Assembly (NCBI RefSeq): GCF_001940455.1 | Contig: NZ_MKQR01000026.1 | Location: 554,351-618,350, forward strand | Reading direction: 5' to 3' | Origin: Actinokineospora bangkokensis | Lineage (GTDB): Bacteria > Actinomycetota > Actinomycetes > Mycobacteriales > Pseudonocardiaceae | DNA: 64,000 bases | In this document: positions 1 to 64,000 of the stretch, piece after piece | Numbering within the stretch: position 1 is the first letter of the stretch | How the letters are laid out: the number at the start of each line of letters is the position of its first letter | Notes under the pieces: model-generated | What the model was told of the DNA's origin: nothing | Seen by the model: only the letters and a program-made list of their open reading frames with translations | Databases searched by the model: none | Program-made: the position numbers and the translations under genes

Positions 1-383
1 AGCAGGCTGCGCTGGAGGACCAGCTTGGTCTCCGGCGCCACCGGCACCCGGCCGGACCGCCGCCGCGGGCGCGGCACGGCGAGCGCGCCCTCGCCGTGCG
101 CGCGCTCGACGGCGGCGACGACCGCGTCGACGTCGATGCCCAGGTCGCCCAGCGCCTCGGCGTCCGAGGTGGACAGACCACCGCGGCGGCGGGCCAGCTC
201 GACGCGCTCCCTGGCCGACTCCGGGGTGATGCCGCGGGCGGCGAGGAAGGCGGCCGTGCCCGCGTTGCCCAGCACCCCGAGCAGCAGGTGCTCGGGGGTG
301 AGCCGGTCGGCACCCTCCTCGGTGGCCGCCAGCACCCCGCCGCGGACGGCCGCGCGCGCCGACCGGCTGAACCGCTCGAACAT
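1..383 (-). CDS. Clp N-terminal domain protein (partial, C-terminus outside window)
   Basis: About 127 residues are visible, starting MFERFSRSARAAV, and the frame stays open to the left edge. Residues 1-75 look like the first Clp N repeat of ClpA/ClpC-type proteins (MFERFSRSAR, then LTPEHLLLGVL). A second half-repeat (ALGDLGIDVDAVVAAVE) follows, then a basic linker (PRPRRRSGRVP) and the start of another helical stretch (APETKLVLQRSL). I infer a small Clp_N-only protein that binds a substrate or adaptor rather than a full AAA+ unfoldase, but the missing end could change that. Its ATG lies 1 bp after the stop of the upstream helix-turn-helix gene, so the two are probably co-transcribed and translationally coupled. 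Confidence 0.8.
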   Translation of the reverse strand, partial: MFERFSRSARAAVRGGVLAATEEGADRLTPEHLLLGVLGNAGTAAFLAARGITPESARERVELARRRGGLSTSDAEALGDLGIDVDAVVAAVERAHGEGALAVPRPRRRSGRVPVAPETKLVLQRSL

Positions 384-384
384 G

Positions 385-594
385 TCAGCTCCTCCCGTGC
401 TTCTTGTGGACGGCCTGCCGGGTGACGCCCAGCTCGACCGCGATCTCCTGCCAGGACCAGCCGTCGGCCCGCGCGCTGCGCACCTGCACGGCCTCCAGCT
501 GCTCAAGCAGCTTGCGCAGCGCGGCCACGGCCCGCAGCCCGACCCTGGGGTCCTCGCTCCCCGCCGCGGTGGCGAGGTGGGTTGCTCCGGTCAT
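385..594 (-). CDS. Small helix-turn-helix DNA-binding protein
   Basis: A 69-residue protein with an N-terminal helical segment (VAALRKLLEQLEAVQVRSAR) and a C-terminal helix-turn-helix, WSWQEIAVELGVTRQAVHKK, of the sigma-70 region 4/MerR type. The ATG at 592-594 is preferred to the GTG at 616-618 because that GTG start would read through one of the palindromes. Small HTH proteins next to a Clp_N protein are a common actinobacterial pair. The tandem palindromes just upstream suggest it represses its own operon, which is inference. The target and ligand are unknown. Confidence 0.75.
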   Translation of the reverse strand: MTGATHLATAAGSEDPRVGLRAVAALRKLLEQLEAVQVRSARADGWSWQEIAVELGVTRQAVHKKHGRS

Positions 595-598
595 GGGC

Positions 599-614
599 GT
601 CAACTTACGTTGAC
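599..614. promoter_or_regulatory. Palindromic operator 1
   Basis: GTCAAC-TTAC-GTTGAC is a perfect 6-4-6 inverted repeat in the gap between the HTH/Clp_N pair (minus) and the PP2C-like gene (plus). It is almost the same as a second palindrome centred 28 bp away, which points to two dimers of one regulator binding in tandem. Confidence 0.7.
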
Positions 615-625
615 ACACTCGGCTG

Positions 626-643
626 TGTCAACTCACGTTGACA
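626..643. promoter_or_regulatory. Palindromic operator 2, with possible -35 elements
   Basis: TGTCAAC-TCAC-GTTGACA is a perfect 7-4-7 inverted repeat. Both half-sites contain TTGACA on one strand or the other. On the minus strand a TTGACA is followed about 18 nt later by TAAGTT, so the operator could overlap the promoter of the HTH/Clp_N genes and allow repression by occlusion. Confidence 0.65.
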
Positions 644-668
644 GGCTCGGGGCCGGCAGGATGCCGCC

Positions 669-1430
669 ATGCCGCGCATCGCAGTCGCCGAAGCACCCGG
701 GGTGGGCCTCGACGGCCGGGACCGGCCCACCGAGGACGTGGTGATGGTGCTGGAGGACGCGGTCGTCGTCCTCGACGGCGCCACCTCGCCGCGCCAGGAC
801 ATGCCGACCGGGGGCGCCTACGCCATCGAGCTGGGCGCCCAGCTCGTCGCCCGGCTCACCGCCGCCCCCGAGCTGCCGCTCACCCGCCACCTCGGGCAGG
901 CCATCCGGGCCGTGGCCAGGGGCAACGGCTACCAGCCCGGCAGCGGCCCGTCCTCGACGGTGGCCCTGCTGCGCTGGACCGACGACGAGGTCGAGGCGCT
1001 GGTCCTGGCCGACAGCCCGGTCGTGGTGTTCACCCCCGGCGGCCCCGACCTGCTCGCCGACACCCGGCTGGCCGACCTGCCCGCCGCCGCCCGCGCCACC
1101 CACGAGGAGGTGGCCAGGCACCGCAACCGCGACGGCGGGTTCTGGGTGGCCGAGGCGGTGCCCGCCGCCGCCGAGCGGGCGCTGTGCCGCAGCTGGCCCC
1201 GCTCGCAGGTGGAGGCGGTGCTCGTCACCACCGACGGGGTGTCCTGCGGGGTGGACGACTACGGCCTGCTCGACTGGCCCGGGTGCCTGGCGCTGGCGCG
1301 CGCCCAGGGGCCGCAGGCGCTGCTCGACGCGGTGCGCGAGGCCGAGCGCGGCGACCCCGACCGCACCCGGTGGCCGCGCCCGAAGGTGCACGACGACCAG
1401 GCCGCGGTCTTCCTCGACTTCACCGGCTGA
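669..1430 (+). CDS. PP2C-like protein phosphatase family protein (degenerate motifs)
   Basis: The 253-residue protein follows the order of PP2C core motifs. DGATS (about residue 37) stands where DGHGG normally coordinates metal, SSTVALLRW (about 97) matches the STlv strand, VLADSPVVVF matches the GDS strand, VTTDGVS matches the TDG motif, and HDDQAAVFLDF matches the DN/DD strand near the C-terminus. Several metal ligands differ from canonical enzymes, so activity is uncertain. The substrate is unknown. It is divergent from the HTH/Clp_N pair and converges on ugd across a hairpin terminator. Confidence 0.6.
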   Translation: MPRIAVAEAPGVGLDGRDRPTEDVVMVLEDAVVVLDGATSPRQDMPTGGAYAIELGAQLVARLTAAPELPLTRHLGQAIRAVARGNGYQPGSGPSSTVALLRWTDDEVEALVLADSPVVVFTPGGPDLLADTRLADLPAAARATHEEVARHRNRDGGFWVAEAVPAAAERALCRSWPRSQVEAVLVTTDGVSCGVDDYGLLDWPGCLALARAQGPQALLDAVREAERGDPDRTRWPRPKVHDDQAAVFLDFTG

Positions 1431-1433
1431 GCG

Positions 1434-1460
1434 CCGCGGACCAGACCCGGTGGTCCGCGG
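1434..1460. terminator. Bidirectional hairpin terminator
   Basis: CCGCGGACCA and TGGTCCGCGG form a perfect 10-bp stem around a 7-nt loop, between the convergent stops of the PP2C-like gene and ugd. There is no T-tract, as is common in high-GC actinobacteria. Confidence 0.65.
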
Positions 1461-1481
1461 GTGGTGGCGCCGGGGGCGGGG

Positions 1482-2807
1482 TCAGGCGGGCTGGTTCTTG
1501 CCCAGGCCGATCCACTCGAAGCCGCCGCGGCGGGCCACGGCCGGGTCGAGCAGGTTGCGGGTGTCGATCACGGTGGGGCGCGCGGCGACCTCGGCCAGGT
1601 GCGCCCAGTCCAGCGACCGGAACTCCGGCCACTCGGTGAGGATCACCACCGCCTCGGCGTCCTTGGCCGCCACGTACGGGTCGTCGACCAGGGTGATCGC
1701 GGCCAGGTCGCGGTGCGGGTTGTCCGGGCGCAGGGCCGGGTCGTAGCCGACCAGCTCCGCGCCCGCCTGCCGCAGCAGGGCCGCCACGGCCAGCGCCGGG
1801 GAGTCGCGCAGGTCGTCGGTGCCCGCCTTGAACGTCAGGCCGAACAGGGCGATCCGCTTGCGCGACAGCGAGCCGCCGCGCCGCCCGGTGACGGCCAGGC
1901 GGACCTTCTCCACCATCCGCTGCCGCTGGCGGGTGTTGGTGTCGATGGTGGCGCGGATCAGCCGGAACTCGAAGTCGGCGGCGTCGGCCAGCTGGAGCAT
2001 CGCGGAGGTGTCCTTGGGCAGGCAGGACCCGCCCCAGCCCGGGCCGGGCTGCAGGAACGCCTGGCCGATGCGCTTGTCGTAGCCCATGCCCTCGGTGACG
2101 TCGGTGATGTTCGCGCCGAGCCGGTCGCACAGCTCGGCCACCGCGTTGACGTAGGACAGCTTCATCGCCAGGAAGCAGTTCGCCGCGTACTTCACCAGCT
2201 CGGCGGAGGGGGCGTCGGTGAGCACGGTGGGCGCGCCGAGGCGGGAGTACAGCGCCGCCACCCGCTCGGCCGCGTCCTGCGACGAGCCGCCGACGACGAT
2301 GCGGTCCGGGTTGAGGAAGTCCGACACCGCGCTGCCCTCACGCAGGAACTCCGGGTTGGACACCACGGCGACGTCCGCGCGGTCGAGCAGCTCGGAGGTG
2401 CGCTCGGCGGTGCCCACCGGCACGGTCGACTTGTTGACCACCACGCAGCCCGCGGGCAGCGCGGTGCGGACCTCCTCCAGCACCGACTCGACGATGCTCA
2501 GGTCGGCCACCCCGCCCACGCCCATCGGGGTCGGCACGCAGAGGAACACGACCTCCGGGCCCTGCTCGGTGTGCCGCACCGCCGCCGAGGCGCCGAGCAC
2601 GAAGCTCAACCGGCCCGCGGCGATTCCCTCGGCCACCAGCTCGGCCAGGCCCGGCTCCAGGATGTCGATCTCACCGCGGCGCAGCCGGTCCACCTTGGCC
2701 GCGTCGACGTCGGCGCAGACGACGTCGTGGCCCAGCGAGGCCAGGCAGGCGCCGGTGGTCAGGCCAACGTAGCCGGTGCCGACCACGGCGATCCGTCGGA
2801 CGAACAC
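1482..2807 (-). CDS. ugd: UDP-glucose 6-dehydrogenase
   Basis: This enzyme oxidises UDP-glucose to UDP-glucuronate with two NAD+. The 441-residue protein has the N-terminal NAD fold (VVGTGYVGLTTGACLA, residues 8-23), the STVPVGT stretch (127-133), the NPEFLREG motif (151-158) typical of UDP-glucose rather than UDP-HexNAc dehydrogenases, a conserved Lys206 region, and the catalytic cysteine in GGSCLPKD (Cys262). The C-terminal UDP-binding domain carries FGLTFKAGTDDLRDSP. Length is normal for the family. It is the last gene of the minus-strand run that starts at 4233 and presumably supplies glucuronate to the exopolysaccharide. Confidence 0.95.
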   Translation of the reverse strand: MFVRRIAVVGTGYVGLTTGACLASLGHDVVCADVDAAKVDRLRRGEIDILEPGLAELVAEGIAAGRLSFVLGASAAVRHTEQGPEVVFLCVPTPMGVGGVADLSIVESVLEEVRTALPAGCVVVNKSTVPVGTAERTSELLDRADVAVVSNPEFLREGSAVSDFLNPDRIVVGGSSQDAAERVAALYSRLGAPTVLTDAPSAELVKYAANCFLAMKLSYVNAVAELCDRLGANITDVTEGMGYDKRIGQAFLQPGPGWGGSCLPKDTSAMLQLADAADFEFRLIRATIDTNTRQRQRMVEKVRLAVTGRRGGSLSRKRIALFGLTFKAGTDDLRDSPALAVAALLRQAGAELVGYDPALRPDNPHRDLAAITLVDDPYVAAKDAEAVVILTEWPEFRSLDWAHLAEVAARPTVIDTRNLLDPAVARRGGFEWIGLGKNQPA

Positions 2808-2826
2808 GTCAGGTCTCCTCTGGGTG

Positions 2827-4233
2827 TCAGCTCGCGCTCGGCGCGGGTTCGGTCCCGGGCGCCATCATGCGAGCCGCGGCGAAGGCGCGCAACGCCCGGT
2901 CGTCGCGCAGGTCGACCAGGCGGTTGCCCCACTGGTCGACCGGGTGGCCCGCGTCACCGCGGCGGGCGCGGCGGTCGGTGGCGGGCCAGCCGTCCGGGAA
3001 CGGCCCGGCGGAGGCGAAGCCCAGCAGCTCGTCGAACACGTGCACGTAGGCCTGGGCCTGCGGGCGCCAGTCGAGCACCTGCTCGCAGCGGCGGCGGCCG
3101 GTGAAGCCCAGCTCGGCGCGCCGGTCGGGGTCGTCGGCCAGCGCGACCACCGCGTCGGCCAGGCCGTCGGCGTCGCCGGGCTCGACGTAGACGGCGCTGT
3201 CGCCGCCGGAGACGACCGTCTCGGTGAGCCGGTAGGCGACCACGGGCAGCGCGTAGGCCATGTACTCCATGGTCTTGTTCATGGTCGAGACGTCGTTGAG
3301 CGGGCTGAGCGGGTCCGGCGACAGGCCGATCGTGGCGGCGCTGAGGTAGCGGGTGATCTGCTCGGGCCCGACCCGGCCGGTGAACTCGACGTACCCGTCG
3401 AGGCCCAGCTCGCCGCTCTGCCGCTTGAGGTCGTCGAGGCAGTCGCCGAAGCCCAGCAGCGCGAAGCGGAAGTCGGTGCGGCCGCGGGTGTGCACGATGC
3501 GGTGCGCGGCGCGCAGCACGCCGTCGACGCCGTCCTGCGGGCCCATGATCCCCAGGTACGCCACCAGGTGTTCACCGCCGCGCCGCACGGCGTCGTCGGC
3601 GTAGACGGGGCGCATCCTGGAGGTGTCCGGACCGGACCGCACGACCGTGGTGTGCTCGCGGCGCACGCCGCCGCGGCGCACGGCGATGTCCTGGTAGGAG
3701 GTGTTGGTGGAGATCACCCGGTCCGCGGTGCGGAAGGTGCGGCGCTCCAACCACTTGAGCAGGCCGAGCTGCACCTTGCCGACGAGGCCGGTGGGCTCGC
3801 CGAAGCGGGAGCGGTACACCTCGGGGTTGAGGTCGTGGTGGTCGAAGACGAACCGCACGCCGACGAGCTTCCACAGCAGCGCCAGCGCCCAGTAGGTGTC
3901 CGGCGGGTTGCACGCCTGGATCACGTGGAACCGCGACCGGCGGCGCACCTTGAGGCTCAGCAGCGCGGTGCGCACCCAGCAGTAGGCGAACTCCCAGGCG
4001 AAGCCCAGCGCGCCCTCGGCCTGCCGGGGCGGGGCGTACTTGTGCAGGTGCACCCCGTCGAGCACCTCGTGAGCAGCGTCACCCGGGCCCTTCGGGCAGA
4101 TGACGGACACCTCGTAGCCCGCGGCGCGCAGCGCCTGGCACTCCAGCCAGACCCGGCGGTCGAGCGGGACGGGCAGGTTCTGCACGATGACCAGCACGTG
4201 CGGGGCGCGGTGACGCCTCACGGTGGACCTCAT
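2827..4233 (-). CDS. Glycosyltransferase family 4 (WbuB/WcaI-like)
   Basis: The 468-residue GT-B enzyme opens with VLVIVQNLPVPLDRRVW, the usual nucleotide-free start of family 4 transferases, followed by DHHDLNPEVY. The C-terminal half has the sugar-nucleotide region, with a degenerate EX7E-like stretch around STMNKTMEYMAYALPVVAY. It most likely adds one sugar to the lipid-linked repeat unit on the cytoplasmic face. Donor and acceptor cannot be told from the sequence. It is 19 bp upstream of ugd on the same strand. A copy of the recurring ACCCGAT motif lies 54 bp upstream of its ATG. Confidence 0.88.
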   Translation of the reverse strand: MRSTVRRHRAPHVLVIVQNLPVPLDRRVWLECQALRAAGYEVSVICPKGPGDAAHEVLDGVHLHKYAPPRQAEGALGFAWEFAYCWVRTALLSLKVRRRSRFHVIQACNPPDTYWALALLWKLVGVRFVFDHHDLNPEVYRSRFGEPTGLVGKVQLGLLKWLERRTFRTADRVISTNTSYQDIAVRRGGVRREHTTVVRSGPDTSRMRPVYADDAVRRGGEHLVAYLGIMGPQDGVDGVLRAAHRIVHTRGRTDFRFALLGFGDCLDDLKRQSGELGLDGYVEFTGRVGPEQITRYLSAATIGLSPDPLSPLNDVSTMNKTMEYMAYALPVVAYRLTETVVSGGDSAVYVEPGDADGLADAVVALADDPDRRAELGFTGRRRCEQVLDWRPQAQAYVHVFDELLGFASAGPFPDGWPATDRRARRGDAGHPVDQWGNRLVDLRDDRALRAFAAARMMAPGTEPAPSAS

Positions 4234-4286
4234 TCTGTGGGGACGGGCGGTGGGCCGCGACAGGGCCGACGCTCAGTAATCGCAAA

Positions 4287-4304
4287 TCGACACCATCGGG
4301 TTAC
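4287..4304 (-). promoter_or_regulatory. ACCCGAT-type promoter motif, copy 1
   Basis: Read on the minus strand this is GTAACCCGATGGTGTCGA. It matches the motif at 6257-6274 and 61400-61417 at most positions and lies just upstream of the glycosyltransferase that starts at 4233. I infer a binding site for a shared regulator of surface-polymer genes. Confidence 0.45.
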
Positions 4305-4333
4305 GTGATCCCGAGCCCCACTCCGCCTGGCGG

Positions 4334-5191
4334 TCAGATTGCTGCGGAGGGTGTACTCCGGCTCGTGGAATCCACCGACCAGGATGAATCCGTGCCCCGA
4401 ACCTTGCGCCACAGCAACAACGCGCGCTCGGCCACCAGGACGGCCAGGTAGCAGCCCGCGTCGCCCACCCGGACCGCGCCGGAGCGGACAGCGGTGACCA
4501 CTTCGGACAGCCCGATGGGGCGGGCGGTCGCCCGGTGCCCCAACCGGTCCAGCTCGGCGTTGCCCCGGCGCACCCGCGCCCGGCGGCGGACGGTGGCGAC
4601 CACGGTCCGCGGCGGGCGCACCAGCGAGCGGGCCCCCGGCACCGCGCCCGCCTCGCCCTCGGTGAACGAGCGGTGCACGTACCCGTCGTCGGCGATCACC
4701 CGCGGCATCGGGAACACCCGGGCGTGCCCGGCCTCGGACAGCAGGTACGCCCCGGTGCCCGACAGGCCGCGGCGGTCCCGCATCAGGTGCTCGAACACCC
4801 GGTGGAAGCCCGCGACCAGCCGCGAGGCGCCCGCCATGTCGTAGCGCGGCACCGGCGCCGCGGCCAGGGCGCCCGCGGCGGCGCTGGCGGCGAGCAGCCG
4901 CACCGACGCCACGCCCAGCTCCACGTCCGCGTCGAGGTAGAGGCGGGGGAAGCCGGTGCAGGCGCGGTCGCCCAGCACCAGCGCGTTCGCCTTGCCCGGC
5001 TCAGCCGTCTCGACCACCCGCACCCCGAACGCGCGCGCCACGTCGGCGGTGCCGTCGGTGCAGGCGTTGGCCACGACCACCACGTCCAGCTCGCCGGGCG
5101 CGGCGCCGTCGAGCAGGGCGCGCAGGGTGCGGCCGAGCACCCCGGCCTCGTTGTGCGCGGGCACCACCACGGAGACTGCGGGGACGGTCAT
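4334..5191 (-). CDS. Glycosyltransferase family 2
   Basis: A 285-residue GT-A enzyme. Residues 5-50 (VSVVVPAHNEAGVLGRTLRA, then ANACTDGTAD) form the family 2 nucleotide-binding start, and YLDADVEL (DxD at 87-89) is the metal site. The C-terminal half ends in a hydrophobic stretch (GCYLAVLVAERALLLW), suggesting membrane association. The ATG at 5189-5191 overlaps the TGA of the upstream glycosyltransferase by 4 bp, so the two are coupled. The open frame continues far upstream of this ATG, but only as an out-of-frame shadow of the neighbour. Sugar specificity is unknown. Confidence 0.85.
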   Translation of the reverse strand: MTVPAVSVVVPAHNEAGVLGRTLRALLDGAAPGELDVVVVANACTDGTADVARAFGVRVVETAEPGKANALVLGDRACTGFPRLYLDADVELGVASVRLLAASAAAGALAAAPVPRYDMAGASRLVAGFHRVFEHLMRDRRGLSGTGAYLLSEAGHARVFPMPRVIADDGYVHRSFTEGEAGAVPGARSLVRPPRTVVATVRRRARVRRGNAELDRLGHRATARPIGLSEVVTAVRSGAVRVGDAGCYLAVLVAERALLLWRKVRGTDSSWSVDSTSRSTPSAAI

Positions 5192-6183
5192 GCCGCGACC
5201 CGCTCCCCGGGCAGGGGAAGCGACGGCGACCAGCCCGACGCCCACTCCGCGCGCCTGCGCCACACCTCGCTCCACCGGCCCGGCCTGCGCAGGGCCCGCT
5301 CGGCGGTGGCGCGCAGCAGCACGCCGAGGGCCAGCGCGCCCAGCCCGTACCGGCGGGCCGGGCCGCGGTAGTGGCGCTGCACGACGGTCGCCCGTCCACA
5401 CAGGACGAGCACGTCGCGGCCCGCGCGGGAGGTCGACGACGCGCCGATGTCGTGCACGACCACGGCGTCCGGGGTCATCGAGGGCCGGTACCCGAGGCGG
5501 GCGGCCCGCAAGCACAGGTCCTGGTCCTCGCCGTAGATGCGGAACAGCTCGTCGAACCCGCCGAGCCGGTCCCACAGCGCGCGGGACACGAGCAGGAAGC
5601 CGCCGCTGACCACGTCCACGTGCCGGGGCGTGGTGCGGTCCCAGCCGCCCAGCGCCTCCGGGTCGAACAGCCGCGACCCGCGCGCCACCACGGACAGGCC
5701 CAGGGCCCCGCAGGTCAGGCTCCACAGGGTGATCCGGCCGAAGCAGCTGCGCGGGTCCGCGCCGCCGTCCGGGGTGCGGTAGCGGCCGCCGACGACGCCG
5801 TGGTCGGGGTGGGCGCGCAGGTGCGCCAGCAGGGTGTCGACGGCGCCGGGCTCGGGCTCGGCGTCGGGGTTGAGCAGCAGGACGAACTCGCCCCTGGCCC
5901 GCTCGACGCCGCGGTTGACCGCGTGCCCGAAGCCGGTGTTGCGGTCCAGGCGCAGCACCGCCGCCGGGCCGAGGAAGTGCTCGGCGACGTCGGCGGCGCC
6001 GTCGGCGGAGGCGTTGTCGGTGAGGAGCACCTCGTGCGCGGCGGCGGGCGCGGCGGGCCCGGTGAGCGCGGCGAGGGTGCGCCGGAGGTGGTCGGCCGCG
6101 TTGTAGGAGACCATCACGACGGACACGTCCACTGTGGTCCCCGGGGTGGTCGCTGCTGCGGTGGGCACGGCTGGATCTGGCAC
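5188..6183 (-). CDS. Glycosyltransferase family 2, rhamnosyltransferase-like
   Basis: The 331-residue protein has the rhamnosyltransferase/WbbL layout: VDVSVVMVSYNAADHLRRTL near residue 20, LLTDNASADG, NTGFGHAVNRG, the metal-binding LLLNPDAEP, and GGFLLVSRALWDRLGGFDE before EDQDLCLRA. These motifs are typical of enzymes that add rhamnose or a related deoxysugar to a lipid-linked acceptor, but the donor is inferred only by family. It heads a two-gene unit and is divergent from the deacetylase at 6291. A motif copy lies in the gap. Confidence 0.88.
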   Translation of the reverse strand: MPDPAVPTAAATTPGTTVDVSVVMVSYNAADHLRRTLAALTGPAAPAAAHEVLLTDNASADGAADVAEHFLGPAAVLRLDRNTGFGHAVNRGVERARGEFVLLLNPDAEPEPGAVDTLLAHLRAHPDHGVVGGRYRTPDGGADPRSCFGRITLWSLTCGALGLSVVARGSRLFDPEALGGWDRTTPRHVDVVSGGFLLVSRALWDRLGGFDELFRIYGEDQDLCLRAARLGYRPSMTPDAVVVHDIGASSTSRAGRDVLVLCGRATVVQRHYRGPARRYGLGALALGVLLRATAERALRRPGRWSEVWRRRAEWASGWSPSLPLPGERVAA

Positions 6184-6256
6184 GCCCTCGTCCCGGTTCG
6201 GGGCCGGACGCGGGTGTCCGGGCTTCGTCGACGGGATCGGCCGCGCGCCGACCGCC

Positions 6257-6274
6257 GTTACACGATCGGGTGAC
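6257..6274 (-). promoter_or_regulatory. ACCCGATCGTGT promoter motif, copy 2
   Basis: On the minus strand this reads GTCACCCGATCGTGTAAC. It lies in the divergent gap between the family 2 glycosyltransferase (start 6183) and the deacetylase (start 6291) and shares a 15-nt near-identical core with 61400-61417. TTAC and GTGA ends give it partial dyad symmetry around CGATCG. Confidence 0.5.
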
Positions 6275-6290
6275 TGGCAGGATGGCGCGC

Positions 6291-7007
6291 ATGGTGCCCC
6301 CCGCCGTCCGCAGGCTCGTGCTCCCGATGACCTCCGCCGTGGGGTCGGTGCGCACCGTGGTGACCCCGGGGCGGCGCGTGGTGCTGACCTACGACGACGG
6401 CCCGGTGCCCGTGGACACCCCCGGCGTGCTGGCGGCGCTGGCCGAGCACGGCGCGCGCGCCACGTTCTTCGTGCTGGTCGCGCGCGCCGAGCGGGAACCG
6501 GGCCTGCTGCGCGAGGTCGTCGCCGCGGGCCACGAGGTCGCGCTGCACGGCATCGACCACGTGCGGCTCACCGCGCTCGCGCCCGGGGAGGTGCGGCGGC
6601 GCACCGCCGAGGGCAAGCAGCGGCTGGAGCAGCTGCTCCAGGCCCCCGTCCGCTGGTTCCGCCCGCCCTACGGCGCGCAGACCCCGGCGACCTGGGCGGC
6701 GGTGCGCCGCTGCGGGCTGGAGCCGGTGGTGTGGAACCGCACGGGCTACGACTGGCTGGACGAGCCCGTCGAGGACGTCGCCCGGCGCACCCTCGACGGC
6801 GTGGCCGCCGGGGACGTGGTCCTGCTGCACGACGGCTTCGCCTCCGCCGACGTCGGCGTCGACGACGGCCCGCCGCCCGCCTTCCGGCGCGAGGACCTGG
6901 CCCGCCGCGTCCTCGACGGCCTGGTGCAGCGCGGGTTGGAGCCGGTTTCGCTCGGGCAGGCTGTTGCCGAAGGGCGTGCGGTGAAGGGCGCCTGGTTCCG
7001 CAAGTAG
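6291..7007 (+). CDS. Polysaccharide deacetylase (NodB/CE4 family)
   Basis: The enzyme removes N- or O-acetyl groups from a glycan. The CE4 motifs are all visible: TYDDGP (residues 33-38, catalytic base and metal Asp), HGIDH (His86 and His90, metal ligands), RPPYG (124-128), and LLHDG (catalytic His) near residue 180. No signal peptide is obvious, although the basic N-terminus with VRRLVLP could anchor weakly. The ATG at 6291 has GGCAGGATGG upstream and avoids the promoter motif that overlaps the GTG at 6270; ATG 6282 is also possible. It converges on the beta-propeller gene with only 8 bp between stops. Confidence 0.88.
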   Translation: MVPPAVRRLVLPMTSAVGSVRTVVTPGRRVVLTYDDGPVPVDTPGVLAALAEHGARATFFVLVARAEREPGLLREVVAAGHEVALHGIDHVRLTALAPGEVRRRTAEGKQRLEQLLQAPVRWFRPPYGAQTPATWAAVRRCGLEPVVWNRTGYDWLDEPVEDVARRTLDGVAAGDVVLLHDGFASADVGVDDGPPPAFRREDLARRVLDGLVQRGLEPVSLGQAVAEGRAVKGAWFRK

Positions 7008-7015
7008 CGCGGCGG

Positions 7016-7993
7016 TCAGGAGGTGGGCGACGGGGACTGGGCGTCGGCGATGAGCAGCGACGGCGGGGCGCTGCCGTCGGCGGGCACGGTGTAGATCGAG
7101 GGCACCTTGGCGTTGCGCAGCGCGGCGCCGTAGGCCAGGTGGGCGTCGTCGAGCCAGGCGGGCTGGTCGTCGAGGCCCACCGTGCCGGGGACCTCGCGGT
7201 CGGCGCCGGTGGCGATGTCGTAGACGTTGAGCACCCAGGCGCCGAGGCGGCCCTGGCGCTTCTTGAACGCGACCCGGGTGCCGTCCGGCGACAGCGACGG
7301 GCACTCGGCGTTCTGGATGACGTCCTCGGCGGTGCGGGCGCGCAGGTCGCCCTTCACCAGCCAGGTCCGGCCCGCGGTGGCGAGGGTGGCGTAGAAGGTG
7401 CGGTCGTCGTCGGCGACGGTGACGCCCCAGTAGTTGCGGTCGGCGGCGGTGACCTCCGCCCCCTCCAGGTGGACGGTGAAGGTCTCCAGGGAGTCGACGA
7501 CCTCGCCGGTGCGCAGGTCGAGCACGCCGGTGCGGGTGGAGAAGCCGCCGGGCACCGAGTACGAGTCGCCGGTGACGAAGGTGGTCCAGCTCACCACGTT
7601 GCCCGAGTGCGAGACCCTGGCCCGGCTGGGGATGCCCGCGAGCGGCACGGTGTGGGTGAGCGCGCCGGAGGCGTTCGTGACGGCCACCTCGTAGCTGGGG
7701 CCGATGCCCGCCAGGCGCAGGCACACGGTGTTGCCCCGGGAGCGGTAGACGCGCTCGCAGCGCATGTCCGTGGCGGTGCGCCCCGAGGCCGGGTCGTCGA
7801 CCTTCGCCAGGTGGTCCACCTGGTGCAGGCCGGAGGACATGTCCACGAACAGCAGGCCGCCCGTGGCCTGCGGGGACGGGCCCGCCTCGGCCGTGGACGT
7901 GCCCGCGAACTTGACCACCAGGTACGTCCCCCCGGCGACCACCACGAGCACGATGGCGGCGATCGCGAGCAGTGCCCGCCGACGCGCGGTCAT
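7016..7993 (-). CDS. Membrane-anchored TolB-like beta-propeller protein
   Basis: A 325-residue protein with an N-terminal signal anchor (residues 4-30, RRRALLAIAAIVLVVVAGGTY) and an extracytoplasmic domain of repeated beta strands. The segment LSPDGTRVAF is characteristic of TolB/WD40-like PD40 blades, and VPSIYTVPADG repeats the pattern. No catalytic residues are evident. It overlaps the upstream MFS transporter by 4 bp, so the pair is coupled. A role as an external scaffold or binding protein for the surface polymer is inference from context only. Confidence 0.7.
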   Translation of the reverse strand: MTARRRALLAIAAIVLVVVAGGTYLVVKFAGTSTAEAGPSPQATGGLLFVDMSSGLHQVDHLAKVDDPASGRTATDMRCERVYRSRGNTVCLRLAGIGPSYEVAVTNASGALTHTVPLAGIPSRARVSHSGNVVSWTTFVTGDSYSVPGGFSTRTGVLDLRTGEVVDSLETFTVHLEGAEVTAADRNYWGVTVADDDRTFYATLATAGRTWLVKGDLRARTAEDVIQNAECPSLSPDGTRVAFKKRQGRLGAWVLNVYDIATGADREVPGTVGLDDQPAWLDDAHLAYGAALRNAKVPSIYTVPADGSAPPSLLIADAQSPSPTS

Positions 7994-9261
7994 CCCGCGT
8001 CCCCTTCCCGCTCGACCCGCCGCCCGGTGGCCGAGGACCGGCCCACGAGCAGCACCGACACCACCAGCGCGGCGCCCAGCGCCGCCGCGGCGACCGCCGT
8101 GGCGGTGGGCATGGCCACCACCGACAGCAGGACGCCGAACAGCACCGACGACAGCAGCCGCGCCAGGGCCTGGCCGGTCTGCACCACGGCCATCCCGCCC
8201 GCGCGCAGGTGCTCGGGCACCACCGCGCCCGCGTACGCCATGAGCACGCCGTCGGTGGCGGCGTAGAACAGCCCGTGCGCGGCCAGGGCCGCGGCCAGCA
8301 CGCCGTAACCGCCCCAGGGCAGCAGCAGCGCGGCGTAGACGCCCAGCAGCAGCACGTGCCCGCCGACGAACACCGGCCACCGGCCCACCCGGTCGGCCAG
8401 CCTGCCCACCGGGTAGGCCGCGAGCAGGAACACCAGTGCGGTGCCCAGCGGCAGCAGCGGCAGCACGTGGGTGGGCACCCCGAGGCTCTTCTGGGCGACG
8501 ACGAAGACGAACGCGTCGCTGATCGTGGCCAGCCCCAGCAGCGCCGCGGCGAGGGCGACGCGCCGGAACCGGGTGTCGCGCAGCAGCCCGAACGCCGACC
8601 GCAGCCGCACCTTCGGCAGCCCCGCGGGCAGCCTGCGCGGCTCGTTGGGCACGAACCCGGCCAGCACGATCAGCGCGATGAGACCGAAGCAGAAGCTGGT
8701 CACGAAGATCGGCCCGGAGTCGGTGCCCAGCGACGCCAGCAGCAGGAACGTCAGCAGCGGCCCGAACAGGGCGCCCACGGTGTCCATCGCCCGGTGCACG
8801 CCGAAGGCCCGGCCGAGCGCGTGCGGCGGGGTGGCCAGCGAGATCAGCGCGTCGCGCGGGGCCGTGCGCAGGCCCTTGCCCGCCCGGTCGAGCGCGAGCA
8901 CGCCGCCGATGGCCACACCCGACGACCCGGCCAGCGGGAAGACGAGCTTGGTGGCCGCCGACAGCGCGTACCCGGCGAAGGCGACCGCCTTGTGCCTGCC
9001 GAGCCGGTCGGCCAGGTAGCCGCCGACGAGCCGCAGCACGGTGGTGGCGCCGGTGTAGAGCCCGTCGAGCAGTCCGAACTGGACGTAGCCGAGCTGGAGC
9101 GTGTAGATCAGGTACAGCGGCAGGAACGCCGACACCATCTCCGCGGAGACGTCGGTCAGCAGGCTCACGGTCCCGAGGGCGAACACCACCCCGGGCACCC
9201 GGCCGGGCGCCGTGGGGCCGCCGCCGCCCTCGGGGGTGGCGCGCGCGGACGCCAGGTACAA
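7990..9261 (-). CDS. MFS transporter
   Basis: Twelve hydrophobic segments run from VPGVVFALGTVSLLTDVSAE to the C-terminal LGAALVVSVLLVG. The MFS signature between helices 2 and 3 is visible as GGYLADRLGRHKAV, and again between helices 8 and 9 as VGRLADRVGRWPVF. The frame is open to 9483, but its first 74 codons overlap the next gene. The TTG at 9259-9261 is chosen because GAGGAG lies about 7 nt upstream; the GTG of RVPGVV is an alternative. The protein is about 423 residues. The substrate is unknown; in this locus it may export a precursor or small molecule. Confidence 0.8.
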   Translation of the reverse strand: MYLASARATPEGGGGPTAPGRVPGVVFALGTVSLLTDVSAEMVSAFLPLYLIYTLQLGYVQFGLLDGLYTGATTVLRLVGGYLADRLGRHKAVAFAGYALSAATKLVFPLAGSSGVAIGGVLALDRAGKGLRTAPRDALISLATPPHALGRAFGVHRAMDTVGALFGPLLTFLLLASLGTDSGPIFVTSFCFGLIALIVLAGFVPNEPRRLPAGLPKVRLRSAFGLLRDTRFRRVALAAALLGLATISDAFVFVVAQKSLGVPTHVLPLLPLGTALVFLLAAYPVGRLADRVGRWPVFVGGHVLLLGVYAALLLPWGGYGVLAAALAAHGLFYAATDGVLMAYAGAVVPEHLRAGGMAVVQTGQALARLLSSVLFGVLLSVVAMPTATAVAAAALGAALVVSVLLVGRSSATGRRVEREGDAG

Positions 9262-9298
9262 CCGCTGCTCCTCACCGTCGCGGCGGGCCGACCCGCGG

Positions 9299-10435
9299 TC
9301 AGCCCACCAGCCCGCGGGCGATGCCCGCGACCTGCTCGGCGGCGCGGGCCCACGAGTAGTGGGCGCGCACCCCGGCCATGCCGCCCGCCACCCGGTCGAA
9401 GGCCGCGTCGTCGGCGCGCAACCGGGCGATGGCGGCGGCCAGCTCAGCCGGGTCATCGGAGTCGACGAGGTCGCCGTTACCACCGGTGACGACGATCTCG
9501 GGCATGGCGAAGGCCCGCCGCGCCACGCACGGCAGGCCCCGGGACAGGGCCTCGACCAGCGCGATCCCGAACCCCTCGAACCGCGACGGCATGACGAACA
9601 GGTCGTGCTCGTCGTACACCGCGGCCAGCTGGTCGACCGGCAGCCGACCCAGGAACGTCACCCCGGGTGGCGGCTCGCCCACCATCGGCCACTCCTTCGG
9701 GCCGACGACGGTCAGGGTGAAGGCGGGGTCCACCTCGGCCCGCAGCAGCGCCAGCGCCGCGACGACCTGCGGGCCGGACTTGGTGTTGAAGTCCTTGCCG
9801 ACGAGCAGCAACCGGGTGCGCGCGCCCTCCCGGCGGCGGCGCAGCACCTCGTCGGACACCGGCGCGCCCGCCCACCCCGCGGAGGCGCCCGGGTTCACCA
9901 CGTGGACCTTGTCCGCGTCCACACCGGACACGCGCACCAGGTGGTCGGCGAACCAGCGGCTCATCGCGAGCACCCCGGCGGCCTCGGCGTACACCCCGCG
10001 CTGGCGGTCGCGCAGCCGGACCAGGTCCGCCTCGCCCAGCGACGGGAAGTGGGTGAGCTTGCCGTCGGCGTCGCGGTGCTCGAAGAGGACGTCGTAGCTG
10101 AGGTCCTGGAGCACCAGGAACGGTCTGTCCACAACGGCCAGGTCCTGCACCTGGAGCACGACGTCGGCGCCGGAGGCGGCCACGTCCCTGCGCACCGCGG
10201 TGTCGAGGTAGCGCCGGGCGAGCCGGGAGTGCTTCCACATCGACACCCAGGCGCCGTCCACCCGCCGCGCGTGCACGGCCTTGAGGCCCACCCGGACCGG
10301 GTCGGGGAAGGACACGCCCGCGTCGACGACGCGCAGGTCGGATCGGTCGCGCAGGGCCTGCCGGAGGTTCCAGGGGGTGTAGGACCAGGTCTGCTCCGGC
10401 TGGGGGTCCCAGGCGCACGTGAAGCCCAGCAGCAC
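9299..10435 (-). CDS. Glycosyltransferase family 4
   Basis: The GT-B protein, about 378 residues, has the C-terminal donor site well preserved: RLLLVGKDFNTKSG, VTFLGRLPVDQLAAVYDEHD, and the EX7E motif in RFEGFGIALVEALSRGLPCV. The N-terminal acceptor domain is WDPQPEQTWSYTPWNLRQAL. The GTG at 10433-10435 starts the protein just before LLGFTCAWD. The upstream open frame (to 10885) is antisense to the chain-length gene and is rejected. It is divergent from that gene across a gap with another ACCCGAT-like motif. The sugar added is unknown. Confidence 0.83.
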   Translation of the reverse strand: MLLGFTCAWDPQPEQTWSYTPWNLRQALRDRSDLRVVDAGVSFPDPVRVGLKAVHARRVDGAWVSMWKHSRLARRYLDTAVRRDVAASGADVVLQVQDLAVVDRPFLVLQDLSYDVLFEHRDADGKLTHFPSLGEADLVRLRDRQRGVYAEAAGVLAMSRWFADHLVRVSGVDADKVHVVNPGASAGWAGAPVSDEVLRRRREGARTRLLLVGKDFNTKSGPQVVAALALLRAEVDPAFTLTVVGPKEWPMVGEPPPGVTFLGRLPVDQLAAVYDEHDLFVMPSRFEGFGIALVEALSRGLPCVARRAFAMPEIVVTGGNGDLVDSDDPAELAAAIARLRADDAAFDRVAGGMAGVRAHYSWARAAEQVAGIARGLVG

Positions 10436-10490
10436 GGCGTCACCATACTGGTGCTTGACGCACGGGTAGTAACGATTCCCTCGGACGAGC

Positions 10491-10508
10491 GACACACGAT
10501 CCGGAGGG
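10491..10508 (-). promoter_or_regulatory. ACCCGATCGTGT-like motif, copy 3 (weaker)
   Basis: The minus strand contains TCCGGATCGTGT, 10 of 12 matches to the core ACCCGATCGTGT. It lies in the divergent gap between a glycosyltransferase (start 10435) and the chain-length protein (start 10578), the same kind of position as copies 1 and 2. Confidence 0.3.
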
Positions 10509-10577
10509 GCACGCCGACCTGCGCTACGCGCCGCAGGGGCGGCACTCGGGATGGGCCTCTTGGATCGGGGACACGCG

Positions 10578-11651
10578 ATGGACTTCTGGAAGACGGTCGG
10601 CGTACTGCTCAAGCGGTGGCCGGTGGCGCTGGCGGTGTTCGGCATCACCCTCGGCATCGCCGGTGCGGCGTTCGCGGCGGTCCCCACCGAGTACGAGTCC
10701 AAGGGCCTGGTGATCCTCACCGTGCCCACCTCGGGCGCCACCGTCACCAACGACCCGGCCAAGCCCGCGGGCCAGGTCAACCCGCTGCTCGCCTTCGACG
10801 GCAGCCTCCAGGTGACCTCGCAGCTGCTGGTGCAGACGCTCAACGACCCGAAGATCGTCGAGCAGTTGGCTGGCCAGGGCGCCACCGCCGACTACCAGGC
10901 GGGCGACGGCTCGCTCGACGGCCCGTTCATCATGGTCATCGCCGACGGGACCTCCCCGGACGAGGCGCAGCGCACGGTGTCGCTGGCCTTCGACCGGGTG
11001 CGCGAGGAGCTGACCAAGCGCCAGACCGGCCTGGGCGCGCCCACCTCGACGTTCATCAACATGGAGAACGTGGTCGCGCCGACCCCGGCCGAGCCCAAGA
11101 TCGGCGGCAAGGTGCGGGCCGCGGGCGCCGCCTTCGCCCTCGGCGTCGCCGCGTCGCTGACCTCGGTGTACATGCTGGAGTCGCGCTCGCGGTCGCGGGC
11201 GCGGCGCGGGACCGGCAAGGCGGGCCGGGCGGTCGAGCGGGCCGAGGTCGTCGTCGAGCCGGAGCCCACCCGCGAGGAGGAGCCCGCCGCACCGGCGCCG
11301 TCCCCGCTGTCCACCGCCAAGCCGCTGCCGAGCGGGGCGGTGCTCTCCAGCGGGCCGGTGCCCGCGAAGCCGGTCAACGGCAAGCAGCCCGTCGCCGCGC
11401 GCAGCAGCGGCGGCCAGCACCCGGCCCAGCACTCCAACGGCGCCCAGCACGGCGGCGCCCGCACCCCCGGCTCGACCGGCGGGCACCCCCAACCGCAGCC
11501 GGGCGACCCGAACGCCACCCGCCGGATGACCCCGGTCAAGCCCCCGCAGGCCCCGCCGGGCAGTGGTCAGCCGGGCAGTGCTCAGCCGGGCGGCGGCCAG
11601 CAGGGCACGGGCAAGCCGCAGCCGGGCGCGCCGCGCAGGCCCGGCGCCTGA
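10578..11651 (+). CDS. Wzz-type chain-length determinant without tyrosine kinase domain
   Basis: A 357-residue polysaccharide co-polymerase. One membrane segment lies near residues 13-38 (WPVALAVFGITLGIAGAAFAAV) and a second near 180-200 (AAGAAFALGVAASLTSVYML), bracketing an external domain of about 140 residues, shorter than in many Wzz proteins. After the second segment comes a cytoplasmic tail of about 155 residues rich in Pro, Gly, Gln and Ser, with no Walker motifs or Tyr cluster, so it is not a BY-kinase fusion. The ATG at 10578 follows GGGGA. The polymerase gene starts 14 bp downstream, which fits joint control of polymer length. Confidence 0.78.
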   Translation: MDFWKTVGVLLKRWPVALAVFGITLGIAGAAFAAVPTEYESKGLVILTVPTSGATVTNDPAKPAGQVNPLLAFDGSLQVTSQLLVQTLNDPKIVEQLAGQGATADYQAGDGSLDGPFIMVIADGTSPDEAQRTVSLAFDRVREELTKRQTGLGAPTSTFINMENVVAPTPAEPKIGGKVRAAGAAFALGVAASLTSVYMLESRSRSRARRGTGKAGRAVERAEVVVEPEPTREEEPAAPAPSPLSTAKPLPSGAVLSSGPVPAKPVNGKQPVAARSSGGQHPAQHSNGAQHGGARTPGSTGGHPQPQPGDPNATRRMTPVKPPQAPPGSGQPGSAQPGGGQQGTGKPQPGAPRRPGA

Positions 11652-11665
11652 GACCCGGCCGTCCG

Positions 11666-13087
11666 GTGACGACCCCCCGCACGGACCTGCACGACCTCGC
11701 CGACGAGGGCAAGCGGGTCCGCACGCGCACCGACGCGGCCAGCCTCGTCTGCGCCTACCTCTGCTTCCTGGTGCTGGTGCCCGCCCGGCTGGTGATCGGC
11801 GGGCTGCCGCTGGACATCCGCCCCTCGCTGCTGCTCGGCCTGGGGCTGGGCCTGTGCTGGCTGTGCGCGCAGATGGTGGACAACCTGGGCATGGCCAAGG
11901 GGCGCAACCCGGCCCGCACGGCCATCTTCTGCTTCGCCGCCTCGCAGGTGGCCACCTACGGGTACGCGACCTGGAAGTACCTGCCCGCCGACGAGCTCAA
12001 GTCCGCCGACCTGAGCTTCGTGACGATCCTCGGGCTGCTGGTCGTCGGCCTGCTGGTGTGCGACGGCATCCGCACCATCGACCGGTTGGACAAGGTGCTC
12101 CAGTTCGTCGTGGTGGCCTGCGCGGTCATGGCCGCGATCGGGCTGTTCCAGTTCTTCACCGGGTTCGACCTGACCAAGTACATGGTCGTGCCGGGGCTGC
12201 GCGAGGTCGGGTCGGGCGAGGCGGTGCTGGAGCGGTCGATCTTCCGCCGCCCCTCGGGCACCGCGGGCCACCCCATCGAGTTCGGCGTGGTCTGCGCGTT
12301 CGCGGTGCCCTTCGCCGCCCACTACGCCTTCCGCGCCCAGGCGCTGGGGGTCAAGACCCGCAAGTGGTGGGTGATGCTGCTGGTGCTGGCCACCGGGGCC
12401 ACGGTGTCGCTGTCGCGCTCGGCGATCCTCGGGCTGCTGGTGGCGATGATCTTCCTGCTGCCCACCTGGCCCGCCAAGCGGGCGCTGCAGACCGTGGTCG
12501 CCGCCGCCGGGTTCCTGGTGGTGCTCCGGTTCTTCGTGCCGGGGCTGGTGGGCACGCTGGTCAGCCTGTTCAGCAACATCTCCAACGACCCCAGCATCCA
12601 GGGCCGCACCGACGACTACGCCACCACCTCGCAGACGATCGCGGAGAACCTGTGGCTGGGCAAGGGCTTCGGCACCTACCTGCCCTCCCGCTACGGGCCG
12701 CTGGACAACCAGTACCTCGGCACCATCGTGGAGAACGGGCTGATCGGGCTCGCCGCCCTGATCGCGCTGTTCCTGGCGGGCATGTGGGCCGCGGGCGCGG
12801 CCCGGCGCAGCACCACCGACCCGCACCTGCGCGACCTCGCGCAGACCATGCTGGCCTGCACCGCGATGCTCGGCGTCTCCAGCGTCACCTACGACACCTT
12901 CGCGTTCAAGATCGCCAGCGGGCTGATGTTCATCCTCATCGGCGCGGCCGGGGCGCTGCAGCGGATCCTGCGCGCGCACCGCCGGTCGTTCTCCGCGCCC
13001 ACCATGCGCATCAGCGCGAAGGCGCTGGCCGCGTGGGCGAGCCAGGGCATGGCCTCGGCCCGCGCGCACGCCAGGCACCCGCGGTGA
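11666..13087 (+). CDS. O-antigen polymerase/ligase family protein (Wzy-like)
   Basis: A 473-residue integral membrane protein with about eleven hydrophobic segments. The central external loop region ends in the Wzy_C/O-antigen ligase pattern: RPSGTAGHPIEFG, then SRSAILGLLVAM, then LWLGKGFGTYLPSRYGPLDNQYLGTIVENGLIGL. The last of these is typical of polymerases and ligases that act on undecaprenyl-linked repeat units at the outer face. The GTG start at 11666 follows the chain-length gene closely. In a window with Wzx and Wzz neighbours, polymerase is the best reading; ligase cannot be excluded. Confidence 0.85.
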   Translation: MTTPRTDLHDLADEGKRVRTRTDAASLVCAYLCFLVLVPARLVIGGLPLDIRPSLLLGLGLGLCWLCAQMVDNLGMAKGRNPARTAIFCFAASQVATYGYATWKYLPADELKSADLSFVTILGLLVVGLLVCDGIRTIDRLDKVLQFVVVACAVMAAIGLFQFFTGFDLTKYMVVPGLREVGSGEAVLERSIFRRPSGTAGHPIEFGVVCAFAVPFAAHYAFRAQALGVKTRKWWVMLLVLATGATVSLSRSAILGLLVAMIFLLPTWPAKRALQTVVAAAGFLVVLRFFVPGLVGTLVSLFSNISNDPSIQGRTDDYATTSQTIAENLWLGKGFGTYLPSRYGPLDNQYLGTIVENGLIGLAALIALFLAGMWAAGAARRSTTDPHLRDLAQTMLACTAMLGVSSVTYDTFAFKIASGLMFILIGAAGALQRILRAHRRSFSAPTMRISAKALAAWASQGMASARAHARHPR

Positions 13088-13095
13088 GCGGGCGG

Positions 13096-14115
13096 TCAGC
13101 GCTTGACCTCGCCCCCGCCCGCGAAGGTGTTGCCCGACCACTCCACCTGGCCCGCCACGTTGGCGGGGCCGTAGACGAACGACCGGGCGAAGACGTTGCC
13201 GCGAATGACCCGGTTGCCGCCGTTGGGGTCGAGGTAGATCGTGTAGTTGCCGCCGTCGAGCCAGTTGCCCTCGATGAGGATGTTCGACGGCGCGCCGCCC
13301 TCGCCGCCGATGAGGATGCAGGACGTCTGGTGGCGCGGGTTGGAGATGGTGTTGCCGCGGATGGTGATGTCGGAGCTGCCGGTGGACTGCACGCCGTCGT
13401 TGTGCGGCTCCCCGCCGTCCGCGCCGGTGTGTTCCAGGTCGTGGATCCAGGAGTTCTCCAGGACGCTGCCCTGCTCGGTGTGCACGCCGTCGTTGCAGCC
13501 GTGGACGTCCACGCGGGTGCTGCGGACGCGGTTGAAGCCGATGCCGTAGGCGCACCCCCGGCCGCCGTCGACCTCGACGTCGACGACCTTGAGGTCGGCG
13601 TACTTGTCGAGTTTGTAAATACCCCACGCGGCCGTCGTCTTGATCAGCGATCGCGAGATCGTCACGTTGTCGGCGGCCACCCGCACCGAGCACGGAATGG
13701 ATTTCCCGTCGATCACGGTGCCCGGTCGGTCGACGAGGAACTCGCCGTTGTCGCACCGCACGTCCTGGAGCTTGACCCCGGTGTGCCGGTAGCCGGTGTT
13801 GCCCGGACCCGGCTGCGCCGACGGCGGCGCGGCCCCGGGCTGCTGGGCGGGTGGCGCGGCCTGCGGGCGCCCGCCCACGGTGGCCGTCGCCGCCGAGGTC
13901 GCCAGGGGTGGCGCGCTGGTGGGGTCGATGGACGTGGGCGGGATGAGCGTCCCGGTGGGCTCGCCCGCCGAGGGCGTGGCGGGCGCCGGGAGGATGCTCG
14001 GACCGGGGTCCCCGCTGTCCCCGGCACCGCACGCGCCCAGGAGCAGCGCGGTCCCGGCGACAGCGGCGACCAGCGGCCCCCGACCCCGTCCGCGCCTATC
14101 TCGGACGTATCTCAT
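13096..14115 (-). CDS. Right-handed beta-helix lipoprotein
   Basis: A 339-residue exported protein. LVAAVAGTALLLGAC forms a lipoprotein signal with Cys29 as the probable lipidation site. A Pro/Thr/Ala-rich linker of about 80 residues follows. From residue 110 the repeating short-strand pattern (VTISRSLIKT, LKVVDVEVDG, ITIRGNTISN, ILIEGNWLDG, RVIRGNVFAR) is that of parallel beta-helix proteins such as pectate-lyase-like folds. These bind or cleave polysaccharides, but I see no assured catalytic set. It lies between the polymerase and flippase genes, so the surface polymer itself is a likely ligand. Confidence 0.8.
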   Translation of the reverse strand: MRYVRDRRGRGRGPLVAAVAGTALLLGACGAGDSGDPGPSILPAPATPSAGEPTGTLIPPTSIDPTSAPPLATSAATATVGGRPQAAPPAQQPGAAPPSAQPGPGNTGYRHTGVKLQDVRCDNGEFLVDRPGTVIDGKSIPCSVRVAADNVTISRSLIKTTAAWGIYKLDKYADLKVVDVEVDGGRGCAYGIGFNRVRSTRVDVHGCNDGVHTEQGSVLENSWIHDLEHTGADGGEPHNDGVQSTGSSDITIRGNTISNPRHQTSCILIGGEGGAPSNILIEGNWLDGGNYTIYLDPNGGNRVIRGNVFARSFVYGPANVAGQVEWSGNTFAGGGEVKR

Positions 14116-14252
14116 CCTGATAACCCCTCATCCCGACAGCGGCGTGGATCGCATTCCGGCGGGGTGCGCCCCGCCGATCACCAGCCGCCTTCTTACCCGA
14201 ACCGCGCCGCCCGGAAAACCCCGGCGGCACCCGACCCCAGCCCGGAGCACCG

Positions 14253-15701
14253 GTGACCGCTTCCGAACAGGCCCCGCCCAGCACCACCGCCGCCCCGCCC
14301 GGCGGCAAGGTGCGCAAGGCCCTGGTCCTGAGCTTCCTCAACACCGTCACGGGCAAGCTGGGCACGCTGCTCACCGGCATCCTGCTCGCCCGCATCCTCG
14401 CCCCGCAGGACTTCGGCGCGTTCGCTGTGGCCTTGGTCGCACTCAGCGCGGTGCTGGCCATCAACGAGCTGGGCGTGAGCCTGGCGCTGGTGCGGTGGCC
14501 GGGCGACCCGCGCGACATCGCCCCCACCGTCACCACGATCTCCCTGGTCAGCAGCGGACTGCTCTACGCGGCGTGCTTCTTCGGCGCCCCGGCGTTCAGC
14601 GCCGCCCTCGGCGCGCCGGAGGCGACCGGGGTGGTGCGGCTGCTGTGCCTGTCGGTGCTGATCGACGGCGCCACCGCGGCCTCGGCGCAGTTCGTCAACC
14701 GGGAGTTCCGCCAGGGCGTGCGGCTGGTGGTGGACCTGTCGAACCTGGCCCTGTCCACCGGCATCACCGTGGGCCTGGCGCTGGCGGACTTCGGGCCGTC
14801 GAGCCTGGCGTGGGGGCGGCTGGCGGGCAACGCGCTCTCGGCGCTGCTGCTGTTCCGGCTGGTGTCGCTGTGGCCGCGGCCGGGGTGGGACCGGGCGCAG
14901 GCGGGGCCGCTGCTGCGGTTCGGGCTGCCGCTGGCCGGGGCGTCGCTGCTGGTGTTCGCGATGCTCAACGTGGACTACATCGTGGTGGGCAACCTGCTCG
15001 GCGCGGTCGCCCTCGGGCTCTACCTCCAGGCGTTCAACCTGGCCAGCTGGCCGGTGAACATGTTCTCCACCGTGGTGCGCCGGGTGTCGCTGGCCGCGTT
15101 CTCCCGGGTGCAGGACGACCCGGCTGAGCGGGAGCTGGCGCTGCGCCGCTTCGCCCAGCTCCTCGCGCTCACCGCGCTGCCGGTGTCGGCGGTGCTGGGG
15201 CTGCTGGCGCTGCCGATCATCCGCACCCTCTACGGCGAGCAGTGGGTGGGGGCGGCGGTGGCGTTGCAGTTCCTCGCCGTGCTGGGCATGGCCAGGGTCG
15301 CCGGGGAGCTGGCCTACGACTACCTGGTGGCGCTGGGCCTGTCCGGCCGGACGCTGTGGATCCAGGGCCTGTGGACCGGTGCCCTGGTGGTGGCGCTGCC
15401 GATCGGCGCCCTGCTGGACGGGATCCGGGGGGTGGCCGCCGCGCACGCCCTGGTGGCGGTGCTGGTGGTGCTGCCGGCCTACGGGTTGGCCGTGCGCGGC
15501 ACGGGGGTGTCGCTGCGCGGGGTCCTCGCGGGGGTGCGCCGCCCGGTGCTCGGGTGCGCGGCGCTGTGCGCGGTGGTGGCGGGGGTCCGCCTGCTGCTCG
15601 GCCAGTCACTGCTGGAGCTGGTGCTGGCCGGGGCAGCGGGCGGCCTGGTCTACCTCGCGGTGGTGTTCCCGATGCTCAAGCTGCTCAAGGACCTCAGGTA
15701 G
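14253..15701 (+). CDS. Wzx-type oligosaccharide flippase (MVF/MOP superfamily)
   Basis: The 482-residue protein has 12-14 membrane segments. The first is FLNTVTGKLGTLLTGILLARILAPQDFGAFAVALV, with the AxxLxPxDFG pattern characteristic of polysaccharide exporters of the Wzx/TuaB/MurJ superfamily. The next helices include GLPLAGASLLVFAMLNVDYIVVG. It most likely flips the undecaprenyl-diphosphate-linked repeat unit to the outer face. GTG start. It is divergent from the beta-helix lipoprotein and ends 3 bp from the convergent acetyltransferase gene. Confidence 0.87.
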   Translation: MTASEQAPPSTTAAPPGGKVRKALVLSFLNTVTGKLGTLLTGILLARILAPQDFGAFAVALVALSAVLAINELGVSLALVRWPGDPRDIAPTVTTISLVSSGLLYAACFFGAPAFSAALGAPEATGVVRLLCLSVLIDGATAASAQFVNREFRQGVRLVVDLSNLALSTGITVGLALADFGPSSLAWGRLAGNALSALLLFRLVSLWPRPGWDRAQAGPLLRFGLPLAGASLLVFAMLNVDYIVVGNLLGAVALGLYLQAFNLASWPVNMFSTVVRRVSLAAFSRVQDDPAERELALRRFAQLLALTALPVSAVLGLLALPIIRTLYGEQWVGAAVALQFLAVLGMARVAGELAYDYLVALGLSGRTLWIQGLWTGALVVALPIGALLDGIRGVAAAHALVAVLVVLPAYGLAVRGTGVSLRGVLAGVRRPVLGCAALCAVVAGVRLLLGQSLLELVLAGAAGGLVYLAVVFPMLKLLKDLR

Positions 15702-15704
15702 GGC

Positions 15705-16262
15705 TCACCCGGCGCGCAGGCCGGGCCCGTCCTCGACGTGCCCGGTCCCGCAGGCGGTGCAGCGCAGGTCGTCGGGCAGGCGCTCACCGCACGCGCACAC
15801 CCACGCCTTGCGCACCGCCGGGTTGCCCGCGACGAACGCGTGCGCGGGCACGTCCCTGGTGACCACGGACCCCGCCGCGGCGAACGCGTGCTCCCCGATG
15901 ACGGTGCCGCAGACCACGACCGCGCCGGCGCCCAGGGTCGCGCCCCGGCGCACCAGGGTGCCCAACAGCGCCTCGGGGCCCTTCTTCACGTGCGCGCGCG
16001 GCCGCAGGTCGTTGGTGAACACCACGCCGGGCCCGAGGAACACCTCGTCCTCGCAGGTCACCCCGTCGAAGACGAGCACCCCGTTCTTCACCGTGACCCG
16101 GTCGCCGAGCACCGCGCCGCCCTCGACGAACGCGCCGTCGCAGATGTTGCAGTCCGCGCCCACCTTGGCCCCGGGCAGCACGTGCGCGAAGGCCCAGACC
16201 CGGGTCCCCTCGCCCACGTCCTCGCTCTCGCACAGGCCCCGCGGGTGCACGAACGGGCTCAC
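15705..16262 (-). CDS. Left-handed beta-helix sugar N-acetyltransferase (WbpD/WlbB-like)
   Basis: A 185-residue hexapeptide-repeat enzyme. The hexapeptides run through VGEGTRVWAFAHVLPGAKVG, DCNICDGAFVEG and LGDRVTVKNGVLVFDGV, followed by FTNDLRPRAH. The C-terminus has a four-cysteine zinc-ribbon-like end (CACG, then CTACG), as in WbpD/WlbB enzymes that acetylate the 3-amino group of UDP-diaminouronic acids. The start GTG at 16260-16262 overlaps the TGA of the aminotransferase by 4 bp, so the enzyme probably acetylates that aminotransferase's product. The exact sugar is inference. Confidence 0.82.
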   Translation of the reverse strand: MSPFVHPRGLCESEDVGEGTRVWAFAHVLPGAKVGADCNICDGAFVEGGAVLGDRVTVKNGVLVFDGVTCEDEVFLGPGVVFTNDLRPRAHVKKGPEALLGTLVRRGATLGAGAVVVCGTVIGEHAFAAAGSVVTRDVPAHAFVAGNPAVRKAWVCACGERLPDDLRCTACGTGHVEDGPGLRAG

Positions 16263-17437
16263 CGGACCACCCGGGCGAGGACGTCGACCACGCGCTCCTG
16301 CTGCGCCGGGGTGATCTCGGCGAACAGCGGCAGCGACAGCAGCTCGCCCGCGGTCTTCTCCGCCACCGGGAACGACCCGGTGGCCAGGTCGGGGAAGGCG
16401 CCGGTGCGGTGCACGGGCACGGGGTAGTGGATGCCCGCGCCGATGCCCTCGGCGTGCAGGCCCGCGAGCACCCGGTCGCGGTCGGGCACGCGCACGACGT
16501 AGAGGTGCCACACCGGCTCGTTGCCGTCGAGCACCACCGGGCGGACCACTGCGGGCAGCTCCGCCAGCAGCGCGTCGTAGCGGGCGGCGGCCTCACGGCG
16601 AGCCGCGTTCCACCCCGCGAGCCGGGCGAGCTTGGCGCGCAGCACCACGGCCTGCAGGGTGTCCATGCGGCTGTTGAAGCCGAGCACGGGGTGCTCGTAC
16701 TTGCGCGGCGACCCGTGCTCGCGCAGCAGCCGCACCCGGGCGGCGAGGTCGTCGTCGTCGGTCATGATGCCGCCCGCGTCGCCGTAGGCGCCCAGGTTCT
16801 TGCCCGGGTAGAAGCTGGTCGCGGCGATGTCGCCGAGCGACCCGGCGACCCGGCCGTGCCGCTTGGCGCCCTGGGACTGGGCGGAGTCCTCCACCACGGC
16901 CGCGCCCACCCGCTCGGCGATGGGGCGCACCAGCTCCACCGGCGCGGTCTGGCCGTAGAGGTGCACCGGCAGCACCGCCCTGGTGCGCGGGCCGACGACG
17001 GCGTCGAGCTGGTCGACGTCCATCAGCAGGGTGTCCTCGGCGCAGTCCACCAGCACCGGGGTGGCGCCCGCGCGGGCCACGGCCTCGGCGGTGGCGATGA
17101 AGGTGTTGGCGGGCAGCACGCACTCGTCGCCGGGGCCCACGCCCAGCGCGCGCAGGGCCAGCTCGATGGCGTCGGTGCCGTTGCCGACGCCCACGCAGTG
17201 CCGGACCCCGCTGAACGCGGCGAACTCGGCCTCGAACGCGCCCACCGCCGGGCCGCCGATGAACGCGGTCTTGGCCAGCACCTCGGCCCAACCCGCGGCC
17301 ACCTCGTCGGCGACCGCGGCGTGCTGGGCGGCCAGGTCCACCAGCGGCACCGGTTGGTGGGTGGGGGGATTCGGCGGGGCCGGGTGGGCGGGCGAATTCG
17401 GGGGGGCCGGGTGGGTGGGAGAATTCGGCACCGTCAT
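16259..17437 (-). CDS. DegT/DnrJ/EryC1 sugar aminotransferase with repeat N-terminus
   Basis: A PLP-dependent aminotransferase of 392 residues that makes an amino sugar from a keto sugar nucleotide. The family motifs are GNGTDAIELALRALGVGPGDE, PANTFIATAEAV, VVEDSAQSQGA and the PLP lysine in SFYPGKNLGAYGD (Lys213). The partner acetyltransferase downstream is WbpD-like, so the WbpE/FdtB group is plausible. Oddity: residues 4-28 are a 9-residue tandem repeat (NSPTHPAPP, NSPAHPAPP, NPPTHQP) encoded by 27-bp DNA repeats. A later start would need a codon inside the conserved VPLVDLAAQHA region, so this ATG is kept. It overlaps the next gene upstream by 4 bp. Confidence 0.88.
   Translation of the reverse strand: MTVPNSPTHPAPPNSPAHPAPPNPPTHQPVPLVDLAAQHAAVADEVAAGWAEVLAKTAFIGGPAVGAFEAEFAAFSGVRHCVGVGNGTDAIELALRALGVGPGDECVLPANTFIATAEAVARAGATPVLVDCAEDTLLMDVDQLDAVVGPRTRAVLPVHLYGQTAPVELVRPIAERVGAAVVEDSAQSQGAKRHGRVAGSLGDIAATSFYPGKNLGAYGDAGGIMTDDDDLAARVRLLREHGSPRKYEHPVLGFNSRMDTLQAVVLRAKLARLAGWNAARREAAARYDALLAELPAVVRPVVLDGNEPVWHLYVVRVPDRDRVLAGLHAEGIGAGIHYPVPVHRTGAFPDLATGSFPVAEKTAGELLSLPLFAEITPAQQERVVDVLARVVR
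17348..17425 (-). repeat. 27-bp tandem repeat inside the aminotransferase start
   Basis: About three copies of a 27-bp unit built around GAATTCGG and GGGCCGGGTGGG. The unit is a multiple of three, so copy-number change would lengthen or shorten the N-terminus without breaking the frame. Confidence 0.6.
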
Positions 17438-18687
17438 GACGGCTTCCTCTCGTGGAGCTTGGCCAACTGCTGCTTGGAGTTGGCGTCGTCGGTGGCGTGG
17501 CTGCCGCGCCACCTGGCGAGCTTGCGGGTGACCTTGTACTCCAGCACCCCGCGCGCCGTCCTGGCCGCGTCGAGGGCCCGGACCTGCCGCGACGGGCGGT
17601 GGGACAGGGCGTGGGCGTACTCGTCGAGGACGATCCCGGCGGCGCGGTGCAGGCTGAACCGGGAGTCGACGAGCTTGTGCCCCCACTCCCCGAGCCGCAC
17701 CCGGGCCTCGGCGGAGCCGACGAGCACCCGCAGCGCCTCGGCCAGCGCGGGCACGCCCGCGCCCCGGCTGCCGGGGCCCAGGCCGAAGAACCCGTCGCGC
17801 AGGAACAGGTCCGCGCTGGACTCGTCGAGCAGCTCGCTGAACCCGTCCTCCCCGACGACCACCAGCGGCTTGCCGAAGGCCATGCCGCGCAGCGCCGAGC
17901 TGCCCATGCCCACCACGACGTCGGCGGCGGCGTAGGCCGGGCGCGGGTCGGCCAGCTCGCCCGCGAGGACGACGACCCGCCTGCCCGCGCGCGCGTCCGC
18001 CGCGGCCGCGGCGGCGGCGACCTGGTCGCGGGCCGGGCCGTCCCCGGCGATGACGAGCTGCACGGGGGTGCCGGTGGCGTTGAGGGCGCCGACGGCGGCG
18101 CAGGAGGCCAGCAGGCTCTCCAGCTTGAGGTCCGGGACGAGCCTGCTCACCACGGCCACCAGCGGCAGGTGCGGGTCGAGCCCGTGCTCGGCGCGGAAGC
18201 CCGCGGTGTCGACGGCCCCGGGGTGGTCCTGCTCGGTGTCGACGGGCGGTTCCAGCAGGGTGACCCTGGCGTGCCCGGCGGCCCGCGCGGCCGCCGCGAT
18301 CTGCTCGGTGCCCACCATCAGCGGGACGGACTTGGGGAAGAAGGGCACCACCGACATCGACATGACGGTGGCGACGGTGGCGTACCCGGCGGTGGCGGCG
18401 GTCAGCGCCTCGACGGCGGGCGGCCACTCGAACCCGTGCACGACGTCGACCCCGCCGCTGGTGGCCAGCGCGTGCAGCGCCCGCACCACCCGCTTCGACG
18501 GCCGCCCGCGCTCCAGCGGCAGCTCGAAGTGCGGCAGCCCCAGCGCCCGCACCCGCGCCACCAGCGGCCCCGGCTCGGACACCACCAGCACCTCGTGCCC
18601 GGCGTCGCGCACCGCCCCCGCGATCTGCACCGCGTTGATCTGCGACCCGCCCAGCTCCATGGCGTGCGGGTAGACGATGACCTTCAC
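17434..18687 (-). CDS. Glycosyltransferase family 4
   Basis: The 417-residue GT-B protein starts KVIVYPHAMELGGSQINAVQ, with the GGSQ loop common in family 4. The donor half has VAVVSRLVPDLKLESLL, LVIAGDGPARDQV and the late DVVVGMGSSALRGMAFGKPLVV, which replaces the usual EX7E, so the catalytic glutamates are partly degenerate. The C-terminal 60 residues are basic and may contact the membrane. It is translationally coupled on both sides (4-bp overlaps), inside the run acyltransferase - glycosyltransferase - aminotransferase - acetyltransferase. Confidence 0.83.
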   Translation of the reverse strand: MKVIVYPHAMELGGSQINAVQIAGAVRDAGHEVLVVSEPGPLVARVRALGLPHFELPLERGRPSKRVVRALHALATSGGVDVVHGFEWPPAVEALTAATAGYATVATVMSMSVVPFFPKSVPLMVGTEQIAAAARAAGHARVTLLEPPVDTEQDHPGAVDTAGFRAEHGLDPHLPLVAVVSRLVPDLKLESLLASCAAVGALNATGTPVQLVIAGDGPARDQVAAAAAAADARAGRRVVVLAGELADPRPAYAAADVVVGMGSSALRGMAFGKPLVVVGEDGFSELLDESSADLFLRDGFFGLGPGSRGAGVPALAEALRVLVGSAEARVRLGEWGHKLVDSRFSLHRAAGIVLDEYAHALSHRPSRQVRALDAARTARGVLEYKVTRKLARWRGSHATDDANSKQQLAKLHERKPS

Positions 18688-19319
18688 CGCAGCCTCCGCG
18701 CGGGGTTGCCCACCCAGGTCTCCCCGGCGGGGACGTCGTGCAGCAGGACCGACCCCATCCCCACGACGGCGCCCTCCCCGACGGTCCGGTACTCGCGCAC
18801 CAGGGCGCCCTGCCCCAGGTAGGCGCCGCGCAGCAACCGCACCCCGCCGCCCAGCGCGACCCGACCGGCGAGGGTCACGTGGTCACCGACCTCGCAGTCG
18901 TGGGTGACCAGCCCGTGCGGCATGGCGATGACGTGCGCGCCGATCGCGACCGGCGCGGTGACGACCACGCCCGCCAGCAGGACGGTGCCGCGCCCGATCT
19001 CGGTGCCGGGAGCCACGGTGGCCGCGGGGTGCACCAGCCGCGCCCAGCGCTCGTCGGCCAACCCCAGCCGCTCCACGACCGCCTGCCGGGCGCCGAGCCG
19101 GGCCACCGAGGCGATGCACGCCAGCACCCCGGCGTCCGGGTGCTCGTGCACCAGCTCGGTACCGCCGAGCACCGGCACCCCGTCGAGGTCGTGCCCGTGC
19201 CGCTCGGGGTTGTCGTCGAGCACGCCGACGACCTTGACGTCGTCGACCGAGCGGGCGGCGGCGATCACCTCGCGCGCCAGCCCCCCGGCGCCGAGCAGCA
19301 GCAGGGGCCGCGTGCTCAC
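18684..19319 (-). CDS. PglD/NeuD-type sugar acyltransferase
   Basis: The 211-residue protein has an N-terminal Rossmann-like domain (LLLLGAGGLAREVIAAARS, residues 5-23) for the UDP-sugar and a C-terminal left-handed beta-helix with hexapeptides (VHPAATVAPGTEIGRGTVLL, IGAHVIAMPHGLVTHDCEVG, LGGGVRLLRGAYLGQGALV). The catalytic His of this family sits in MPHGLVTHDC. PglD-like enzymes acetylate the 4-amino group of a UDP-amino sugar. The 4-bp overlap with the DegT gene upstream suggests they act in sequence. The classic 4,6-dehydratase partner (PglF) is not visible in this window. Confidence 0.85.
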   Translation of the reverse strand: MSTRPLLLLGAGGLAREVIAAARSVDDVKVVGVLDDNPERHGHDLDGVPVLGGTELVHEHPDAGVLACIASVARLGARQAVVERLGLADERWARLVHPAATVAPGTEIGRGTVLLAGVVVTAPVAIGAHVIAMPHGLVTHDCEVGDHVTLAGRVALGGGVRLLRGAYLGQGALVREYRTVGEGAVVGMGSVLLHDVPAGETWVGNPARRLR

Positions 19320-20434
19320 GCCCGCACCGCGACCGCGAGCGACCTGACGACGTGCTGCTGCTCGTCCTCGGTGAGGTCGTGGTGCACCGGCAGGATCAGC
19401 GACCGCGCGGTCAGGTGCTCGGTCACCGGCAGCTCCGGCGCGCCGTCCCCGGCGTACGCGGGCTCCAGGTGCGCGGCCATGATCCCGCGCCGCGCCGACA
19501 CCCCCGCCTCCGCCAACCCGGCCAGCACCGCGTTGCGCTCGGGCATCCCGTCGCCCAGCAGCACCCAGAACGACTGGTAGTTGGTCGTGCCGTGCGCCGG
19601 GTCGGTGACCGCCCGCACCCCGGGCACCTCCGCCAGCAGCTCGTGGTAGCGCGCCGCCAGCTCCCGCCTGCGCTCGACGATCCCGTCCAACCTGCCCAGC
19701 TGCACCAGCCCCATCGCGGCCTGGATGTCGGTCATCCGGTAGTTGAACCCGGTCTCCAGGTAGTCCTCCAGCACCGGCCCCTTCGCCGCGTGCCGCTGCG
19801 CCGCCGACATCGACATGCCGTGCTCGCGCAACCGCCGCAGCCGCGCCCCCAGCTCGGGGTCGTCGGTGGTGACCATCCCGCCCTCACCGGTCGTGATCAG
19901 CTTGCGCGGGTGGAACGACCACGCCGCCAGGTGCACCCCGGCCCCCACCGGCGCACCGTGCAGAGTGGACCCGGCGGCGCACGCCGCGTCCTCCACGACC
20001 GGCACGTCCCCGATGGACGCCCGCACCTCCGCGACGTCAGCGGGCACCCCGCCCTGGTGCACCACGATGACCGCCTTGGTGGCGGGCGTGAGCACGGCCT
20101 TGACCGTCGCCCCCGTGACGTTGCCGGTCGTGGGGTCCACATCCGCGAACACCGGTGTCGCCCCGCAGTACCGCACGGCGTTGGCGGTCGCGATGAAGGA
20201 GAACGACGGCACCACCACCTCGTCCCCCGGCCCGACCCCCAGCACGTGCAGCGCGAGGTGCAACCCGGTGGTGCACGAGGACACCGCCACCGCGTCCGCC
20301 GCCTGCACCCGCTCGGCGAACCGCCCCTCGAACTCCGCCACCCGCGGCCCCTGGGCCACCCACCCCGACCGCACCACCTCGGCGACGGCGGCGGCCTCCT
20401 CCTCCCCGAGCAACGGGCGCATGACTGGGATCAC
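19316..20434 (-). CDS. DegT/DnrJ/EryC1 aminotransferase (PglE-like)
   Basis: A 372-residue PLP aminotransferase. It opens IPVMRPLLGEEEAAAVAEVVRSGWVAQGP, with SSCTTGLHLALHVLGVGPGDEV, VPSFSFIATANAV, VEDAACAAGS and the PLP lysine in SFHPRKLITTGEGG (Lys178). SFHPRK and GEGG are typical of the PglE/ArnB branch. With the PglD-like protein downstream it could build a 4-acylamino sugar. It is the first gene of a five-gene overlapping run (20434 to 15705). The 808-bp upstream gap holds two palindromic elements. Confidence 0.9.
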   Translation of the reverse strand: MIPVMRPLLGEEEAAAVAEVVRSGWVAQGPRVAEFEGRFAERVQAADAVAVSSCTTGLHLALHVLGVGPGDEVVVPSFSFIATANAVRYCGATPVFADVDPTTGNVTGATVKAVLTPATKAVIVVHQGGVPADVAEVRASIGDVPVVEDAACAAGSTLHGAPVGAGVHLAAWSFHPRKLITTGEGGMVTTDDPELGARLRRLREHGMSMSAAQRHAAKGPVLEDYLETGFNYRMTDIQAAMGLVQLGRLDGIVERRRELAARYHELLAEVPGVRAVTDPAHGTTNYQSFWVLLGDGMPERNAVLAGLAEAGVSARRGIMAAHLEPAYAGDGAPELPVTEHLTARSLILPVHHDLTEDEQQHVVRSLAVAVRA

Positions 20435-20628
20435 AGGGTCCTCCTAGACTGGTGCGAGACCGCCGCGCAGACCGGCGACTCACCCGGGTCATCGGATTTG
20501 GCCCGTCGAACGTTGCACGCTGCCCCCCTTCCTCCCGCTGCGCTCTGCCTTCCGCTGCGCGGGGCTTGGCCGGCTGCGCCGGTTCTTCGCTGCGCGAGGC
20601 TCTGGACAAGCGGGGGCTTGGGTGGTGG

Positions 20629-20776
20629 GCCCGGTTGGGTGGATCCGCTTGGTCGGGGCCCCTATGACGATCATGTGCTGTCGGGCGGGAAAAGGCGGGC
20701 TGAAAAGATGCCCGCCCGTCCCGTTTGGGTAGCACATGATCGTCACCCCCGACCAAGCGAATCCACCCAACCGGGC
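20629..20776. repeat. Long palindromic intergenic element, copy A
   Basis: Outer 30-bp arms 20629-20658 and 20747-20776 are complementary with one mismatch; each contains GGTTGGGTGGAT or its complement. Inner arms ACGATCATGTGCT (20667-20679) and AGCACATGATCGT (20731-20743) pair perfectly. A GGGCGGG/CCCGCCC hairpin lies in the centre. The whole element is nearly identical to the reverse complement of copy C, and similarity runs on past the outer arm (GCCCACCACCC). No coding sequence is evident. Confidence 0.9.
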
Positions 20777-21035
20777 AGGACCTGCCGCCCAGGCTCGGCT
20801 TCTCGGGGTGGTCGCCTTGGTGCCCTCGTCATGCACGCTGGCGCGGGGGTAACCCGGGCAAGGGGACCCCTGTTTTCAACGTTACCGGCGGGGACCGACA
20901 AAACTCGATCCCCGCGGACGGGCTGTGGACAACTCGGGCTGGCCGGCTCACGCCGCCAGACACGCGCCTTCCCGCTTCTCCTTCTTTGCCCACGGCGCAA
21001 CCACTTACGCAGCGGGAAGCCCGGCTTCGGACATG

Positions 21036-21184
21036 CTCGATGCGGCGGACTTGTTTGGGTGGGGAAGGCGATCATGAGCTACCCTGTCACGGGTTGAGCG
21101 GGGCTCTTTTCGCCCCAGCTTTTCCCGCTCTCTCAGCTCATGATCGCCGTAGGGGCCCCACCCAAACAGGTCCACCGCATCGAG
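21036..21184. repeat. Long palindromic intergenic element, copy B (divergent subtype)
   Basis: Outer 29-bp arms 21036-21064 and 21156-21184 pair with two mismatches, and inner arms GGCGATCATGAGCT (21067-21080) and its complement (21135-21148) pair perfectly. Length, arm spacing, the ATCATG inner arm, the CTTTTCCCGC central tract and the string ATCGCCGTAGGGGCCCC match copy C, but the outer arms have a different sequence. It is therefore a second subtype of the same family. Confidence 0.85.
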
Positions 21185-21242
21185 CCCGCCACAAAACGAC
21201 CGGGCTTTCACGAGCCGAAGCCGCAGGCGAGGCAACCACCGA

Positions 21243-22409
21243 TCACGAGTGGACCGGAACCCACCCCAACCGCCCAGCGAACTCCCGCGCCCGCTCCGCC
21301 CAGGAATGCCGTCGAGCGACCTCCCGCCGCAACCCGCGCTCCCGTGTGGACCGAGCCGCTTCCTCCACCCGCGCGGCGAACTCCGCGGGCGTGCGCGCCA
21401 GCAGCACGTCCGCGCCCTCCGCCACCAACCGCTGGTGCGCGGGCAGGTCCGTGCCCACCACCGGCAGTTCGGCGGCCAGGTACTCCAGCGTCTTCAGGGG
21501 GAAGGACGCGCGGTTGAACTCCGTGTCCGCGTAGGGGCACAGGCCGACGTCGAAGGCGGCGAGCCAGCCCGGGAGCTCCTCGAACGGGACCGGTCCCACG
21601 GCGTGCACGTTCGCGCGGGCCAGCAGGACGCGCAGGCGCTGGGGTTCCCAGGCGGGGTCGCGGGGGCCGACCAGGACGAGGCCGACGCCGGAGTCGGCGA
21701 CGGCTTCCAGGAGGGAGATCTCGATGCGGGCCGACAGCTGGCCGACCAGTCCGGCGACCACGGTGGGGAAGCCCGGGGGCAGGTCGCGGGGGGTGGCGCC
21801 CGCGTAGGCGTCCGGGTCGCAGCCGTTGGGGAGTTCGTGGGCGGTGGCGCCGAGGTCGGACCAGCGGCGGGCGAGTTCGGGGCCCACGGCGAAGACCACG
21901 TCGGCGGCGGTCAGGGCGCGGCGCTCCTCGGCCAGCAGGCGGGCGGTGTCCTGGTTCATCAGGCGCGCGCCCGCCACCCAGTCGTCGGTGCCGTAGAGGA
22001 CGTTGCGGGTGTCGGGGCCCCAGTGGCCGAGCACGTCGTCGAAGGAGCAGGCGATGACGGCGTCGGGGGTGCGGCCGAGGGTGCGCAGGGCGGCGCGGAC
22101 CTGGGCGCGGACCAGGGGCCAGGTGGTGCCGCGGATGCCGGGGCGGGTCAGGCCGGGGAGGGCGACCGGGGTCAGCCGGTGCAGGCCCGGCCCGATGTCG
22201 CGCAGGGCCGGCTTCCACGGGCGGGCGCCGGGGGCGACGCCGCGGTAGCGGGCGGGGGTGGCCGGGGAGACGGGCGGGTCCACCCACAGGACGTCGGCGT
22301 GGGTGGTGAGCTGGTGGGCCAGGTGGCGCTCGGTGCCGCGCACGCCGTCGAACGTGACACCGGAGACGACCACCGCGAGCCGTCGTTCCTGCGTCGCCAT
22401 GGTGGTCAT
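21243..22409 (-). CDS. Glycosyltransferase (GT-B fold, TuaH-like)
   Basis: The 388-residue protein begins RLAVVVSGVTFDGVRGTERHLAHQL. The acceptor half contains DVLWVDPPVSP and the donor half VVAGLVGQLSARIEISLLEAVADSGVGLVLVGP, then LPGWLAAFDVGLCPYADTEFNRASFPLKTLEYLAAELPVVGTDLP, where the Pro-Leu-Lys-x-x-Glu segment occupies the nucleotide-binding position of GT-B enzymes. It resembles transferases of teichuronic acid and capsule loci. Its ATG is 22 bp downstream of the stop of the DUF4082 gene, on the same strand. Confidence 0.82.
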   Translation of the reverse strand: MTTMATQERRLAVVVSGVTFDGVRGTERHLAHQLTTHADVLWVDPPVSPATPARYRGVAPGARPWKPALRDIGPGLHRLTPVALPGLTRPGIRGTTWPLVRAQVRAALRTLGRTPDAVIACSFDDVLGHWGPDTRNVLYGTDDWVAGARLMNQDTARLLAEERRALTAADVVFAVGPELARRWSDLGATAHELPNGCDPDAYAGATPRDLPPGFPTVVAGLVGQLSARIEISLLEAVADSGVGLVLVGPRDPAWEPQRLRVLLARANVHAVGPVPFEELPGWLAAFDVGLCPYADTEFNRASFPLKTLEYLAAELPVVGTDLPAHQRLVAEGADVLLARTPAEFAARVEEAARSTRERGLRREVARRHSWAERAREFAGRLGWVPVHS

Positions 22410-22428
22410 CTCCGGTGTCTGGTCGGGA

Positions 22429-25400
22429 TTACTGGTTCTGGTCGAACAGCACGTCGACCCAGTAGTTGGCGCCGCCGTAGGAGCTGTTCGGGAAGCCCGA
22501 GCCCACGCGGTAGACGCCGTTGGGGTTCGAGCCCGCGGCCAGCGGGGGGCTGTTGACGCTGGTCCGGTTGAAGTAGCCGGAGTCGGCGGCGTAGCGGCCC
22601 ACGGTCGTGGTGTACGAAGCCACGTAGGTCTGGCCCGCGGTGATCGGCACCGGGGTGGCGAACAGCAGGGTCTGCCAGCCCGTCGCCGTCTCGCCCGCGA
22701 AGGTGCCCGTGGCCAGCTGGTTGCCCGCGGCGTCCCAGAGCGACCCGGTGTGCGTGCCGGTGTTCAGCGACCCCTTGTAGAAGCGCACGCCCTTGACGTA
22801 GCCGCCGGTGGCCGCGGTGAACCGGACCCCCAGCTCGTACGGGCTGGTGTCGTTGGCCGACTCCACGGTGGGCGTGGTGGCCGCGCTGAACAGCGAGCAC
22901 GGGCAGGTCGCCGTCGTCGTGGGCCAGATGTTCCACAGCGACGCCCCGGTCATGAGCACGCCGTTCGCGTCGGCGATGCGCATGCTGATCAGGTAGTACG
23001 ACCCGCCCACCATCGGCGCGCTCGGGGTGAACGTCACCGTCTTCTGGTCGGCGGAGATGGTCAGCGCGCCGCCCAGCTTCGCCCAGCCCGGGTCGGTCAT
23101 CGAGAACTGCGCCGAGCTGAGGTCCACCGGCTCGGAGAAGGTCATCGTGACCGGGGAGTTCAGCGGGACGTTGGTCGCGCTCTCGGCCGGGGTGCGGGAG
23201 ACGATCGTGGGCGGGGTGGTGTCGCCGTTGGCGCCCGCGGTCCACAGCACGTCGACCCAGTAGTTGGTGGCGTTGTAGGTGCCGGTGGGGAACCCGCCGC
23301 CCGCGCCGTACCGGTACAGGCCGTTGCCGCCGTAGGTGCCGTCCTTCACCGCGTGCAGGGACTGGTAGTCCGCGCTCTTGGAGAAGTACCCGCCGGTGGC
23401 GGCGTAGCGGCCGTTGGGGGCGTAGTACGACACGACGTAGGTGGTGTTGGCCTGCACGTTCACCGGGGAGGAGAACAGCAGGGTCTGCCAGCCGTTGGCC
23501 GTCTCGTTGGCGAAGGTGCCCGTGGCGAGCCGGTTGCCGGAGGCGTCCCACAGCGAGCCGGTGTGCGTGCCGGTGTTGGCGTCACCCTTGTAGAACTTCA
23601 CGCCGGTGACCTGGCCGCGCACGTCGAAGCGGACCTTGGTGCCCACCTCGATCGCGGACACGTCGTTGACCGACGCCGTGGCGGGCACGGCGAAGTCGTC
23701 CCACACCGAGCACGGGCAGGAGCTCGCCCGCGGGGTGCCGGTCTTGAACGAGAAGGTGTAGTTCTGCGGCGCGTTGCCCGCCAGGTCGTAGGCCCGGGTG
23801 GACACCGAGTAGCTGGTGCCGCCCGCCCAGTTCTGCGCGGGGGTGAACGTCACCGTCTTCTGGTCGCTGGACAGGCTCAGCGACCCGGAGACACCGCCGT
23901 TGGGCCCGTTGACCGCCACGACCGCCGACGACAGCGTGACCGGCTCGTCCCAGGTGACCGAGATGGGGGCGGTGAGGGTGACGCTGCCCTGGTTGTTGCC
24001 GGGCGAGGTGCTCGCCACCGCGGGCGGGCGGGTGTCCGGGCCGGGGTCGAGCGCGTAGACGACGTCGACCCAGTAGTTGGTGGCGCGGTAGCTGTCGGAC
24101 GGGAAACCCGAGGCGCCCACGCGGTAGACGCCGTTGGCGTCCCCGGCCACGCTCTGCTTCGCCGTCAGCGGCTCGACGCTGATCGGGGCCTTGGAGAAGT
24201 AGTCCTGGTCAGCGGCGTAGCGGCCGGTGTCGGTGTGGTACGAGGCGACGTAGGTGGTGCCGCCGGTGATCGCCACCGCGGTCGGGAAGGCCAGCGTCTG
24301 CCACCCCGTCGCGGTCTCGGCGCCGAAGGTGCCGGTCGCGAGCAGCTGGCCCGTGGCGCTCCACAGCGACCCGGTGTGCGTGCCGGAGTTGCCGGTGCCC
24401 TTGTAGAACTTCACGCCGCGGATGTAGCCGTCGGTCGCGGCGGTGAACTTCACGCCCAGCTCCACCGCGCTCACGTCGTTGGCCGCCGGGGTGGTGGGGA
24501 CGTCGGTGCTCGCCCAGATCGAGCACGGGCAGGTGCGGGTGTTGACGGTGACGGCGCGGCTGACGACGGCCGACAGGTTCGCCGAGTCGTCCACCGCGCG
24601 CACCCGCAGCGTGGCGGTGCCGGAGGCGGGCGGGGTGTAGGTGTAGTTCCAGGTGGTCGTGCCCGCGGTCCAGTTCGCCGCGTGCCAGGTGCTGCCGTCG
24701 ACGGAGACCTCGACGCCCGCGACCTTGCCCGCGGCGTCGCTCACCGAACCGCCGAAGGTGTAGGACTGGGCCACCGTGCCGTTGGTCGTCGAGTTGATCG
24801 CGACGGTCGGCGGCGCGGTGTCGGTGCTCGCGGAGGCCGCGACCAGGCCGGTGCCGGTGCGCAGGGTGCCCGCCTGCACGCCCATGTCCGCCATCAGGTT
24901 CACCGTGGCCTGCTGGATGCGGATGTCCGAGGTCGGCATGTCGGTGCGGAAGGCGTGCTCGTCGTCGAGCCCCCACGCCCACTGCACGGTGCCCGCGCCG
25001 AACACCAGCGCGCCCGAGGGCGCCCGGTACAGGGTCAGCGCGTGCGTCTTGGTGCCGGACTTGTAGACGTCGCCGTAGTTCTGCAGGACGTAGGAGCCGT
25101 CCATGGTCACCGTGGTCCGCGACAGCTGCGCCACGCCCGCGGGCTGCGCGCCGTTCTCCTCCACGGAGTTCCACTCGTAGCCCAGCGTGCCGGGCTGGAA
25201 GGTGTAGCTGCCGGAGGTCATCGTGGCCAGCGGGGTCCCGCGCCAGAGCCGCATCTTGCCGTAGGCGGCGGGCACGCTCAGCGAGTCGTCGCGGCGGCCG
25301 TTGACGGTGAACAGGTTGCCCAGCAGGGAGTTCTCCGGGCGGCCGCCGTCCGACGGCGGGCTGAACCGCGGGTCGCGCCAGGTGCCCGTCCACTGCGCCG

Positions 25401-26457
25401 ACGGGTCGATCTTGGCGTTGGCCTTGGTCTCCTTGTAGATCGTCATGTTCCGCCACGCGGTGCCCGAGGCGTCCAGGGAGTTGGTCCAGCGGTGCTTCCA
25501 GAACACCTCGTTGCCGGTGAAGAAGGCGAGGTTGACCCCGGCGTCGCGGGCGGCCTCGACGTTGTCGCGCTGCTCGGCCGACCAGTACTCGTCGTGGCCC
25601 ACGGCCAGGAACACCCGGTGGTTCTTGATGAGCTGGCCGCGGCGGGCGCTGTCGACGTTGGTCGAGTACGTCATGTCGTACCCGTTGGCCTCCATGAACT
25701 TCAGCATCGGGTACTCGGCGTTGAAGATGTAGTTCTCCTCGCCGCCGCCGGTGATCGGGCGGTTGTAGCTCACGCCGTAGGAGGAGCCGCCGTCACCCGG
25801 GCCGGTGCCGGTGTAGAGGCTGTTGCCGCCGTAGCGGTTGTAGGCGTGCCAGGTGGCGTCGGCGGTCTGGAACAGGACCTTCGCGGTGCTGCTGTCGTCG
25901 CGCACCACGAACGGGACCTCGTTCTCACCGCCGGTGTCGTTGCGGTGCAGCACGGCGTAGTACAACCCGGACACGGCGTCGGCGGGCACCTGCCAACTGG
26001 CCGAGACGCCCCAGTTTCCGCAGTCGACCATCTGGGTCGGCCCGTCGACCAGGCACGCGGGCTGGTTCTGCACGCCGACGTGCAGGGCCTGGCCCACCTG
26101 CCGGGCGCCGAGGCCGCCGTACCAGCCGAGCCGGTAGATGGTGACCGAGTAGCTGCTCGCGTCGGTCTTCACCTTGAAGTCCACGGTGCCGCCGACGTTG
26201 GTGCTGATGTCGGTGGTGTACCCGGCGATGGAGTCGTCGATGCCCGCGACCTGCCAGTTGGCCGTACCCGCCTTGGTGTTCTCGCAGGCGACCTTGTTGG
26301 TCACCGGCGCGTCGCAGGCGGCGGCGGCCGCCGCCGGGGCGAACGCCACGACCGGCACCGCCACCGCACCCGCGGCCACCGCGGCCGCCGCAACCCGGGA
26401 GACCGCCCTCCGCACCGCTGGTCCGGGCCTGCCGAACCACATGCCGATGCCGCGCAT
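22429..26457 (-). CDS. Large secreted multidomain protein: DMFase-beta-like domain plus three DUF4082 repeats
   Basis: A 1342-residue exported protein. GGGAGGAG precedes the ATG, and a signal peptide ends near AAAAAAC (about residue 49). Residues 50-560 resemble the C-terminal domain of the N,N-dimethylformamidase large subunit (IYRLGWYGGLGARQ, GHDEYWSAEQRDNVEAARDAG, FFTGNEVFWKHRW). Then come an Ig-like domain, a DUF4082 domain, an SbsA/Big_5 Ig-like domain, DUF4082, Big_5 and a third DUF4082. Each DUF4082 starts with CPCS and contains GVKFYKG or GVRFYKG, THTGSLW and YWVDV. The substrate is unknown. Its place in the exopolysaccharide locus suggests it binds or acts on the surface polymer outside the cell. 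Confidence 0.85.
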   Translation of the reverse strand: MRGIGMWFGRPGPAVRRAVSRVAAAAVAAGAVAVPVVAFAPAAAAAACDAPVTNKVACENTKAGTANWQVAGIDDSIAGYTTDISTNVGGTVDFKVKTDASSYSVTIYRLGWYGGLGARQVGQALHVGVQNQPACLVDGPTQMVDCGNWGVSASWQVPADAVSGLYYAVLHRNDTGGENEVPFVVRDDSSTAKVLFQTADATWHAYNRYGGNSLYTGTGPGDGGSSYGVSYNRPITGGGEENYIFNAEYPMLKFMEANGYDMTYSTNVDSARRGQLIKNHRVFLAVGHDEYWSAEQRDNVEAARDAGVNLAFFTGNEVFWKHRWTNSLDASGTAWRNMTIYKETKANAKIDPSAQWTGTWRDPRFSPPSDGGRPENSLLGNLFTVNGRRDDSLSVPAAYGKMRLWRGTPLATMTSGSYTFQPGTLGYEWNSVEENGAQPAGVAQLSRTTVTMDGSYVLQNYGDVYKSGTKTHALTLYRAPSGALVFGAGTVQWAWGLDDEHAFRTDMPTSDIRIQQATVNLMADMGVQAGTLRTGTGLVAASASTDTAPPTVAINSTTNGTVAQSYTFGGSVSDAAGKVAGVEVSVDGSTWHAANWTAGTTTWNYTYTPPASGTATLRVRAVDDSANLSAVVSRAVTVNTRTCPCSIWASTDVPTTPAANDVSAVELGVKFTAATDGYIRGVKFYKGTGNSGTHTGSLWSATGQLLATGTFGAETATGWQTLAFPTAVAITGGTTYVASYHTDTGRYAADQDYFSKAPISVEPLTAKQSVAGDANGVYRVGASGFPSDSYRATNYWVDVVYALDPGPDTRPPAVASTSPGNNQGSVTLTAPISVTWDEPVTLSSAVVAVNGPNGGVSGSLSLSSDQKTVTFTPAQNWAGGTSYSVSTRAYDLAGNAPQNYTFSFKTGTPRASSCPCSVWDDFAVPATASVNDVSAIEVGTKVRFDVRGQVTGVKFYKGDANTGTHTGSLWDASGNRLATGTFANETANGWQTLLFSSPVNVQANTTYVVSYYAPNGRYAATGGYFSKSADYQSLHAVKDGTYGGNGLYRYGAGGGFPTGTYNATNYWVDVLWTAGANGDTTPPTIVSRTPAESATNVPLNSPVTMTFSEPVDLSSAQFSMTDPGWAKLGGALTISADQKTVTFTPSAPMVGGSYYLISMRIADANGVLMTGASLWNIWPTTTATCPCSLFSAATTPTVESANDTSPYELGVRFTAATGGYVKGVRFYKGSLNTGTHTGSLWDAAGNQLATGTFAGETATGWQTLLFATPVPITAGQTYVASYTTTVGRYAADSGYFNRTSVNSPPLAAGSNPNGVYRVGSGFPNSSYGGANYWVDVLFDQNQ

Positions 26458-26661
26458 CAGCGACTCCTCCCGGGAAAACCGAACCGCCCGCACGCGGCCC
26501 GGGACCGCACACGGTCCCGTATGGACCGCATCGACCTGCTGAAACCGTTTGTTACACCGTGGAAAAGGTATTGTGGAAAGCGTTGTTCTCGTCACTTCCT
26601 GACGTCACGCCAGCGCGGCGGGACGATTACCCGGAGTGCGAGGAACAGGCCGGGAAAGGGC

Positions 26662-27660
26662 TCAACGCCCGGATTCCGCGCGCCACCACGCGACCAGGTC
26701 GCGCAGCCCGTCGGCCATCCCCAGCTCCGGCTTCCAGCCCAGGTCGGCCGCGGCGGCGGAGATGTCGGCCAGCCTGCGGGTGACGCCGTTGACCTTGCGC
26801 TCCGGGCCGTGCTCGACGCCGAGGTCGGAGTCCATCGCCGCGAGCAGTGCCTGGGCCAGGCCGAGCAGGCTGGTCTCCTGGTTGCTGGCGATGTTGTACA
26901 CCCGGTCGGTGACGTCGGCGCGGGCGGCCAGCAGGTTCGCGCGGGCGATGTCGTGGACGTGCACGAAGTCCATCGTCTGCGCGCCGTCGCCGAAGATGAG
27001 CGGCGCCTTGCCGTCGGCGATGCGCTCCATCCAGCGGATCAGCACCTCGGTGTAGAGGCCGTGCACGTCCATCCGCGGTCCGTAGACGTTGAAGTAGCGC
27101 AGGGCGACGTAGTCCAGGTCGTACATCGCCTTGAAGCTGCGCAGCACGCCCTCGTTGAACGCCTTGGCGGCGCCGTAGAAGGTGTCGTTGTTGTACGGGT
27201 GGTGGCGCTCGGTGGTGGGGAACTCCTCGGCCAGCCCGTACACCGAGGCCGACGAGGACGCCACGACCTTCTTCACCCCGGCGGCCGCGGCCGCCTCCAG
27301 CACGGTGAAGGTGCCGTCCACCAGAACCTCCAGCGCCAGCCGGGGCTCCTCGGCGCACTGGGTGATGCGGATGGCGGCCAGGTGGAACACCAGGTCGACG
27401 CCGTCGGTCAGCTCCGCCACCAGCGCGCGGTCACCGATGTCGCCCTGGACGACGCGCAGCCGGTCGCCGTGCCGCTGGGCCTGGGCGAGGTTGGCCATCC
27501 GGCCGCGCACCAGGTTGTCCAGCACGACGACCTCGGCGGCACCGGCGTCGAGGAGCTGGTCGACGACGGCCGAGCCGATGGTGCCTGCGCCGCCGGTGAC
27601 CAGCGCGCGCTGTCCGGTGATCGGTTGGGCCTTCGCCGACGAACCGGGGGTGTCCGACAT
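26662..27660 (-). CDS. NAD-dependent UDP-sugar epimerase/dehydratase (SDR family)
   Basis: The 332-residue extended SDR has the NAD motif TGGAGTIGSAVVDQLLDAGA (from residue 22), FHLAAIR, the catalytic SSSASVYG region with Tyr and Lys in YGAAKAFNEG, and RYFNVYGPRMD, which is typical of UDP-glucose 4-epimerase-like enzymes. A preference for UDP-GlcNAc/GalNAc or UDP-glucuronate epimerisation is possible, the latter attractive because ugd is in the same locus. It ends 33 bp downstream on the minus strand from the acyltransferase gene. Confidence 0.87.
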   Translation of the reverse strand: MSDTPGSSAKAQPITGQRALVTGGAGTIGSAVVDQLLDAGAAEVVVLDNLVRGRMANLAQAQRHGDRLRVVQGDIGDRALVAELTDGVDLVFHLAAIRITQCAEEPRLALEVLVDGTFTVLEAAAAAGVKKVVASSSASVYGLAEEFPTTERHHPYNNDTFYGAAKAFNEGVLRSFKAMYDLDYVALRYFNVYGPRMDVHGLYTEVLIRWMERIADGKAPLIFGDGAQTMDFVHVHDIARANLLAARADVTDRVYNIASNQETSLLGLAQALLAAMDSDLGVEHGPERKVNGVTRRLADISAAAADLGWKPELGMADGLRDLVAWWRAESGR

Positions 27661-27693
27661 CAGGTGTTCCCTTTCTGCACTACGAGTCCTGGG

Positions 27694-28839
27694 TTAGCGG
27701 CGCGCTCGCGCGGCCCGCAGCTCGGCGAACGAGCGGTTGTCGATGAACGGGCGCTCGAACGCCCGGTGGAACGCGTACGACACGGCCAGCACCAGCGGCA
27801 CGCCCACGACGAGCAGCACGGCGAACCGGCGGGTGGTGTCGTCCACGACCCGGGTGACGAAGAAGTGGTACACCAGCCACAGCACCGGCAGGTGGATGAG
27901 GTAGACGCTGTAGGAGAAGTGGCCGACCACCCGGAAGGGCTTGCTGGCGAACACCGCCGACAGCGGGGACCACCCACCCGCGGTCATCAGCGCGAGCGCG
28001 AGCGCCACGCCGAGGCCCACCAGCAGGTCGATCTCGAAGTAGTGCGCGTCCACCCACACGGGCCCGCGGACGAAGGCCAGCGCGGCGAACCCGGCGAAGC
28101 ACGCGGCGCTCAGGCCGCCCACCAGCACCGGCACCCGCAGCCCGGAGCGCACGACCTCCGCGGCGACCACGCCGAAGACGAACAGCGCGAAGAACTGCGG
28201 GGTGAGGTTGCGGATCCCGTCCAGCGCCTCGACCTGCGCCGACGCCACCTGCGCGGCCACCACCAGGCCCAGGCCCAGCGCGCCGACCGCCCACCCGGGC
28301 AGCCGCCTGCGGGCCAGCAGCACCAGCGGGAACAGGAAGTAGATCTGCCACTCGATCGCGATCGACCAGAACGCCCCGTTGGGCCGCGGCGCGTCGACGA
28401 CGTCCTGCAGCAGCAGCGCGTGCACGACGATCCCCTTGAGCGACACCAGGTGCCCGGTGAACGCGGGGGTCACCACGCCGAAGACCAGCGCGGACAGCGC
28501 GAGCGCGGCCCAGTACGGCGGCAGGATGCGCCACGCCCGCCTGCGCAGGAACCGGCCCACCCCGCCCAGCCGGTAGTCGCGGCGTGCCGGGGCGATGGCC
28601 AGCGAGAAGCCGCTCACCACGATGAACACCGACACCGCGAGGTGGCCGTAGACCATCCACGACGCCCAGGCCGGGCCGGTGTCGCGCGGGTAGTCCGGGT
28701 AGGTGGTCAACCAGATGTGGTGCACCACGACGAAGACGGCCGCCAGCGCCCGCACACCGTCCACGAAGGACAGCCGGAGCGGGGTGGCGGTGGCGCGGTC
28801 GACCGCCCCACCGGCGGCGACCGCCTCGCCCGCGGTCAC
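27694..28839 (-). CDS. Acyltransferase 3 family (OafA-like) membrane protein
   Basis: A 381-residue membrane protein with about ten hydrophobic segments. RLSFVDGVRALAAVFVVVHHIW carries the conserved R-G/A-x-A-x-x-x-V-x-x-x-H pattern of the family, and FSIAIEWQIYF-like (SIAIEWQIYFLFPL) and HFSYSVYLIHLPV motifs follow. Such proteins transfer acetyl or other acyl groups to extracellular polysaccharides. The GTG start at 28837-28839 overlaps the TGA of the oxidoreductase upstream by 4 bp; the frame extends further upstream only as a shadow. Confidence 0.88.
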   Translation of the reverse strand: MTAGEAVAAGGAVDRATATPLRLSFVDGVRALAAVFVVVHHIWLTTYPDYPRDTGPAWASWMVYGHLAVSVFIVVSGFSLAIAPARRDYRLGGVGRFLRRRAWRILPPYWAALALSALVFGVVTPAFTGHLVSLKGIVVHALLLQDVVDAPRPNGAFWSIAIEWQIYFLFPLVLLARRRLPGWAVGALGLGLVVAAQVASAQVEALDGIRNLTPQFFALFVFGVVAAEVVRSGLRVPVLVGGLSAACFAGFAALAFVRGPVWVDAHYFEIDLLVGLGVALALALMTAGGWSPLSAVFASKPFRVVGHFSYSVYLIHLPVLWLVYHFFVTRVVDDTTRRFAVLLVVGVPLVLAVSYAFHRAFERPFIDNRSFAELRAARARR

Positions 28840-29942
28840 AGCAGCGCGCCCTCGGCGTGGTCGCCCGCGGCCAGGTCGGCCTCGCCCGACTCGTCGCCCA
28901 GCACCGGCAGGAACACCCCGCCCTGGGCCAGGCTCGCCGACGCGGCCTCCAGGATCGCCAGCACGCGCAGCCCGGAGCGGCCGTCGGTCAGCGGCGCGCG
29001 GCGCTCGGTGATGGCGTCGCGGAACTCGGCCATCACCGCCCGCAGCGCCTCGCGCTCGGGCAGCGCCGGGGCCACCATGTCGCCGGTGCGGTAGGAGATG
29101 ATCGCCTGCCGCCGCTCGCCCTCGGCCAGCTCGTCGGCCGCGGCCCGGTCGACGCCGCGGTCGTAGACCGAGAGCCGCTGGGTGGGGTTGAGGTCGTCCC
29201 AGACCACCGTGCGGGCCGAGCCGCCGATGACCATGGTGCGGATCTTGGTGGGGGACAGCCAGTTCACGTGCACGTGCGCCATCGCGCCGCCGGTGAGCTG
29301 GATGGTCAGGTGCGCCACGCAGGCGCGGCCCGCGCCGATCGGGTCCGACCCGTGCGCGGCCACCGCCAGCGGCCGCACGCCATCGGGCAGGATCGACAGG
29401 AAGATCGACAGGTCGTGCGGGGCCAGGTCCCACAGCACGTCGACGTCCGGCTGCACCAGGCCCAGGTTGATCCGCACCGAGTCCAGGTACTGCACGTCGC
29501 CGACACCCCCGGAGCGCACCAGCTCGCGCAGGTGCGCCACCGCCGGGGTGTAGCAGTAGGTGTGGTCGAGCATCAGGGTGAGCCCGCGCTCCTCGGCGGC
29601 GCGCACCAGCGCGGCCCCCTCGGCGTAGGTGGCCGCCAGCGGCTTCTCCACCAGCACGTGCTTGCCCGCCTCCAGCGCGGCCAGCGCGACCGGCAGGTGC
29701 GTCGCCGCCGGGGTGGCGATGGCGACCGCGTCCACCTCCGGGTCGGCCAGCACCGCGTCGAGGGAGTCGGAGACGGCGACGGTGGAGTACCCGCCGAGCA
29801 CCCGGCGGGCCCGCTCGGCGTCGAGGTCGCACAGGTACCGCAGGCGCACGCCCTCGGTGGCCTGGGCGTTGCGCACCAGGTTGGGGCCCCAGTACCCGGC
29901 GCCGATCACGGCGAGGCCGACCGGCCGCGTGCTGCTGTCCAT
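28836..29942 (-). CDS. Gfo/Idh/MocA family sugar oxidoreductase
   Basis: The 368-residue protein has an N-terminal Rossmann fold (LAVIGAGYWGPNLVRNAQ, residues 9-26), AVAIATPAATHLPVALAALEAGKHVLVEKPLA with the conserved EKP, and LMLDHTYCYTPAV. The C-terminal domain has VDVLWDLAPHDLSIFL, with the H-D pair typical of the family. In polysaccharide loci such enzymes oxidise position 3 of a UDP-sugar before transamination (the WlbA/WbpB step). With the WbpE-like and WbpD-like genes here, that route is plausible, but the GAGYWG branch is not itself diagnostic. Confidence 0.83.
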   Translation of the reverse strand: MDSSTRPVGLAVIGAGYWGPNLVRNAQATEGVRLRYLCDLDAERARRVLGGYSTVAVSDSLDAVLADPEVDAVAIATPAATHLPVALAALEAGKHVLVEKPLAATYAEGAALVRAAEERGLTLMLDHTYCYTPAVAHLRELVRSGGVGDVQYLDSVRINLGLVQPDVDVLWDLAPHDLSIFLSILPDGVRPLAVAAHGSDPIGAGRACVAHLTIQLTGGAMAHVHVNWLSPTKIRTMVIGGSARTVVWDDLNPTQRLSVYDRGVDRAAADELAEGERRQAIISYRTGDMVAPALPEREALRAVMAEFRDAITERRAPLTDGRSGLRVLAILEAASASLAQGGVFLPVLGDESGEADLAAGDHAEGALL

Positions 29943-29955
29943 TCCCTTGCCTTCT

Positions 29956-31476
29956 TCAGTAAGCGCCGTGGCCGCTGAGCACGGCCCGGACGGTCTTCCA
30001 GAGGATCACCGCGTCCAGCGCGAGCGACCAGTCCTCGACGTAGCGCAGGTCCAGCCGGACCGCTTCCTCCCACGGCAGGTCCGAGCGCCCGCTGACCTGC
30101 CACAGCCCGGTCAGGCCCGGCTTGACCAGCAGCCGCCGCCGCACGTCGGGGGCGTAGCGGGCGGTCTCCTCCGGCAGCGGCGGGCGCGGCCCGACCAGCG
30201 ACATCGACCCGGTGAGCACGTTGAACAGCTGCGGCAGCTCGTCGAGGGAGTAGCGGCGCAGCACCCCGCCCACCCGGGTGATCCGGGGGTCCTTGCGCAT
30301 CTTGAACAGCAGGCCGTGGCCCTCGTTGCGCTCGGCGAGCCCGGTGACCATCCGGTGCGCGCCGGTGACCATGGTGCGGAACTTGACGATGGTGAACTCG
30401 CGGCCGTCCTTGCCGACCCGGCGCTGCCGGTAGAACACCCCGCCGCGGCTGTCGACGGCGATGGCCAGCGCGATCGCCAGCATCACCGGGGACGCCACGG
30501 CCAGCAGCAGCAGCGCGCCGAGCCGGTCGAACACGTCCTTGACCACGCGCCGGGCGCCGGTGAACTGCGGCGCGCTCACCCGCAGCAGCGGCATGCCGAG
30601 CACGCCGTCGACGTGCAGGCGCGGGCCCGCGACCTCCATCAGCACGGGGGCGACGACCATGTCCGCGCCGCTGCCCTCCAGCCGCCACGCCAGCTGCTGC
30701 AACCGCTTGGGGGTCCAGTGCTGGTCGGGGGTGACGGCGACGATGCGGTAGCCGCCGCGGCGGGCGTGCGTGGCCAGGTCGCTGATGCGCCCCACCACCG
30801 GCACCCCGTCGAGGTGGTCGGAGTGCCCCGGCCCGCGGCCGTCGGTGGTGCACACCGCGTCCACGCGCCAGCCCAGGTGGGCCGAGCCGCGGGTGCGGGC
30901 GATGAGGTCGCGCATGGTGTGCGTGCTGCCCGCGGCCAGCACCGGCAGCAGGCAGCGGCCCTCGCGGCGCTTGCGGTGCAGGACGCGGCGCTGGGTGTAG
31001 CGGGAGGTGAACACGAGCACGGCGGTGACCGGGATGACGAGGAAGACCCACAGCCGCAGCCGGGCGATGTCGAACAGCAGCCCGCCCATGGACAGCACCA
31101 CCGCGCCGGTGAGGAACGCCCGGCCGAGCCTGCGGAACTCCTCCGCGCCCTGCCCCAGCGCCGCGGTGTTCCACGCGCGGTTGACCAGCAGCGAGAGCAC
31201 CAGCACGGCGAAGACGGTGACCCCGACCTCCCCGATCACCGGGTCGTCGGGGTGGATGCGGTACTGCACGAACCCGCCGCCGCCCACGACGCCGACGAGC
31301 ACGGACACCAGGTCCCAGAGGATGACGGCCGCGCGGTACCGCGGCTCCCACCCCGACACCGGGGGCAGCGACGGCTCCCCGGCGGGCAGCGAGCGCACGG
31401 CGGCCGACCGGCGCGGTGCCGGTCTGCCCGCGGCAGACTGCACCCCGCGGTGCGGGTAAGCGACCTCGTCACGCAT
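29956..31476 (-). CDS. Polyprenyl-phosphate sugar-1-phosphate transferase (WbaP/CpsE-like initiating enzyme)
   Basis: A 506-residue membrane protein that starts repeat-unit synthesis by moving a sugar-1-phosphate to undecaprenyl phosphate. There are four or five N-terminal membrane segments (about residues 45-155), a soluble CoA-binding-like domain, a further membrane segment (FDRLGALLLLAVASPVMLAIALAIA), and the catalytic domain: FYRQRRVGKDGREFTIVKFRTM, then RRYSLDELPQLFNVLTGSMSLVGPRPPLPEE, then KPGLTGLWQVSGRSDL. AGGGGAT lies upstream of the ATG at 31476. It is the first gene of the minus-strand cluster, so the main promoter should be at 31480-31680. Confidence 0.92.
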   Translation of the reverse strand: MRDEVAYPHRGVQSAAGRPAPRRSAAVRSLPAGEPSLPPVSGWEPRYRAAVILWDLVSVLVGVVGGGGFVQYRIHPDDPVIGEVGVTVFAVLVLSLLVNRAWNTAALGQGAEEFRRLGRAFLTGAVVLSMGGLLFDIARLRLWVFLVIPVTAVLVFTSRYTQRRVLHRKRREGRCLLPVLAAGSTHTMRDLIARTRGSAHLGWRVDAVCTTDGRGPGHSDHLDGVPVVGRISDLATHARRGGYRIVAVTPDQHWTPKRLQQLAWRLEGSGADMVVAPVLMEVAGPRLHVDGVLGMPLLRVSAPQFTGARRVVKDVFDRLGALLLLAVASPVMLAIALAIAVDSRGGVFYRQRRVGKDGREFTIVKFRTMVTGAHRMVTGLAERNEGHGLLFKMRKDPRITRVGGVLRRYSLDELPQLFNVLTGSMSLVGPRPPLPEETARYAPDVRRRLLVKPGLTGLWQVSGRSDLPWEEAVRLDLRYVEDWSLALDAVILWKTVRAVLSGHGAY

Positions 31477-32331
31477 CGTGCATCCCCTGGGTCGGGCACT
31501 CGGGCAGGGACCACCGGGCGAACGGTGGCGAGACCGCCCGCCGCTGGCGGTGGTGGAGCGGGCCGGTGTCCGAGAAGACCCTGGCCGCGATTCGTCTTTC
31601 GTTCGCTTCCACGCACCCGTTACACGCACCGTGAGGCAAGAACGCGCCTGTGGGGGACCCTGAACAGTTGATGGGCGCAAGAGCGACACTCTGCGTAGCA
31701 ATGTCCGAGACGCGTCCGCCACCAGCTCAGCCGCCCCCGACCCACCCTCCGCCGCAGGTGGCACGCCCTGCCCGGCCCCGCGAACTTGTCACCGACCGTG
31801 AAAACGCCCGCAGCGAATTCGACCACCCCTGCCAACCCCCGCACCGCACCCACGACACCCCCCGCCCCCGATCTCACTGTCCGCGCAGCGCCCGAAATAT
31901 CCAAACCGGACTCACATCCCCCGCGAACCCATTTCCCATCCCCACCGAAACCCGCCACCACCAGCACAACCACCCCCACCACATTCCCACCGGCAAGCAA
32001 TCAACCCCCCACGCCCCCACCCCACCACCTTCCCACCACACACCGTACGCCCACTTTCCGTAACAAAAGTAACTCCCATCACACCCGAACCACCCCCCGC
32101 CCACACGCACCCCACCCCGCACAACCCACCGCCACCACCCCACCACCCCCCGCACCCACATAGCGACCACCCAGTCCGCCCCCAAGATCACCCCACACCC
32201 CCACCCCTCCCCGCGCCCCGTGTCCCACATCACTCTCCACAACGTCCCCTCGCGCCCCCACGGCCCCACTCCCCGCTCCCCGCTCCCCGCTCCCCACCGC
32301 ACCAAAGCCACTTCCCAAGTCCCACGCCAAC
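31477..32331. other. Gene-free region with a strongly G-depleted plus strand
   Basis: 855 bp without a convincing gene. The 200 bp nearest 31476 probably hold the exopolysaccharide operon promoter. From about 31895 to 32335 the plus strand is almost only C and A, with T and very few G. Open frames here have low-complexity translations (Pro/Thr-rich or Gly/Val/Trp-rich) and no coding signature. Confidence 0.65.
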
Positions 32332-32364
32332 AAAAAACGCCCGCCCGGGAAATCCCGGACGGGC
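32332..32364 (-). terminator. Rho-independent terminator of the tRNA cluster
   Basis: On the minus strand a 12-bp stem (GCCCGTCCGGGA with TCCCGGGCGGGC, one mismatch) with a 2-nt loop is followed by G then TTTTTT. It starts 9 nt beyond the tRNA-Phe 3' end. Confidence 0.9.
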
Positions 32365-32372
32365 GCCTTCAG

Positions 32373-32446
32373 TGGCCAGGGGCGGGGTCGAACCGCCGAC
32401 CTACCGCTTTTCAGGCGGTCGCTCGTACCAACTGAGCTACCTGGCC
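32373..32446 (-). tRNA. tRNA-Phe (GAA)
   Basis: A 74-nt cloverleaf: acceptor GGCCAGG with CCTGGCC, D arm GCTC/GAGC, anticodon stem ACCGC/GCGGT with loop CTGAAAA (anticodon GAA), T arm GGCGG/CCGCC with TTCGACC, discriminator A. CCA is not encoded. It is the last tRNA of the Glu-Asp-Phe unit. Confidence 0.97.
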
Positions 32447-32537
32447 AAACCACTACCCCCCCGAAAACCAAACCGGTGCGCCAGCACCCGTACCAGCTAG
32501 ACCACGCTGGTCCCGGCACCAACCGCACCGTGGGGGT

Positions 32538-32556
32538 CTGGGGGGTCGCCCCCCAG
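32538..32556. other. Hairpin between tRNA-Asp and tRNA-Phe
   Basis: CTGGGGGG-TCG-CCCCCCAG makes a perfect 8-bp stem with a 3-nt loop in the 168-bp spacer between the two tRNAs. It could be a processing element or an internal terminator; no T-tract follows. Confidence 0.5.
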
Positions 32557-32614
32557 AAACCGCGGCAAGCGATCCCGCCTGCGCTCTCCGCAGGCAGGGA
32601 CCACCCATCGCTTG

Positions 32615-32688
32615 CGACCCTGACGGGACTCGAACCCGCGACCTTCGCCGTGACAGGGCGACGCGCTAACCAACTGCGCCACAGGGCC
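32615..32688 (-). tRNA. tRNA-Asp (GTC)
   Basis: A 74-nt cloverleaf: acceptor GGCCCTG with CAGGGTC (one G-T pair), anticodon stem TCGCC/GGCGA with loop CTGTCAC (anticodon GTC), T arm GCGGG/CCCGT with TTCGAGT, discriminator G as expected for Asp. CCA is not encoded. Confidence 0.96.
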
Positions 32689-32740
32689 ATGCTGTACTGC
32701 TCGATCTTGCTGTCCTGCACACTACCGTACCGCTCCTGCG

Positions 32741-32813
32741 TGCTCCCAACGGGATTCGAACCCGCGCTGCCGCCTTGAAAGGGCGGAGTCCTAGGCCGCT
32801 AGACGATGGGAGC
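32741..32813 (-). tRNA. tRNA-Glu (TTC)
   Basis: A 73-nt cloverleaf: acceptor GCTCCCA with TGGGAGC, D-arm TCGTCTAGCGGCCTAGGA, anticodon stem CCGCC/GGCGG with loop CTTTCAA (anticodon TTC), T arm GCGGG/CCCGT, discriminator A. CCA is not encoded. It is the first gene of the tRNA unit. Confidence 0.96.
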
Positions 32814-32921
32814 CTGGTCTTGCTAGCTCGTGTCGCTGGGAGCACGCATAGCTTATGACATGCCCGTCCGACCGCCAAAACGGGGGGTGCGAACCGGGTC
32901 CGAGCTGGGCAAACCCGGGGG

Positions 32922-33650
32922 TCAGATGGCGAGCAGGGCCATGTGCAGCTCGGTGCGGGCGGGGCCGAGGACGGCCAGCAGCTCGTCGGTGCGGAGGTTG
33001 GTGGCCTCCTCGGCGGCCTCCCAGCGGGCGTGCAGGTGGGGCAGGGCGGCCGCGGCGGCGGTGAGGGCGTCGACCTCGGCGGGGGTCCAGCCGAGGTCCG
33101 CGAGGGGTTCGGCGCGCGGGTCGGCGAGCAGGGCGACGGGGACGGGGATGCCGCAGGCGCGCAGGGCGGCGAAGTGCAGGCCGCCGCGCAGCTCGCGCAG
33201 CAGCATCAGGGCGTGGCCGAGGCGCTGCGGGCCGCCGTGCGGGCGGTCGGCGGCGCGCAGGCCCGCGAACAGCAGCAGCCCGCCCGCGCCCGCGTGGTCG
33301 ACCACCTCGAAGATGAGGTCGGCGGTGCGGTCGGGGGTGGTGGCCCCGGCCAGGGCGGTGGCCGACCACTGGCGCAGGCCCTCCAGGTAGGCGGCGAGGG
33401 CGTCCTCGGCCAGGAGCGTGCAGTCGGCGTGCGCCTGCTCGACGACCTGGGCGGGGTGCACGCCCAGGGCCTCGGTGGCCACGGCCGGGGTCGGGGCGCC
33501 CAGCGCGCTGGCCCGGCCCACCAGGCGCAGCACGCCCGCGGGCTGGCCCGCCGCCGCCTCCTGCTCCGCCAGCTCCGGCGAGGTGAGGAACGCGCCCCCG
33601 AGCCCGTGCACGACGTCGCGGGTGTCGGCGGCGGTGGAGACGGCGGTCAC
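32922..33650 (-). CDS. SCO6745-like conserved actinobacterial protein
   Basis: A 242-residue protein, all helical by eye. The layout (an early ASALGAPTPAVATEALGVHPAQVVEQAHADC segment, a middle segment ending in GLLLFAGLRAADRPHGGPQRLGHALMLLRELRGGLHFAALRACGI, and a late DLGWTPAEVDAL) matches the SCO6745 family of unknown function as I remember it. The conserved H(F/V)AAL after LRELRGG is the clearest signature. No catalytic role is known to me. It lies upstream of the tRNA unit on the same strand but 109 bp away, so probably separate. Confidence 0.6.
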   Translation of the reverse strand: MTAVSTAADTRDVVHGLGGAFLTSPELAEQEAAAGQPAGVLRLVGRASALGAPTPAVATEALGVHPAQVVEQAHADCTLLAEDALAAYLEGLRQWSATALAGATTPDRTADLIFEVVDHAGAGGLLLFAGLRAADRPHGGPQRLGHALMLLRELRGGLHFAALRACGIPVPVALLADPRAEPLADLGWTPAEVDALTAAAAALPHLHARWEAAEEATNLRTDELLAVLGPARTELHMALLAI

Positions 33651-33754
33651 GGCCGCAACGGTGTCACGGAATCGCCGGGAACCGCAATGGCGCGGGTCCC
33701 CGGCGGCCGTGGGAACGGGTTGTCGGGAATGGGGCCGTCGGAAATCGCGCCGCG

Positions 33755-33859
33755 TGAATCGGCGCTGACCGGATCGACAAGGCTCGAATCGGCACGGCTC
33801 GAATCAGCGCTGACTGAATCAGCGCCGACCGGGTCGGCGCTGACCGGATCGGCGCCGCG
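33755..33859. repeat. 15-bp tandem repeat, seven units
   Basis: Seven consecutive 15-bp units with consensus near CGGATCGGCGCTGAC and 1-6 differences each fill the gap between the SCO6745-like gene and the small gene at 33869. Both strands stay open through the repeat because the unit is a multiple of three, but no gene call needs it. Confidence 0.75.
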
Positions 33860-33868
33860 GTCACGGGG

Positions 33869-34111
33869 TCAGCGGCGCACCGGCGGGACGCCGTCCTCGC
33901 CGTCGACCAGGCCCAGCATCTCCAGCAGTTCGCGGCAGTCACCGGCGTCGGTGGCCCCGCGGGCGACGGCGACCCTGGCGCGGCGGACCTGCTCGTCGGA
34001 GACCCTGGCGGAGTCGCCGGAGCGGGGCGCGGGCACGCCGCCGGTGTACGGGGCGCTCGACAGGGTGTCCTCGCGCAGGAGGAAACTCCGCACTTCAAGG
34101 GATCCACTCAT
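33869..34111 (-). CDS. Small conserved acidic protein of unknown function
   Basis: An 80-residue protein beginning MSGSLEVRSFLLREDTL. GGGAGG sits just upstream of two adjacent ATGs (34112-34114 and 34109-34111); the second has the better spacing. The C-terminal helical part RVSDEQVRRARVAVARGAT is followed by DAGDCRELLEMLGLVDGEDG. I recognise DxxDCRxLLxMLGL as a pattern of short actinobacterial proteins without known function. No signal peptide or membrane segment. Confidence 0.65.
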   Translation of the reverse strand: MSGSLEVRSFLLREDTLSSAPYTGGVPAPRSGDSARVSDEQVRRARVAVARGATDAGDCRELLEMLGLVDGEDGVPPVRR

Positions 34112-34303
34112 CATTTCCTCCCCGGCTTTTTGTTTGGGCGTGAGGCTATGAGACAACTCCGGACCCCGGCAGCCCCCCGGCGAGTGAACCCCGGCGGGGC
34201 CGCAGGTTGCGGAAAGTGACCGGTATTCGCGGTGGTTGGCCGGCCGCCCACGGGCGGCACCGGTCCCGCGCCCGCACCGGACGGCGTCCGGTTGCCACAC
34301 CCC

Positions 34304-34318
34304 TACCCCCTAGGGGTA
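34304..34318. promoter_or_regulatory. CsoR-type copper operator
   Basis: TACCCC-CTA-GGGGTA is a perfect G/C-tract palindrome 12 bp upstream of the csoR ATG, the layout known for CsoR operators (AT-flanked C4-5/G4-5 dyads). It predicts autoregulation of csoR-copZ-copA and release on Cu(I) binding. Confidence 0.8.
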
Positions 34319-34329
34319 TCGTCGACGGC

Positions 34330-34626
34330 ATGGAGCACCAGCACCGGCCCGGGTACAGCGGCGCGAAGGACGCGCACCAGCGGCGGCTGCGGCGGGTCGA
34401 GGGCCAGGTCCGCGGCTTGCAGCGGATGGTCGACGAGGACGCCTACTGCATCGACGTGCTGACGCAGGTGTCCGCGGCCACCAAGGCGCTGCAGGCCTTC
34501 GCCCTCGAACTGCTGGAGGAGCACCTGGCCAGCTGCGTCGTCGACGCCGCCCGCGAGGGCGACGAGGCCGCGGCCGTGAAGGTGCGCGAGGCCGCCGACG
34601 CCATCGCCCGCCTCGTCCGCTCCTGA
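34330..34626 (+). CDS. csoR: Copper-sensing repressor CsoR
   Basis: A 98-residue all-helical repressor that leaves DNA when it binds Cu(I). The Cu ligands Cys40 (DAYCID), His65 and Cys69 (EEHLASC) have the exact 25/29-residue spacing of mycobacterial CsoR, which argues for copper rather than nickel or formaldehyde sensing. [16 protein letters not shown] (residues 18-33) is the DNA-binding helix. The ATG at 34330 is chosen over a longer frame that would read through the operator. It heads a three-gene operon with copZ and copA. Confidence 0.92.
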
Positions 34627-34691
34627 GCACACCCGGCACAGCCACACCCAGCGCGACAGCGCAGAGCACACCCACGCAGGAGGGGACCACC

Positions 34692-34901
34692 GTGTCCGTG
34701 CAGAACACCTACACCGTCACCGGCATGACCTGCGGCCACTGCGCCGCCTCGGTCACCGAGGAGATCTCCGAGCTGTCCGGGGTCACCGACGTCGCCGTGG
34801 ACGTGCCCACCGGCGCGGTCACCGTGACCAGCGACGCCGAACTCGACCGCGCCTCCGTCGCCGCCGCGGTGACCGAGGCGGGCTACCAGCTGGCCGGCTG
34901 A
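34692..34901 (+). CDS. copZ: Copper chaperone CopZ (HMA domain)
   Basis: A 69-residue single HMA domain with beta-alpha-beta order and the metal site MTCGHC (residues 13-18). It carries Cu(I) in the cytoplasm and hands it to the P-type ATPase encoded 29 bp downstream. GTG start with AGGAGGGG 8 nt upstream. Confidence 0.92.
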
Positions 34902-34929
34902 GACCGGCCCCACCGCGAGGGGAGCGCAC

Positions 34930-37206
34930 GTGACCACCACCGAGCGCGGCGCCGGACCGGGCACCGCCGAGCAGGGCACCGAGCTGGGCACCGTCGAGCT
35001 GGACATCGGCGGCATGACCTGCGCGTCCTGCGCCAACCGGGTCGAGCGCAAGCTCAACAAGCTCGACGGCGTGCGGGCCACGGTCAACTTCGCCACCGAG
35101 CGCGCCACCGTCACCACGCCCACCGGGCTGCCGCTGGAGCGGCTGGTCGGCGCCGTGGAGGCCGCGGGCTACACCGCGGCACCGGTGGCCGAGGAGCCCG
35201 CGGACGAGGCCGCCGACGACGCCGCGTTCGACGACGAGGCGGGTGAGCTGCGCGAGCGGTTCCTGCTCTCGGCGCTGCTCAGCGCCCCGGTGGTGGCCGT
35301 GTCGATGGTCCCGGCGTGGCAGTTCCCCACCTGGCAGTGGGTGGTGTTCGCGCTCGCGTCGGTGGTCGTGGTCGTCTGCGCGTGGCCGTTCCACCGGGCC
35401 GCCGCGGTGAACCTGCGGCACGGCGCGACCACCATGGACACCCTGGTGTCCATGGGCGTCGTGGTGGCCTACCTGTGGTCGGCCTACGCGCTGCTGTTCG
35501 GCGGCGCGGGCGAGGTGGGCCTGCGCCACGAGTTCAGCCTGCTGCCCGGCGGCGGGCACACCGCGGACGTCTACTTCGAGGTCGGCGTCGCCGTGACCAC
35601 GTTCCTGCTGCTCGGCCGCTGGCTGGAGGCGCGCTCGAAGCGGCGGGCGGGCTCGGCGCTGCGGGCGCTGCTGGCCCTGGGCGCCAAGGACGTCGCGGTG
35701 CTGCGCGGCGGCACCGAGGTGCGGGTTCCGATCGGCGGGCTGCGCGCGGGGGAGCTGTTCGTGGTGCGGCCCGGGGAGAAGGTGGCCACCGACGGCGAGG
35801 TCGTCGAGGGCGGCTCCGCGGTCGACCGCTCGCTGGTCACCGGCGAGTCGGTGCCCGAGGAGGTCGGCCCCGGCGCCGCGGTCGTCGGCGGCACGCTCAA
35901 CACCAGCGGCAGGCTCGTCGTGCGGGCCACCCGGGTCGGCGCGGACACCCAGCTGGCGCAGATGGCGCGGCTGGTGGAGCAGGCCCAGACCGGCAAGGCG
36001 CAGGTGCAGCGGCTGGCGGACCGGGTCTCGGCGGTGTTCGTCCCGGTGGTGCTGGTCATCGCCGCCGCCACCCTGGCGGGCTGGCTGCTCAGCGGCGCGG
36101 CCGCCGACGCCGCCGTCACCGCCGCGGTGGCCGTGCTGGTGATCGCCTGCCCGTGCGCGCTGGGCCTGGCCACGCCGACGGCGCTGCTGGTCGGCACCGG
36201 CCGGGGCGCGCAGCTGGGCATCCTGGTCAAGGGCCCGGAGGTGCTGGAGTCCACCCGCCGGGTCACCACGGTCGTGCTGGACAAGACCGGCACGGTCACC
36301 ACCGGCCGGATGTCGGTCGCGGAGCTGCTGCCCGCCGAGGGCGTCACCGCCGAGCGGCTGCTGCGGGTGGCCGGGGCGGTGGAGTCCGGCTCCGAGCACC
36401 CGATCGCCCGGGCCATCGCCGCCCGCGCCGCCGAGGACGCGCCGCTGCCGCCGGTCGAGCACTTCCACAGCACCGAGGGCCTGGGCGTCACCGGCGTGGT
36501 GGCGGGGGAGGACGTGGTGGTGGGCCGCCCCCGGCTGCTGGCCCAGCACGGCGTCGCGGGCGTCAACGAGCTGGAGCGGGCCAGGGCCGAGGCCGAGGCG
36601 CGCGGCAGCACGGTCGTCGCGGTCGCCGCGGGCGGCCGGGCGCTCGGCCTGGTCGCGGTGGCCGACGCGGTGAAGGCCACCAGCGCGGCGGCGATCACCG
36701 CGCTGCGCGACCTGGGGCTGCGGCCGGTGCTGCTCACCGGCGACAACACCCGGGTGGCCGAGGCGGTCGCGGCGCGGGTCGGCATCACCGACGTCATCGC
36801 GGAGGTGCTGCCCGGGGAGAAGGTCGACGCGGTGCGCCACCTGCAATCCCGGGGCGAGGTCGTGGCCATGGTGGGCGACGGGGTCAACGACGCGCCCGCG
36901 CTGGCCGCGGCCGACCTGGGCCTGGCCATGGGCACCGGCGCCGACGCGGCGATCGAGGCGGGCGACCTCACCCTGGTCCGCGGCGACCTGCGGTTGGCGG
37001 CCGACGCGATCCGGCTGTCCCGGCGCACCCTGGCCACGATCAAGGGCAACCTGTTCTGGGCCTTCGCCTACAACGCCGCGGGCATCCCGCTCGCCGCGTT
37101 CGGCCTGCTCAACCCGATGCTCGCGGGGGCGGCGATGGCCCTGTCCAGCGTGTTCGTGGTGTCCAACAGCTTGCGCCTGCGGGGGTTCCGGGCCAGCGCG
37201 AGCTGA
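34930..37206 (+). CDS. copA: Cu(I)-exporting P1B-type ATPase
   Basis: A 758-residue efflux pump. One N-terminal HMA domain (GGMTCASC, Cys31 and Cys34), eight membrane segments, the membrane metal site Cys407-Pro-Cys409 ([13 protein letters not shown]), the phosphorylated Asp451 in DKTGTVT, the HP dipeptide ([11 protein letters not shown]), the ATP-binding region GEGLGV-like (STEGLGVTG) and the hinge [10 protein letters not shown] are all present. CPC plus the csoR/copZ neighbours point to Cu(I) export. Length is normal for a single-HMA CopA. Expression is expected to follow the CsoR operator. Confidence 0.95.
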
Positions 37207-37468
37207 GCGGGGGCGCACCCGGGGCGTGTCGACGAGGCGACAACCGGGTGAACGACACGGGGATTTCCCCCTCCCGCCAGACGCGTGCGCGTGCAACAAT
37301 CGTGGTGCTGGCCCTCCCCCGGTCAGCATCTGTGGAGATCCCCCCGGCCCCCGCGTTCCTCCCCCTGGCGCGGGGGCCTCTCCACGTCCGCGCAGGTCAG
37401 CACCCGGGCGCCCAGTGGCGCACCGCACACGGCTCGCAGGCGCGCACCCGGCCGGCTATCGTGTCCCG

Positions 37469-37813
37469 GTGCCTTTTCCCTCTTTCGGACGCAACAAGTC
37501 GGACGCCAAGCAGTCCGACGGCACCAACCCCGGGCGCCACCGCACGCCACTGCGGGACCAGGAGCAGGAGGAGGTCCCGGACAACGACCTGGAGGACTAC
37601 CTCGCCGCGCTCGCACCCGACAGCGACCCGGAGTCGACCGGCGCGGGCCGCCGCTTCGGCAGCGCCGAGGTGCACCAGCTGAGGCTCCCGCTCGCCGCCA
37701 ACGAGCAGCTGCGCGAGGTCGCCGCCTACCGCAACACCTCCCCGATGGCGCTGGCCCAGGAGTGGGTCATGCAGCGCCTGGAGTGGGAGATCCAGCAGAT
37801 CCGGGAGTCCTAG
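37469..37813 (+). CDS. Small conserved protein with ribbon-helix-helix-like C-terminus
   Basis: A 114-residue protein with a polar, charged N-terminal half (FGRNKSDAKQSDG, then EQEEVPDNDLEDYLAAL) and a compact C-terminal end, EVHQLRLPLAANEQLREVAA followed by SPMALAQEWVMQRLEWEIQ. The strand-helix-helix pattern of the last 50 residues resembles ribbon-helix-helix DNA-binding folds. The GTG at 37469 is preferred; the longer frame reads Pro/Arg-rich sequence with no gene character. Function unknown. Confidence 0.6.
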   Translation: MPFPSFGRNKSDAKQSDGTNPGRHRTPLRDQEQEEVPDNDLEDYLAALAPDSDPESTGAGRRFGSAEVHQLRLPLAANEQLREVAAYRNTSPMALAQEWVMQRLEWEIQQIRES

Positions 37814-37821
37814 CGGTTCGC

Positions 37822-37863
37822 GTGCGACAGCCCCGGCCCGCTGCTGGACCGGGGCTGTCGCAC
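37822..37863. terminator. Bidirectional hairpin terminator
   Basis: GTGCGACAGCCCCGG pairs perfectly with CCGGGGCTGTCGCAC around a 12-nt loop, between the convergent 37813 stop and the cold-shock gene stop. Confidence 0.8.
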
Positions 37864-37898
37864 GTGGTCAGCCGGTGCCGCTCCCGCGCGGCGGGTGA

Positions 37899-38105
37899 CT
37901 ACTGGAGCGGGACGACGTTCGTGGCCTGCGGGCCCTTGGTGCCCTGGCCGACCTCGAACTCGACCCGCTGGTTCTCCTCCAGCGTCCGGAAGCCCTTCGA
38001 CTGGATCTCGGAGTAGTGGACGAAGACATCGGCCTCGCCGTTGTCCTGGGCGATGAACCCGTAGCCCTTCTCCGAGTTGAACCACTTGACGGTGCCCTGT
38101 GCCAT
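37899..38105 (-). CDS. cspA: Cold-shock domain protein
   Basis: A 67-residue single cold-shock domain that binds single-stranded RNA/DNA. RNP1 is KGYGFIA (from about residue 13) and RNP2 is [15 protein letters not shown] opens the fold and the length is standard. GGAGG lies about 12 nt before the ATG. A strong hairpin sits 27 nt further upstream in the leader. Confidence 0.95.
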
Positions 38106-38535
38106 AAACCTGCCTCCAACGCAGGAGCTCAGGGGCTGCACCGTGCAGCCCCCAGGCCGCCCCGGGCGGTACCCCCGCCCCTGTGCGACGGAAGAGCAGC
38201 GCGCCCGCGTCGTCGTTCCGCGAGCGTGTAAGCACGAACACAGAAACTACGGCCAGCGACCAGAAGAGTACGGGGTGAATCTCCGGCGCACTACTGCCTG
38301 ACGGGCATCCTGCTAGGCCGAGCGGGTGATGCTCTTCGGCACTCAGCGCGACGGCCACATCGCTGTCCGGATGCGACCGCCGCACGCCGACCCCCACGCC
38401 GCGATGTGTCTCGCGTCACAGGCCGGAACGGCCAACGACCGGCGGCGCCGGAGCGTCGATACGGGTGTACCCGCGAGGCGGGTCGGCGAGTGCTTTTCCG
38501 TGGGGGAAGAGGCCGTGGGGGAACAGGAGCAGGAC
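38106..38535. other. Divergent intergenic region: csp leader and L,D-transpeptidase promoter
   Basis: 430 bp with no gene. The left part is the leader of the cold-shock gene (minus strand) and contains a perfect hairpin. The right part must carry the promoter of the lipoprotein gene at 38536. Open frames across it lack a ribosome binding site and coding character. Confidence 0.6.
38132..38152 (-). promoter_or_regulatory. Hairpin in the cold-shock gene leader
   Basis: GGGGCTGCAC and GTGCAGCCCC flank a single C, a perfect 10-bp palindrome ending 27 nt upstream of the ATG. In a cold-shock mRNA leader it could be a temperature-dependent structure near the ribosome binding site, or a protein-binding dyad; the sequence cannot say which. 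Confidence 0.5.
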
Positions 38536-39729
38536 ATGCAGAGGCCGAAGCGCTGGGTCCCGGCGCTGCTGGGCGCGGGGGTCGCGGCGGCGCTGGCGCT
38601 GGGCGGGTGCAGCGCGGACGGACCGGTCACCGCGGCGGGCGGCGCGGGCGTGGAGCGCGCCGAGCAGCAGGCGGTCGCCACGTCGGCGGCGGTCACCACG
38701 ACCCCGGCGGCGGGGGCCGTCGACGTCGCGCCCGGGGTGCCCGCGAGCGTGACCGTGGCGGGCGGGTCGCTGGTCGAGGTGGCGCTGACCAACCCGGACG
38801 GCAAGCGGGTGGCGGGGAACCTGGCCGCGGACAAGAAGTCCTGGGTGACCACCGAGGACCTGGGCTACGGCAAGACCTACACGTGGTCGGGCACCGCGAC
38901 CGGCGCCGACGGCGCCGCGGTGCCGCTGGCGGGCGCGTTCACCACCGCCAAGCCCAAGCGGCAGGTGGGCGCCAGCATCAACACCGGCGACGGCCAGACC
39001 TACGGGGTCGCCATGCCGATCGCGGTCACCTTCGACGCGGCGGTCAAGGACAAGGTCGCCGCCGAGCAGGCGCTGGAGGTGGAGACCTCGGTGCCCACCG
39101 AGGGCGCGTGGGCGTGGCTGGACGACCGCCGGGCGCACTGGCGGCCCAAGGAGTACTGGAAGCCGGGCACCCAGGTCACCGTCACCGTCGACATCTACGG
39201 CCGCGACCTCGGCGGCGGCACCTACGGCCGGGCCGACCTCACCTCCGCGTTCACCATCGGCCGGTCCCAGGTGGTCCAGGCCAACACCCAGACCCACCGC
39301 ATGGTCGTCCTCCGCGACGGGGTGCCGGTGATGGACTTCCCGGCCTCCATGGGCCTGGACTCCGACCCGGGCCGCGTCACCCGCAGCGGCACCCACGTCG
39401 TGATGAGCAAGCACGCCACCTACGGCATGACCAACCCCAAGTACGACTACGAGAACGTCGTCGTCCCCTGGGCCGTCCGCATCTCCAACAACGGCGAGTT
39501 CGTCCACGGCTACGCCCCCTCCATCCCCCAGCAGGGCAAGCGCAACGTCAGCCACGGCTGCATCAACCTCAGCCCCACCAACGCCAAGGCCTACTACGAC
39601 ACCGCCCTGCCCGGCGACCCCGTCGAGATCACCGGCAGCACCCAACAGCTCGGCCCCGCCGACGGCGACTACTACGACTGGGCCATCCCCTGGTCCCAGT
39701 GGACCACCATGGCCGCCACCAACAACTAG
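38536..39729 (+). CDS. L,D-transpeptidase lipoprotein (Ldt family, YkuD domain)
   Basis: A 397-residue enzyme that makes 3-3 peptidoglycan cross-links. The signal ends in LALGGCS (lipobox, Cys24-Ser), two Ig-like domains follow (about residues 60-260, with FTTAKPKRQVGASINTGDGQTYG at the second), and the YkuD domain ends in NVSHGCINLSPTNA with catalytic Cys342 and its His. The C-terminal GDYYDWAIPWSQW matches the tail of mycobacterial LdtMt2-type enzymes. AGGAG lies 10 nt before the ATG. Confidence 0.93.
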   Translation: MQRPKRWVPALLGAGVAAALALGGCSADGPVTAAGGAGVERAEQQAVATSAAVTTTPAAGAVDVAPGVPASVTVAGGSLVEVALTNPDGKRVAGNLAADKKSWVTTEDLGYGKTYTWSGTATGADGAAVPLAGAFTTAKPKRQVGASINTGDGQTYGVAMPIAVTFDAAVKDKVAAEQALEVETSVPTEGAWAWLDDRRAHWRPKEYWKPGTQVTVTVDIYGRDLGGGTYGRADLTSAFTIGRSQVVQANTQTHRMVVLRDGVPVMDFPASMGLDSDPGRVTRSGTHVVMSKHATYGMTNPKYDYENVVVPWAVRISNNGEFVHGYAPSIPQQGKRNVSHGCINLSPTNAKAYYDTALPGDPVEITGSTQQLGPADGDYYDWAIPWSQWTTMAATNN

Positions 39730-39757
39730 ACGGCCGCCACCGACGAGACGGCAGCAC

Positions 39758-39803
39758 AGCCCCATGGGGACGGCCCGCGCAAGCGGCCCGTCCCCATGGG
39801 GCT
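39758..39803 (+). terminator. Hairpin terminator after the L,D-transpeptidase
   Basis: AGCCCCATGGGGACGG and its complement CCGTCCCCATGGGGCT pair over 16 bp, extended by CCCGC/GCGG and closed by a GCAA loop. No T-tract. Confidence 0.75.
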
Positions 39804-39853
39804 TCCCGGAGAACGCAACCACCCGCACGAGCTGAGCCCGGACAGCCGGCCCT

Positions 39854-40000
39854 GCCCGGTTGGGTGGATCCGCTTGGCTGGGGGAGGCGATCATGTGCTA
39901 CCCAACGGGACGGGCGGGCGTCTTTTCAGCCCGCCTTTTCCCGCCCGACAGCACATGATCGCCGTAGGGGCCCCGGCCAAGCGCATCCACCCAACCGGGC
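39854..40000. repeat. Long palindromic intergenic element, copy C
   Basis: Outer 30-bp arms 39854-39883 and 39971-40000 pair with two mismatches. Inner arms GGCGATCATGTGCT (39886-39899) and AGCACATGATCGCC (39950-39963) pair perfectly. The centre (39900-39949) carries CTTTTCAGCCCGCCTTTTCC between G/C-rich flanks. The whole unit is nearly the reverse complement of copy A 19 kb away. Confidence 0.9.
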
Positions 40001-40111
40001 CCACCACCCCAGCCCCCGAACCTCCCGCGACGCCAAGCGCCCACCCAACCGACCCACAACGAAAACCCGACGAGCGCCCACACCCCCACCACCCCGGCTA
40101 CGGTTGCCCCC

Positions 40112-40963
40112 GTGAGCCGCTTCGCCGCCCTGGGCCAGGTGCTGGGCCAGCCACCGAGCGCCCCCGAGGACGACGAGGTGGCGACCGGGACGCTGGTCGT
40201 GCGCGCCTCCGGGGCCAGCGCCGCCCGCCAGGCCCTCGACGCCGCCCGCGGCGCTCGGTCGAAGGCCGACCCGGAGCGGGTGCAGCTGCTGATGCGCGCC
40301 ACCCTGCCCCGCCACCTGCCGCCGCAGGGCACCACGACCACCTTCGGCGACTGCGCGCTGCACGCCCAGCCGGGGGAGCGCCAGGGGATGCTCCTGCTGA
40401 CCGCGGCCACCCACAAGCTCTCCATCGACTTCAGCGAGCTGCGCCCGCTGCTGTTCCGCCAGGTGCCGATCGACCGCGGGCTGCAGGCGCTGTTCACCAC
40501 GTCCGCGGCCCACCTGCTCTCGGTGGCGGAGACCCTCGACCCGCACGGCGCGAAGTCCTACCTGCTGGGCCTGGCCGACCTGGTCCTGCGCACGGCGCTG
40601 CGCTCGGAGCTGGACCGGGCGGACGCCCTGGCCACCCGCAGGCGCGCGGCGACGGAGTACATCCGCGACCACCTCTCCGACCCCGCCCTCACCGCGGAGC
40701 GGATCGCCGACGCCCTCTTCATCTCCCGCCGCCGCCTCTACCAGCTGTTCGACGACGGCGAGGGCGTGTCCGGCCGCATCCGCGCGCTGCGCGTCGAGCG
40801 GGCCAAGGAGCTGCTGGCCGACCCGGCCCTGGGCGTCCGGGCGATCGGGGAGATCAGCCGCCAGTGCGGGTTCGCCAACGCCGCGCACTTCTCCCGCACG
40901 TTCCGCAAAGCCGTGGGCCAGACCCCGCGCGACTACCGGGACCAGGTGCTCGGAGGTCCGTAG
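40112..40963 (+). CDS. AraC-family transcriptional regulator
   Basis: A 283-residue regulator. The N-terminal 180 residues hold a cupin-like or AraC-binding-like domain of the SalR/'AraC-like ligand binding' type (GDCALHAQPGERQGMLLLTAA). The C-terminal AraC HTH pair is clear: TAERIADALFISRRRLYQLF and VRAIGEISRQCGFANAAHFSR with RKAVGQTPRDYR. The effector and targets are unknown. It converges on the 40974-44388 operon with 10 bp between stops. GTG start. Confidence 0.88.
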   Translation: MSRFAALGQVLGQPPSAPEDDEVATGTLVVRASGASAARQALDAARGARSKADPERVQLLMRATLPRHLPPQGTTTTFGDCALHAQPGERQGMLLLTAATHKLSIDFSELRPLLFRQVPIDRGLQALFTTSAAHLLSVAETLDPHGAKSYLLGLADLVLRTALRSELDRADALATRRRAATEYIRDHLSDPALTAERIADALFISRRRLYQLFDDGEGVSGRIRALRVERAKELLADPALGVRAIGEISRQCGFANAAHFSRTFRKAVGQTPRDYRDQVLGGP

Positions 40964-40973
40964 CCGCGGGCGG

Positions 40974-41504
40974 TCAGCCGAAGGCCACCGAGGACACCAG
41001 CCGCCCCAGCACGCCCGCCAGCTCCAGCCAGCCCCGGCCGGTGGTGGAGTGCAGGGTGAACACCGCCATCCGCCGCCCGCCCGGTTCCACCACCACCGCT
41101 TGCAGCTGGCAGCCCGCCTCGACCGCCGGGATGCGGTCCGCGATGACCACCGGGTAGCCCTGCTCGGTGCACGACTCGGTGACGTCCTGGATGTCCGGCC
41201 CGGCCGCGCCCTCCAGGTACCGGCGCAGCTCCGCCGCCGCGTCCGGCCCGTGCGGGGCGTCGGACACCACCACCAGCGCCACCAGCACCGCCGGGTCGGC
41301 CGCGGCGTGCTCGACGACGGCCACGAGCCCGGCGCCGTGGGCGTGGGCCAGCTCGGCGGCCTCCTCGGCGGACTGGCGGACCCCCGGGTCGTGGGCGGCC
41401 TCGGGGCCGCGGGCGCGCACCATCAGCGCGGCCAGCTCGTCGGCGGTGCGCTCGGGGGAGGCCAGCGACACCGGGGTCACCCCAGCGACGGACGCGAGCC
41501 TCAC
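40974..41504 (-). CDS. Conserved hypothetical protein of a type VII substrate operon
   Basis: A 176-residue protein with no signal peptide or membrane segment. By eye it is mixed alpha/beta with a strand-rich C-terminal half (GCQLQAVVVEPGGRRMAVFT, then WLELAGVLGRLVSSVAFG). I do not recognise a family. Its GTG overlaps the TGA of the WxG protein upstream by 4 bp, so it is made with that protein. A chaperone (EspG-like) or LpqN-like partner role is conceivable but unsupported. Confidence 0.6.
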   Translation of the reverse strand: MRLASVAGVTPVSLASPERTADELAALMVRARGPEAAHDPGVRQSAEEAAELAHAHGAGLVAVVEHAAADPAVLVALVVVSDAPHGPDAAAELRRYLEGAAGPDIQDVTESCTEQGYPVVIADRIPAVEAGCQLQAVVVEPGGRRMAVFTLHSTTGRGWLELAGVLGRLVSSVAFG

Positions 41505-42268
41505 CGGCGTCCCGGTCCGCGCGGTTCGACGACGACGATCGGTTCCCGGCTGGTCTGCGCCGGGATGAGCGCGGCGGCGAGCGCGGCACCGGCCCCGCGC
41601 GGCGGTCGCACCGGGCTGCCGGGGGTGGAGACCAGCCGGGCCAGGGCGGCGGCGGTCGCGGAGGCGCCTGCGAGGACGGGGCCGACCGGGTGCGGCCGGG
41701 GCTGCTCGCCGGGGGCGCCGCGCAGCGCGTCGAGGGCGTCGGCGGTGCGGGCCGCGGCCTCGTCGTGCCCGGCCGCCAGCGTGCGGGCCGTGCGCAGCAC
41801 CTCGTCCAGCTGGGCGCGCAGGTCGGTGACGGCCGCCTCCGCCGCGGCGTGGTGCACGCCCGCGGCGGCGGCCGCGGTGGGCGTGGCGGCCAGGTCGAGC
41901 GCGTTGCGGGCGGTGTGGGCGTCGTCCTCGGCGTCGGTGATCCCGGCGCGCAGCCGCCGGGCGCGGGCGTCGAGGTCCGAGGCGACCCGGCGGTTGTCAG
42001 CGAGCACCTGGGCCCACTCGTCGAGCAGGCGGGCGGCCGCGCGCAGCCGGGTGGCCACGGCGTCGACGTCGGTCGGGACGGCGGCGGCGCGGGCGGCGAA
42101 GGCGTCGGCGGCGGCACCGCCCCAGCCCTCGGCCGCGGCCGTCGCGCGCTGGACGGCGGGCGGCACCTGGCGCAGCGCGTCGGCGGCGGCGACCTGCTCG
42201 GCGGCCGCGGCGGCGACCGCCCCCGGGTCGCCCGGCGCCGGGTCGAACCCCAGCCCTGGATGGCTCAC
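41501..42268 (-). CDS. WXG100-like type VII secretion substrate
   Basis: A 255-residue Ala-rich helical protein. The hairpin tip WxG is visible as AAAEGWGGAAADAF (Trp near residue 49), between helices AVAAAAAEQVAAADALRQV and DVDAVATRLRAAARLLDEWAQV. It is longer than canonical WXG100 proteins (about 100 residues): a second helical part (residues 100-200) and a Pro-rich tail follow. It lies downstream of a smaller YxxxE protein, the usual partner order. GTG start. Confidence 0.65.
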   Translation of the reverse strand: MSHPGLGFDPAPGDPGAVAAAAAEQVAAADALRQVPPAVQRATAAAEGWGGAAADAFAARAAAVPTDVDAVATRLRAAARLLDEWAQVLADNRRVASDLDARARRLRAGITDAEDDAHTARNALDLAATPTAAAAAGVHHAAAEAAVTDLRAQLDEVLRTARTLAAGHDEAAARTADALDALRGAPGEQPRPHPVGPVLAGASATAAALARLVSTPGSPVRPPRGAGAALAAALIPAQTSREPIVVVEPRGPGRR

Positions 42269-42335
42269 CGGCCCACCCTCCCACGCGCTGCCCCGGCACG
42301 GCCCGCCCGTGCCCGGTCGATCACCCGCACGGCCG

Positions 42336-42623
42336 TCAGGGGCGCAGCCCGCGCAGGGTGTCCGCCGCGTCCTCTTCGGCCTCGACGTAGGCGGAGCCGG
42401 TGCCCGCCAGCGCCGCGGCGGCGGCGGACAGCGCCGAGCGCGTCCCGTCCAGGGCCGCCGCCGCGTCCTCGGTGAACGCGGTCAGGGCCGCAGCCAGCCG
42501 GGGCGGCCCCGCGTGGGCGGGCAGCGCCCGGTCCAGCGCCGCCTCGGCGAGAGCGTCGGCGGTGTGGCGCAGGTGGCGCTCCGCGACGGCCAGCTCGGCG
42601 GGGTCCGCCCGGTAGCCGCTCAC
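42336..42623 (-). CDS. EspC/WXG100-like small secreted protein
   Basis: A 95-residue helical hairpin without the WxG tip but with a C-terminal YxxxE motif (SAYVEAEEDAADTL), the secretion signal of type VII substrates. The size and layout fit the EspC/'type VII secretion target' family. The GTG at 42621-42623 overlaps the stop of the PPE-like gene by 4 bp. It probably pairs with the WxG protein encoded 67 bp downstream. Confidence 0.65.
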   Translation of the reverse strand: MSGYRADPAELAVAERHLRHTADALAEAALDRALPAHAGPPRLAAALTAFTEDAAAALDGTRSALSAAAAALAGTGSAYVEAEEDAADTLRGLRP

Positions 42624-43906
42624 GCGCCGAAGACGGGCGGGTAGGCCGGGGGCAGGTCGTCGAAGAAGTCCATGCCCTCCTCGTACTTGTTCTTGTGCTC
42701 GCCGTCCTCTTCGCCCTGCGCGCCCGCGCCACCGGGGGCCATGCCGGGCATCATCCCGGAGCCCCCGCGGCCACCGGTCGCGGCTTCGGCGGCCACGGCG
42801 GCACCCCGCGGCAGGCCTGCGCCCGCCCCGGCACCCGCGCCGCGGCCACCAGCCCCGGCACCGGCCTCCGCGGCCGCGCCGCCTCCAGCGCCGTACCCGC
42901 CTGCCCCGTAGCCGCCGGGCCCGAAGGCGCCCACGCCGACCCCGCCGGTGCCGCGGGTGTAGTCCGAACCGCCCGCGCCACCGGGGCCGAAGCCGCCCGC
43001 GTACCCCGGGCCGTAGCCGCCGCCCGCCCCGCCCGGACCGCCGGGGGAGGTGCCGCCGGGCGAGGTCCCCGCCCAGCTGGGGCTGGTGCCGCCGTCGAGC
43101 GGCGGGCCGCTCGGGTCGGTGCCGCCCTGGTCACCGGGGCCGCCCTGGTCGCCCGGCCCACCGGGGCCGCGCGGGGGCTGGGGCAGCGGGGTGACCGGGT
43201 GCTCCTTGACGTCCACCGGGGACAGCGGCGCGTCCTGCTTGGGCTCGAACACCGGCAGCCGGTCGTGCACGTCCTGGCTGCGGCCCGCGTAGGCCTCCAT
43301 GACCCGGACCGCCTCGGCCTTGGCCGCGTTGCGCTCCTCCAGCTTGGGCCGCTGGTCGTCGGTCATCTGGGCGAGCATCGCGGCGCTGGCCGGGTCGTTG
43401 CCGACCTTGACGTCGTAGCCGTTCATGAAGTTGGTCTCGGCGTAGTAGTACACCGGCTCGGGCATGGCCGTCTGCGCCCGCGCGATCGCCCGCCCGTACT
43501 CCGACAGGCCAGCGCCGATCTGCGAGGCGGTGTGCCCCGCGGTGTCGGCCCACTGGGTGAGCTGGGTGTTCGACTCGGCCGCGCGCACCGCCGCCGGGCC
43601 GCGCCAGGTCTCCAGCAGCCTGCCCATCACCCGGTGCACGCCCGCGGTGGTGTCGTTGATGGACGACGACAGCTCCGCCCAGCTCTGCGCCTGCGCCCCC
43701 ACGTTGTCCGGGCGGGCCTTCATGACCATGTTGTACAGCTCGGGGTGGGTGTAGGCGTCCCACCGGATGCTGGCGAAGTCCTCGACGGACCGGTTGCGCT
43801 TCTTCACCTTGGCGCGCCGCGCGTCCTGGCGCTCCTGCTTGTCGCTGCGCCCGTGCAGCTCGGAGTAGTAGCCGCCGCGGATCGGGTGCCTGCGTTCCTC
43901 GGCCAT
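42620..43906 (-). CDS. PPE-like type VII secretion protein with glycine-rich tail
   Basis: The 428-residue protein has a conserved helical N-terminal region of about 230 residues: WDAYTHPELYNMVMKARPDN resembles the entry of PPE-like domains, and LLETWRGPAAVRAAES contains a WxG tip (WRG near residue 95). From about 235 the sequence is a Pro/Gly-rich tail with repeats of GPGGxG and YGAGG, ending in an acidic EEGMDFFDDLPPAYPPVF segment. It follows a YxxxD gene by a 1-bp overlap, the PE-PPE order. Confidence 0.7.
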   Translation of the reverse strand: MAEERRHPIRGGYYSELHGRSDKQERQDARRAKVKKRNRSVEDFASIRWDAYTHPELYNMVMKARPDNVGAQAQSWAELSSSINDTTAGVHRVMGRLLETWRGPAAVRAAESNTQLTQWADTAGHTASQIGAGLSEYGRAIARAQTAMPEPVYYYAETNFMNGYDVKVGNDPASAAMLAQMTDDQRPKLEERNAAKAEAVRVMEAYAGRSQDVHDRLPVFEPKQDAPLSPVDVKEHPVTPLPQPPRGPGGPGDQGGPGDQGGTDPSGPPLDGGTSPSWAGTSPGGTSPGGPGGAGGGYGPGYAGGFGPGGAGGSDYTRGTGGVGVGAFGPGGYGAGGYGAGGGAAAEAGAGAGGRGAGAGAGAGLPRGAAVAAEAATGGRGGSGMMPGMAPGGAGAQGEEDGEHKNKYEEGMDFFDDLPPAYPPVFGA

Positions 43907-44388
43907 CAGAGGGTCCCCCTGTGCACGGTGGTCATGCCGTCGGCGATCTGGGTGAAGGCCTGCGCGCGCTCGGCGTCGGTGGCGGTGTAGGCGGCCAGCG
44001 CCTCCCCGATCCAGGTGCGCACCTGCGCGACCTCCGCGATGTACTCGTGCAGCGCGGCCTCCACGCCGCCCTCGGCGTCGGCGCGGTGCAGGAACTCGCG
44101 GCGCATCGGCGCGGCGACCGGGCCGGTGCCGTCGTGCAGCGGCTCGGTGAGCGAGCGGGCCAGCGCGAGCTGCGCCTCCAGCTGGGACTGCAACGCGCCC
44201 AGCTCGGCCTCGGTGGCCTGGAGCTCGGCGGGGCTGAGCTGGACCCCGTCCATGTTCTCGCCCTGGACGGAGTGGTCGCCCCTGGCGGTCTCGCGCACCC
44301 GCTCGGGCACGGCCGCCACCCAGTTGCCGTCGCCGCCGCGCTCGCGCGCCAGCCGCTCCAAGCCCTGCTCCGTGCGGACCCGCGTCAT
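43906..44388 (-). CDS. PE-like type VII partner protein (YxxxD)
   Basis: A 160-residue helical protein (QLSPAELQATEAELGALQSQ, then EAALHEYIAEVAQVRTWIGE) with YTATD near the C-terminus, matching the YxxxD/E export motif. GGAGGG lies just before the ATG. It is the first firmly predicted gene of the operon and likely forms a heterodimer with the PPE-like protein. No WxG tip of its own. Confidence 0.6.
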   Translation of the reverse strand: MTRVRTEQGLERLARERGGDGNWVAAVPERVRETARGDHSVQGENMDGVQLSPAELQATEAELGALQSQLEAQLALARSLTEPLHDGTGPVAAPMRREFLHRADAEGGVEAALHEYIAEVAQVRTWIGEALAAYTATDAERAQAFTQIADGMTTVHRGTL

Positions 44389-44854
44389 CAGCCCTCCAAC
44401 GCCGCCGGTGGGGAGTTGTCCGGCCCCACTCCTGCCCGGTAACAGACTGGCCTGCCCCGCCGCGTGGTTCCACCCCCACCCGCCGGTAGTGCACAGGTGA
44501 GCACGTACCACGCACAAACCGGCAACAACCGCGCCCACCCAGCTCGTGCCGCGTTCTCCCTGGTGGCAGCGGCCCTCACCACGGCGGCGCCGGTCCGCCC
44601 GCCTGCGGGGACGGCGGGTCGGCCCGCCCGCCCCGGACCCCCGGCCCCGGGACCTGCCCCGGGTGGCCGAGCACCAGCCCGGCCAGCCGCTCGGCCAGCT
44701 CCGAGCAGCGCTCCAGCGCGGCGACCGCGTCTTCGTCCACACCCCGACGGTGCGGGGTGCGGGGGTGGGCGCGCGAGCCCTGGTGCACGCACGCGCAAGG
44801 CCGGTGCACGCCGTGGGGGTCCGCCGACCGCCCGGACTAAGTTACCCTCCAGTA
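44389..44854. other. Divergent intergenic region
   Basis: 466 bp between the PE-like gene (minus) and the thioesterase gene (plus). It may hold one 54-residue open frame on the minus strand (44576-44740) and a short dyad overlapping the thioesterase start. Otherwise I see no feature. Confidence 0.55.
44576..44740 (-). CDS. Possible 54-residue protein upstream of the type VII substrate operon
   Basis: From a GTG at 44738-44740 the frame reads MDEDAVAALERCSELAERLA, an amphipathic helix, then a Gly/Pro-rich tail to a TGA at 44576. Third codon positions are almost all G/C, as in the neighbouring genes, but that also holds for shadow frames here. GGGG precedes the start. It is weakly supported; the gap to the next gene is 187 bp. 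Confidence 0.3.
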   Translation of the reverse strand: MDEDAVAALERCSELAERLAGLVLGHPGQVPGPGVRGGRADPPSPQAGGPAPPW

Positions 44855-44855
44855 A
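44842..44855. promoter_or_regulatory. TTAC-N6-GTAA dyad overlapping a start codon
   Basis: TTAC-CCTCCA-GTAA is a short inverted repeat whose last A is the first base of the thioesterase ATG. Dyads of this type are used by TetR-family regulators of lipid genes in actinobacteria. The TAAGTT just upstream could be a -10 element, giving an almost leaderless mRNA. Confidence 0.4.
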
Positions 44856-45439
44856 TGACCCGGACGACCGAGCAGCCCTGGCCGCCGCTGCCCACCGAGG
44901 CACCCGAGCGCCACGCCGACGCGCCCGCCGCGGGCACCGACCTGCCCTCGCACTACGCGCACTGCTTCGGCTGCGGCGAGCGCATCGAGCAGGGCCTGCA
45001 CCTGCGCACCACGGCCTGCGAGGGCGTCGCGATCCGCTCCACCTTCACCGTCACCGCCGCCCACCAGGGCGCGCCCGGCCTCGCCCACGGCGGGCTGCTG
45101 GCCTGCGCGTTCGACGAGGCGCTGGGCGCGGCGGTGGCCAACCTGCTGCGCAGGCCCGCGGTGACGGCCAAGCTGGAGACCGAGTTCGTCCGCCCGGTGC
45201 CGGTCGGCACGACCCTGCACATCGACGCCCACCTCGACGGCGTCGCGGGCCGCAAGGTCTACGTCTCGGCCGAGGGCAGGCTCGGCGGCGAGGACGGCGA
45301 CGTGGCGGTGCGCGCGCGGGCGCTGTTCGTGCAGGTGAAGCTGACCCACTTCCTCGAGCACGGCAGGCCGGAGGACCTGCGCAAGATCGCCGCCGACCCC
45401 TCGCTGCTCAACCGGCGGGCCGTGGAGCTGAATCCGTAA
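44855..45439 (+). CDS. Hotdog-fold thioesterase (PaaI/THEM4-like)
   Basis: The 194-residue protein has the hotdog core: CFGCGERIEQGLHLR (about residue 34), AHQGAPGLAHGGLLACAFDEALG with the HGG(L/A) motif and catalytic acidic residue, LETEFVRPVPVGTTLHIDAHL and VYVSAEGRL. It likely hydrolyses an acyl-CoA. The CFGC segment is common in the THEM4/PaaI-like branch. There is no strong ribosome binding site, in keeping with a near-leaderless transcript. It is 9 bp upstream of the metallophosphoesterase gene. Confidence 0.8.
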   Translation: MTRTTEQPWPPLPTEAPERHADAPAAGTDLPSHYAHCFGCGERIEQGLHLRTTACEGVAIRSTFTVTAAHQGAPGLAHGGLLACAFDEALGAAVANLLRRPAVTAKLETEFVRPVPVGTTLHIDAHLDGVAGRKVYVSAEGRLGGEDGDVAVRARALFVQVKLTHFLEHGRPEDLRKIAADPSLLNRRAVELNP

Positions 45440-45448
45440 CCTGGCGGC

Positions 45449-46642
45449 ATGCTCTTCGCCGTCCTCGGCCTGCTCGTCGTCCTCCTGCACTACTACCTCT
45501 GGAAGAGGCTGGTGCGGGACGTGTTCACGAGCGGGCGCGCGCGTCTGGTCGGGACGGTCGTCCTGGTGGTGCTCGTCGTCTGCGTGCTGGCCACCCTGAC
45601 CCTGGCCAGGGTCGTCCCGCCGCAGGTCGGGGCCTGGTTCGCCTGGCCCGGCTACATCTGGCTGGCGCTGTTCCTCTACCTCATGCTCGCGCTGCTGGTG
45701 CTGGAACTGGTGCGGCTGGCACTGCGCCCGTGGGTGCGCGCCGACCCCGCCGCGGCGCAGGCGGAGCCCACCACCGCGGAAACCGAGGCAGAGCCGCGAA
45801 AGCCCGTCGTGGGGCGCCGGGTGTTCCTCGCCAGGTCCGCCGCGGTGGTGGCGGGTGTGGCGTCGGCCACGACCGTCGGCGTGGGGATGGGCACAGCGCT
45901 GGGCGGCCCGCAGCTCAAGCGGGTGCCGGTGCCGGTGGGCGGGTCCGCGCTGCGCGGCTACCGGATCGCGGTGGTCTCCGACATCCACCTGGGGCCGATC
46001 TCCGGCCGCGCGCACACCGAGCGGATCGTCCGGGCGATCAACGAGACCGAGCCGGACCTGGTCGCCATGGTGGGCGACCTGGCCGACGGCTCGGTGCCGG
46101 AACTGGGCGAGGCCGCCGCCCCGCTGCGCGACCTGGTTTCGCGCGAGGGCACGTTCTTCGTCACTGGCAACCACGAGTACTACAGCGGACACGAGCAGTG
46201 GATCACCGAGCTGGAGCGCCTGGGCCTGCACTACCTGCGCAACGAGCACACCCTCGTCGCGGGCGACCGGCTGACCCTCGCGGGCGTCCCGGACGTCACC
46301 GGGAAGTCCTTTTCGGACGCCCCGGACATCCCCGAGGCGTTGCGGGGCAGGCGCCCCGAGCTGCCGACCGTGCTGCTGGCCCACCAGCCGGTGCAGGTGG
46401 CGGACGCCGCGGCGGCCGGGGTCGACCTCCAGCTCTCCGGCCACACCCACGGCGGGCAGCTGTGGCCGTTCCACTACGCCGTGCGCGCCGCCCAACCCGC
46501 CGTGTCCGGTCTGTCGCAAGTGGACGGCACGTGGCTGTACGTGTCCAACGGCGCCGGGTTCTGGGGCCCGCCGGTGCGCGTGGGCGCCCCGCCGGACATC
46601 ACCGTCGTCGAGCTGGGCGGCCCGTCCCAGGGCCCGTCCTAG
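45449..46642 (+). CDS. Membrane metallophosphoesterase (YkuE-like)
   Basis: The 397-residue protein has three N-terminal membrane segments (residues 1-15, 33-55, 66-92), a linker with an Arg-Arg stretch (GRRVFLARSAAVVAGVASAT, Tat-like or a fourth anchor), and a calcineurin-like phosphoesterase domain. Metal ligands are Asp178-x-His180 (VVSDIHLGP), Asp210 (VGDLAD), Asn241-His242 (TGNHEYY), a His in LAHQP and GHTHGG. The domain is probably external. The natural substrate is unknown. Its stop overlaps the pknG stop by 4 bp (convergent). Confidence 0.87.
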   Translation: MLFAVLGLLVVLLHYYLWKRLVRDVFTSGRARLVGTVVLVVLVVCVLATLTLARVVPPQVGAWFAWPGYIWLALFLYLMLALLVLELVRLALRPWVRADPAAAQAEPTTAETEAEPRKPVVGRRVFLARSAAVVAGVASATTVGVGMGTALGGPQLKRVPVPVGGSALRGYRIAVVSDIHLGPISGRAHTERIVRAINETEPDLVAMVGDLADGSVPELGEAAAPLRDLVSREGTFFVTGNHEYYSGHEQWITELERLGLHYLRNEHTLVAGDRLTLAGVPDVTGKSFSDAPDIPEALRGRRPELPTVLLAHQPVQVADAAAAGVDLQLSGHTHGGQLWPFHYAVRAAQPAVSGLSQVDGTWLYVSNGAGFWGPPVRVGAPPDITVVELGGPSQGPS

Positions 46643-49600
46643 GTGATCGTGCGCGGGCGGATCGCGTTGGCGCGGTCCACCAGCGCGTGCCGCTCCTCGA
46701 CGGTGCCCGCGAGCCGCGCCAGGCCCCGGTAGCAGGCCTCCAGGCCGAACCGCAGCTCCCGCTCGTCGAGCCGGTGCCCGAGCACGGTGCGCGGCGAGCC
46801 CGCCCGCGCCCCCGAGCGCACCCACCGGTGGGCGGCCTCCAGCACGTCGGCGGCCAGCCGGGTGCGCCGCTCGGCGTCCAGCGGCAACCGCTCCAGGCGG
46901 GCGGCGGCGTCGTGCAGGTCGGCCTCGGCGACCTGGTCGTGCCCGTCCGGCTCGGCCGCGCGGACCTTGACGCGGATGGCGGCGACCTGGGCGTTGAGGT
47001 GGTGGGCGGAGGTGTCGGGCACCTGCTCCAGCACCTCGATCGCCCCGCCCCGCGCGCCCTGGGCCAGGTACACCCTGGCCAGGCCGAACGCGGCGCTGAC
47101 CACCGAGCGGTCGGTGCGCCACACCAGCTCGTAGAACCGGGCGGCGGCGAAGTGGTCGCCCGCCTGCTCGGCGCTGGCCGCCAGCGCCAGCTTCGGCGCC
47201 AGCTCCCCGGGCACGGCGTCGTAGACCCGGTCGAACGCCTCGCGCGCGGCCGCCGGGTCGCCCGAGACCAGGGCGACGAGCCCGTGGAACCAGTCCGGCC
47301 GCCACTCCGCCGGGTCGGTGGCGAGCCTGCGCGCACCCTCCAGCTCCGAGCGCGCCGCCCGCAGGTCGCCCTGCTCGATGCGCGCGCGCACCAGCCGCAG
47401 CCGCACCTCGATGGAGTCCTGCGGGGCGCTGTGCAGCGCCGCCACCAGCTCCGCGGGCTCGGTGGCGGTGATGCTGGCCAGCACGGTCGCGGCGTGGTCG
47501 TCGGTGTCGACCAGGGGCAGCGGCAGCACGCTGGCGACCTCCGCGGCGGGCGGCAGCGGCAGCACCGGCCCGTCCCCGCGCCCCACCGACGCCCCGAACG
47601 AGCGGGTGTCCACCCCGAACACCGCCGACACCCCGGGCCGGGGCCGCCCGGTGCCCAGCGCCATGACCTCGCGCAGCACCCCGGTGAGCTGGTCGGCCAT
47701 CTCGCCCGCGGAGGTGAACCGCTTGAGCGGGTCGGCGTGCGTGGCCCGCTTGAGCACCCGGTGGTAGCTGCCGAACAGGGCGAACAGCGGCTCGGCGTCG
47801 GGGCCGGGAAGGGTGTGCTTGTACCGGGTGGTGTACCCGGCGAACTCGATCGACAGCACCGCCAGGGTCCGCCCGACGGTGTAGATGTCGGAGGCGACGG
47901 TGGCGCCCTCGGTCGCCAGCTCGGGGGCGGCGTACCCGGCGGTGAAGAACAGCGGGCTCTCGTAGTCGTCGGTCTTGCGCACCGCGCCGAGGTCGATCAG
48001 CTTGAGCTGCTCCCCGGTCTGGATCACGTTGTCCGGCTTGAGGTCGCAGTAGAGCATGTCGATGCTGTGCAGGTAGCCGATGGCGGGCAGGATCTCCAGC
48101 CCGTAGGCGATCACCTGCCCGATCGGCAGCGGCTCGGCGCGCCCGGTCACCCGGTGGTGCTCCAGGGCGAGCTGGCGCAGCGACTGGCCGCCGACGTACT
48201 CCATGACGATGTAGCCCACCAGCGACCCGGTCTGCGGGTCCGGGTGCTGCACGAAGTTGTAGATCTTGACGACGTTCGGGTGCTCCACCTCGGCCAGGAA
48301 CCGCCGCTCAGCCACCACGCTGGCCATCGAGGTGGCGTCGCCGGTGTCGATCAGGCCCTTGAGCACCACCCAGCGCCCGGACACGTTGTGGTCCTTGGCC
48401 AGGTAGATCCACCCCAGCCCGCCGTAGGCGATGCTGCCCAGCACCTCGTACTGCCCGCCGACGAGGTCCCCGCGCACCAGCCGCGGCCGGAAGTTGAACG
48501 CCTGCCCGCACGTCGGGCACGTCCCCTCCGGCGACCCGCCGCGCCCCACCTCGGCGCCGCAGTTGGTGCAGAACCGCTTGTTCTCCGCCACCACCGGGTC
48601 GTCGAGCACCGCGCTCGCCGGGTCCTTCGGCGGCACCGGCGGCACCTCCACCAGCCCCGCCCCCAACCGGCCCCGGGCGCTGGCGCGCGACGCGGTGCGC
48701 CGACCGGTCGTCGGGAACGCCCCCGACCCGGTGCCCGGCACCGCCTCCCCCGGCTGCGTCGGCTCCGGCCGGACCGGCTCCCCGTGCTGGGTCGGCTCCG
48801 GCTCCTCCACCCGCGGCGGCTCGATGCTCTGGGTGAGGGTGGGGATCTCCAGCACGCTGGTCGGGTGGTCGTGCCCGTGGAAGTCGTCGTCTTGGGCGTT
48901 GTCCTGGGCGTCATCAAGGGATGGGTGGGGCGGGTGGGGTTGGGGGGCCACCGGCCGCAGGTGCTGCTCGGTGGGCGCCGAGCGCGGGCGGGTGTGCTGG
49001 TCGGTGGGGGCGGCCGAGGCGGGCCTGGGCTGCTGCTGGGTGGGCGCGTGCGCGCCGGGCCGCCGGTGTTGCTCGGTGGGCGCCGCCGGACCCCCTGCCC
49101 GCGCGTGCTGCTCCGCGGGCGGACCTGCGTGCCGCCCACGCCCATCGCCGCCGGGTGCCTGCCTGCCCGGACCGTCGAGGCGCCGCTGCTGCTCAACCTG
49201 GCCGCGCCCACCGTCGCCGCGGCCCTGCTGAGCGGTGCCCTCCGGGCGTCGGTGCTGCTCGGTGGGCGCACCCGGGCCGCCGGGCCGCTGCTGGGCAGGG
49301 CCGTCGGGGCGTCGGTGCTGGTCGGTGGGGGCTGGGCGGGCGCCCGGCTGCTGGGGCGGGCCGGGCGGGGGCTGGTGGGCGGGCCTGGGGTGCGTGCCCG
49401 TGCCACCGCGCTGGTCGCCCTGGGGCGGGCGTGGTTGCTGGTCGGTCGGCCCGGGGCCACCCGGGCGACCCTGGGGTGGCCACGGCTGGCCCGCCCACTG
49501 CGGTCCGGGGCCGCCCCGCGGCGCGGGCCCGCCGCCCTGCTGACCGGGGGCGGGCGACCCGCCGCCCCGCTGCTGCCACCCGCCCGGCGGCAGCGGCCGG

Positions 49601-49716
49601 GAGCCGCTGCGCTCGCCAGGGGCCTGCCGCGGGCCGGTCCGCTCGTCCGGGCGGGGGCGGAAGGGCAGGTCGGGGCGCGGGCGGTCGTCCGGCTGGGGTG
49701 CGAGGTCGTCGGCCAC
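46639..49716 (-). CDS. pknG: Serine/threonine protein kinase G with extended disordered N-terminus
   Basis: PknG senses amino-acid supply and controls the TCA cycle through a GarA/OdhI-type FHA protein. The 1025-residue protein has a disordered Pro/Gln/His-rich N-terminus (1-375), a rubredoxin-like site (CTNC at 383-386, then CPTC), the kinase domain (VLKG lysine, CDLKPDN with Asp558, DLG instead of DFG) and C-terminal TPR helices (about 760-1025). Mycobacterial PknG is near 750 residues, so the excess is N-terminal, with repeats such as PTEQHRRP and PTDQH. The segment HPTSVLEIPTLTQSIEP may hold the threonines that bind the FHA partner. GTG start overlaps the upstream stop region; the operon is glnX-glnH-pknG. 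Confidence 0.92.
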   Translation of the reverse strand: MADDLAPQPDDRPRPDLPFRPRPDERTGPRQAPGERSGSRPLPPGGWQQRGGGSPAPGQQGGGPAPRGGPGPQWAGQPWPPQGRPGGPGPTDQQPRPPQGDQRGGTGTHPRPAHQPPPGPPQQPGARPAPTDQHRRPDGPAQQRPGGPGAPTEQHRRPEGTAQQGRGDGGRGQVEQQRRLDGPGRQAPGGDGRGRHAGPPAEQHARAGGPAAPTEQHRRPGAHAPTQQQPRPASAAPTDQHTRPRSAPTEQHLRPVAPQPHPPHPSLDDAQDNAQDDDFHGHDHPTSVLEIPTLTQSIEPPRVEEPEPTQHGEPVRPEPTQPGEAVPGTGSGAFPTTGRRTASRASARGRLGAGLVEVPPVPPKDPASAVLDDPVVAENKRFCTNCGAEVGRGGSPEGTCPTCGQAFNFRPRLVRGDLVGGQYEVLGSIAYGGLGWIYLAKDHNVSGRWVVLKGLIDTGDATSMASVVAERRFLAEVEHPNVVKIYNFVQHPDPQTGSLVGYIVMEYVGGQSLRQLALEHHRVTGRAEPLPIGQVIAYGLEILPAIGYLHSIDMLYCDLKPDNVIQTGEQLKLIDLGAVRKTDDYESPLFFTAGYAAPELATEGATVASDIYTVGRTLAVLSIEFAGYTTRYKHTLPGPDAEPLFALFGSYHRVLKRATHADPLKRFTSAGEMADQLTGVLREVMALGTGRPRPGVSAVFGVDTRSFGASVGRGDGPVLPLPPAAEVASVLPLPLVDTDDHAATVLASITATEPAELVAALHSAPQDSIEVRLRLVRARIEQGDLRAARSELEGARRLATDPAEWRPDWFHGLVALVSGDPAAAREAFDRVYDAVPGELAPKLALAASAEQAGDHFAAARFYELVWRTDRSVVSAAFGLARVYLAQGARGGAIEVLEQVPDTSAHHLNAQVAAIRVKVRAAEPDGHDQVAEADLHDAAARLERLPLDAERRTRLAADVLEAAHRWVRSGARAGSPRTVLGHRLDERELRFGLEACYRGLARLAGTVEERHALVDRANAIRPRTIT

Positions 49717-49718
49717 GG

Positions 49719-50717
49719 TCAGTCCCGGTAGCGGGCGGTCGGCGGGGTGGGGGGTTGGCCGGTGCTGGTGAGCCACTGGGTGTAGCTGCGGGTCCAGGAA
49801 CCCGACCCGATGGACTCGCGCAGCACCGCGTTGACGAAGCGGACCAGGTCCTCGCTCTGCTTGGCGATGCCGATGCCGTAGGGCTCCTCGGTGAAGCGCG
49901 GGCCGACCATCCGGACGTTGGGGTCCTGGGCGACCATGCCCGCCAGGATGGTGTCGTCGGTGGACACGGCCGCGACCTGGCCCTGCTGGAGCAGCACCAG
50001 GCAGTCGGACCAGTTGTCGACGGCCACCAGCTGCGGGCGGGCGGGGGCGGCGCTGAGCCGGTTGATCGAGGTGGAGCCCTTGGCCGCGCAGACCCGCTGC
50101 CCGCCGAGCTGGTCGACGCCCTGCACGCCGGAGGACTTCTCCACCAGGACCCGCTGGCCCGCGGTGTAGTAGACCTGGGAGAAGTTGATCTTCGCCCAGC
50201 GCTCGCAGGTGGCGGTCATGGTGCGCACGACCACGTCGACCTCGCCGCTGGTGATCGCGTCGATGCGCTCGGCGGAGGTGATGACCTTGAACTGGACCCG
50301 GCCGGGGTCGCCGAAGATGGCCTGGGCGATCTCGCGGACCCGGTCGATGTCGAAGCCCTGCAGGGCGTTGGTGGTGGGGTCGCGGAAGCCGAACAGGTAG
50401 GTGTTCTGGTCCACGCCCGCGATCAACCGGCCGCGGTCCTGGATGGCGCGCATCGTCGACCCCGCGGGCATGGCCCCCGGCGGCGGCAGGTCGGTGGGGC
50501 GCAGGCTGGCGGTGGGGTCGCACTGGGGGACGGGCGCGCCCCCCGCCGAGGTGGTGGCCGGGTTGAGCTCGACGCCCACCGGCACGGGGCGCTCGGCCGA
50601 GCGCACCCGCACCCGGTCCACGGGGGCGGCGCCCGCCGAGCACGCCGAGGCGGTCAGCGCCACCGCCACCGCCAGCACCGCGATCCCGCGCACGACCCCT
50701 CCCCTCCGTCCCTCCAT
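49719..50717 (-). CDS. glnH: Glutamate/aspartate-binding lipoprotein GlnH
   Basis: A 332-residue solute-binding lipoprotein. LTASACSAG is the lipobox (Cys26). The type 3 periplasmic-binding fold is seen in RLIAGVDQNTYLFGFRDP, LQGFDIDRVREIAQAIFGD, VDVVVRTMTATCERW and EEPYGIGIAKQSEDLVRFVN. In mycobacteria GlnH binds Glu/Asp and signals through GlnX to PknG; the same three-gene order here supports that role. It ends 3 bp before the pknG start. Confidence 0.9.
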   Translation of the reverse strand: MEGRRGGVVRGIAVLAVAVALTASACSAGAAPVDRVRVRSAERPVPVGVELNPATTSAGGAPVPQCDPTASLRPTDLPPPGAMPAGSTMRAIQDRGRLIAGVDQNTYLFGFRDPTTNALQGFDIDRVREIAQAIFGDPGRVQFKVITSAERIDAITSGEVDVVVRTMTATCERWAKINFSQVYYTAGQRVLVEKSSGVQGVDQLGGQRVCAAKGSTSINRLSAAPARPQLVAVDNWSDCLVLLQQGQVAAVSTDDTILAGMVAQDPNVRMVGPRFTEEPYGIGIAKQSEDLVRFVNAVLRESIGSGSWTRSYTQWLTSTGQPPTPPTARYRD

Positions 50718-50728
50718 GAATACCCGCC

Positions 50729-52030
50729 CTACCGGTACTCGCGCAGCCGTTGCCGGATCCCGGCCGAGATCCCGGCCGCGGCGACGACGGCGAGCGCGCC
50801 GAGGCCGGGCGCGAGCAGGGTGGTGGCCTGGGCGGCCCGCCCGGTCTGGGTGGCGAAGTCGGCGCGGGCGGCGTCGATGGCCTCGCGCAGGGCGTCGTCG
50901 AGCTCGGCGAAGGCGGTCGCGGACTCGCCGGTGGCGACCTCGACCGCCTCCTCGTACTGGCCGCCGTCGTCGAGGCCGCGCAGCTTGGTGTGCGCGTCGG
51001 CCCACCCGCGCGCGGCCTGCTCGGCGCGCCGCAGCTGCTCGTCGCCACCGCCGAGACCGCCCGCCTGCTCCAGCAGCGAACCGCCGCCGACCAGGGTGCC
51101 CGCGAGCTGGCGCCACTCCTGCTCGTAGCCCGACCCGTCGCCGCGGGCGACCAGGGTCAGCGTCTCGTCGGCGCGCGCCTTGAGGGCGTTGATGCGGGCG
51201 TGCACGAGCACGTCGGCCTGGCCGGAGCCGGTGCGCCTGGCGTCGTCGACGTGCCCCGCGGCCAGCAGCAGCACCACCGCCGACCAGGCCGCGGCGACCA
51301 CGACGGCGCCGGTGGCCACCAGCATCCCGACGTTGAGCAGCCGGTTCGTCCGCCGGGTGAGCCAGCGCTGCGCGGCGCCCAGCGCCAGCAGCAGGGCCGC
51401 GGCGAGCGCGAGCGGCCCCCAGGGCGGCGCGGTGGCCTCGTCCTGGGCGGCGCGCAGCCGCTGGTAGTCGATGCCGTACAGCTGCTCGGCGGCGGTGAGG
51501 AGCTTCGAGCGCATCAGCCCGGAGGCCTCGCGCAGGTAGGCCGCGCCCGCCGGGAAGCCCTGCCGGTTGTTGGCGCGCGCGGTCTCGACCAGGCCGGTGT
51601 AGACGGGCAGCTGCTGGGACAGGGTGCTCACGTGGGCGGCGGCCACCGGGTCGGCGCCCACGTCGGCGGACGCGGCGGCGAGGGCGTCGCCCGCCTGCGC
51701 GATGTCGGCCTCGTAGCGGGCGCGCAGGTCGGGGGGCTCGACACCGCCCGAGAGGAACGCGCTCGCGGCCGTCGCGTCGGCGTCGGAGAGGGAGCGGAAC
51801 ACCTGCTGGGCGGCGGAGGTGAGCGGTTCGCGCTGGGTCACCAGCTCGTCGAGGGTGTCCTGCTTGTCCTGGGCGGCGAGGGCCCCGACGACCCCGGTGA
51901 CGACGGTGAGCACCAGCAGCAGCGCCCAGACCAGGGACAGTCTGCCGGGGGTGGTCGTGGCGGAGCGCGCGACCCGCCGCAGCGCGGAGGGCGCGGCGGC
52001 GTCCGGCGCGGCCACCGTCTCTACACCCAT
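50729..52030 (-). CDS. glnX: GlnX, membrane sensor partner of GlnH and PknG
   Basis: The 433-residue protein has membrane segments near residues 31-53, 207-224, 236-262 and 410-430, with two helical external domains between them (DKQDTLDELVTQREPLTSAA, and GHVDDARRTGSGQADVLVHA onward). This tandem four-helix-bundle layout matches mycobacterial GlnX (Rv0412c-type). It should relay GlnH occupancy across the membrane to PknG. First gene of the operon; ATG 12 bp upstream of glnH in operon order. Confidence 0.87.
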   Translation of the reverse strand: MGVETVAAPDAAAPSALRRVARSATTTPGRLSLVWALLLVLTVVTGVVGALAAQDKQDTLDELVTQREPLTSAAQQVFRSLSDADATAASAFLSGGVEPPDLRARYEADIAQAGDALAAASADVGADPVAAAHVSTLSQQLPVYTGLVETARANNRQGFPAGAAYLREASGLMRSKLLTAAEQLYGIDYQRLRAAQDEATAPPWGPLALAAALLLALGAAQRWLTRRTNRLLNVGMLVATGAVVVAAAWSAVVLLLAAGHVDDARRTGSGQADVLVHARINALKARADETLTLVARGDGSGYEQEWRQLAGTLVGGGSLLEQAGGLGGGDEQLRRAEQAARGWADAHTKLRGLDDGGQYEEAVEVATGESATAFAELDDALREAIDAARADFATQTGRAAQATTLLAPGLGALAVVAAAGISAGIRQRLREYR

Positions 52031-52084
52031 GGCGGCACAGTCAACCGCACCGGACCGGCCCTGACGACCTCATCCCCCGCGCGG

Positions 52085-53242
52085 TTACCCGGCTGTGACA
52101 CCGCTGCGCCGTCCCACCGCACCGGGCACGCGCGCGGCCAACCCCGCCGCCACCGCGGCCAGCGCGGCGAAGAGGGCGAACGCCGCCCAGGGCGCCCCGA
52201 GCAGGTACCCCACGACCAGGGAGACCACGACGCCCCCCGCGTTGCCCGCCAGCCACAGCAGCGCCGTCGTCGTGCCCGCCGAGGCGCCCCGGGTGCGCTC
52301 CACGTGCGACAGCGCCACCGGCAGCGCGGCCAGCAGCAGGAACCCGATCGGCAAGGCCGCGGCGATCCCCGTGCCCACGCCCGGCACTGCGGCCAGCACC
52401 ACGCAGGCCACCGCGGTGACAACCCCCGTGACCACCAACGCGGCGGGCTCGGCACCACGCCGAACGGCCAGCGGTGGCACGACAACGCATCCCGCGATGC
52501 CCGCCACCAACATCACCAGCATGAGCACCCCCGAGGTGTCAGCGCTGACCCCCGCGGGCTTGAGCAGCGGCTCCAACCAGGTGGCCAGGGACACGAACAC
52601 CCCCATCCCCGCGAAGACCACCACCGACAGCAGCGGCACCCCCGGCTCCCGCCACACCGCGCGCAACGCGGGCGGGTGCTCGACCTCGATCGCGAACGGC
52701 GCCGCCACGCGCAGGGCGAACAGCGCCACCACGCAGGTCAGCACGGTGAACCCGGCCCCGACCAGCACCACCGCCCGCACGTCGTCGGGGATCGCCGTCC
52801 CCACCCCGATGGCCACGATCATGCCGACGTAGGTGGCCCCGGCCCCCACCGAGATCCCCAGCGGGCGGTGGCGTGGTTCGAGGTAGGCGGCGGCGACCCG
52901 GGTGATGGCGTTGGCCGTGAGCGGCTGGGCCAGGGCGGCGAGGACCTGCCCGACCAGTGCCGCCCAGTACGCGTCGACGCCCGCGCGCAGCAGGGCACCC
53001 GCGCCGAGCAGCACCGCGGCGAGGGCGAGCGCCGGGCGCAGCCGGGTGTCGAGCAGCGTGCCCGCCGGGACGCTGAGCAGCACGAACAGCAGCGGGAACA
53101 GGTTGGCCAACCAGCCGACGGCGGTCTCGGTGACGCCGAAGTGCGCGGCCGTCGCGGTGGTGATGGCCGCGTAGGCGAGCCAGCAGACCTGGCTCGCGAC
53201 GCCGAGGGCGGCGAAGGCGAGGACGACCGACCAGCGGGACAC
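52085..53242 (-). CDS. MFS transporter (CynX/NimT-like layout)
   Basis: A 385-residue protein with about twelve hydrophobic segments, from SRWSVVLAFAALGVASQVCWLAYAAI to LFAALAAVAAGLAARVPGA. The loop PAGTLLDTRLRPALALAA stands for the MFS 2/3 signature. The GTG at 53240-53242 begins right before the first helix; the longer frame reads an Arg-rich leader without transporter character. The substrate is unknown. It is divergent from the secreted-protein/two-component genes at 53463. Confidence 0.78.
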   Translation of the reverse strand: MSRWSVVLAFAALGVASQVCWLAYAAITTATAAHFGVTETAVGWLANLFPLLFVLLSVPAGTLLDTRLRPALALAAVLLGAGALLRAGVDAYWAALVGQVLAALAQPLTANAITRVAAAYLEPRHRPLGISVGAGATYVGMIVAIGVGTAIPDDVRAVVLVGAGFTVLTCVVALFALRVAAPFAIEVEHPPALRAVWREPGVPLLSVVVFAGMGVFVSLATWLEPLLKPAGVSADTSGVLMLVMLVAGIAGCVVVPPLAVRRGAEPAALVVTGVVTAVACVVLAAVPGVGTGIAAALPIGFLLLAALPVALSHVERTRGASAGTTTALLWLAGNAGGVVVSLVVGYLLGAPWAAFALFAALAAVAAGLAARVPGAVGRRSGVTAG

Positions 53243-53462
53243 GGGCCACAGTCTCGACTCGGGCCGCGTCCGCGCACAACCCCGTCCCCGGCACCACTGC
53301 CTGCCGCCCTCCCACGCACCCCGTCCCCTCGGCGCGTTCGCCGGTGTCCCGCGGTCGGTCCTTACAGAACCCGAACATTCCCCGATCAGTCGATTCACCT
53401 CGCCCCGGCAGTGTGGGTCCGGTCAGCAGGGAGAACGACCCAGGACGAAGGAGGACGGGACC

Positions 53463-53873
53463 ATGCGCACCCCCGGGTGGAAGGTCATCAGCGGCGTGGT
53501 GGTGACGGGCGCGCTCGGCGCGGCGCTCGGCACCGGCGTGGCGGCGGCGGAGCCCGCGCAGGCGCCGCCGAGCACGCCGGTCACCATCACGCTCAGCCCG
53601 GAGCAGGTGGCGGCCCTGTGCACGCAGCGGGTGCCGCGCCTGGAGAAGCGGATCGAGGCGCTGTCCACGCGGATCAGCGGGGACGCGTCGGTGCGCGGCT
53701 CGACGGCGTGGTTGACCGCGCGGGCGGAGAAGGAGCGCGCTGCCGGGCGCACCGCCATCGCGGACGCCCTGCAGCAGCGGGCGGAGCGCAGGGCCGAGCG
53801 TGGGCCGCAGCTCGACCAGCTGAAGCAGCGCGTGGCGACATTCCGCGACCGGTACTGCGGGGAGGCGGGGTGA
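53463..53873 (+). CDS. Secreted helical protein upstream of a two-component system
   Basis: A 136-residue protein with a signal peptide (VISGVVVTGALGAALGTGVAAA, cleavage near residue 30) and a mature part of about 106 residues that is nearly all charged helix (CTQRVPRLEKRIEALSTRIS, RAEKERAAGRTAIADALQQR, DQLKQRVATFRDRYCGEAG). Two cysteines, near the start and the end of the mature part, could form a disulfide. AGGAGGACGGGACC precedes the ATG. No family recognised. It overlaps the lipoprotein gene by 4 bp and so belongs with the two-component genes. Confidence 0.7.
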   Translation: MRTPGWKVISGVVVTGALGAALGTGVAAAEPAQAPPSTPVTITLSPEQVAALCTQRVPRLEKRIEALSTRISGDASVRGSTAWLTARAEKERAAGRTAIADALQQRAERRAERGPQLDQLKQRVATFRDRYCGEAG

Positions 53874-54049
53874 AGCGCGGCGTGATGGCGGTCGCGGTGC
53901 TGCTCGCCTGCGTGGGGTGCCGCGACGCGGGCGGCCCGGCACCGGCGCCCGGGGTGGGCCCCGGATCGGGGTCCGGGTCCGTGGAGCAGGAACTCGGCTC
54001 CATCGAATCCACTGTGGATTCCATGGAGTCCGAGCTGGCGGGCGACTAG
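53870..54049 (+). CDS. 59-residue lipoprotein upstream of a response regulator
   Basis: The protein starts at a GTG overlapping the previous stop (GTGA). MKRGVMAVAVLLACVGCRDA is a lipoprotein signal with Cys18 as the likely modified residue. The mature part is a Gly/Ser/Pro linker followed by one acidic helix (VEQELGSIESTVDSMESELA). It ends 9 bp before the response-regulator gene. Its position suggests a ligand or accessory of the sensor kinase, which is inference. Confidence 0.65.
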   Translation: MKRGVMAVAVLLACVGCRDAGGPAPAPGVGPGSGSGSVEQELGSIESTVDSMESELAGD

Positions 54050-54058
54050 GGTGCGCGC

Positions 54059-54739
54059 GTGCAGACACCCCGCGGGCTGGTGCTGGTCGTCGAGGACGAC
54101 CCGGCCATCGCCGAGCTGGTGACCCTCTACCTGCGCCGGGACGGCTTCGGCGTGCGGGTGGAGCGCGACGGGGCGGCCGCCCTGGCGGCGGTGCGCGAGG
54201 CCAGGCCCGCCGTGGTCGTGCTCGACATCGGCCTGCCCGGGATGGACGGCATCGAGGTGTGCCGGGCGCTGCGGGAGGGCGGCGACTGGACCCCGGTCCT
54301 GTTCGTCACCGCCCGCGACGACGAGGTCGACCGGGTGCTCGGGCTGGAGCTGGGGGCCGACGACTACGTCAGCAAGCCGTTCAGCCCGCGGGAGCTGGTC
54401 GCCCGCGTCCGCTCGGTGCTGCGCCGGGCGGCGAGCGGCCCCGCCCGGCCGGAGGTCCTGCGCGCGGGTGAGCTGCGGCTCGACCCGGGGCAGCGGCGGG
54501 CGTGGTGCGGCGAGGCGGAGCTGCGGCTGACCCCCACCGAGTTCGACCTGCTCGCCCACCTGGTGCGCTCGCCGGGGCAGGTGTTCGAGCGGGCGGAGCT
54601 GCTCGGTGCGGTGTGGGGGTACGCCGCGGCGGCGGGCACCCGCACGGTGGACGTCCACATCGCCCAGCTGCGGGCGAAGCTCGCCCCGCGGACGCCCATC
54701 CGGACCGTCCGGGGCGTGGGCTACTCGATCGAGCCCTGA
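54059..54739 (+). CDS. OmpR-family response regulator
   Basis: The 226-residue regulator has an N-terminal receiver (acidic pair Asp13-Asp14, phospho-acceptor Asp56 in VVLDIGLPGMDG, FVTARDD, and Lys in YVSKPFSP) and a C-terminal winged helix (LTPTEFDLLAHLVRSPGQVF, then TRTVDVHIAQLRAKL and RTVRGVGYSIEP). It is 9 bp upstream of the histidine kinase gene. Targets are unknown; its own operon is a natural candidate. GTG start. Confidence 0.93.
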   Translation: MQTPRGLVLVVEDDPAIAELVTLYLRRDGFGVRVERDGAAALAAVREARPAVVVLDIGLPGMDGIEVCRALREGGDWTPVLFVTARDDEVDRVLGLELGADDYVSKPFSPRELVARVRSVLRRAASGPARPEVLRAGELRLDPGQRRAWCGEAELRLTPTEFDLLAHLVRSPGQVFERAELLGAVWGYAAAAGTRTVDVHIAQLRAKLAPRTPIRTVRGVGYSIEP

Positions 54740-54748
54740 GGAGCCCGG

Positions 54749-56113
54749 ATGCGCTTGGCGGTGCGGATCACCCTGGTGTGCCTGCTGGTCGCGGCCGTGG
54801 TCGCGCTGGTCGGCGGGCTGGTGTCGGCGCGGCTGGTGGCCACCACCGCCCGCGAGGCCACCCAGCGCACGCTGTCCGACCAGGCGGACGTGCTGGCGGA
54901 CCAGGCGCTCGACAGCGCAGTGGGGCTGCGCCGGGTCGTCGACGTCCTGCGCGGGCAGGGCATCTCGGTGGTGGTGGCCCGGGGCGGGCGGGTGCTCGGC
55001 GGCGACGGCGCGGCGGTGGTGGCGGCCCGGCGGGCGGGGCTGCTGTCGGCCGCCGGGCCGGTGCACGCGGTCGAGGGGGTGGGCGCGGACGCCTTGCTCG
55101 TGGAGGTCCGCCAGACCCCGGGCGGCAGCTTCGCCCTGGTGCGGGAGGCCGAGGCGGCGCAGGTGGCGCGGCAGCAGCTGGTCCGCAACATCGTGGTGGC
55201 GCTGGCCATCGGCGTCCTGGTGGCGACGGCGGCCGGTGCGCTGCTGGCGGCGCTGCTGTCCCGACCGCTGCGGCGCACCGCGGGGCTGGCCACGGCGATG
55301 ACCGCGGGCAGGCGCGACCTGCGGGTGCCGGTGGAGGGGCCGCGGGAGGTGGCGGAGGTGGCGTCGTCGGTCAACGGGCTGGCCGACGCCCTCCAGCGCA
55401 CCGAGGCCCGCCAGCGCGACTTCCTGCTGGCGGTCTCGCACGAGCTGCGCACCCCGCTCACCGCCGTGCGCGGGTTCGCCGAGGGCCTGGCCGACGGCGT
55501 CCTCTCCGGCGACGAGGCCGAGGAGGCGGGCCGGGTCATCGAGACCGAGTCCCAGCGCCTGCACCAGATGATCGCGGACCTGATCGACCTGGCCAGGCTC
55601 GGCACCGACGAGTTCCGCCTCGACCTCGGCCCGGTCGACCTGCACCTGCTGGTGGTCGAGGCGGCCGAGGTGTGGTCGGCCCGTTGCGCGGCCGCGGGCG
55701 TGGCGTTCCACACCGAACTACCGCCGCAGCACCCCGTCGTCACCGGCGACCACCAGCGGCTGCGCCAAGTCGTCGACGGGTTGGCCGAGAACGCCCTGCG
55801 CGTCACCCCGCGCGGTCAGCCCGTGGTCCTCGCCCTGCGCACCACCGCCACCACCGCCACCCTCGAACTCCGCGACGGCGGGCCCGGCCTCGCCCCCGAG
55901 GACTACCCGCTGGCCTTCGACCGGGGGGTCCTCAACGCCAAGTACGCGGCCACCCGCCCAGTGGGCACGGGCATCGGGCTGGCCCTCGTGCACGGCCTCG
56001 TCAGCCGCATGGGGGGCACCACCACCGCGGGCCCCGCGCCGGAAGGGGGTGCGTGCTTCACCGTCGACCTGCCCGTGGCCGAACCGCTCCGACCGCCGCC
56101 GCCCGCGCGCTGA
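54749..56113 (+). CDS. Sensor histidine kinase
   Basis: A 454-residue kinase with two membrane segments (about 5-28 and 143-170) around an external domain of roughly 115 residues, a HAMP domain (LSRPLRRTAGLATAMTAGRR), the H box SHELRTPLTAVRG (His231) and the ATPase domain (N box LAENALRVTP, G1 LRDGGPGL, G2 GTGIGLALV). There is no PAS domain, so sensing is by the external domain, where the co-encoded secreted protein and lipoprotein could act. It converges on phoU across a perfect terminator. Confidence 0.93.
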   Translation: MRLAVRITLVCLLVAAVVALVGGLVSARLVATTAREATQRTLSDQADVLADQALDSAVGLRRVVDVLRGQGISVVVARGGRVLGGDGAAVVAARRAGLLSAAGPVHAVEGVGADALLVEVRQTPGGSFALVREAEAAQVARQQLVRNIVVALAIGVLVATAAGALLAALLSRPLRRTAGLATAMTAGRRDLRVPVEGPREVAEVASSVNGLADALQRTEARQRDFLLAVSHELRTPLTAVRGFAEGLADGVLSGDEAEEAGRVIETESQRLHQMIADLIDLARLGTDEFRLDLGPVDLHLLVVEAAEVWSARCAAAGVAFHTELPPQHPVVTGDHQRLRQVVDGLAENALRVTPRGQPVVLALRTTATTATLELRDGGPGLAPEDYPLAFDRGVLNAKYAATRPVGTGIGLALVHGLVSRMGGTTTAGPAPEGGACFTVDLPVAEPLRPPPPAR

Positions 56114-56124
56114 CCCTGGACCCA

Positions 56125-56160
56125 CCACAGGGGACGGTCCACATGGACCGTCCCCTGTGG
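56125..56160. terminator. Bidirectional hairpin terminator
   Basis: CCACAGGGGACGGTCCA pairs perfectly with TGGACCGTCCCCTGTGG around a 2-nt loop, between the convergent histidine kinase and phoU genes. Confidence 0.85.
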
Positions 56161-56168
56161 AGGAGAAC

Positions 56169-56831
56169 TCAGAGTTCCTCGTCCCCCGAGCCCGGCATCC
56201 GACCGGTCACCACGAACACGACCCGCTTCGCCACCGACACGGCGTGGTCGGCGTAGCGCTCGTAGAACCGGCCCAGCAGCGTCACGTCCACCGCGCTCGC
56301 GACGCCGTGCGGCCAGTCGCGGTCCATGATCACGGTGAACAGGTGGCGGTGCAGGTCGTCCATCTCGTCGTCGGCGTCCTCCAGGGCGCGGGCGGCCTCG
56401 ACGTCCTGGGAGCGGATGACCTCCTCGGCGCCGCGGGCGAGCTGGACGGCGACCCGGCCCATCTCGGCGAAGTAGCCCTTCACCGGCTCGGGGAGCACGG
56501 GGCTGGGGTGGCGGCGGCGGGCGGCCTTGGCCACGTGCAGGGCGAGGTCGCCCATGCGCTCCAGGGACTCCGCGGCGTGGATGGCGGCGAGCACGGTCCG
56601 CAGGTCGGTGGCGACCGGGGCCTGCAGGGCCAGCAGCGCGTAGGCGTGCTCCTCGCAGGCCGAGCGGGCGTCGTCGATCGCCTCGTCGCCGGTGATCACC
56701 TGCTCGGCCAGCCCCAGGTCGGCGTCGAGCAGGGCCTGGGTGGCGGACGCCATCGCCTCGGCGACCATCCGGCACATGTCCGCCAGGTCGTCGGCAAGCT
56801 TGCCGAGCTGGTCTTGGTAAGCCTCGCGCAT
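56169..56831 (-). CDS. phoU: PhoU phosphate-signalling protein
   Basis: A 220-residue protein with two PhoU three-helix repeats. The metal-binding/active helices carry [17 protein letters not shown] (ExxxRxGD-like, first repeat) and [17 protein letters not shown] (second repeat, D and H conserved). PhoU restrains phosphate uptake and signals phosphate sufficiency to the PhoR-type kinase. No pst genes are in the window. ATG at 56829-56831; the longer frame lacks a ribosome binding site. Confidence 0.93.
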
Positions 56832-56927
56832 GCCGGTCAGCGTAAACCGCCGCGTGCCCGCCCACCCCAGCGCAGGGTGAACCGGAGATGAACCCACCGC
56901 ATCAATGCAGCTCGGCGGGAGGTCCGG

Positions 56928-59900
56928 TCAGGCGCAGGTGACGTCCCCGGCGTTGACCGTGGACAGGTCGCCGGGCAGCTCCTCCTGGGCGGGGGGCGCG
57001 GTGCCGCCCGCGGCGCCGGGCTTGACGACCTTGCCGTCGAACTCGGGGCCGAGGACGAGCACCAGGGCCGAGCCCGCGCCCTGGTCGAGCTCCAGGGTGG
57101 CGGACGGGACGGCGGAGGCGAGCGCCTGCGCCTGGGCCTCGTGGCCCTTGCCGTAGCGGATGGTCGTCTTCTGCACCGGCACCGGGGAGGCGCCCGCGGC
57201 CACGACGGTGAAGCCGTAGCCGGTCAGCGACTCCGCGGTGCGCCGGGCGATGCCGCCGATGGTGCTGCCGCCGTTGAGCACCTGGATCTTGAGCGTCTTC
57301 GGGTCGACCGGCTCGGCCTGCTGCTGGCGCAGCGGGGCGGGCTGCGGGGTGGCGGCGCCGCCCTGCTGCTCGCCGGGCAGCGACTGGTTGCCGCGCACCG
57401 CGGCGAACAGGGCCTTGTTGTCGTCGGCGCGCAGCACCTCGTTGCCCCGGTCGTTGGCGTAGCCGGTGGTCGGCACGGTCACGAAGGTGACCTTGCCCGC
57501 CTGCAGGCCCTGCAGCGAGCGGCCCAGGGTGAGCAGCGAGTCGAGGGTGATGCCGTCGCCGAAGGTGGAGCGGGCGAAGGCGCCGGTGAACGAGGTCAGC
57601 TTGCCCGGGTCGAGCAGGACGTTGCCGGACATGGCCTTGCGCAGCAGCGAGGACAGGAACCGCTGCTGGCGCTTGATGCGGCCGTAGTCGGAGGTGGGGT
57701 CGCCCTTGACGTGGCGGGCGCGGACGAAGTTGAGCGCCTGGTCGCCCTTGAGCAGCACGTCGGTGCCCGGGTCCTTGACGATCCAGGTGTTGAGCAGGGT
57801 GTCGAACATGGGCTTCTCGACGCAGACGTCGACCCCGTCCACGGCGTCGACCATGCCCTTGAAGCCCTCGAAGTTGATGCCGATGAACCGGGTGATCTGC
57901 AGGCCGGAGAGCTCCTGCACCACCTTGGTCATGCACAGCGGCCCGCCGAACTGGTAGGCGGTGTTCATCTTCGCCGACTTCTGCCCCGGCACGACCTCGC
58001 CGGTGTAGCTGTTGGTGGCGGGGTCGAAGCGCTCGCAGTCGGGCCGCTTGATCTCCAGGTCGCGGGGGAAGGACACCACCACGACGCGGGAGCGGTCAGC
58101 CGGGACGTGGGCGACCATCACCGTGTCCGAGCGGGCGCCGGGGACGGTCTCGGCGGTGCCGACGCCCTCCTCCTCGGTGGCGCCCTCGCGGGTGTCGGAG
58201 CCGACGAGCAGGAAGTTCTCGTCGCCGCGCTGCCCGGCGGCGTCGGTGATCGACGCCGAGTCCGGGTCGAGCGCGCGCACGTCGGCGATGCTGTCGTTGG
58301 CCCACTTGGTGAAGCCCCAGCCCACCCCGGTCGCGGCGAAGACCAGCACGGCGACCACGGCGGCGGCGGCGCGGGCGGCGACCACCCGCCGGTCGCGCTG
58401 CACCGGCACCTCGACGGCGGGTTCCGGCTCGTCGGCCTCGGGCTCGGCCGGGCGCGGCTCGGCGGCGGGGGCCGCCGCGTCCAGCTCGACGAGCACCGGC
58501 TCACCCAGGATGAACTCGGTGACGGCCTCGTCGGGGGCGGGCTGCTCGGGCTCGGGCTGCTCGGGTTCGGCTCCCGCGGCGGCGGGGGTGGCGGCGAGGA
58601 CGTCGGTGACCTCGGCCGGGTCGGCTACCGCTTCCGTCCGAACAGTCCGCGCTTGCGCTTCCGGGCCACTTTTGGAGTCGACATCAAAGTCAACCACCTC
58701 CTCCGGCTCGGAGCCGGGCACCCGCCCGAGCTCGGAGAGGCGCTCGTCCATCTCGTCGTCTTCCGCGGCGAACGGGTTCAGCTTGAGCTTCTTCGCCTTG
58801 CGCGCGCGCTCCTCGGCGGCGAGCTCGTCGTGCACGGCGGAGAACCGGGCGAGGGTCTGGTCGACCCGCCGCCGCTTCTGCACCGCCTCGCCGATCGGCT
58901 CCATCTCGGTGGTCATGCCGATCGCCTCGGCCGGGGAGACCCCCGGCGGCGGCGTCAGCGCGACCCCCCGCTCGCCGTCCTCCTCGGGCGGCTGCGGCGG
59001 CATCGACGACTGCCCCGGCGGCTGCTGGCGCGGGATGCGCGGCCCCTCGCCGGTCGGCAGCCCGGGGGCGTCCGGGCGCGGGTAGGAGTCACCGGTGGGC
59101 AACCCGGCAGAACCGGGCCGCGGGTGCGAGTCGCCGGGGGTGGGCCTGCGGAAGGCGCCCGTGCCACCGGCGGGCGGGGCGTCGGCGTCCGGGCGGCGGG
59201 GGCCACCGGGGCGGGGCCGCGGACCCGTGCCGGGCCGGGGACCGGCGTCCGGGCGCGGGTAAGCGCCGGTGCCGTTGGTCGGGATGCCCTCAGCGTCCGG
59301 ACGCGGGTACGAATCGCCAGGCGCCGGACGCCGGAACGCACCGGTTCCGTTGGTCGGAATGCCCTCAGCGTCCGGACGCGGGTACGAATCGCCGGGCGCG
59401 GGGCGCCGGAACGCACCGGTTCCGTTGGTCGGGATGCCCTCAGCGTCCGGACGCGGATACGAATCGCCGGGCGCGGGGCGGCGGCCGTTGGGCATGCCCT
59501 CCGCGCCGGGACGCGGGTAGGAGTCGCCGGGCGCGGGACGCCGGAACGCGCCGGTGCCGTTCGCCGGGATGCCCTCGGCGTCCGGGCGCGGGTAGGAATC
59601 GCCAGGTGCCGGGCGCCGGAACGCGCCGGTCCCGTTCGGCGGCAGGTCGGGTCGCGGGTGCGCGCCGGTGCCGGGGCGCCGCAGGCCACCGGGCACGCCC
59701 TCGGCACCTGGTGCCGGGCGTCGGCCGCCGTCCGCGTCGAGGTCGTCGGGTCCGGGCCTGCGCAGCGCGCCGGTGCCGCCCGCGGGCAGGCCTTCGGCGT
59801 CCGGGCGCGGGTACGAGTCACCCGGGCGCCGGGCGCCGGGCGGGTGGGGGTCGTCGTGCCCGGGGCGGCGCAGGGCGCCGGTGCCGTTGGGGGGCCTGCG

Positions 59901-61325
59901 GAAGGCGCCCGTGCCGTTGGGGGGCGCGACCTCGGCGGCGGGGCCCGCGGTGGGCAGGCCCTCGGCGCCGGGGCGGGGGTAGCTAGTGCCGTCCGGGCGC
60001 ACCCGGCGGAAGGCGTTGGCCAGGTTGGGCCTGCGGTGGGTGCCGGTGCCGCCCGGCTCCTGGGGCCCCTGGGCCAGGTTCGGGTCGCGCGGGAACTGCT
60101 CGGCGTCCGCGACGGGCTCGGGCAACGCACGGCGGCCGCCGCGGGAGCGGTTCAGCGGCAGCGGTTCGCCCTGGCCCGGGGTGTGGTGCCCGGGCGCGGG
60201 GAGGGTGGTGCGGTTCGGGTCGGCGGGGAACGGGCCACCGTCGGCGACCAGGGTCTCCTCGACCTCGGGCAGCGCCCGGCGGCCGCGGCGGCCCGCCTCG
60301 GGCTCGGCGGCGCGGTGCCCGGCGTCGGGCGCCTGCTCCGGCAGCGCGCGCCGACCGCGGCGCGCAGGCTCGGCGTCCCCGTCGGGCAGCACACGGCGAC
60401 CGCTCGGCGCGGCCCCGGTGGCGTCGCCGTCCGGCAGGGCGCGGCGCCCACCCGCTGCGGCGTCGTCGCCTTCGCCCACCAAGGCGCGGCGACCACCGGG
60501 GGCATCGCCCGGCGCAGCGCGGTGGCCCGCGTCGGCGGGGTCGTCGTCGGCCAGGGCGCGGCGACCGCTGGGGGCCTCGCCCGGGTGGGGGGCCGCGGGG
60601 TCGGGGGCGTCGTCGGGGCGGGCCCGGCGGCCGGTGAGGGCGCGGCGGGCGGCTTCGAGCTCCTCCGCCGTGGGGAAGCCGCCGCGCGGGCGGCGGCTGG
60701 TGGACTCCCCGACGCGGGCGGCGGGGGTGTCCGGGGTGGGCTCGGCGAGCAGGCGCTGCCGGACGTCGTCCGGCAGGGCCCGGCGGCCGGTCGGCTGGGC
60801 GTCCTCGGGCTCGGGGGCGCGCCTGCGCCCGCCGGGGGCGGGCGGGTAGGCGGCGGCGGGCTGCGGGTGGGCCTCCCGGTCGACCGGGAAGGTGCCGGTG
60901 CCCGCGGGGCGGGCGCGGCGGGGGGCGTCCGGGACGGCGCGGGTGGGGCCGAGCAGGTCGGCCACCGTGGTCGGGATGCCGTCGTCCTGGCGGGGCGCGG
61001 CCGGGCGCTCGGCGACCGGCTGGCCCTGCGCCTGGGCGAGGATGTCGGCCGGAACGGTGGTGGTGCGGTGCCTGCGGGTGCCCCGCCTGCCGGTGGGGCG
61101 CGGGGGCTCCGGGGCCGGGGGGGCCACCGGGGTCAGGTCGGGCCGGGAGCCGCTGTGGCGCTCCACCAGGTCCGAGACGCTCAGGCCACCGGAGTTCTCC
61201 AGGGAGCGGCGCCTGCGGCCGGTCCGCTCGGCGGGCTCGGCCTGCGGGTGCTCGGGGGCACGCCGCCTGCCTCCCGGGGGCTCACCCGCACCCGGGGCGC
61301 CGTCGCGGTCGTGGTCGTCGGGCAC
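56928..61325 (-). CDS. LytR-CpsA-Psr phosphotransferase with very long repeat N-terminus
   Basis: The 1465-residue protein belongs to the enzymes that attach secondary polymers (arabinogalactan, teichoic acid or capsule) to peptidoglycan. About 950 cytoplasmic residues are low-complexity, rich in Arg, Pro, Asp and Gly, with GRRALP-type and GDSYPRPDAEG-type repeats. A single membrane segment follows (VVAARAAAAVVAVLVFAATG), then the LCP domain (NFLLVGSDTREG, SDTVMVAHV, SFPRDLEI, DALNFVRARH-like QALNFVRARH, DYGRIKRQQRFL with catalytic Arg residues) and a LytR_C domain (IQVLNGGSTIGGIARRTAE). GTG 61323-61325 is preferred over GTG 61346 because GGAAGGAG sits 6 nt upstream. Confidence 0.9.
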   Translation of the reverse strand: MPDDHDRDGAPGAGEPPGGRRRAPEHPQAEPAERTGRRRRSLENSGGLSVSDLVERHSGSRPDLTPVAPPAPEPPRPTGRRGTRRHRTTTVPADILAQAQGQPVAERPAAPRQDDGIPTTVADLLGPTRAVPDAPRRARPAGTGTFPVDREAHPQPAAAYPPAPGGRRRAPEPEDAQPTGRRALPDDVRQRLLAEPTPDTPAARVGESTSRRPRGGFPTAEELEAARRALTGRRARPDDAPDPAAPHPGEAPSGRRALADDDPADAGHRAAPGDAPGGRRALVGEGDDAAAGGRRALPDGDATGAAPSGRRVLPDGDAEPARRGRRALPEQAPDAGHRAAEPEAGRRGRRALPEVEETLVADGGPFPADPNRTTLPAPGHHTPGQGEPLPLNRSRGGRRALPEPVADAEQFPRDPNLAQGPQEPGGTGTHRRPNLANAFRRVRPDGTSYPRPGAEGLPTAGPAAEVAPPNGTGAFRRPPNGTGALRRPGHDDPHPPGARRPGDSYPRPDAEGLPAGGTGALRRPGPDDLDADGGRRPAPGAEGVPGGLRRPGTGAHPRPDLPPNGTGAFRRPAPGDSYPRPDAEGIPANGTGAFRRPAPGDSYPRPGAEGMPNGRRPAPGDSYPRPDAEGIPTNGTGAFRRPAPGDSYPRPDAEGIPTNGTGAFRRPAPGDSYPRPDAEGIPTNGTGAYPRPDAGPRPGTGPRPRPGGPRRPDADAPPAGGTGAFRRPTPGDSHPRPGSAGLPTGDSYPRPDAPGLPTGEGPRIPRQQPPGQSSMPPQPPEEDGERGVALTPPPGVSPAEAIGMTTEMEPIGEAVQKRRRVDQTLARFSAVHDELAAEERARKAKKLKLNPFAAEDDEMDERLSELGRVPGSEPEEVVDFDVDSKSGPEAQARTVRTEAVADPAEVTDVLAATPAAAGAEPEQPEPEQPAPDEAVTEFILGEPVLVELDAAAPAAEPRPAEPEADEPEPAVEVPVQRDRRVVAARAAAAVVAVLVFAATGVGWGFTKWANDSIADVRALDPDSASITDAAGQRGDENFLLVGSDTREGATEEEGVGTAETVPGARSDTVMVAHVPADRSRVVVVSFPRDLEIKRPDCERFDPATNSYTGEVVPGQKSAKMNTAYQFGGPLCMTKVVQELSGLQITRFIGINFEGFKGMVDAVDGVDVCVEKPMFDTLLNTWIVKDPGTDVLLKGDQALNFVRARHVKGDPTSDYGRIKRQQRFLSSLLRKAMSGNVLLDPGKLTSFTGAFARSTFGDGITLDSLLTLGRSLQGLQAGKVTFVTVPTTGYANDRGNEVLRADDNKALFAAVRGNQSLPGEQQGGAATPQPAPLRQQQAEPVDPKTLKIQVLNGGSTIGGIARRTAESLTGYGFTVVAAGASPVPVQKTTIRYGKGHEAQAQALASAVPSATLELDQGAGSALVLVLGPEFDGKVVKPGAAGGTAPPAQEELPGDLSTVNAGDVTCA
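59258..59603 (-). repeat. 75-bp tandem repeats coding for GDSYPRPDAEG units
   Basis: Five consecutive units in the LCP gene. Four are 75 bp (25 residues: GDSYPRPDAEGIPTNG plus TGAFRRPAP) and one is a 60-bp deletion variant (GDSYPRPGAEGMPNGRRP). The three units nearest 59260 are almost identical at the DNA level, which indicates recent duplication or conversion. Confidence 0.85.
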
Positions 61326-61399
61326 CCAAGCTCCTTCCCAGGTCACGCGTTCACCGTTGCCGGTTGGTTATCAAGCCGTTGCACCGTCGCACTCGGTTG

Positions 61400-61417
61400 C
61401 TTACCCGATCGTGTCAC
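61400..61417 (+). promoter_or_regulatory. ACCCGATCGTGT motif, copy 4, in the LCP promoter region
   Basis: CTTACCCGATCGTGTCAC lies 75 bp upstream of the LCP start. It shares ACCCGATCGTGT exactly with the minus strand of 6257-6274. A weaker match (ATAACCCGATCGGGCTAT on the minus strand) lies at 61508-61525. Confidence 0.5.
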
Positions 61418-61545
61418 AGTGCGGACGCGATAGTACGACTGACAGTTCCCCGTGACGACCTCAGACCGGGTACATCCCCGGGGCTGTACCCGATTACGCC
61501 CAGGGCTATAGCCCGATCGGGTTATCGTTCGGCGGCATCGATCCG

Positions 61546-62457
61546 TTAGCGCGCCCCCGCGCGGGGTGTGGCGACCGCGCGCCTGCCGCCCGCGGCCCCG
61601 GCCAGGTGGGCACGCCCGTCCAGCAGGTGCGCGACGGCGTTGCGACCGGACTGCTTCGCCGTGTACAGCAGGGCATCCGCCTCGCGGAGCAGGCGCTCGG
61701 CCGGTCGCGGTGTGTCCTCCGCCACCCGCGGCGCGCACTCGTGCGCCACGCCCATGCTGACCGTCACCCGCAGCCCCAGCACCAGGCTCGACCACGGGTG
61801 GTGCTCGACGCGGGCGCGGGCGGCCTCGACCAGGGCGACCGCGGTGGCCCGGTCGACCCCGGGCAGCACCAGGGCGAACTCCTCGCCGCCGTAGCGGGCG
61901 CAGAAGCCCAGCTCGGGCAGGCCCTCGGCCAGCAGCTCGACCACCCGTTGCAGCACCCGGTCCCCGACCAGGTGCCCGAAGGTGTCGTTGACCTGCTTGA
62001 ACCAGTCCAGGTCGACCAGCGCGACGGCCAGGCCGGTGTCCCGCGAGCCCAGCAGCTCCCCGAGGCGCTGGTCGAGGTAGCGGCGGTTGTAGCAGGCGGT
62101 GAGGCTGTCGCGGATGCTCTGCTCGTGCGCCTCGGCGTGCTCGCGGCGCAGCCGGTCGACCTCGCGGCGCAGCTGCTCGGGGATCTGCGGGCCGGTGCCC
62201 AGCTCGGAGATGAGGTCGAGGGCGGAGCGCAGGTGCTGGTAGGCCTGCCGGTACTGGCCGCGGGAGGCGAGCAGCGCGCCGATCGACTCGTGCAGGCTGA
62301 CGAGGTTGGCGGCGTCGGCGGGTTCGGCGTCCTCGGCCCGGTCGGCGATCGCCGGGTGGCGCAGCGGGACCGTCGGCTCGTTGACCCGGTGGGCAGGCCA
62401 CGGGCTGCCGTGCCGGTCCGGCTCGGAGTTCGCCACACCTCGTCCCAAGACGGTCAC
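61546..62457 (-). CDS. GGDEF diguanylate cyclase with TPR-like N-terminus
   Basis: The 303-residue cytosolic protein has a short helical N-terminal part (residues 50-115, one TPR-like pair: LVSLHESIGALLASRGQYRQ then AYQHLRSAL) and a GGDEF domain (RDSLTACYNRRYLDQ, VDLDWFKQVNDTFGH, active site GGEEF at 190-194, TVSMGVA). It should make c-di-GMP. No RxxD inhibitory site precedes GGEEF. GGGAGG lies 8 nt before the GTG at 62455-62457, preferred over the GTG at 62464. Confidence 0.9.
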   Translation of the reverse strand: MTVLGRGVANSEPDRHGSPWPAHRVNEPTVPLRHPAIADRAEDAEPADAANLVSLHESIGALLASRGQYRQAYQHLRSALDLISELGTGPQIPEQLRREVDRLRREHAEAHEQSIRDSLTACYNRRYLDQRLGELLGSRDTGLAVALVDLDWFKQVNDTFGHLVGDRVLQRVVELLAEGLPELGFCARYGGEEFALVLPGVDRATAVALVEAARARVEHHPWSSLVLGLRVTVSMGVAHECAPRVAEDTPRPAERLLREADALLYTAKQSGRNAVAHLLDGRAHLAGAAGGRRAVATPRAGAR

Positions 62458-62731
62458 CGCGGTCACCTCCCTACGTAAGTGGTGTGTCGACAGTGAAGAG
62501 GCCGCGCTTGAGCGGCCGGGACGCCTGGGGGCAGTAATTCCCCCTACTGGTGGACCGCATGCTGGTCCGAAGCGGTGACGCGGCAGCGCTGCGCGATCAG
62601 CGGACGGCGACCGCCGTCACCGCTCTGGAGCAACCGGTGCTTCCTACCGTGAACACCGTCCACCAGGTGAACGCCTCACCTGGTCGAGCGGTCCCACCTG
62701 ACCGGGCAAGTGCTACCCCGCCCAGCCGGTT

Positions 62732-63187
62732 TCACTCCGTCGGGCAGGGGGTGAACCCGTACGCCTTCCCGGAGAGCACCACGACCCGCTGGTTGCCGAT
62801 CTGCTCGGCCAGCGTCGCCCCGTCCCGGCGGATCCGCACGGTGACGCCGAGGACGTAGACGGTGCCGCGCGGGGGCTTGGCCGAGCGCTCCGGCCGCCAC
62901 CTCGCGTCCGGCCGGAACGTGCTCAGCGCGGGCTCGATGGCCAGGGTGAGGTCCCCGAGGTCGCACGCGCGGTCGGTGAAGTCCGGGTGCTGGGTGCGGC
63001 GCAGGTACTCCCGCTGGGCGCTGGAGCCCTCGTCCGCGGCCGCGTTGAGGTCCGCGAAGTACCGGGTGACCAGCGCCTCGTCACCCCCGCCCGAGCCGGG
63101 GCCCACCGGCACCGCGGTGCCCGCGACGGTGGTGGAGCAGCCCGCGGCCGCGAGCGCGACGGCCACCAGCCCCGCTGCCCGGCGCAT
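62732..63187 (-). CDS. Small secreted lipoprotein
   Basis: A 151-residue lipoprotein. ALAAAGCSTT is the lipobox (Cys17). The mature protein has an NTF2/SnoaL-like start (DEALVTRYFADLNAAADEG) and a strand-rich end (VYVLGVTVRIRRDGATLAEQ, VVVLSGKAYGFTPCPTE), like many actinobacterial lipoproteins of unknown function. Cysteines at CDLGD and CPTE could pair. It overlaps the dus stop by 1 bp (TGATG), so it is translated after dus. Confidence 0.78.
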   Translation of the reverse strand: MRRAAGLVAVALAAAGCSTTVAGTAVPVGPGSGGGDEALVTRYFADLNAAADEGSSAQREYLRRTQHPDFTDRACDLGDLTLAIEPALSTFRPDARWRPERSAKPPRGTVYVLGVTVRIRRDGATLAEQIGNQRVVVLSGKAYGFTPCPTE

Positions 63188-64000
63188 CAGCCCCCCGAGT
63201 GCATGACTTCGGCCCCCGCGGGCACGGCGGGGTCGTCCGGGTCGTCCAGCCAGCCCTCGGGCAGCGCGACCCGGCCGGGCGAGCCCTGCCGACCGCGCGG
63301 CGCCTCGGCCTCCTCGGCCGGGTAGGGCGCGTCGTGGTCGAGCTTGCCGATGAGGTCGTCGAGCTCGGCGAGGGTGGACACCATGGCGAAGCCGCGGCGC
63401 AGCTGCGAGCCCACCGGGAACCCGCGCAGGTACCAGGCCATGTGCTTGCGCAGGTCGCGCACGCCCTTGTCCTCACCGATGAAGTCCACCAGCAGCTCGG
63501 CGTGCCTGCGCAGGATGCGCCCGACCTCGCCCAGGTCAGGTCCGGCGGGCAGCGGGGCGCCGGTGAACGCGGCCTGCAGCTCCGCGAACAGCCAGGGGCG
63601 GCCCAGGCAGCCGCGGCCGACCACCACGCCGTCGCAACCGGTCTCGGAGACCATCCGCAGGGCGTCGGCGGCGCTGAAGATGTCGCCGTTGCCCAGCACC
63701 GGGATGGTGGTGACGGCCTCCTTGAGCCGGGCGATGCGGGTCCAGTCGGCCCGGCCCGAGTAGCGCTGGGCGGCGGTGCGCGCGTGCAGGGCGACGGCCT
63801 TGGCGCCCTCGCCCTCGGCGATGCGCCCCGCGTCGAGGTAGGTGGTGTGCTCGTCGTCGATGCCGACCCGGAACTTCACCGTCACCGGGATGCCCGCGGG
63901 CTCGGCGGCGCGGACGGCGGCGGACACGACCTCACCGAAGAGCCTGCGCTTGTACGGCAGCGCCGCGCCCCCGCCCTTGCGGGTGACCTTGGGCACCGGG
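63187..64000 (-). CDS. dus: tRNA-dihydrouridine synthase (partial, N-terminus outside window)
   Basis: FMN enzyme that reduces uridine in tRNA. The 271 visible residues start in PVPKVTRKGGGAALPYK, just after the GCP motif that holds the catalytic cysteine, which is beyond the edge. Then come VTVKFRVGIDDEHTTY, ALHARTAAQRYSGRADW, PVLGNGDIFSAADAL and GCDGVVVGRGCLGRPWLF, all typical DusB-type motifs. The C-terminal helical RNA-binding part has KHMAWYLRGFPVGSQLR. The last 50 residues are an acidic, Pro-rich extension. Confidence 0.93.
   Translation of the reverse strand, partial: PVPKVTRKGGGAALPYKRRLFGEVVSAAVRAAEPAGIPVTVKFRVGIDDEHTTYLDAGRIAEGEGAKAVALHARTAAQRYSGRADWTRIARLKEAVTTIPVLGNGDIFSAADALRMVSETGCDGVVVGRGCLGRPWLFAELQAAFTGAPLPAGPDLGEVGRILRRHAELLVDFIGEDKGVRDLRKHMAWYLRGFPVGSQLRRGFAMVSTLAELDDLIGKLDHDAPYPAEEAEAPRGRQGSPGRVALPEGWLDDPDDPAVPAGAEVMHSGG

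Follow-up and report, generated by a model that had tools for sequence, protein, structure and literature searches.

The three palindromic elements present in a 64,000-nucleotide stretch of the Actinokineospora bangkokensis genome (the window) probably belong to a REP/ERIC-like, non-autonomous family of intergenic repeats in this genus, whose members fold as single strands and spread between genes. Across this family the arms of the hairpin change in step, which leaves the fold and a small unpaired G-rich bulge intact.

Hairpin elements in the window

All three elements consist of 30-bp outer arms, inner arms of about 14 bp, a G/C hairpin core and a one-sided bulge. The first, with an A-type core, occupies positions 20629..20776 on the minus strand; its 30-nt outer arms (20629-20658/20747-20776) are 97% complementary and its AGGGG bulge runs from 20663 to 20659 on that strand. 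The second has a B-type core and lies on the plus strand at 21035..21185, with 30-nt outer arms at 21035-21064/21156-21185 (93% complementary) and AGGGG at 21151-21155. The third, again A-type and on the plus strand, spans 39854..40000, with 30-nt arms at 39854-39883/39971-40000 (93% complementary), AGGGG at 39966-39970 and then CCCC at 39971-39974. Independent arm finding and folding bore out the original prediction of three elements with outer arms, inner arms and a G/C core. The predicted limits of the first and third elements stood and the middle copy was corrected to 21035-21185; the one-sided bulge, (G)TAGGGG, and a conserved 5' flank had been missed.

A further constant feature of the layout is this 3' bulge, GTAGGGG, which is one-sided, faces about 2 nt and sits between the outer and inner stems. 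As a unit the element forms a hairpin about 140-150 nt long, composed of an outer stem (P1; about 30 bp), a GGGG bulge (usually (T)AGGGG), an inner stem (P2; about 10-14 bp) and a terminal hairpin; one strand, for instance CTAAGCT or CTACCC, is left unpaired. The conserved 5' flank measures about 40 bp and, with approximate ends, lies at 20777..20820 on the minus strand for the first element, where it is common to many A-type copies, at 20990..21034 on the plus strand for the second, where it is common to many B/C-type copies, and at 39812..39853 on the plus strand for the third. The first two elements are separated by a middle segment, M (20821..20989), that is also found with other copies, and they form part of a composite (small palindromes, the A element reversed, M and the B element) extending approximately over 20535..21240. 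Both window sites, the 20629/21035 pair and 39854, lie between co-directional genes.

When folding was compared with 200 dinucleotide shuffles, z was -13.7, -12.8 and -11.6 for the three elements and no shuffle was equally good; chance palindromes are ruled out by these values, all below -11. A covariance model (R2) built from 27 copies of four genomes, with two of the three window elements among its training rows, matched all three at full length (E 2.8e-33, 1.8e-28 and 4.2e-32). R2 gave just one further match in the window (E 6e-4), to a terminator-like hairpin at 39759-39802 whose arms measure 21 bp.

Copies in the host genome

The host genome (7,453,713 bases in 32 contigs, the contig of the window measuring 931,456 bases) was searched by BLAST with two window copies, and at least 40 places were found for each query. 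The A query matched at least 39 other places at 90-97% identity and the B query 19 places at 91-99% identity among the matches listed. A second covariance model (R1), built from 23 copies whose own rows match by construction, gave 148 matches representing at least 118 distinct places in 7.45 Mb; this number is a lower bound because 150 of the 9837 first-look candidates were scored. Overlap of these copies with called genes never exceeds 60 nt, in keeping with the original prediction of a non-coding repeat between genes. The dispersed repeat of the genus that had been proposed is likewise confirmed, the whole-genome search, the search of relatives, the covariance models and the copy count having yielded many copies instead of three: at least 118 places in the host, and presence in 14 of the 16 Actinokineospora genomes. 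Copies were also observed at contig ends and joins of the host assembly.

Three core types (A, B and C) and several outer-arm types occur in mixed combinations. In the 23-row alignment, from whose first version one reversed row was left out, 20 of the 50 predicted pairs showed at least one two-sided change that kept the pair, and AGGG of the bulge was identical in all 23 rows. GTAG lies inside the element (in the bulge, and in the loop in the relative G005), with GCAG or CGAG in some copies, and a CTTTT run follows the core hairpin in many copies. Close neighbours in the host were inverted without exception, all 13 pairs within 1 kb being in opposite orientation with spacings of 91-99, 135 or 222-260 bp.

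Distribution among relatives

The 14 genomes of the genus in which the family was seen each have arm sequences of their own. By DNA search, 3 of the 15 other genus members proved to carry it (best 14 candidates per genome). With R2, 22 of 200 genomes of the taxonomic family were matched. Ten of these belong to the genus and gave at least 13-15 matches each (best 15 scored); the remaining 12, from other genera, gave 1-8 weaker matches each, and one copy was read from each of 10 of them, L150 and L151 being left out. A copy in an intergenic region beside an IclR-type gene (see below) in G004, G005, G011 and G015 brings the genus total to 14 of 16. No R2 match was found in a 400-kb sample of each of G010 and G012, where the family may be absent, present in few copies or too diverged for R2, and this patchy presence within the genus fits a mobile repeat family. 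At the level of the order, 7 of 249 genomes matched (best 12 candidates per genome), all of the genus. A wider contig scan gave three matching records (Lentzea, Salimicrobium and Eisenbergiella, the last two by match alone), and plasmid and phage collections gave no match to the element.

Copies from seven relatives (G013, G002, G014, G001, G008, G006 and G009) keep the layout with inner arms unlike those of the host and outer arms only partly like them, in which GGGTGG recurs; some G014 copies have a bulge without its A and keep GGGG. Spaced samples of 400 kb held 11 copies in G014 and 14 in G005, from which roughly 200 and 270 copies per genome, respectively, are extrapolated. The G014 count leaves out L308:11977, a different hairpin without the bulge that was kept in the strand and context rows. 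Arrays in a single orientation occur in G005, so inverted pairing is not general.

Genomic context

Neighbouring genes were called with a simple codon-usage caller trained on 26 window genes. Both neighbours were called for 110 of the 118 host copies, of which 77 lay between convergent genes, 32 between co-directional genes and one between divergent genes; for single-copy regions with both neighbours called (n = 87) the numbers were 62, 24 and 1. By comparison, the window has 53 neighbouring gene pairs, of which 8 are convergent. The sole divergent call (C26:925513) lies about 100 bp from a CTAGCTAGCTAG linker resembling a scaffold join. Within co-directional pairs of the host, 21 copies were in sense and 11 in antisense orientation. 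The 30 copies from genus relatives were distributed as 19 convergent, 11 co-directional and none divergent, and the 10 from other genera as one convergent, seven co-directional and two open. The preference for convergent genes was weaker in the samples of G014 (5 of 12 rows; four ++, one of them a false positive, one -- and two open) and G005 (4 of 14; seven co-directional and three divergent, the latter forming one array).

The idea that pairs of copies flank a transposase gene gained no support: the 2-kb pair C26:925513/927550 contains CTAGCTAGCTAG linkers, and on C6 the 1.6 kb that separate an A-type copy from a truncated B-type copy hold one called gene.

Occupancy of matching sites

The 20629/21035 composite is absent from G003 and G014, the two relatives that match both flanking genes, and no element was present at this site in the fetched loci of 12 further relatives in which the left gene alone was matched. 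At the 39854 site, an element lay between the flanks in none of the nine relatives matching both sides (G002, G003, G004, G005, G007, G009, G011, G012 and G015); in G008 the site falls on two contigs and allows no verdict, and G006, G014, G010, G013 and G001 have another right-hand neighbour. G006 carries an element of its own there, which lies beyond the hairpin that belongs to the upstream gene and adds about 215 bases relative to G014.

Of 31 copies from nine relatives, five lay in an intergenic region also occupied in the host, four in the same orientation and one in the opposite (L116 and L133, in a region common to the host and G013). This is near chance, given 118 places among perhaps 900 convergent regions (a rough estimate). 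Ten of 16 genomes carry an element in the intergenic region flanked by an IclR-type gene and tRNA-Glu, with the same orientation throughout and at 201-620 bp from the tRNA (nine measured), an occupancy that is also compatible with long retention or with a local function. Since sites that are empty or co-occupied near chance stand beside this widely occupied region, both retention and gain occur.

Strand preference

If a cruciform were selected, G.T and A.C pairs (the latter being G.T on the other strand) should occur with equal frequency. Among 37 copies from genus relatives, after exclusion of L155, whose P1 had been wrongly delimited, we counted 58 G.T cells versus 3 A.C cells in P1; taken as distinct genome-by-position events, which are partly dependent, the same wobbles numbered 37 versus 3 (binomial p 2e-8). 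A looser register with other genera included gave 44 versus 10. In the host the counts were 106 versus 15 cells at 10 positions each, the common forms all being G.T (one-sided Fisher p 0.04). One folded strand is therefore favoured over a symmetric cruciform, the outer-stem wobbles of the sister species being nearly all G.T on one strand.

Fold energies agree with this bias in part, and the strand evidence as a whole is mixed. By whole-fold energy the plus strand was the more stable in 77 of 118 host copies and in 27 of 37 copies from relatives including other genera, and it was better in 13 of 14 copies in G005 versus 3 of 12 in G014. Folds of the relatives contained 151 G.U pairs in total on the plus strand versus 73 on the minus strand, and those of the host 296 versus 363. 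These data support the plus-strand fold as what is maintained in several lineages, RNA and single-stranded DNA fitting alike.

Mobilising enzymes and known repeat classes

A Y1 transposase (PF01797) was found in 2 of the 16 genus genomes and not in the host, and no element lay in the 14 kb of DNA around the two Y1 genes, so that mobilisation of the Y1/RAYT kind was rejected. Retro-mobility by a resident reverse transcriptase was also rejected, RVT_1 being present in 3 of the 16 genomes and absent from the host. No integron integrase exceeded the TIGR02249 cut-off in any of the 16; weaker matches to this model, read as other tyrosine recombinases, occurred in 16 of 16 genus genomes and 14 of 14 controls. 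Ordinary tyrosine recombinases are present, so one of them could be the mobiliser. Visual inspection of the genes beside a few copies revealed no transposase. At the gathering score, Rfam returned three tRNAs alone from the window, and a lax Rfam search of seven loci with copies returned three microRNA-hairpin matches, all below the gathering score. The element was not described among the best matches listed in the literature search.

Integron attC sites are hairpins in which certain unpaired bases are constant and one strand is favoured. The element shares these three features with them; unlike them, it is dispersed and does not lie in cassette arrays. An attC-like site was rejected, the box orientation being wrong by eye against the attC consensus and no integrase exceeding the cut-off, and the attachment-site status suggested in the original prediction is unsupported. 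MITEs are short and non-coding, with inverted termini and many copies. The element resembles them in being short, non-coding, inverted-armed and abundant, and differs in that the whole unit is a palindrome, with no target-site duplication or parent transposon seen. The REP- or MITE-like character that had been predicted holds for its behaviour (empty orthologous sites and inverted pairs); classical MITE status finds no support, since no target-site duplication was seen, the ends being blurred by divergence, and no transposase was recognised beside the few copies inspected.

RU-1 is the same element as ERIC, for which we know of no partner. It is 127 bp long, intergenic and multi-copy (excerpt of PMC2759123). 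Compared by description, our element shares its size class, intergenic location and copy number, and differs in belonging to another phylum and in having arms free to differ between species while bulge and fold are kept. REPs measure 20-40 bp and are high-copy, intergenic and palindromic, with alternative complementary stem bases by subfamily, often downstream of coding regions (excerpt of PMC3733652), and BIMEs are pairs in alternating orientation (excerpt of PMC2817692). High copy number, intergenic location, palindromic form, subfamilies and the inverted close pairs of the host recall these classes. Unlike REPs of the GTAG/CGTC families, the element is about 148 bp long and two-stage, with an internal bulge and no GTAG/CGTC tag at an end, and unlike REPs with a RAYT it occurs in a host without a Y1 transposase and in same-orientation arrays in G005.

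Origin and maintenance of the family

Under the repeat-family reading that we consider probable, the plus strand would become single-stranded at a replication fork or as a transcript and fold, an enzyme would recognise stem and bulge, and new copies would settle beside gene 3' ends, where harm is least. A bolder extension, which we offer tentatively and regard as somewhat doubtful, is that the plus strand (single-stranded DNA or RNA) may be the substrate of a fold-reading machine of the Pseudonocardiaceae that needs no Y1 transposase, reverse transcriptase or integron integrase, and that the elements would be a new class of non-autonomous hairpin read by stem shape and GGGG bulge, with arms drifting freely.

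The alternative that the elements are a putative functional structured RNA, which would block transcription from both directions or stabilise 3' ends and be multiplied because it is useful, draws on the 77 of 110 copies between convergent genes, on the one-strand wobble bias in sister species and on the IclR/tRNA-Glu region with its constant orientation in 10 of 16 genomes. We consider it unlikely: genes do without the element, matching sites being often empty and two genus genomes showing no copy in 400 kb, at the 39854 site and in G006 the upstream gene is already separated from the element by a terminator-like hairpin, and the 21 sense versus 11 antisense copies in co-directional pairs follow no strict rule. 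The independent origin of an ordinary intrinsic terminator at each gene would account for the location near gene ends and for the CTTTT run after the core hairpin in many copies, and is hardly credible, being refuted by the 90-99% identity of dispersed copies within the genome; a 5' flank common to copies and the absence from matching sites also speak against it.

Template switching during replication can create and maintain hairpins (excerpt of PMC8794818), and such quasipalindrome correction could keep the palindrome perfect, with amplification by chance, so that co-varying arms would need no selection on the fold. The almost perfect outer arms of G014, where the strand test is reversed, suit this explanation. 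It predicts no strand bias, however, against the 58 versus 3 wobbles in P1 of the genus relatives, and it leaves the near-constant one-sided bulge, the conserved flank and the dispersal unexplained; we regard it as improbable.

The repeat family thus provides a natural experiment, in which at least 100 copies per genome (counted in the host, estimated from samples in G014 and G005) keep one fold and bulge while the arms drift between species. It lets one ask which molecule is selected, single-stranded DNA, RNA or cruciform, and it suggests an activity in actinomycetes that mobilises such repeats or binds their fold, the three usual suspects (Y1, RVT_1 and an integron integrase over the cut-off) being absent from the host genome.

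The middle segment lying between the paired elements (20821-20989 in the window) contained a conserved AAGGGGACCCCTGTTTTCAACGTTACC block, which was also present between the paired copies at three further loci (L087, L088 and L099). These middle segments also carried CTGTGGACAACT, a sequence similar to a DnaA box. Sequence of this middle type was not confined to paired copies and was also found ahead of many single copies with the A-type core.

Tandem repetition was observed in the flanks of several copies. By eye, the conserved box upstream of the element was repeated in units of approximately 45 bp in the upstream flank at L036 and in both flanks at L117, and in the sister species G003 the 3' end of the element together with its flank formed a tandem array of approximately 35 bp. 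In a second sister species, G002, the region after tRNA-Glu (L260), which carries the element in other species, displayed long tandem arrays of GGTTCCAGCCCTCT-like and CTCTGC-like repeats.

Some copies were reduced. At L057, near position 785890 of contig C28, only a stub of the arm remained of an A-type copy, as though through deletion of the palindrome. At L059, an A-type copy and a core-truncated B-type copy flanked a stretch of approximately 1.6 kb (1324-2921), in which no ORF of at least 100 codons with a GC3 above 0.85 was found and which contained a single weak gene call (1685-2095).

Within the window, a terminator-like hairpin with 21-bp arms (39758-39803) was located directly upstream of the third element (39854-40000), and three tRNA genes were clustered on the minus strand (32373-32813).

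Element copies were also observed at the ends of several A. bangkokensis contigs (C1, C7, C17, C22 and C24), and CTAGCTAGCTAG linkers, apparently scaffold joins of the deposited assembly, lay close to copies at L041 (2270-3960). Copies were unevenly distributed. In 20 spaced 20-kb samples of the chromosome of the sister species G014, every copy was located past 4.06 Mb, with some copies elsewhere on the chromosome outside these samples, and copy number per contig was also uneven in A. bangkokensis (3 on C9, 30 on C28).
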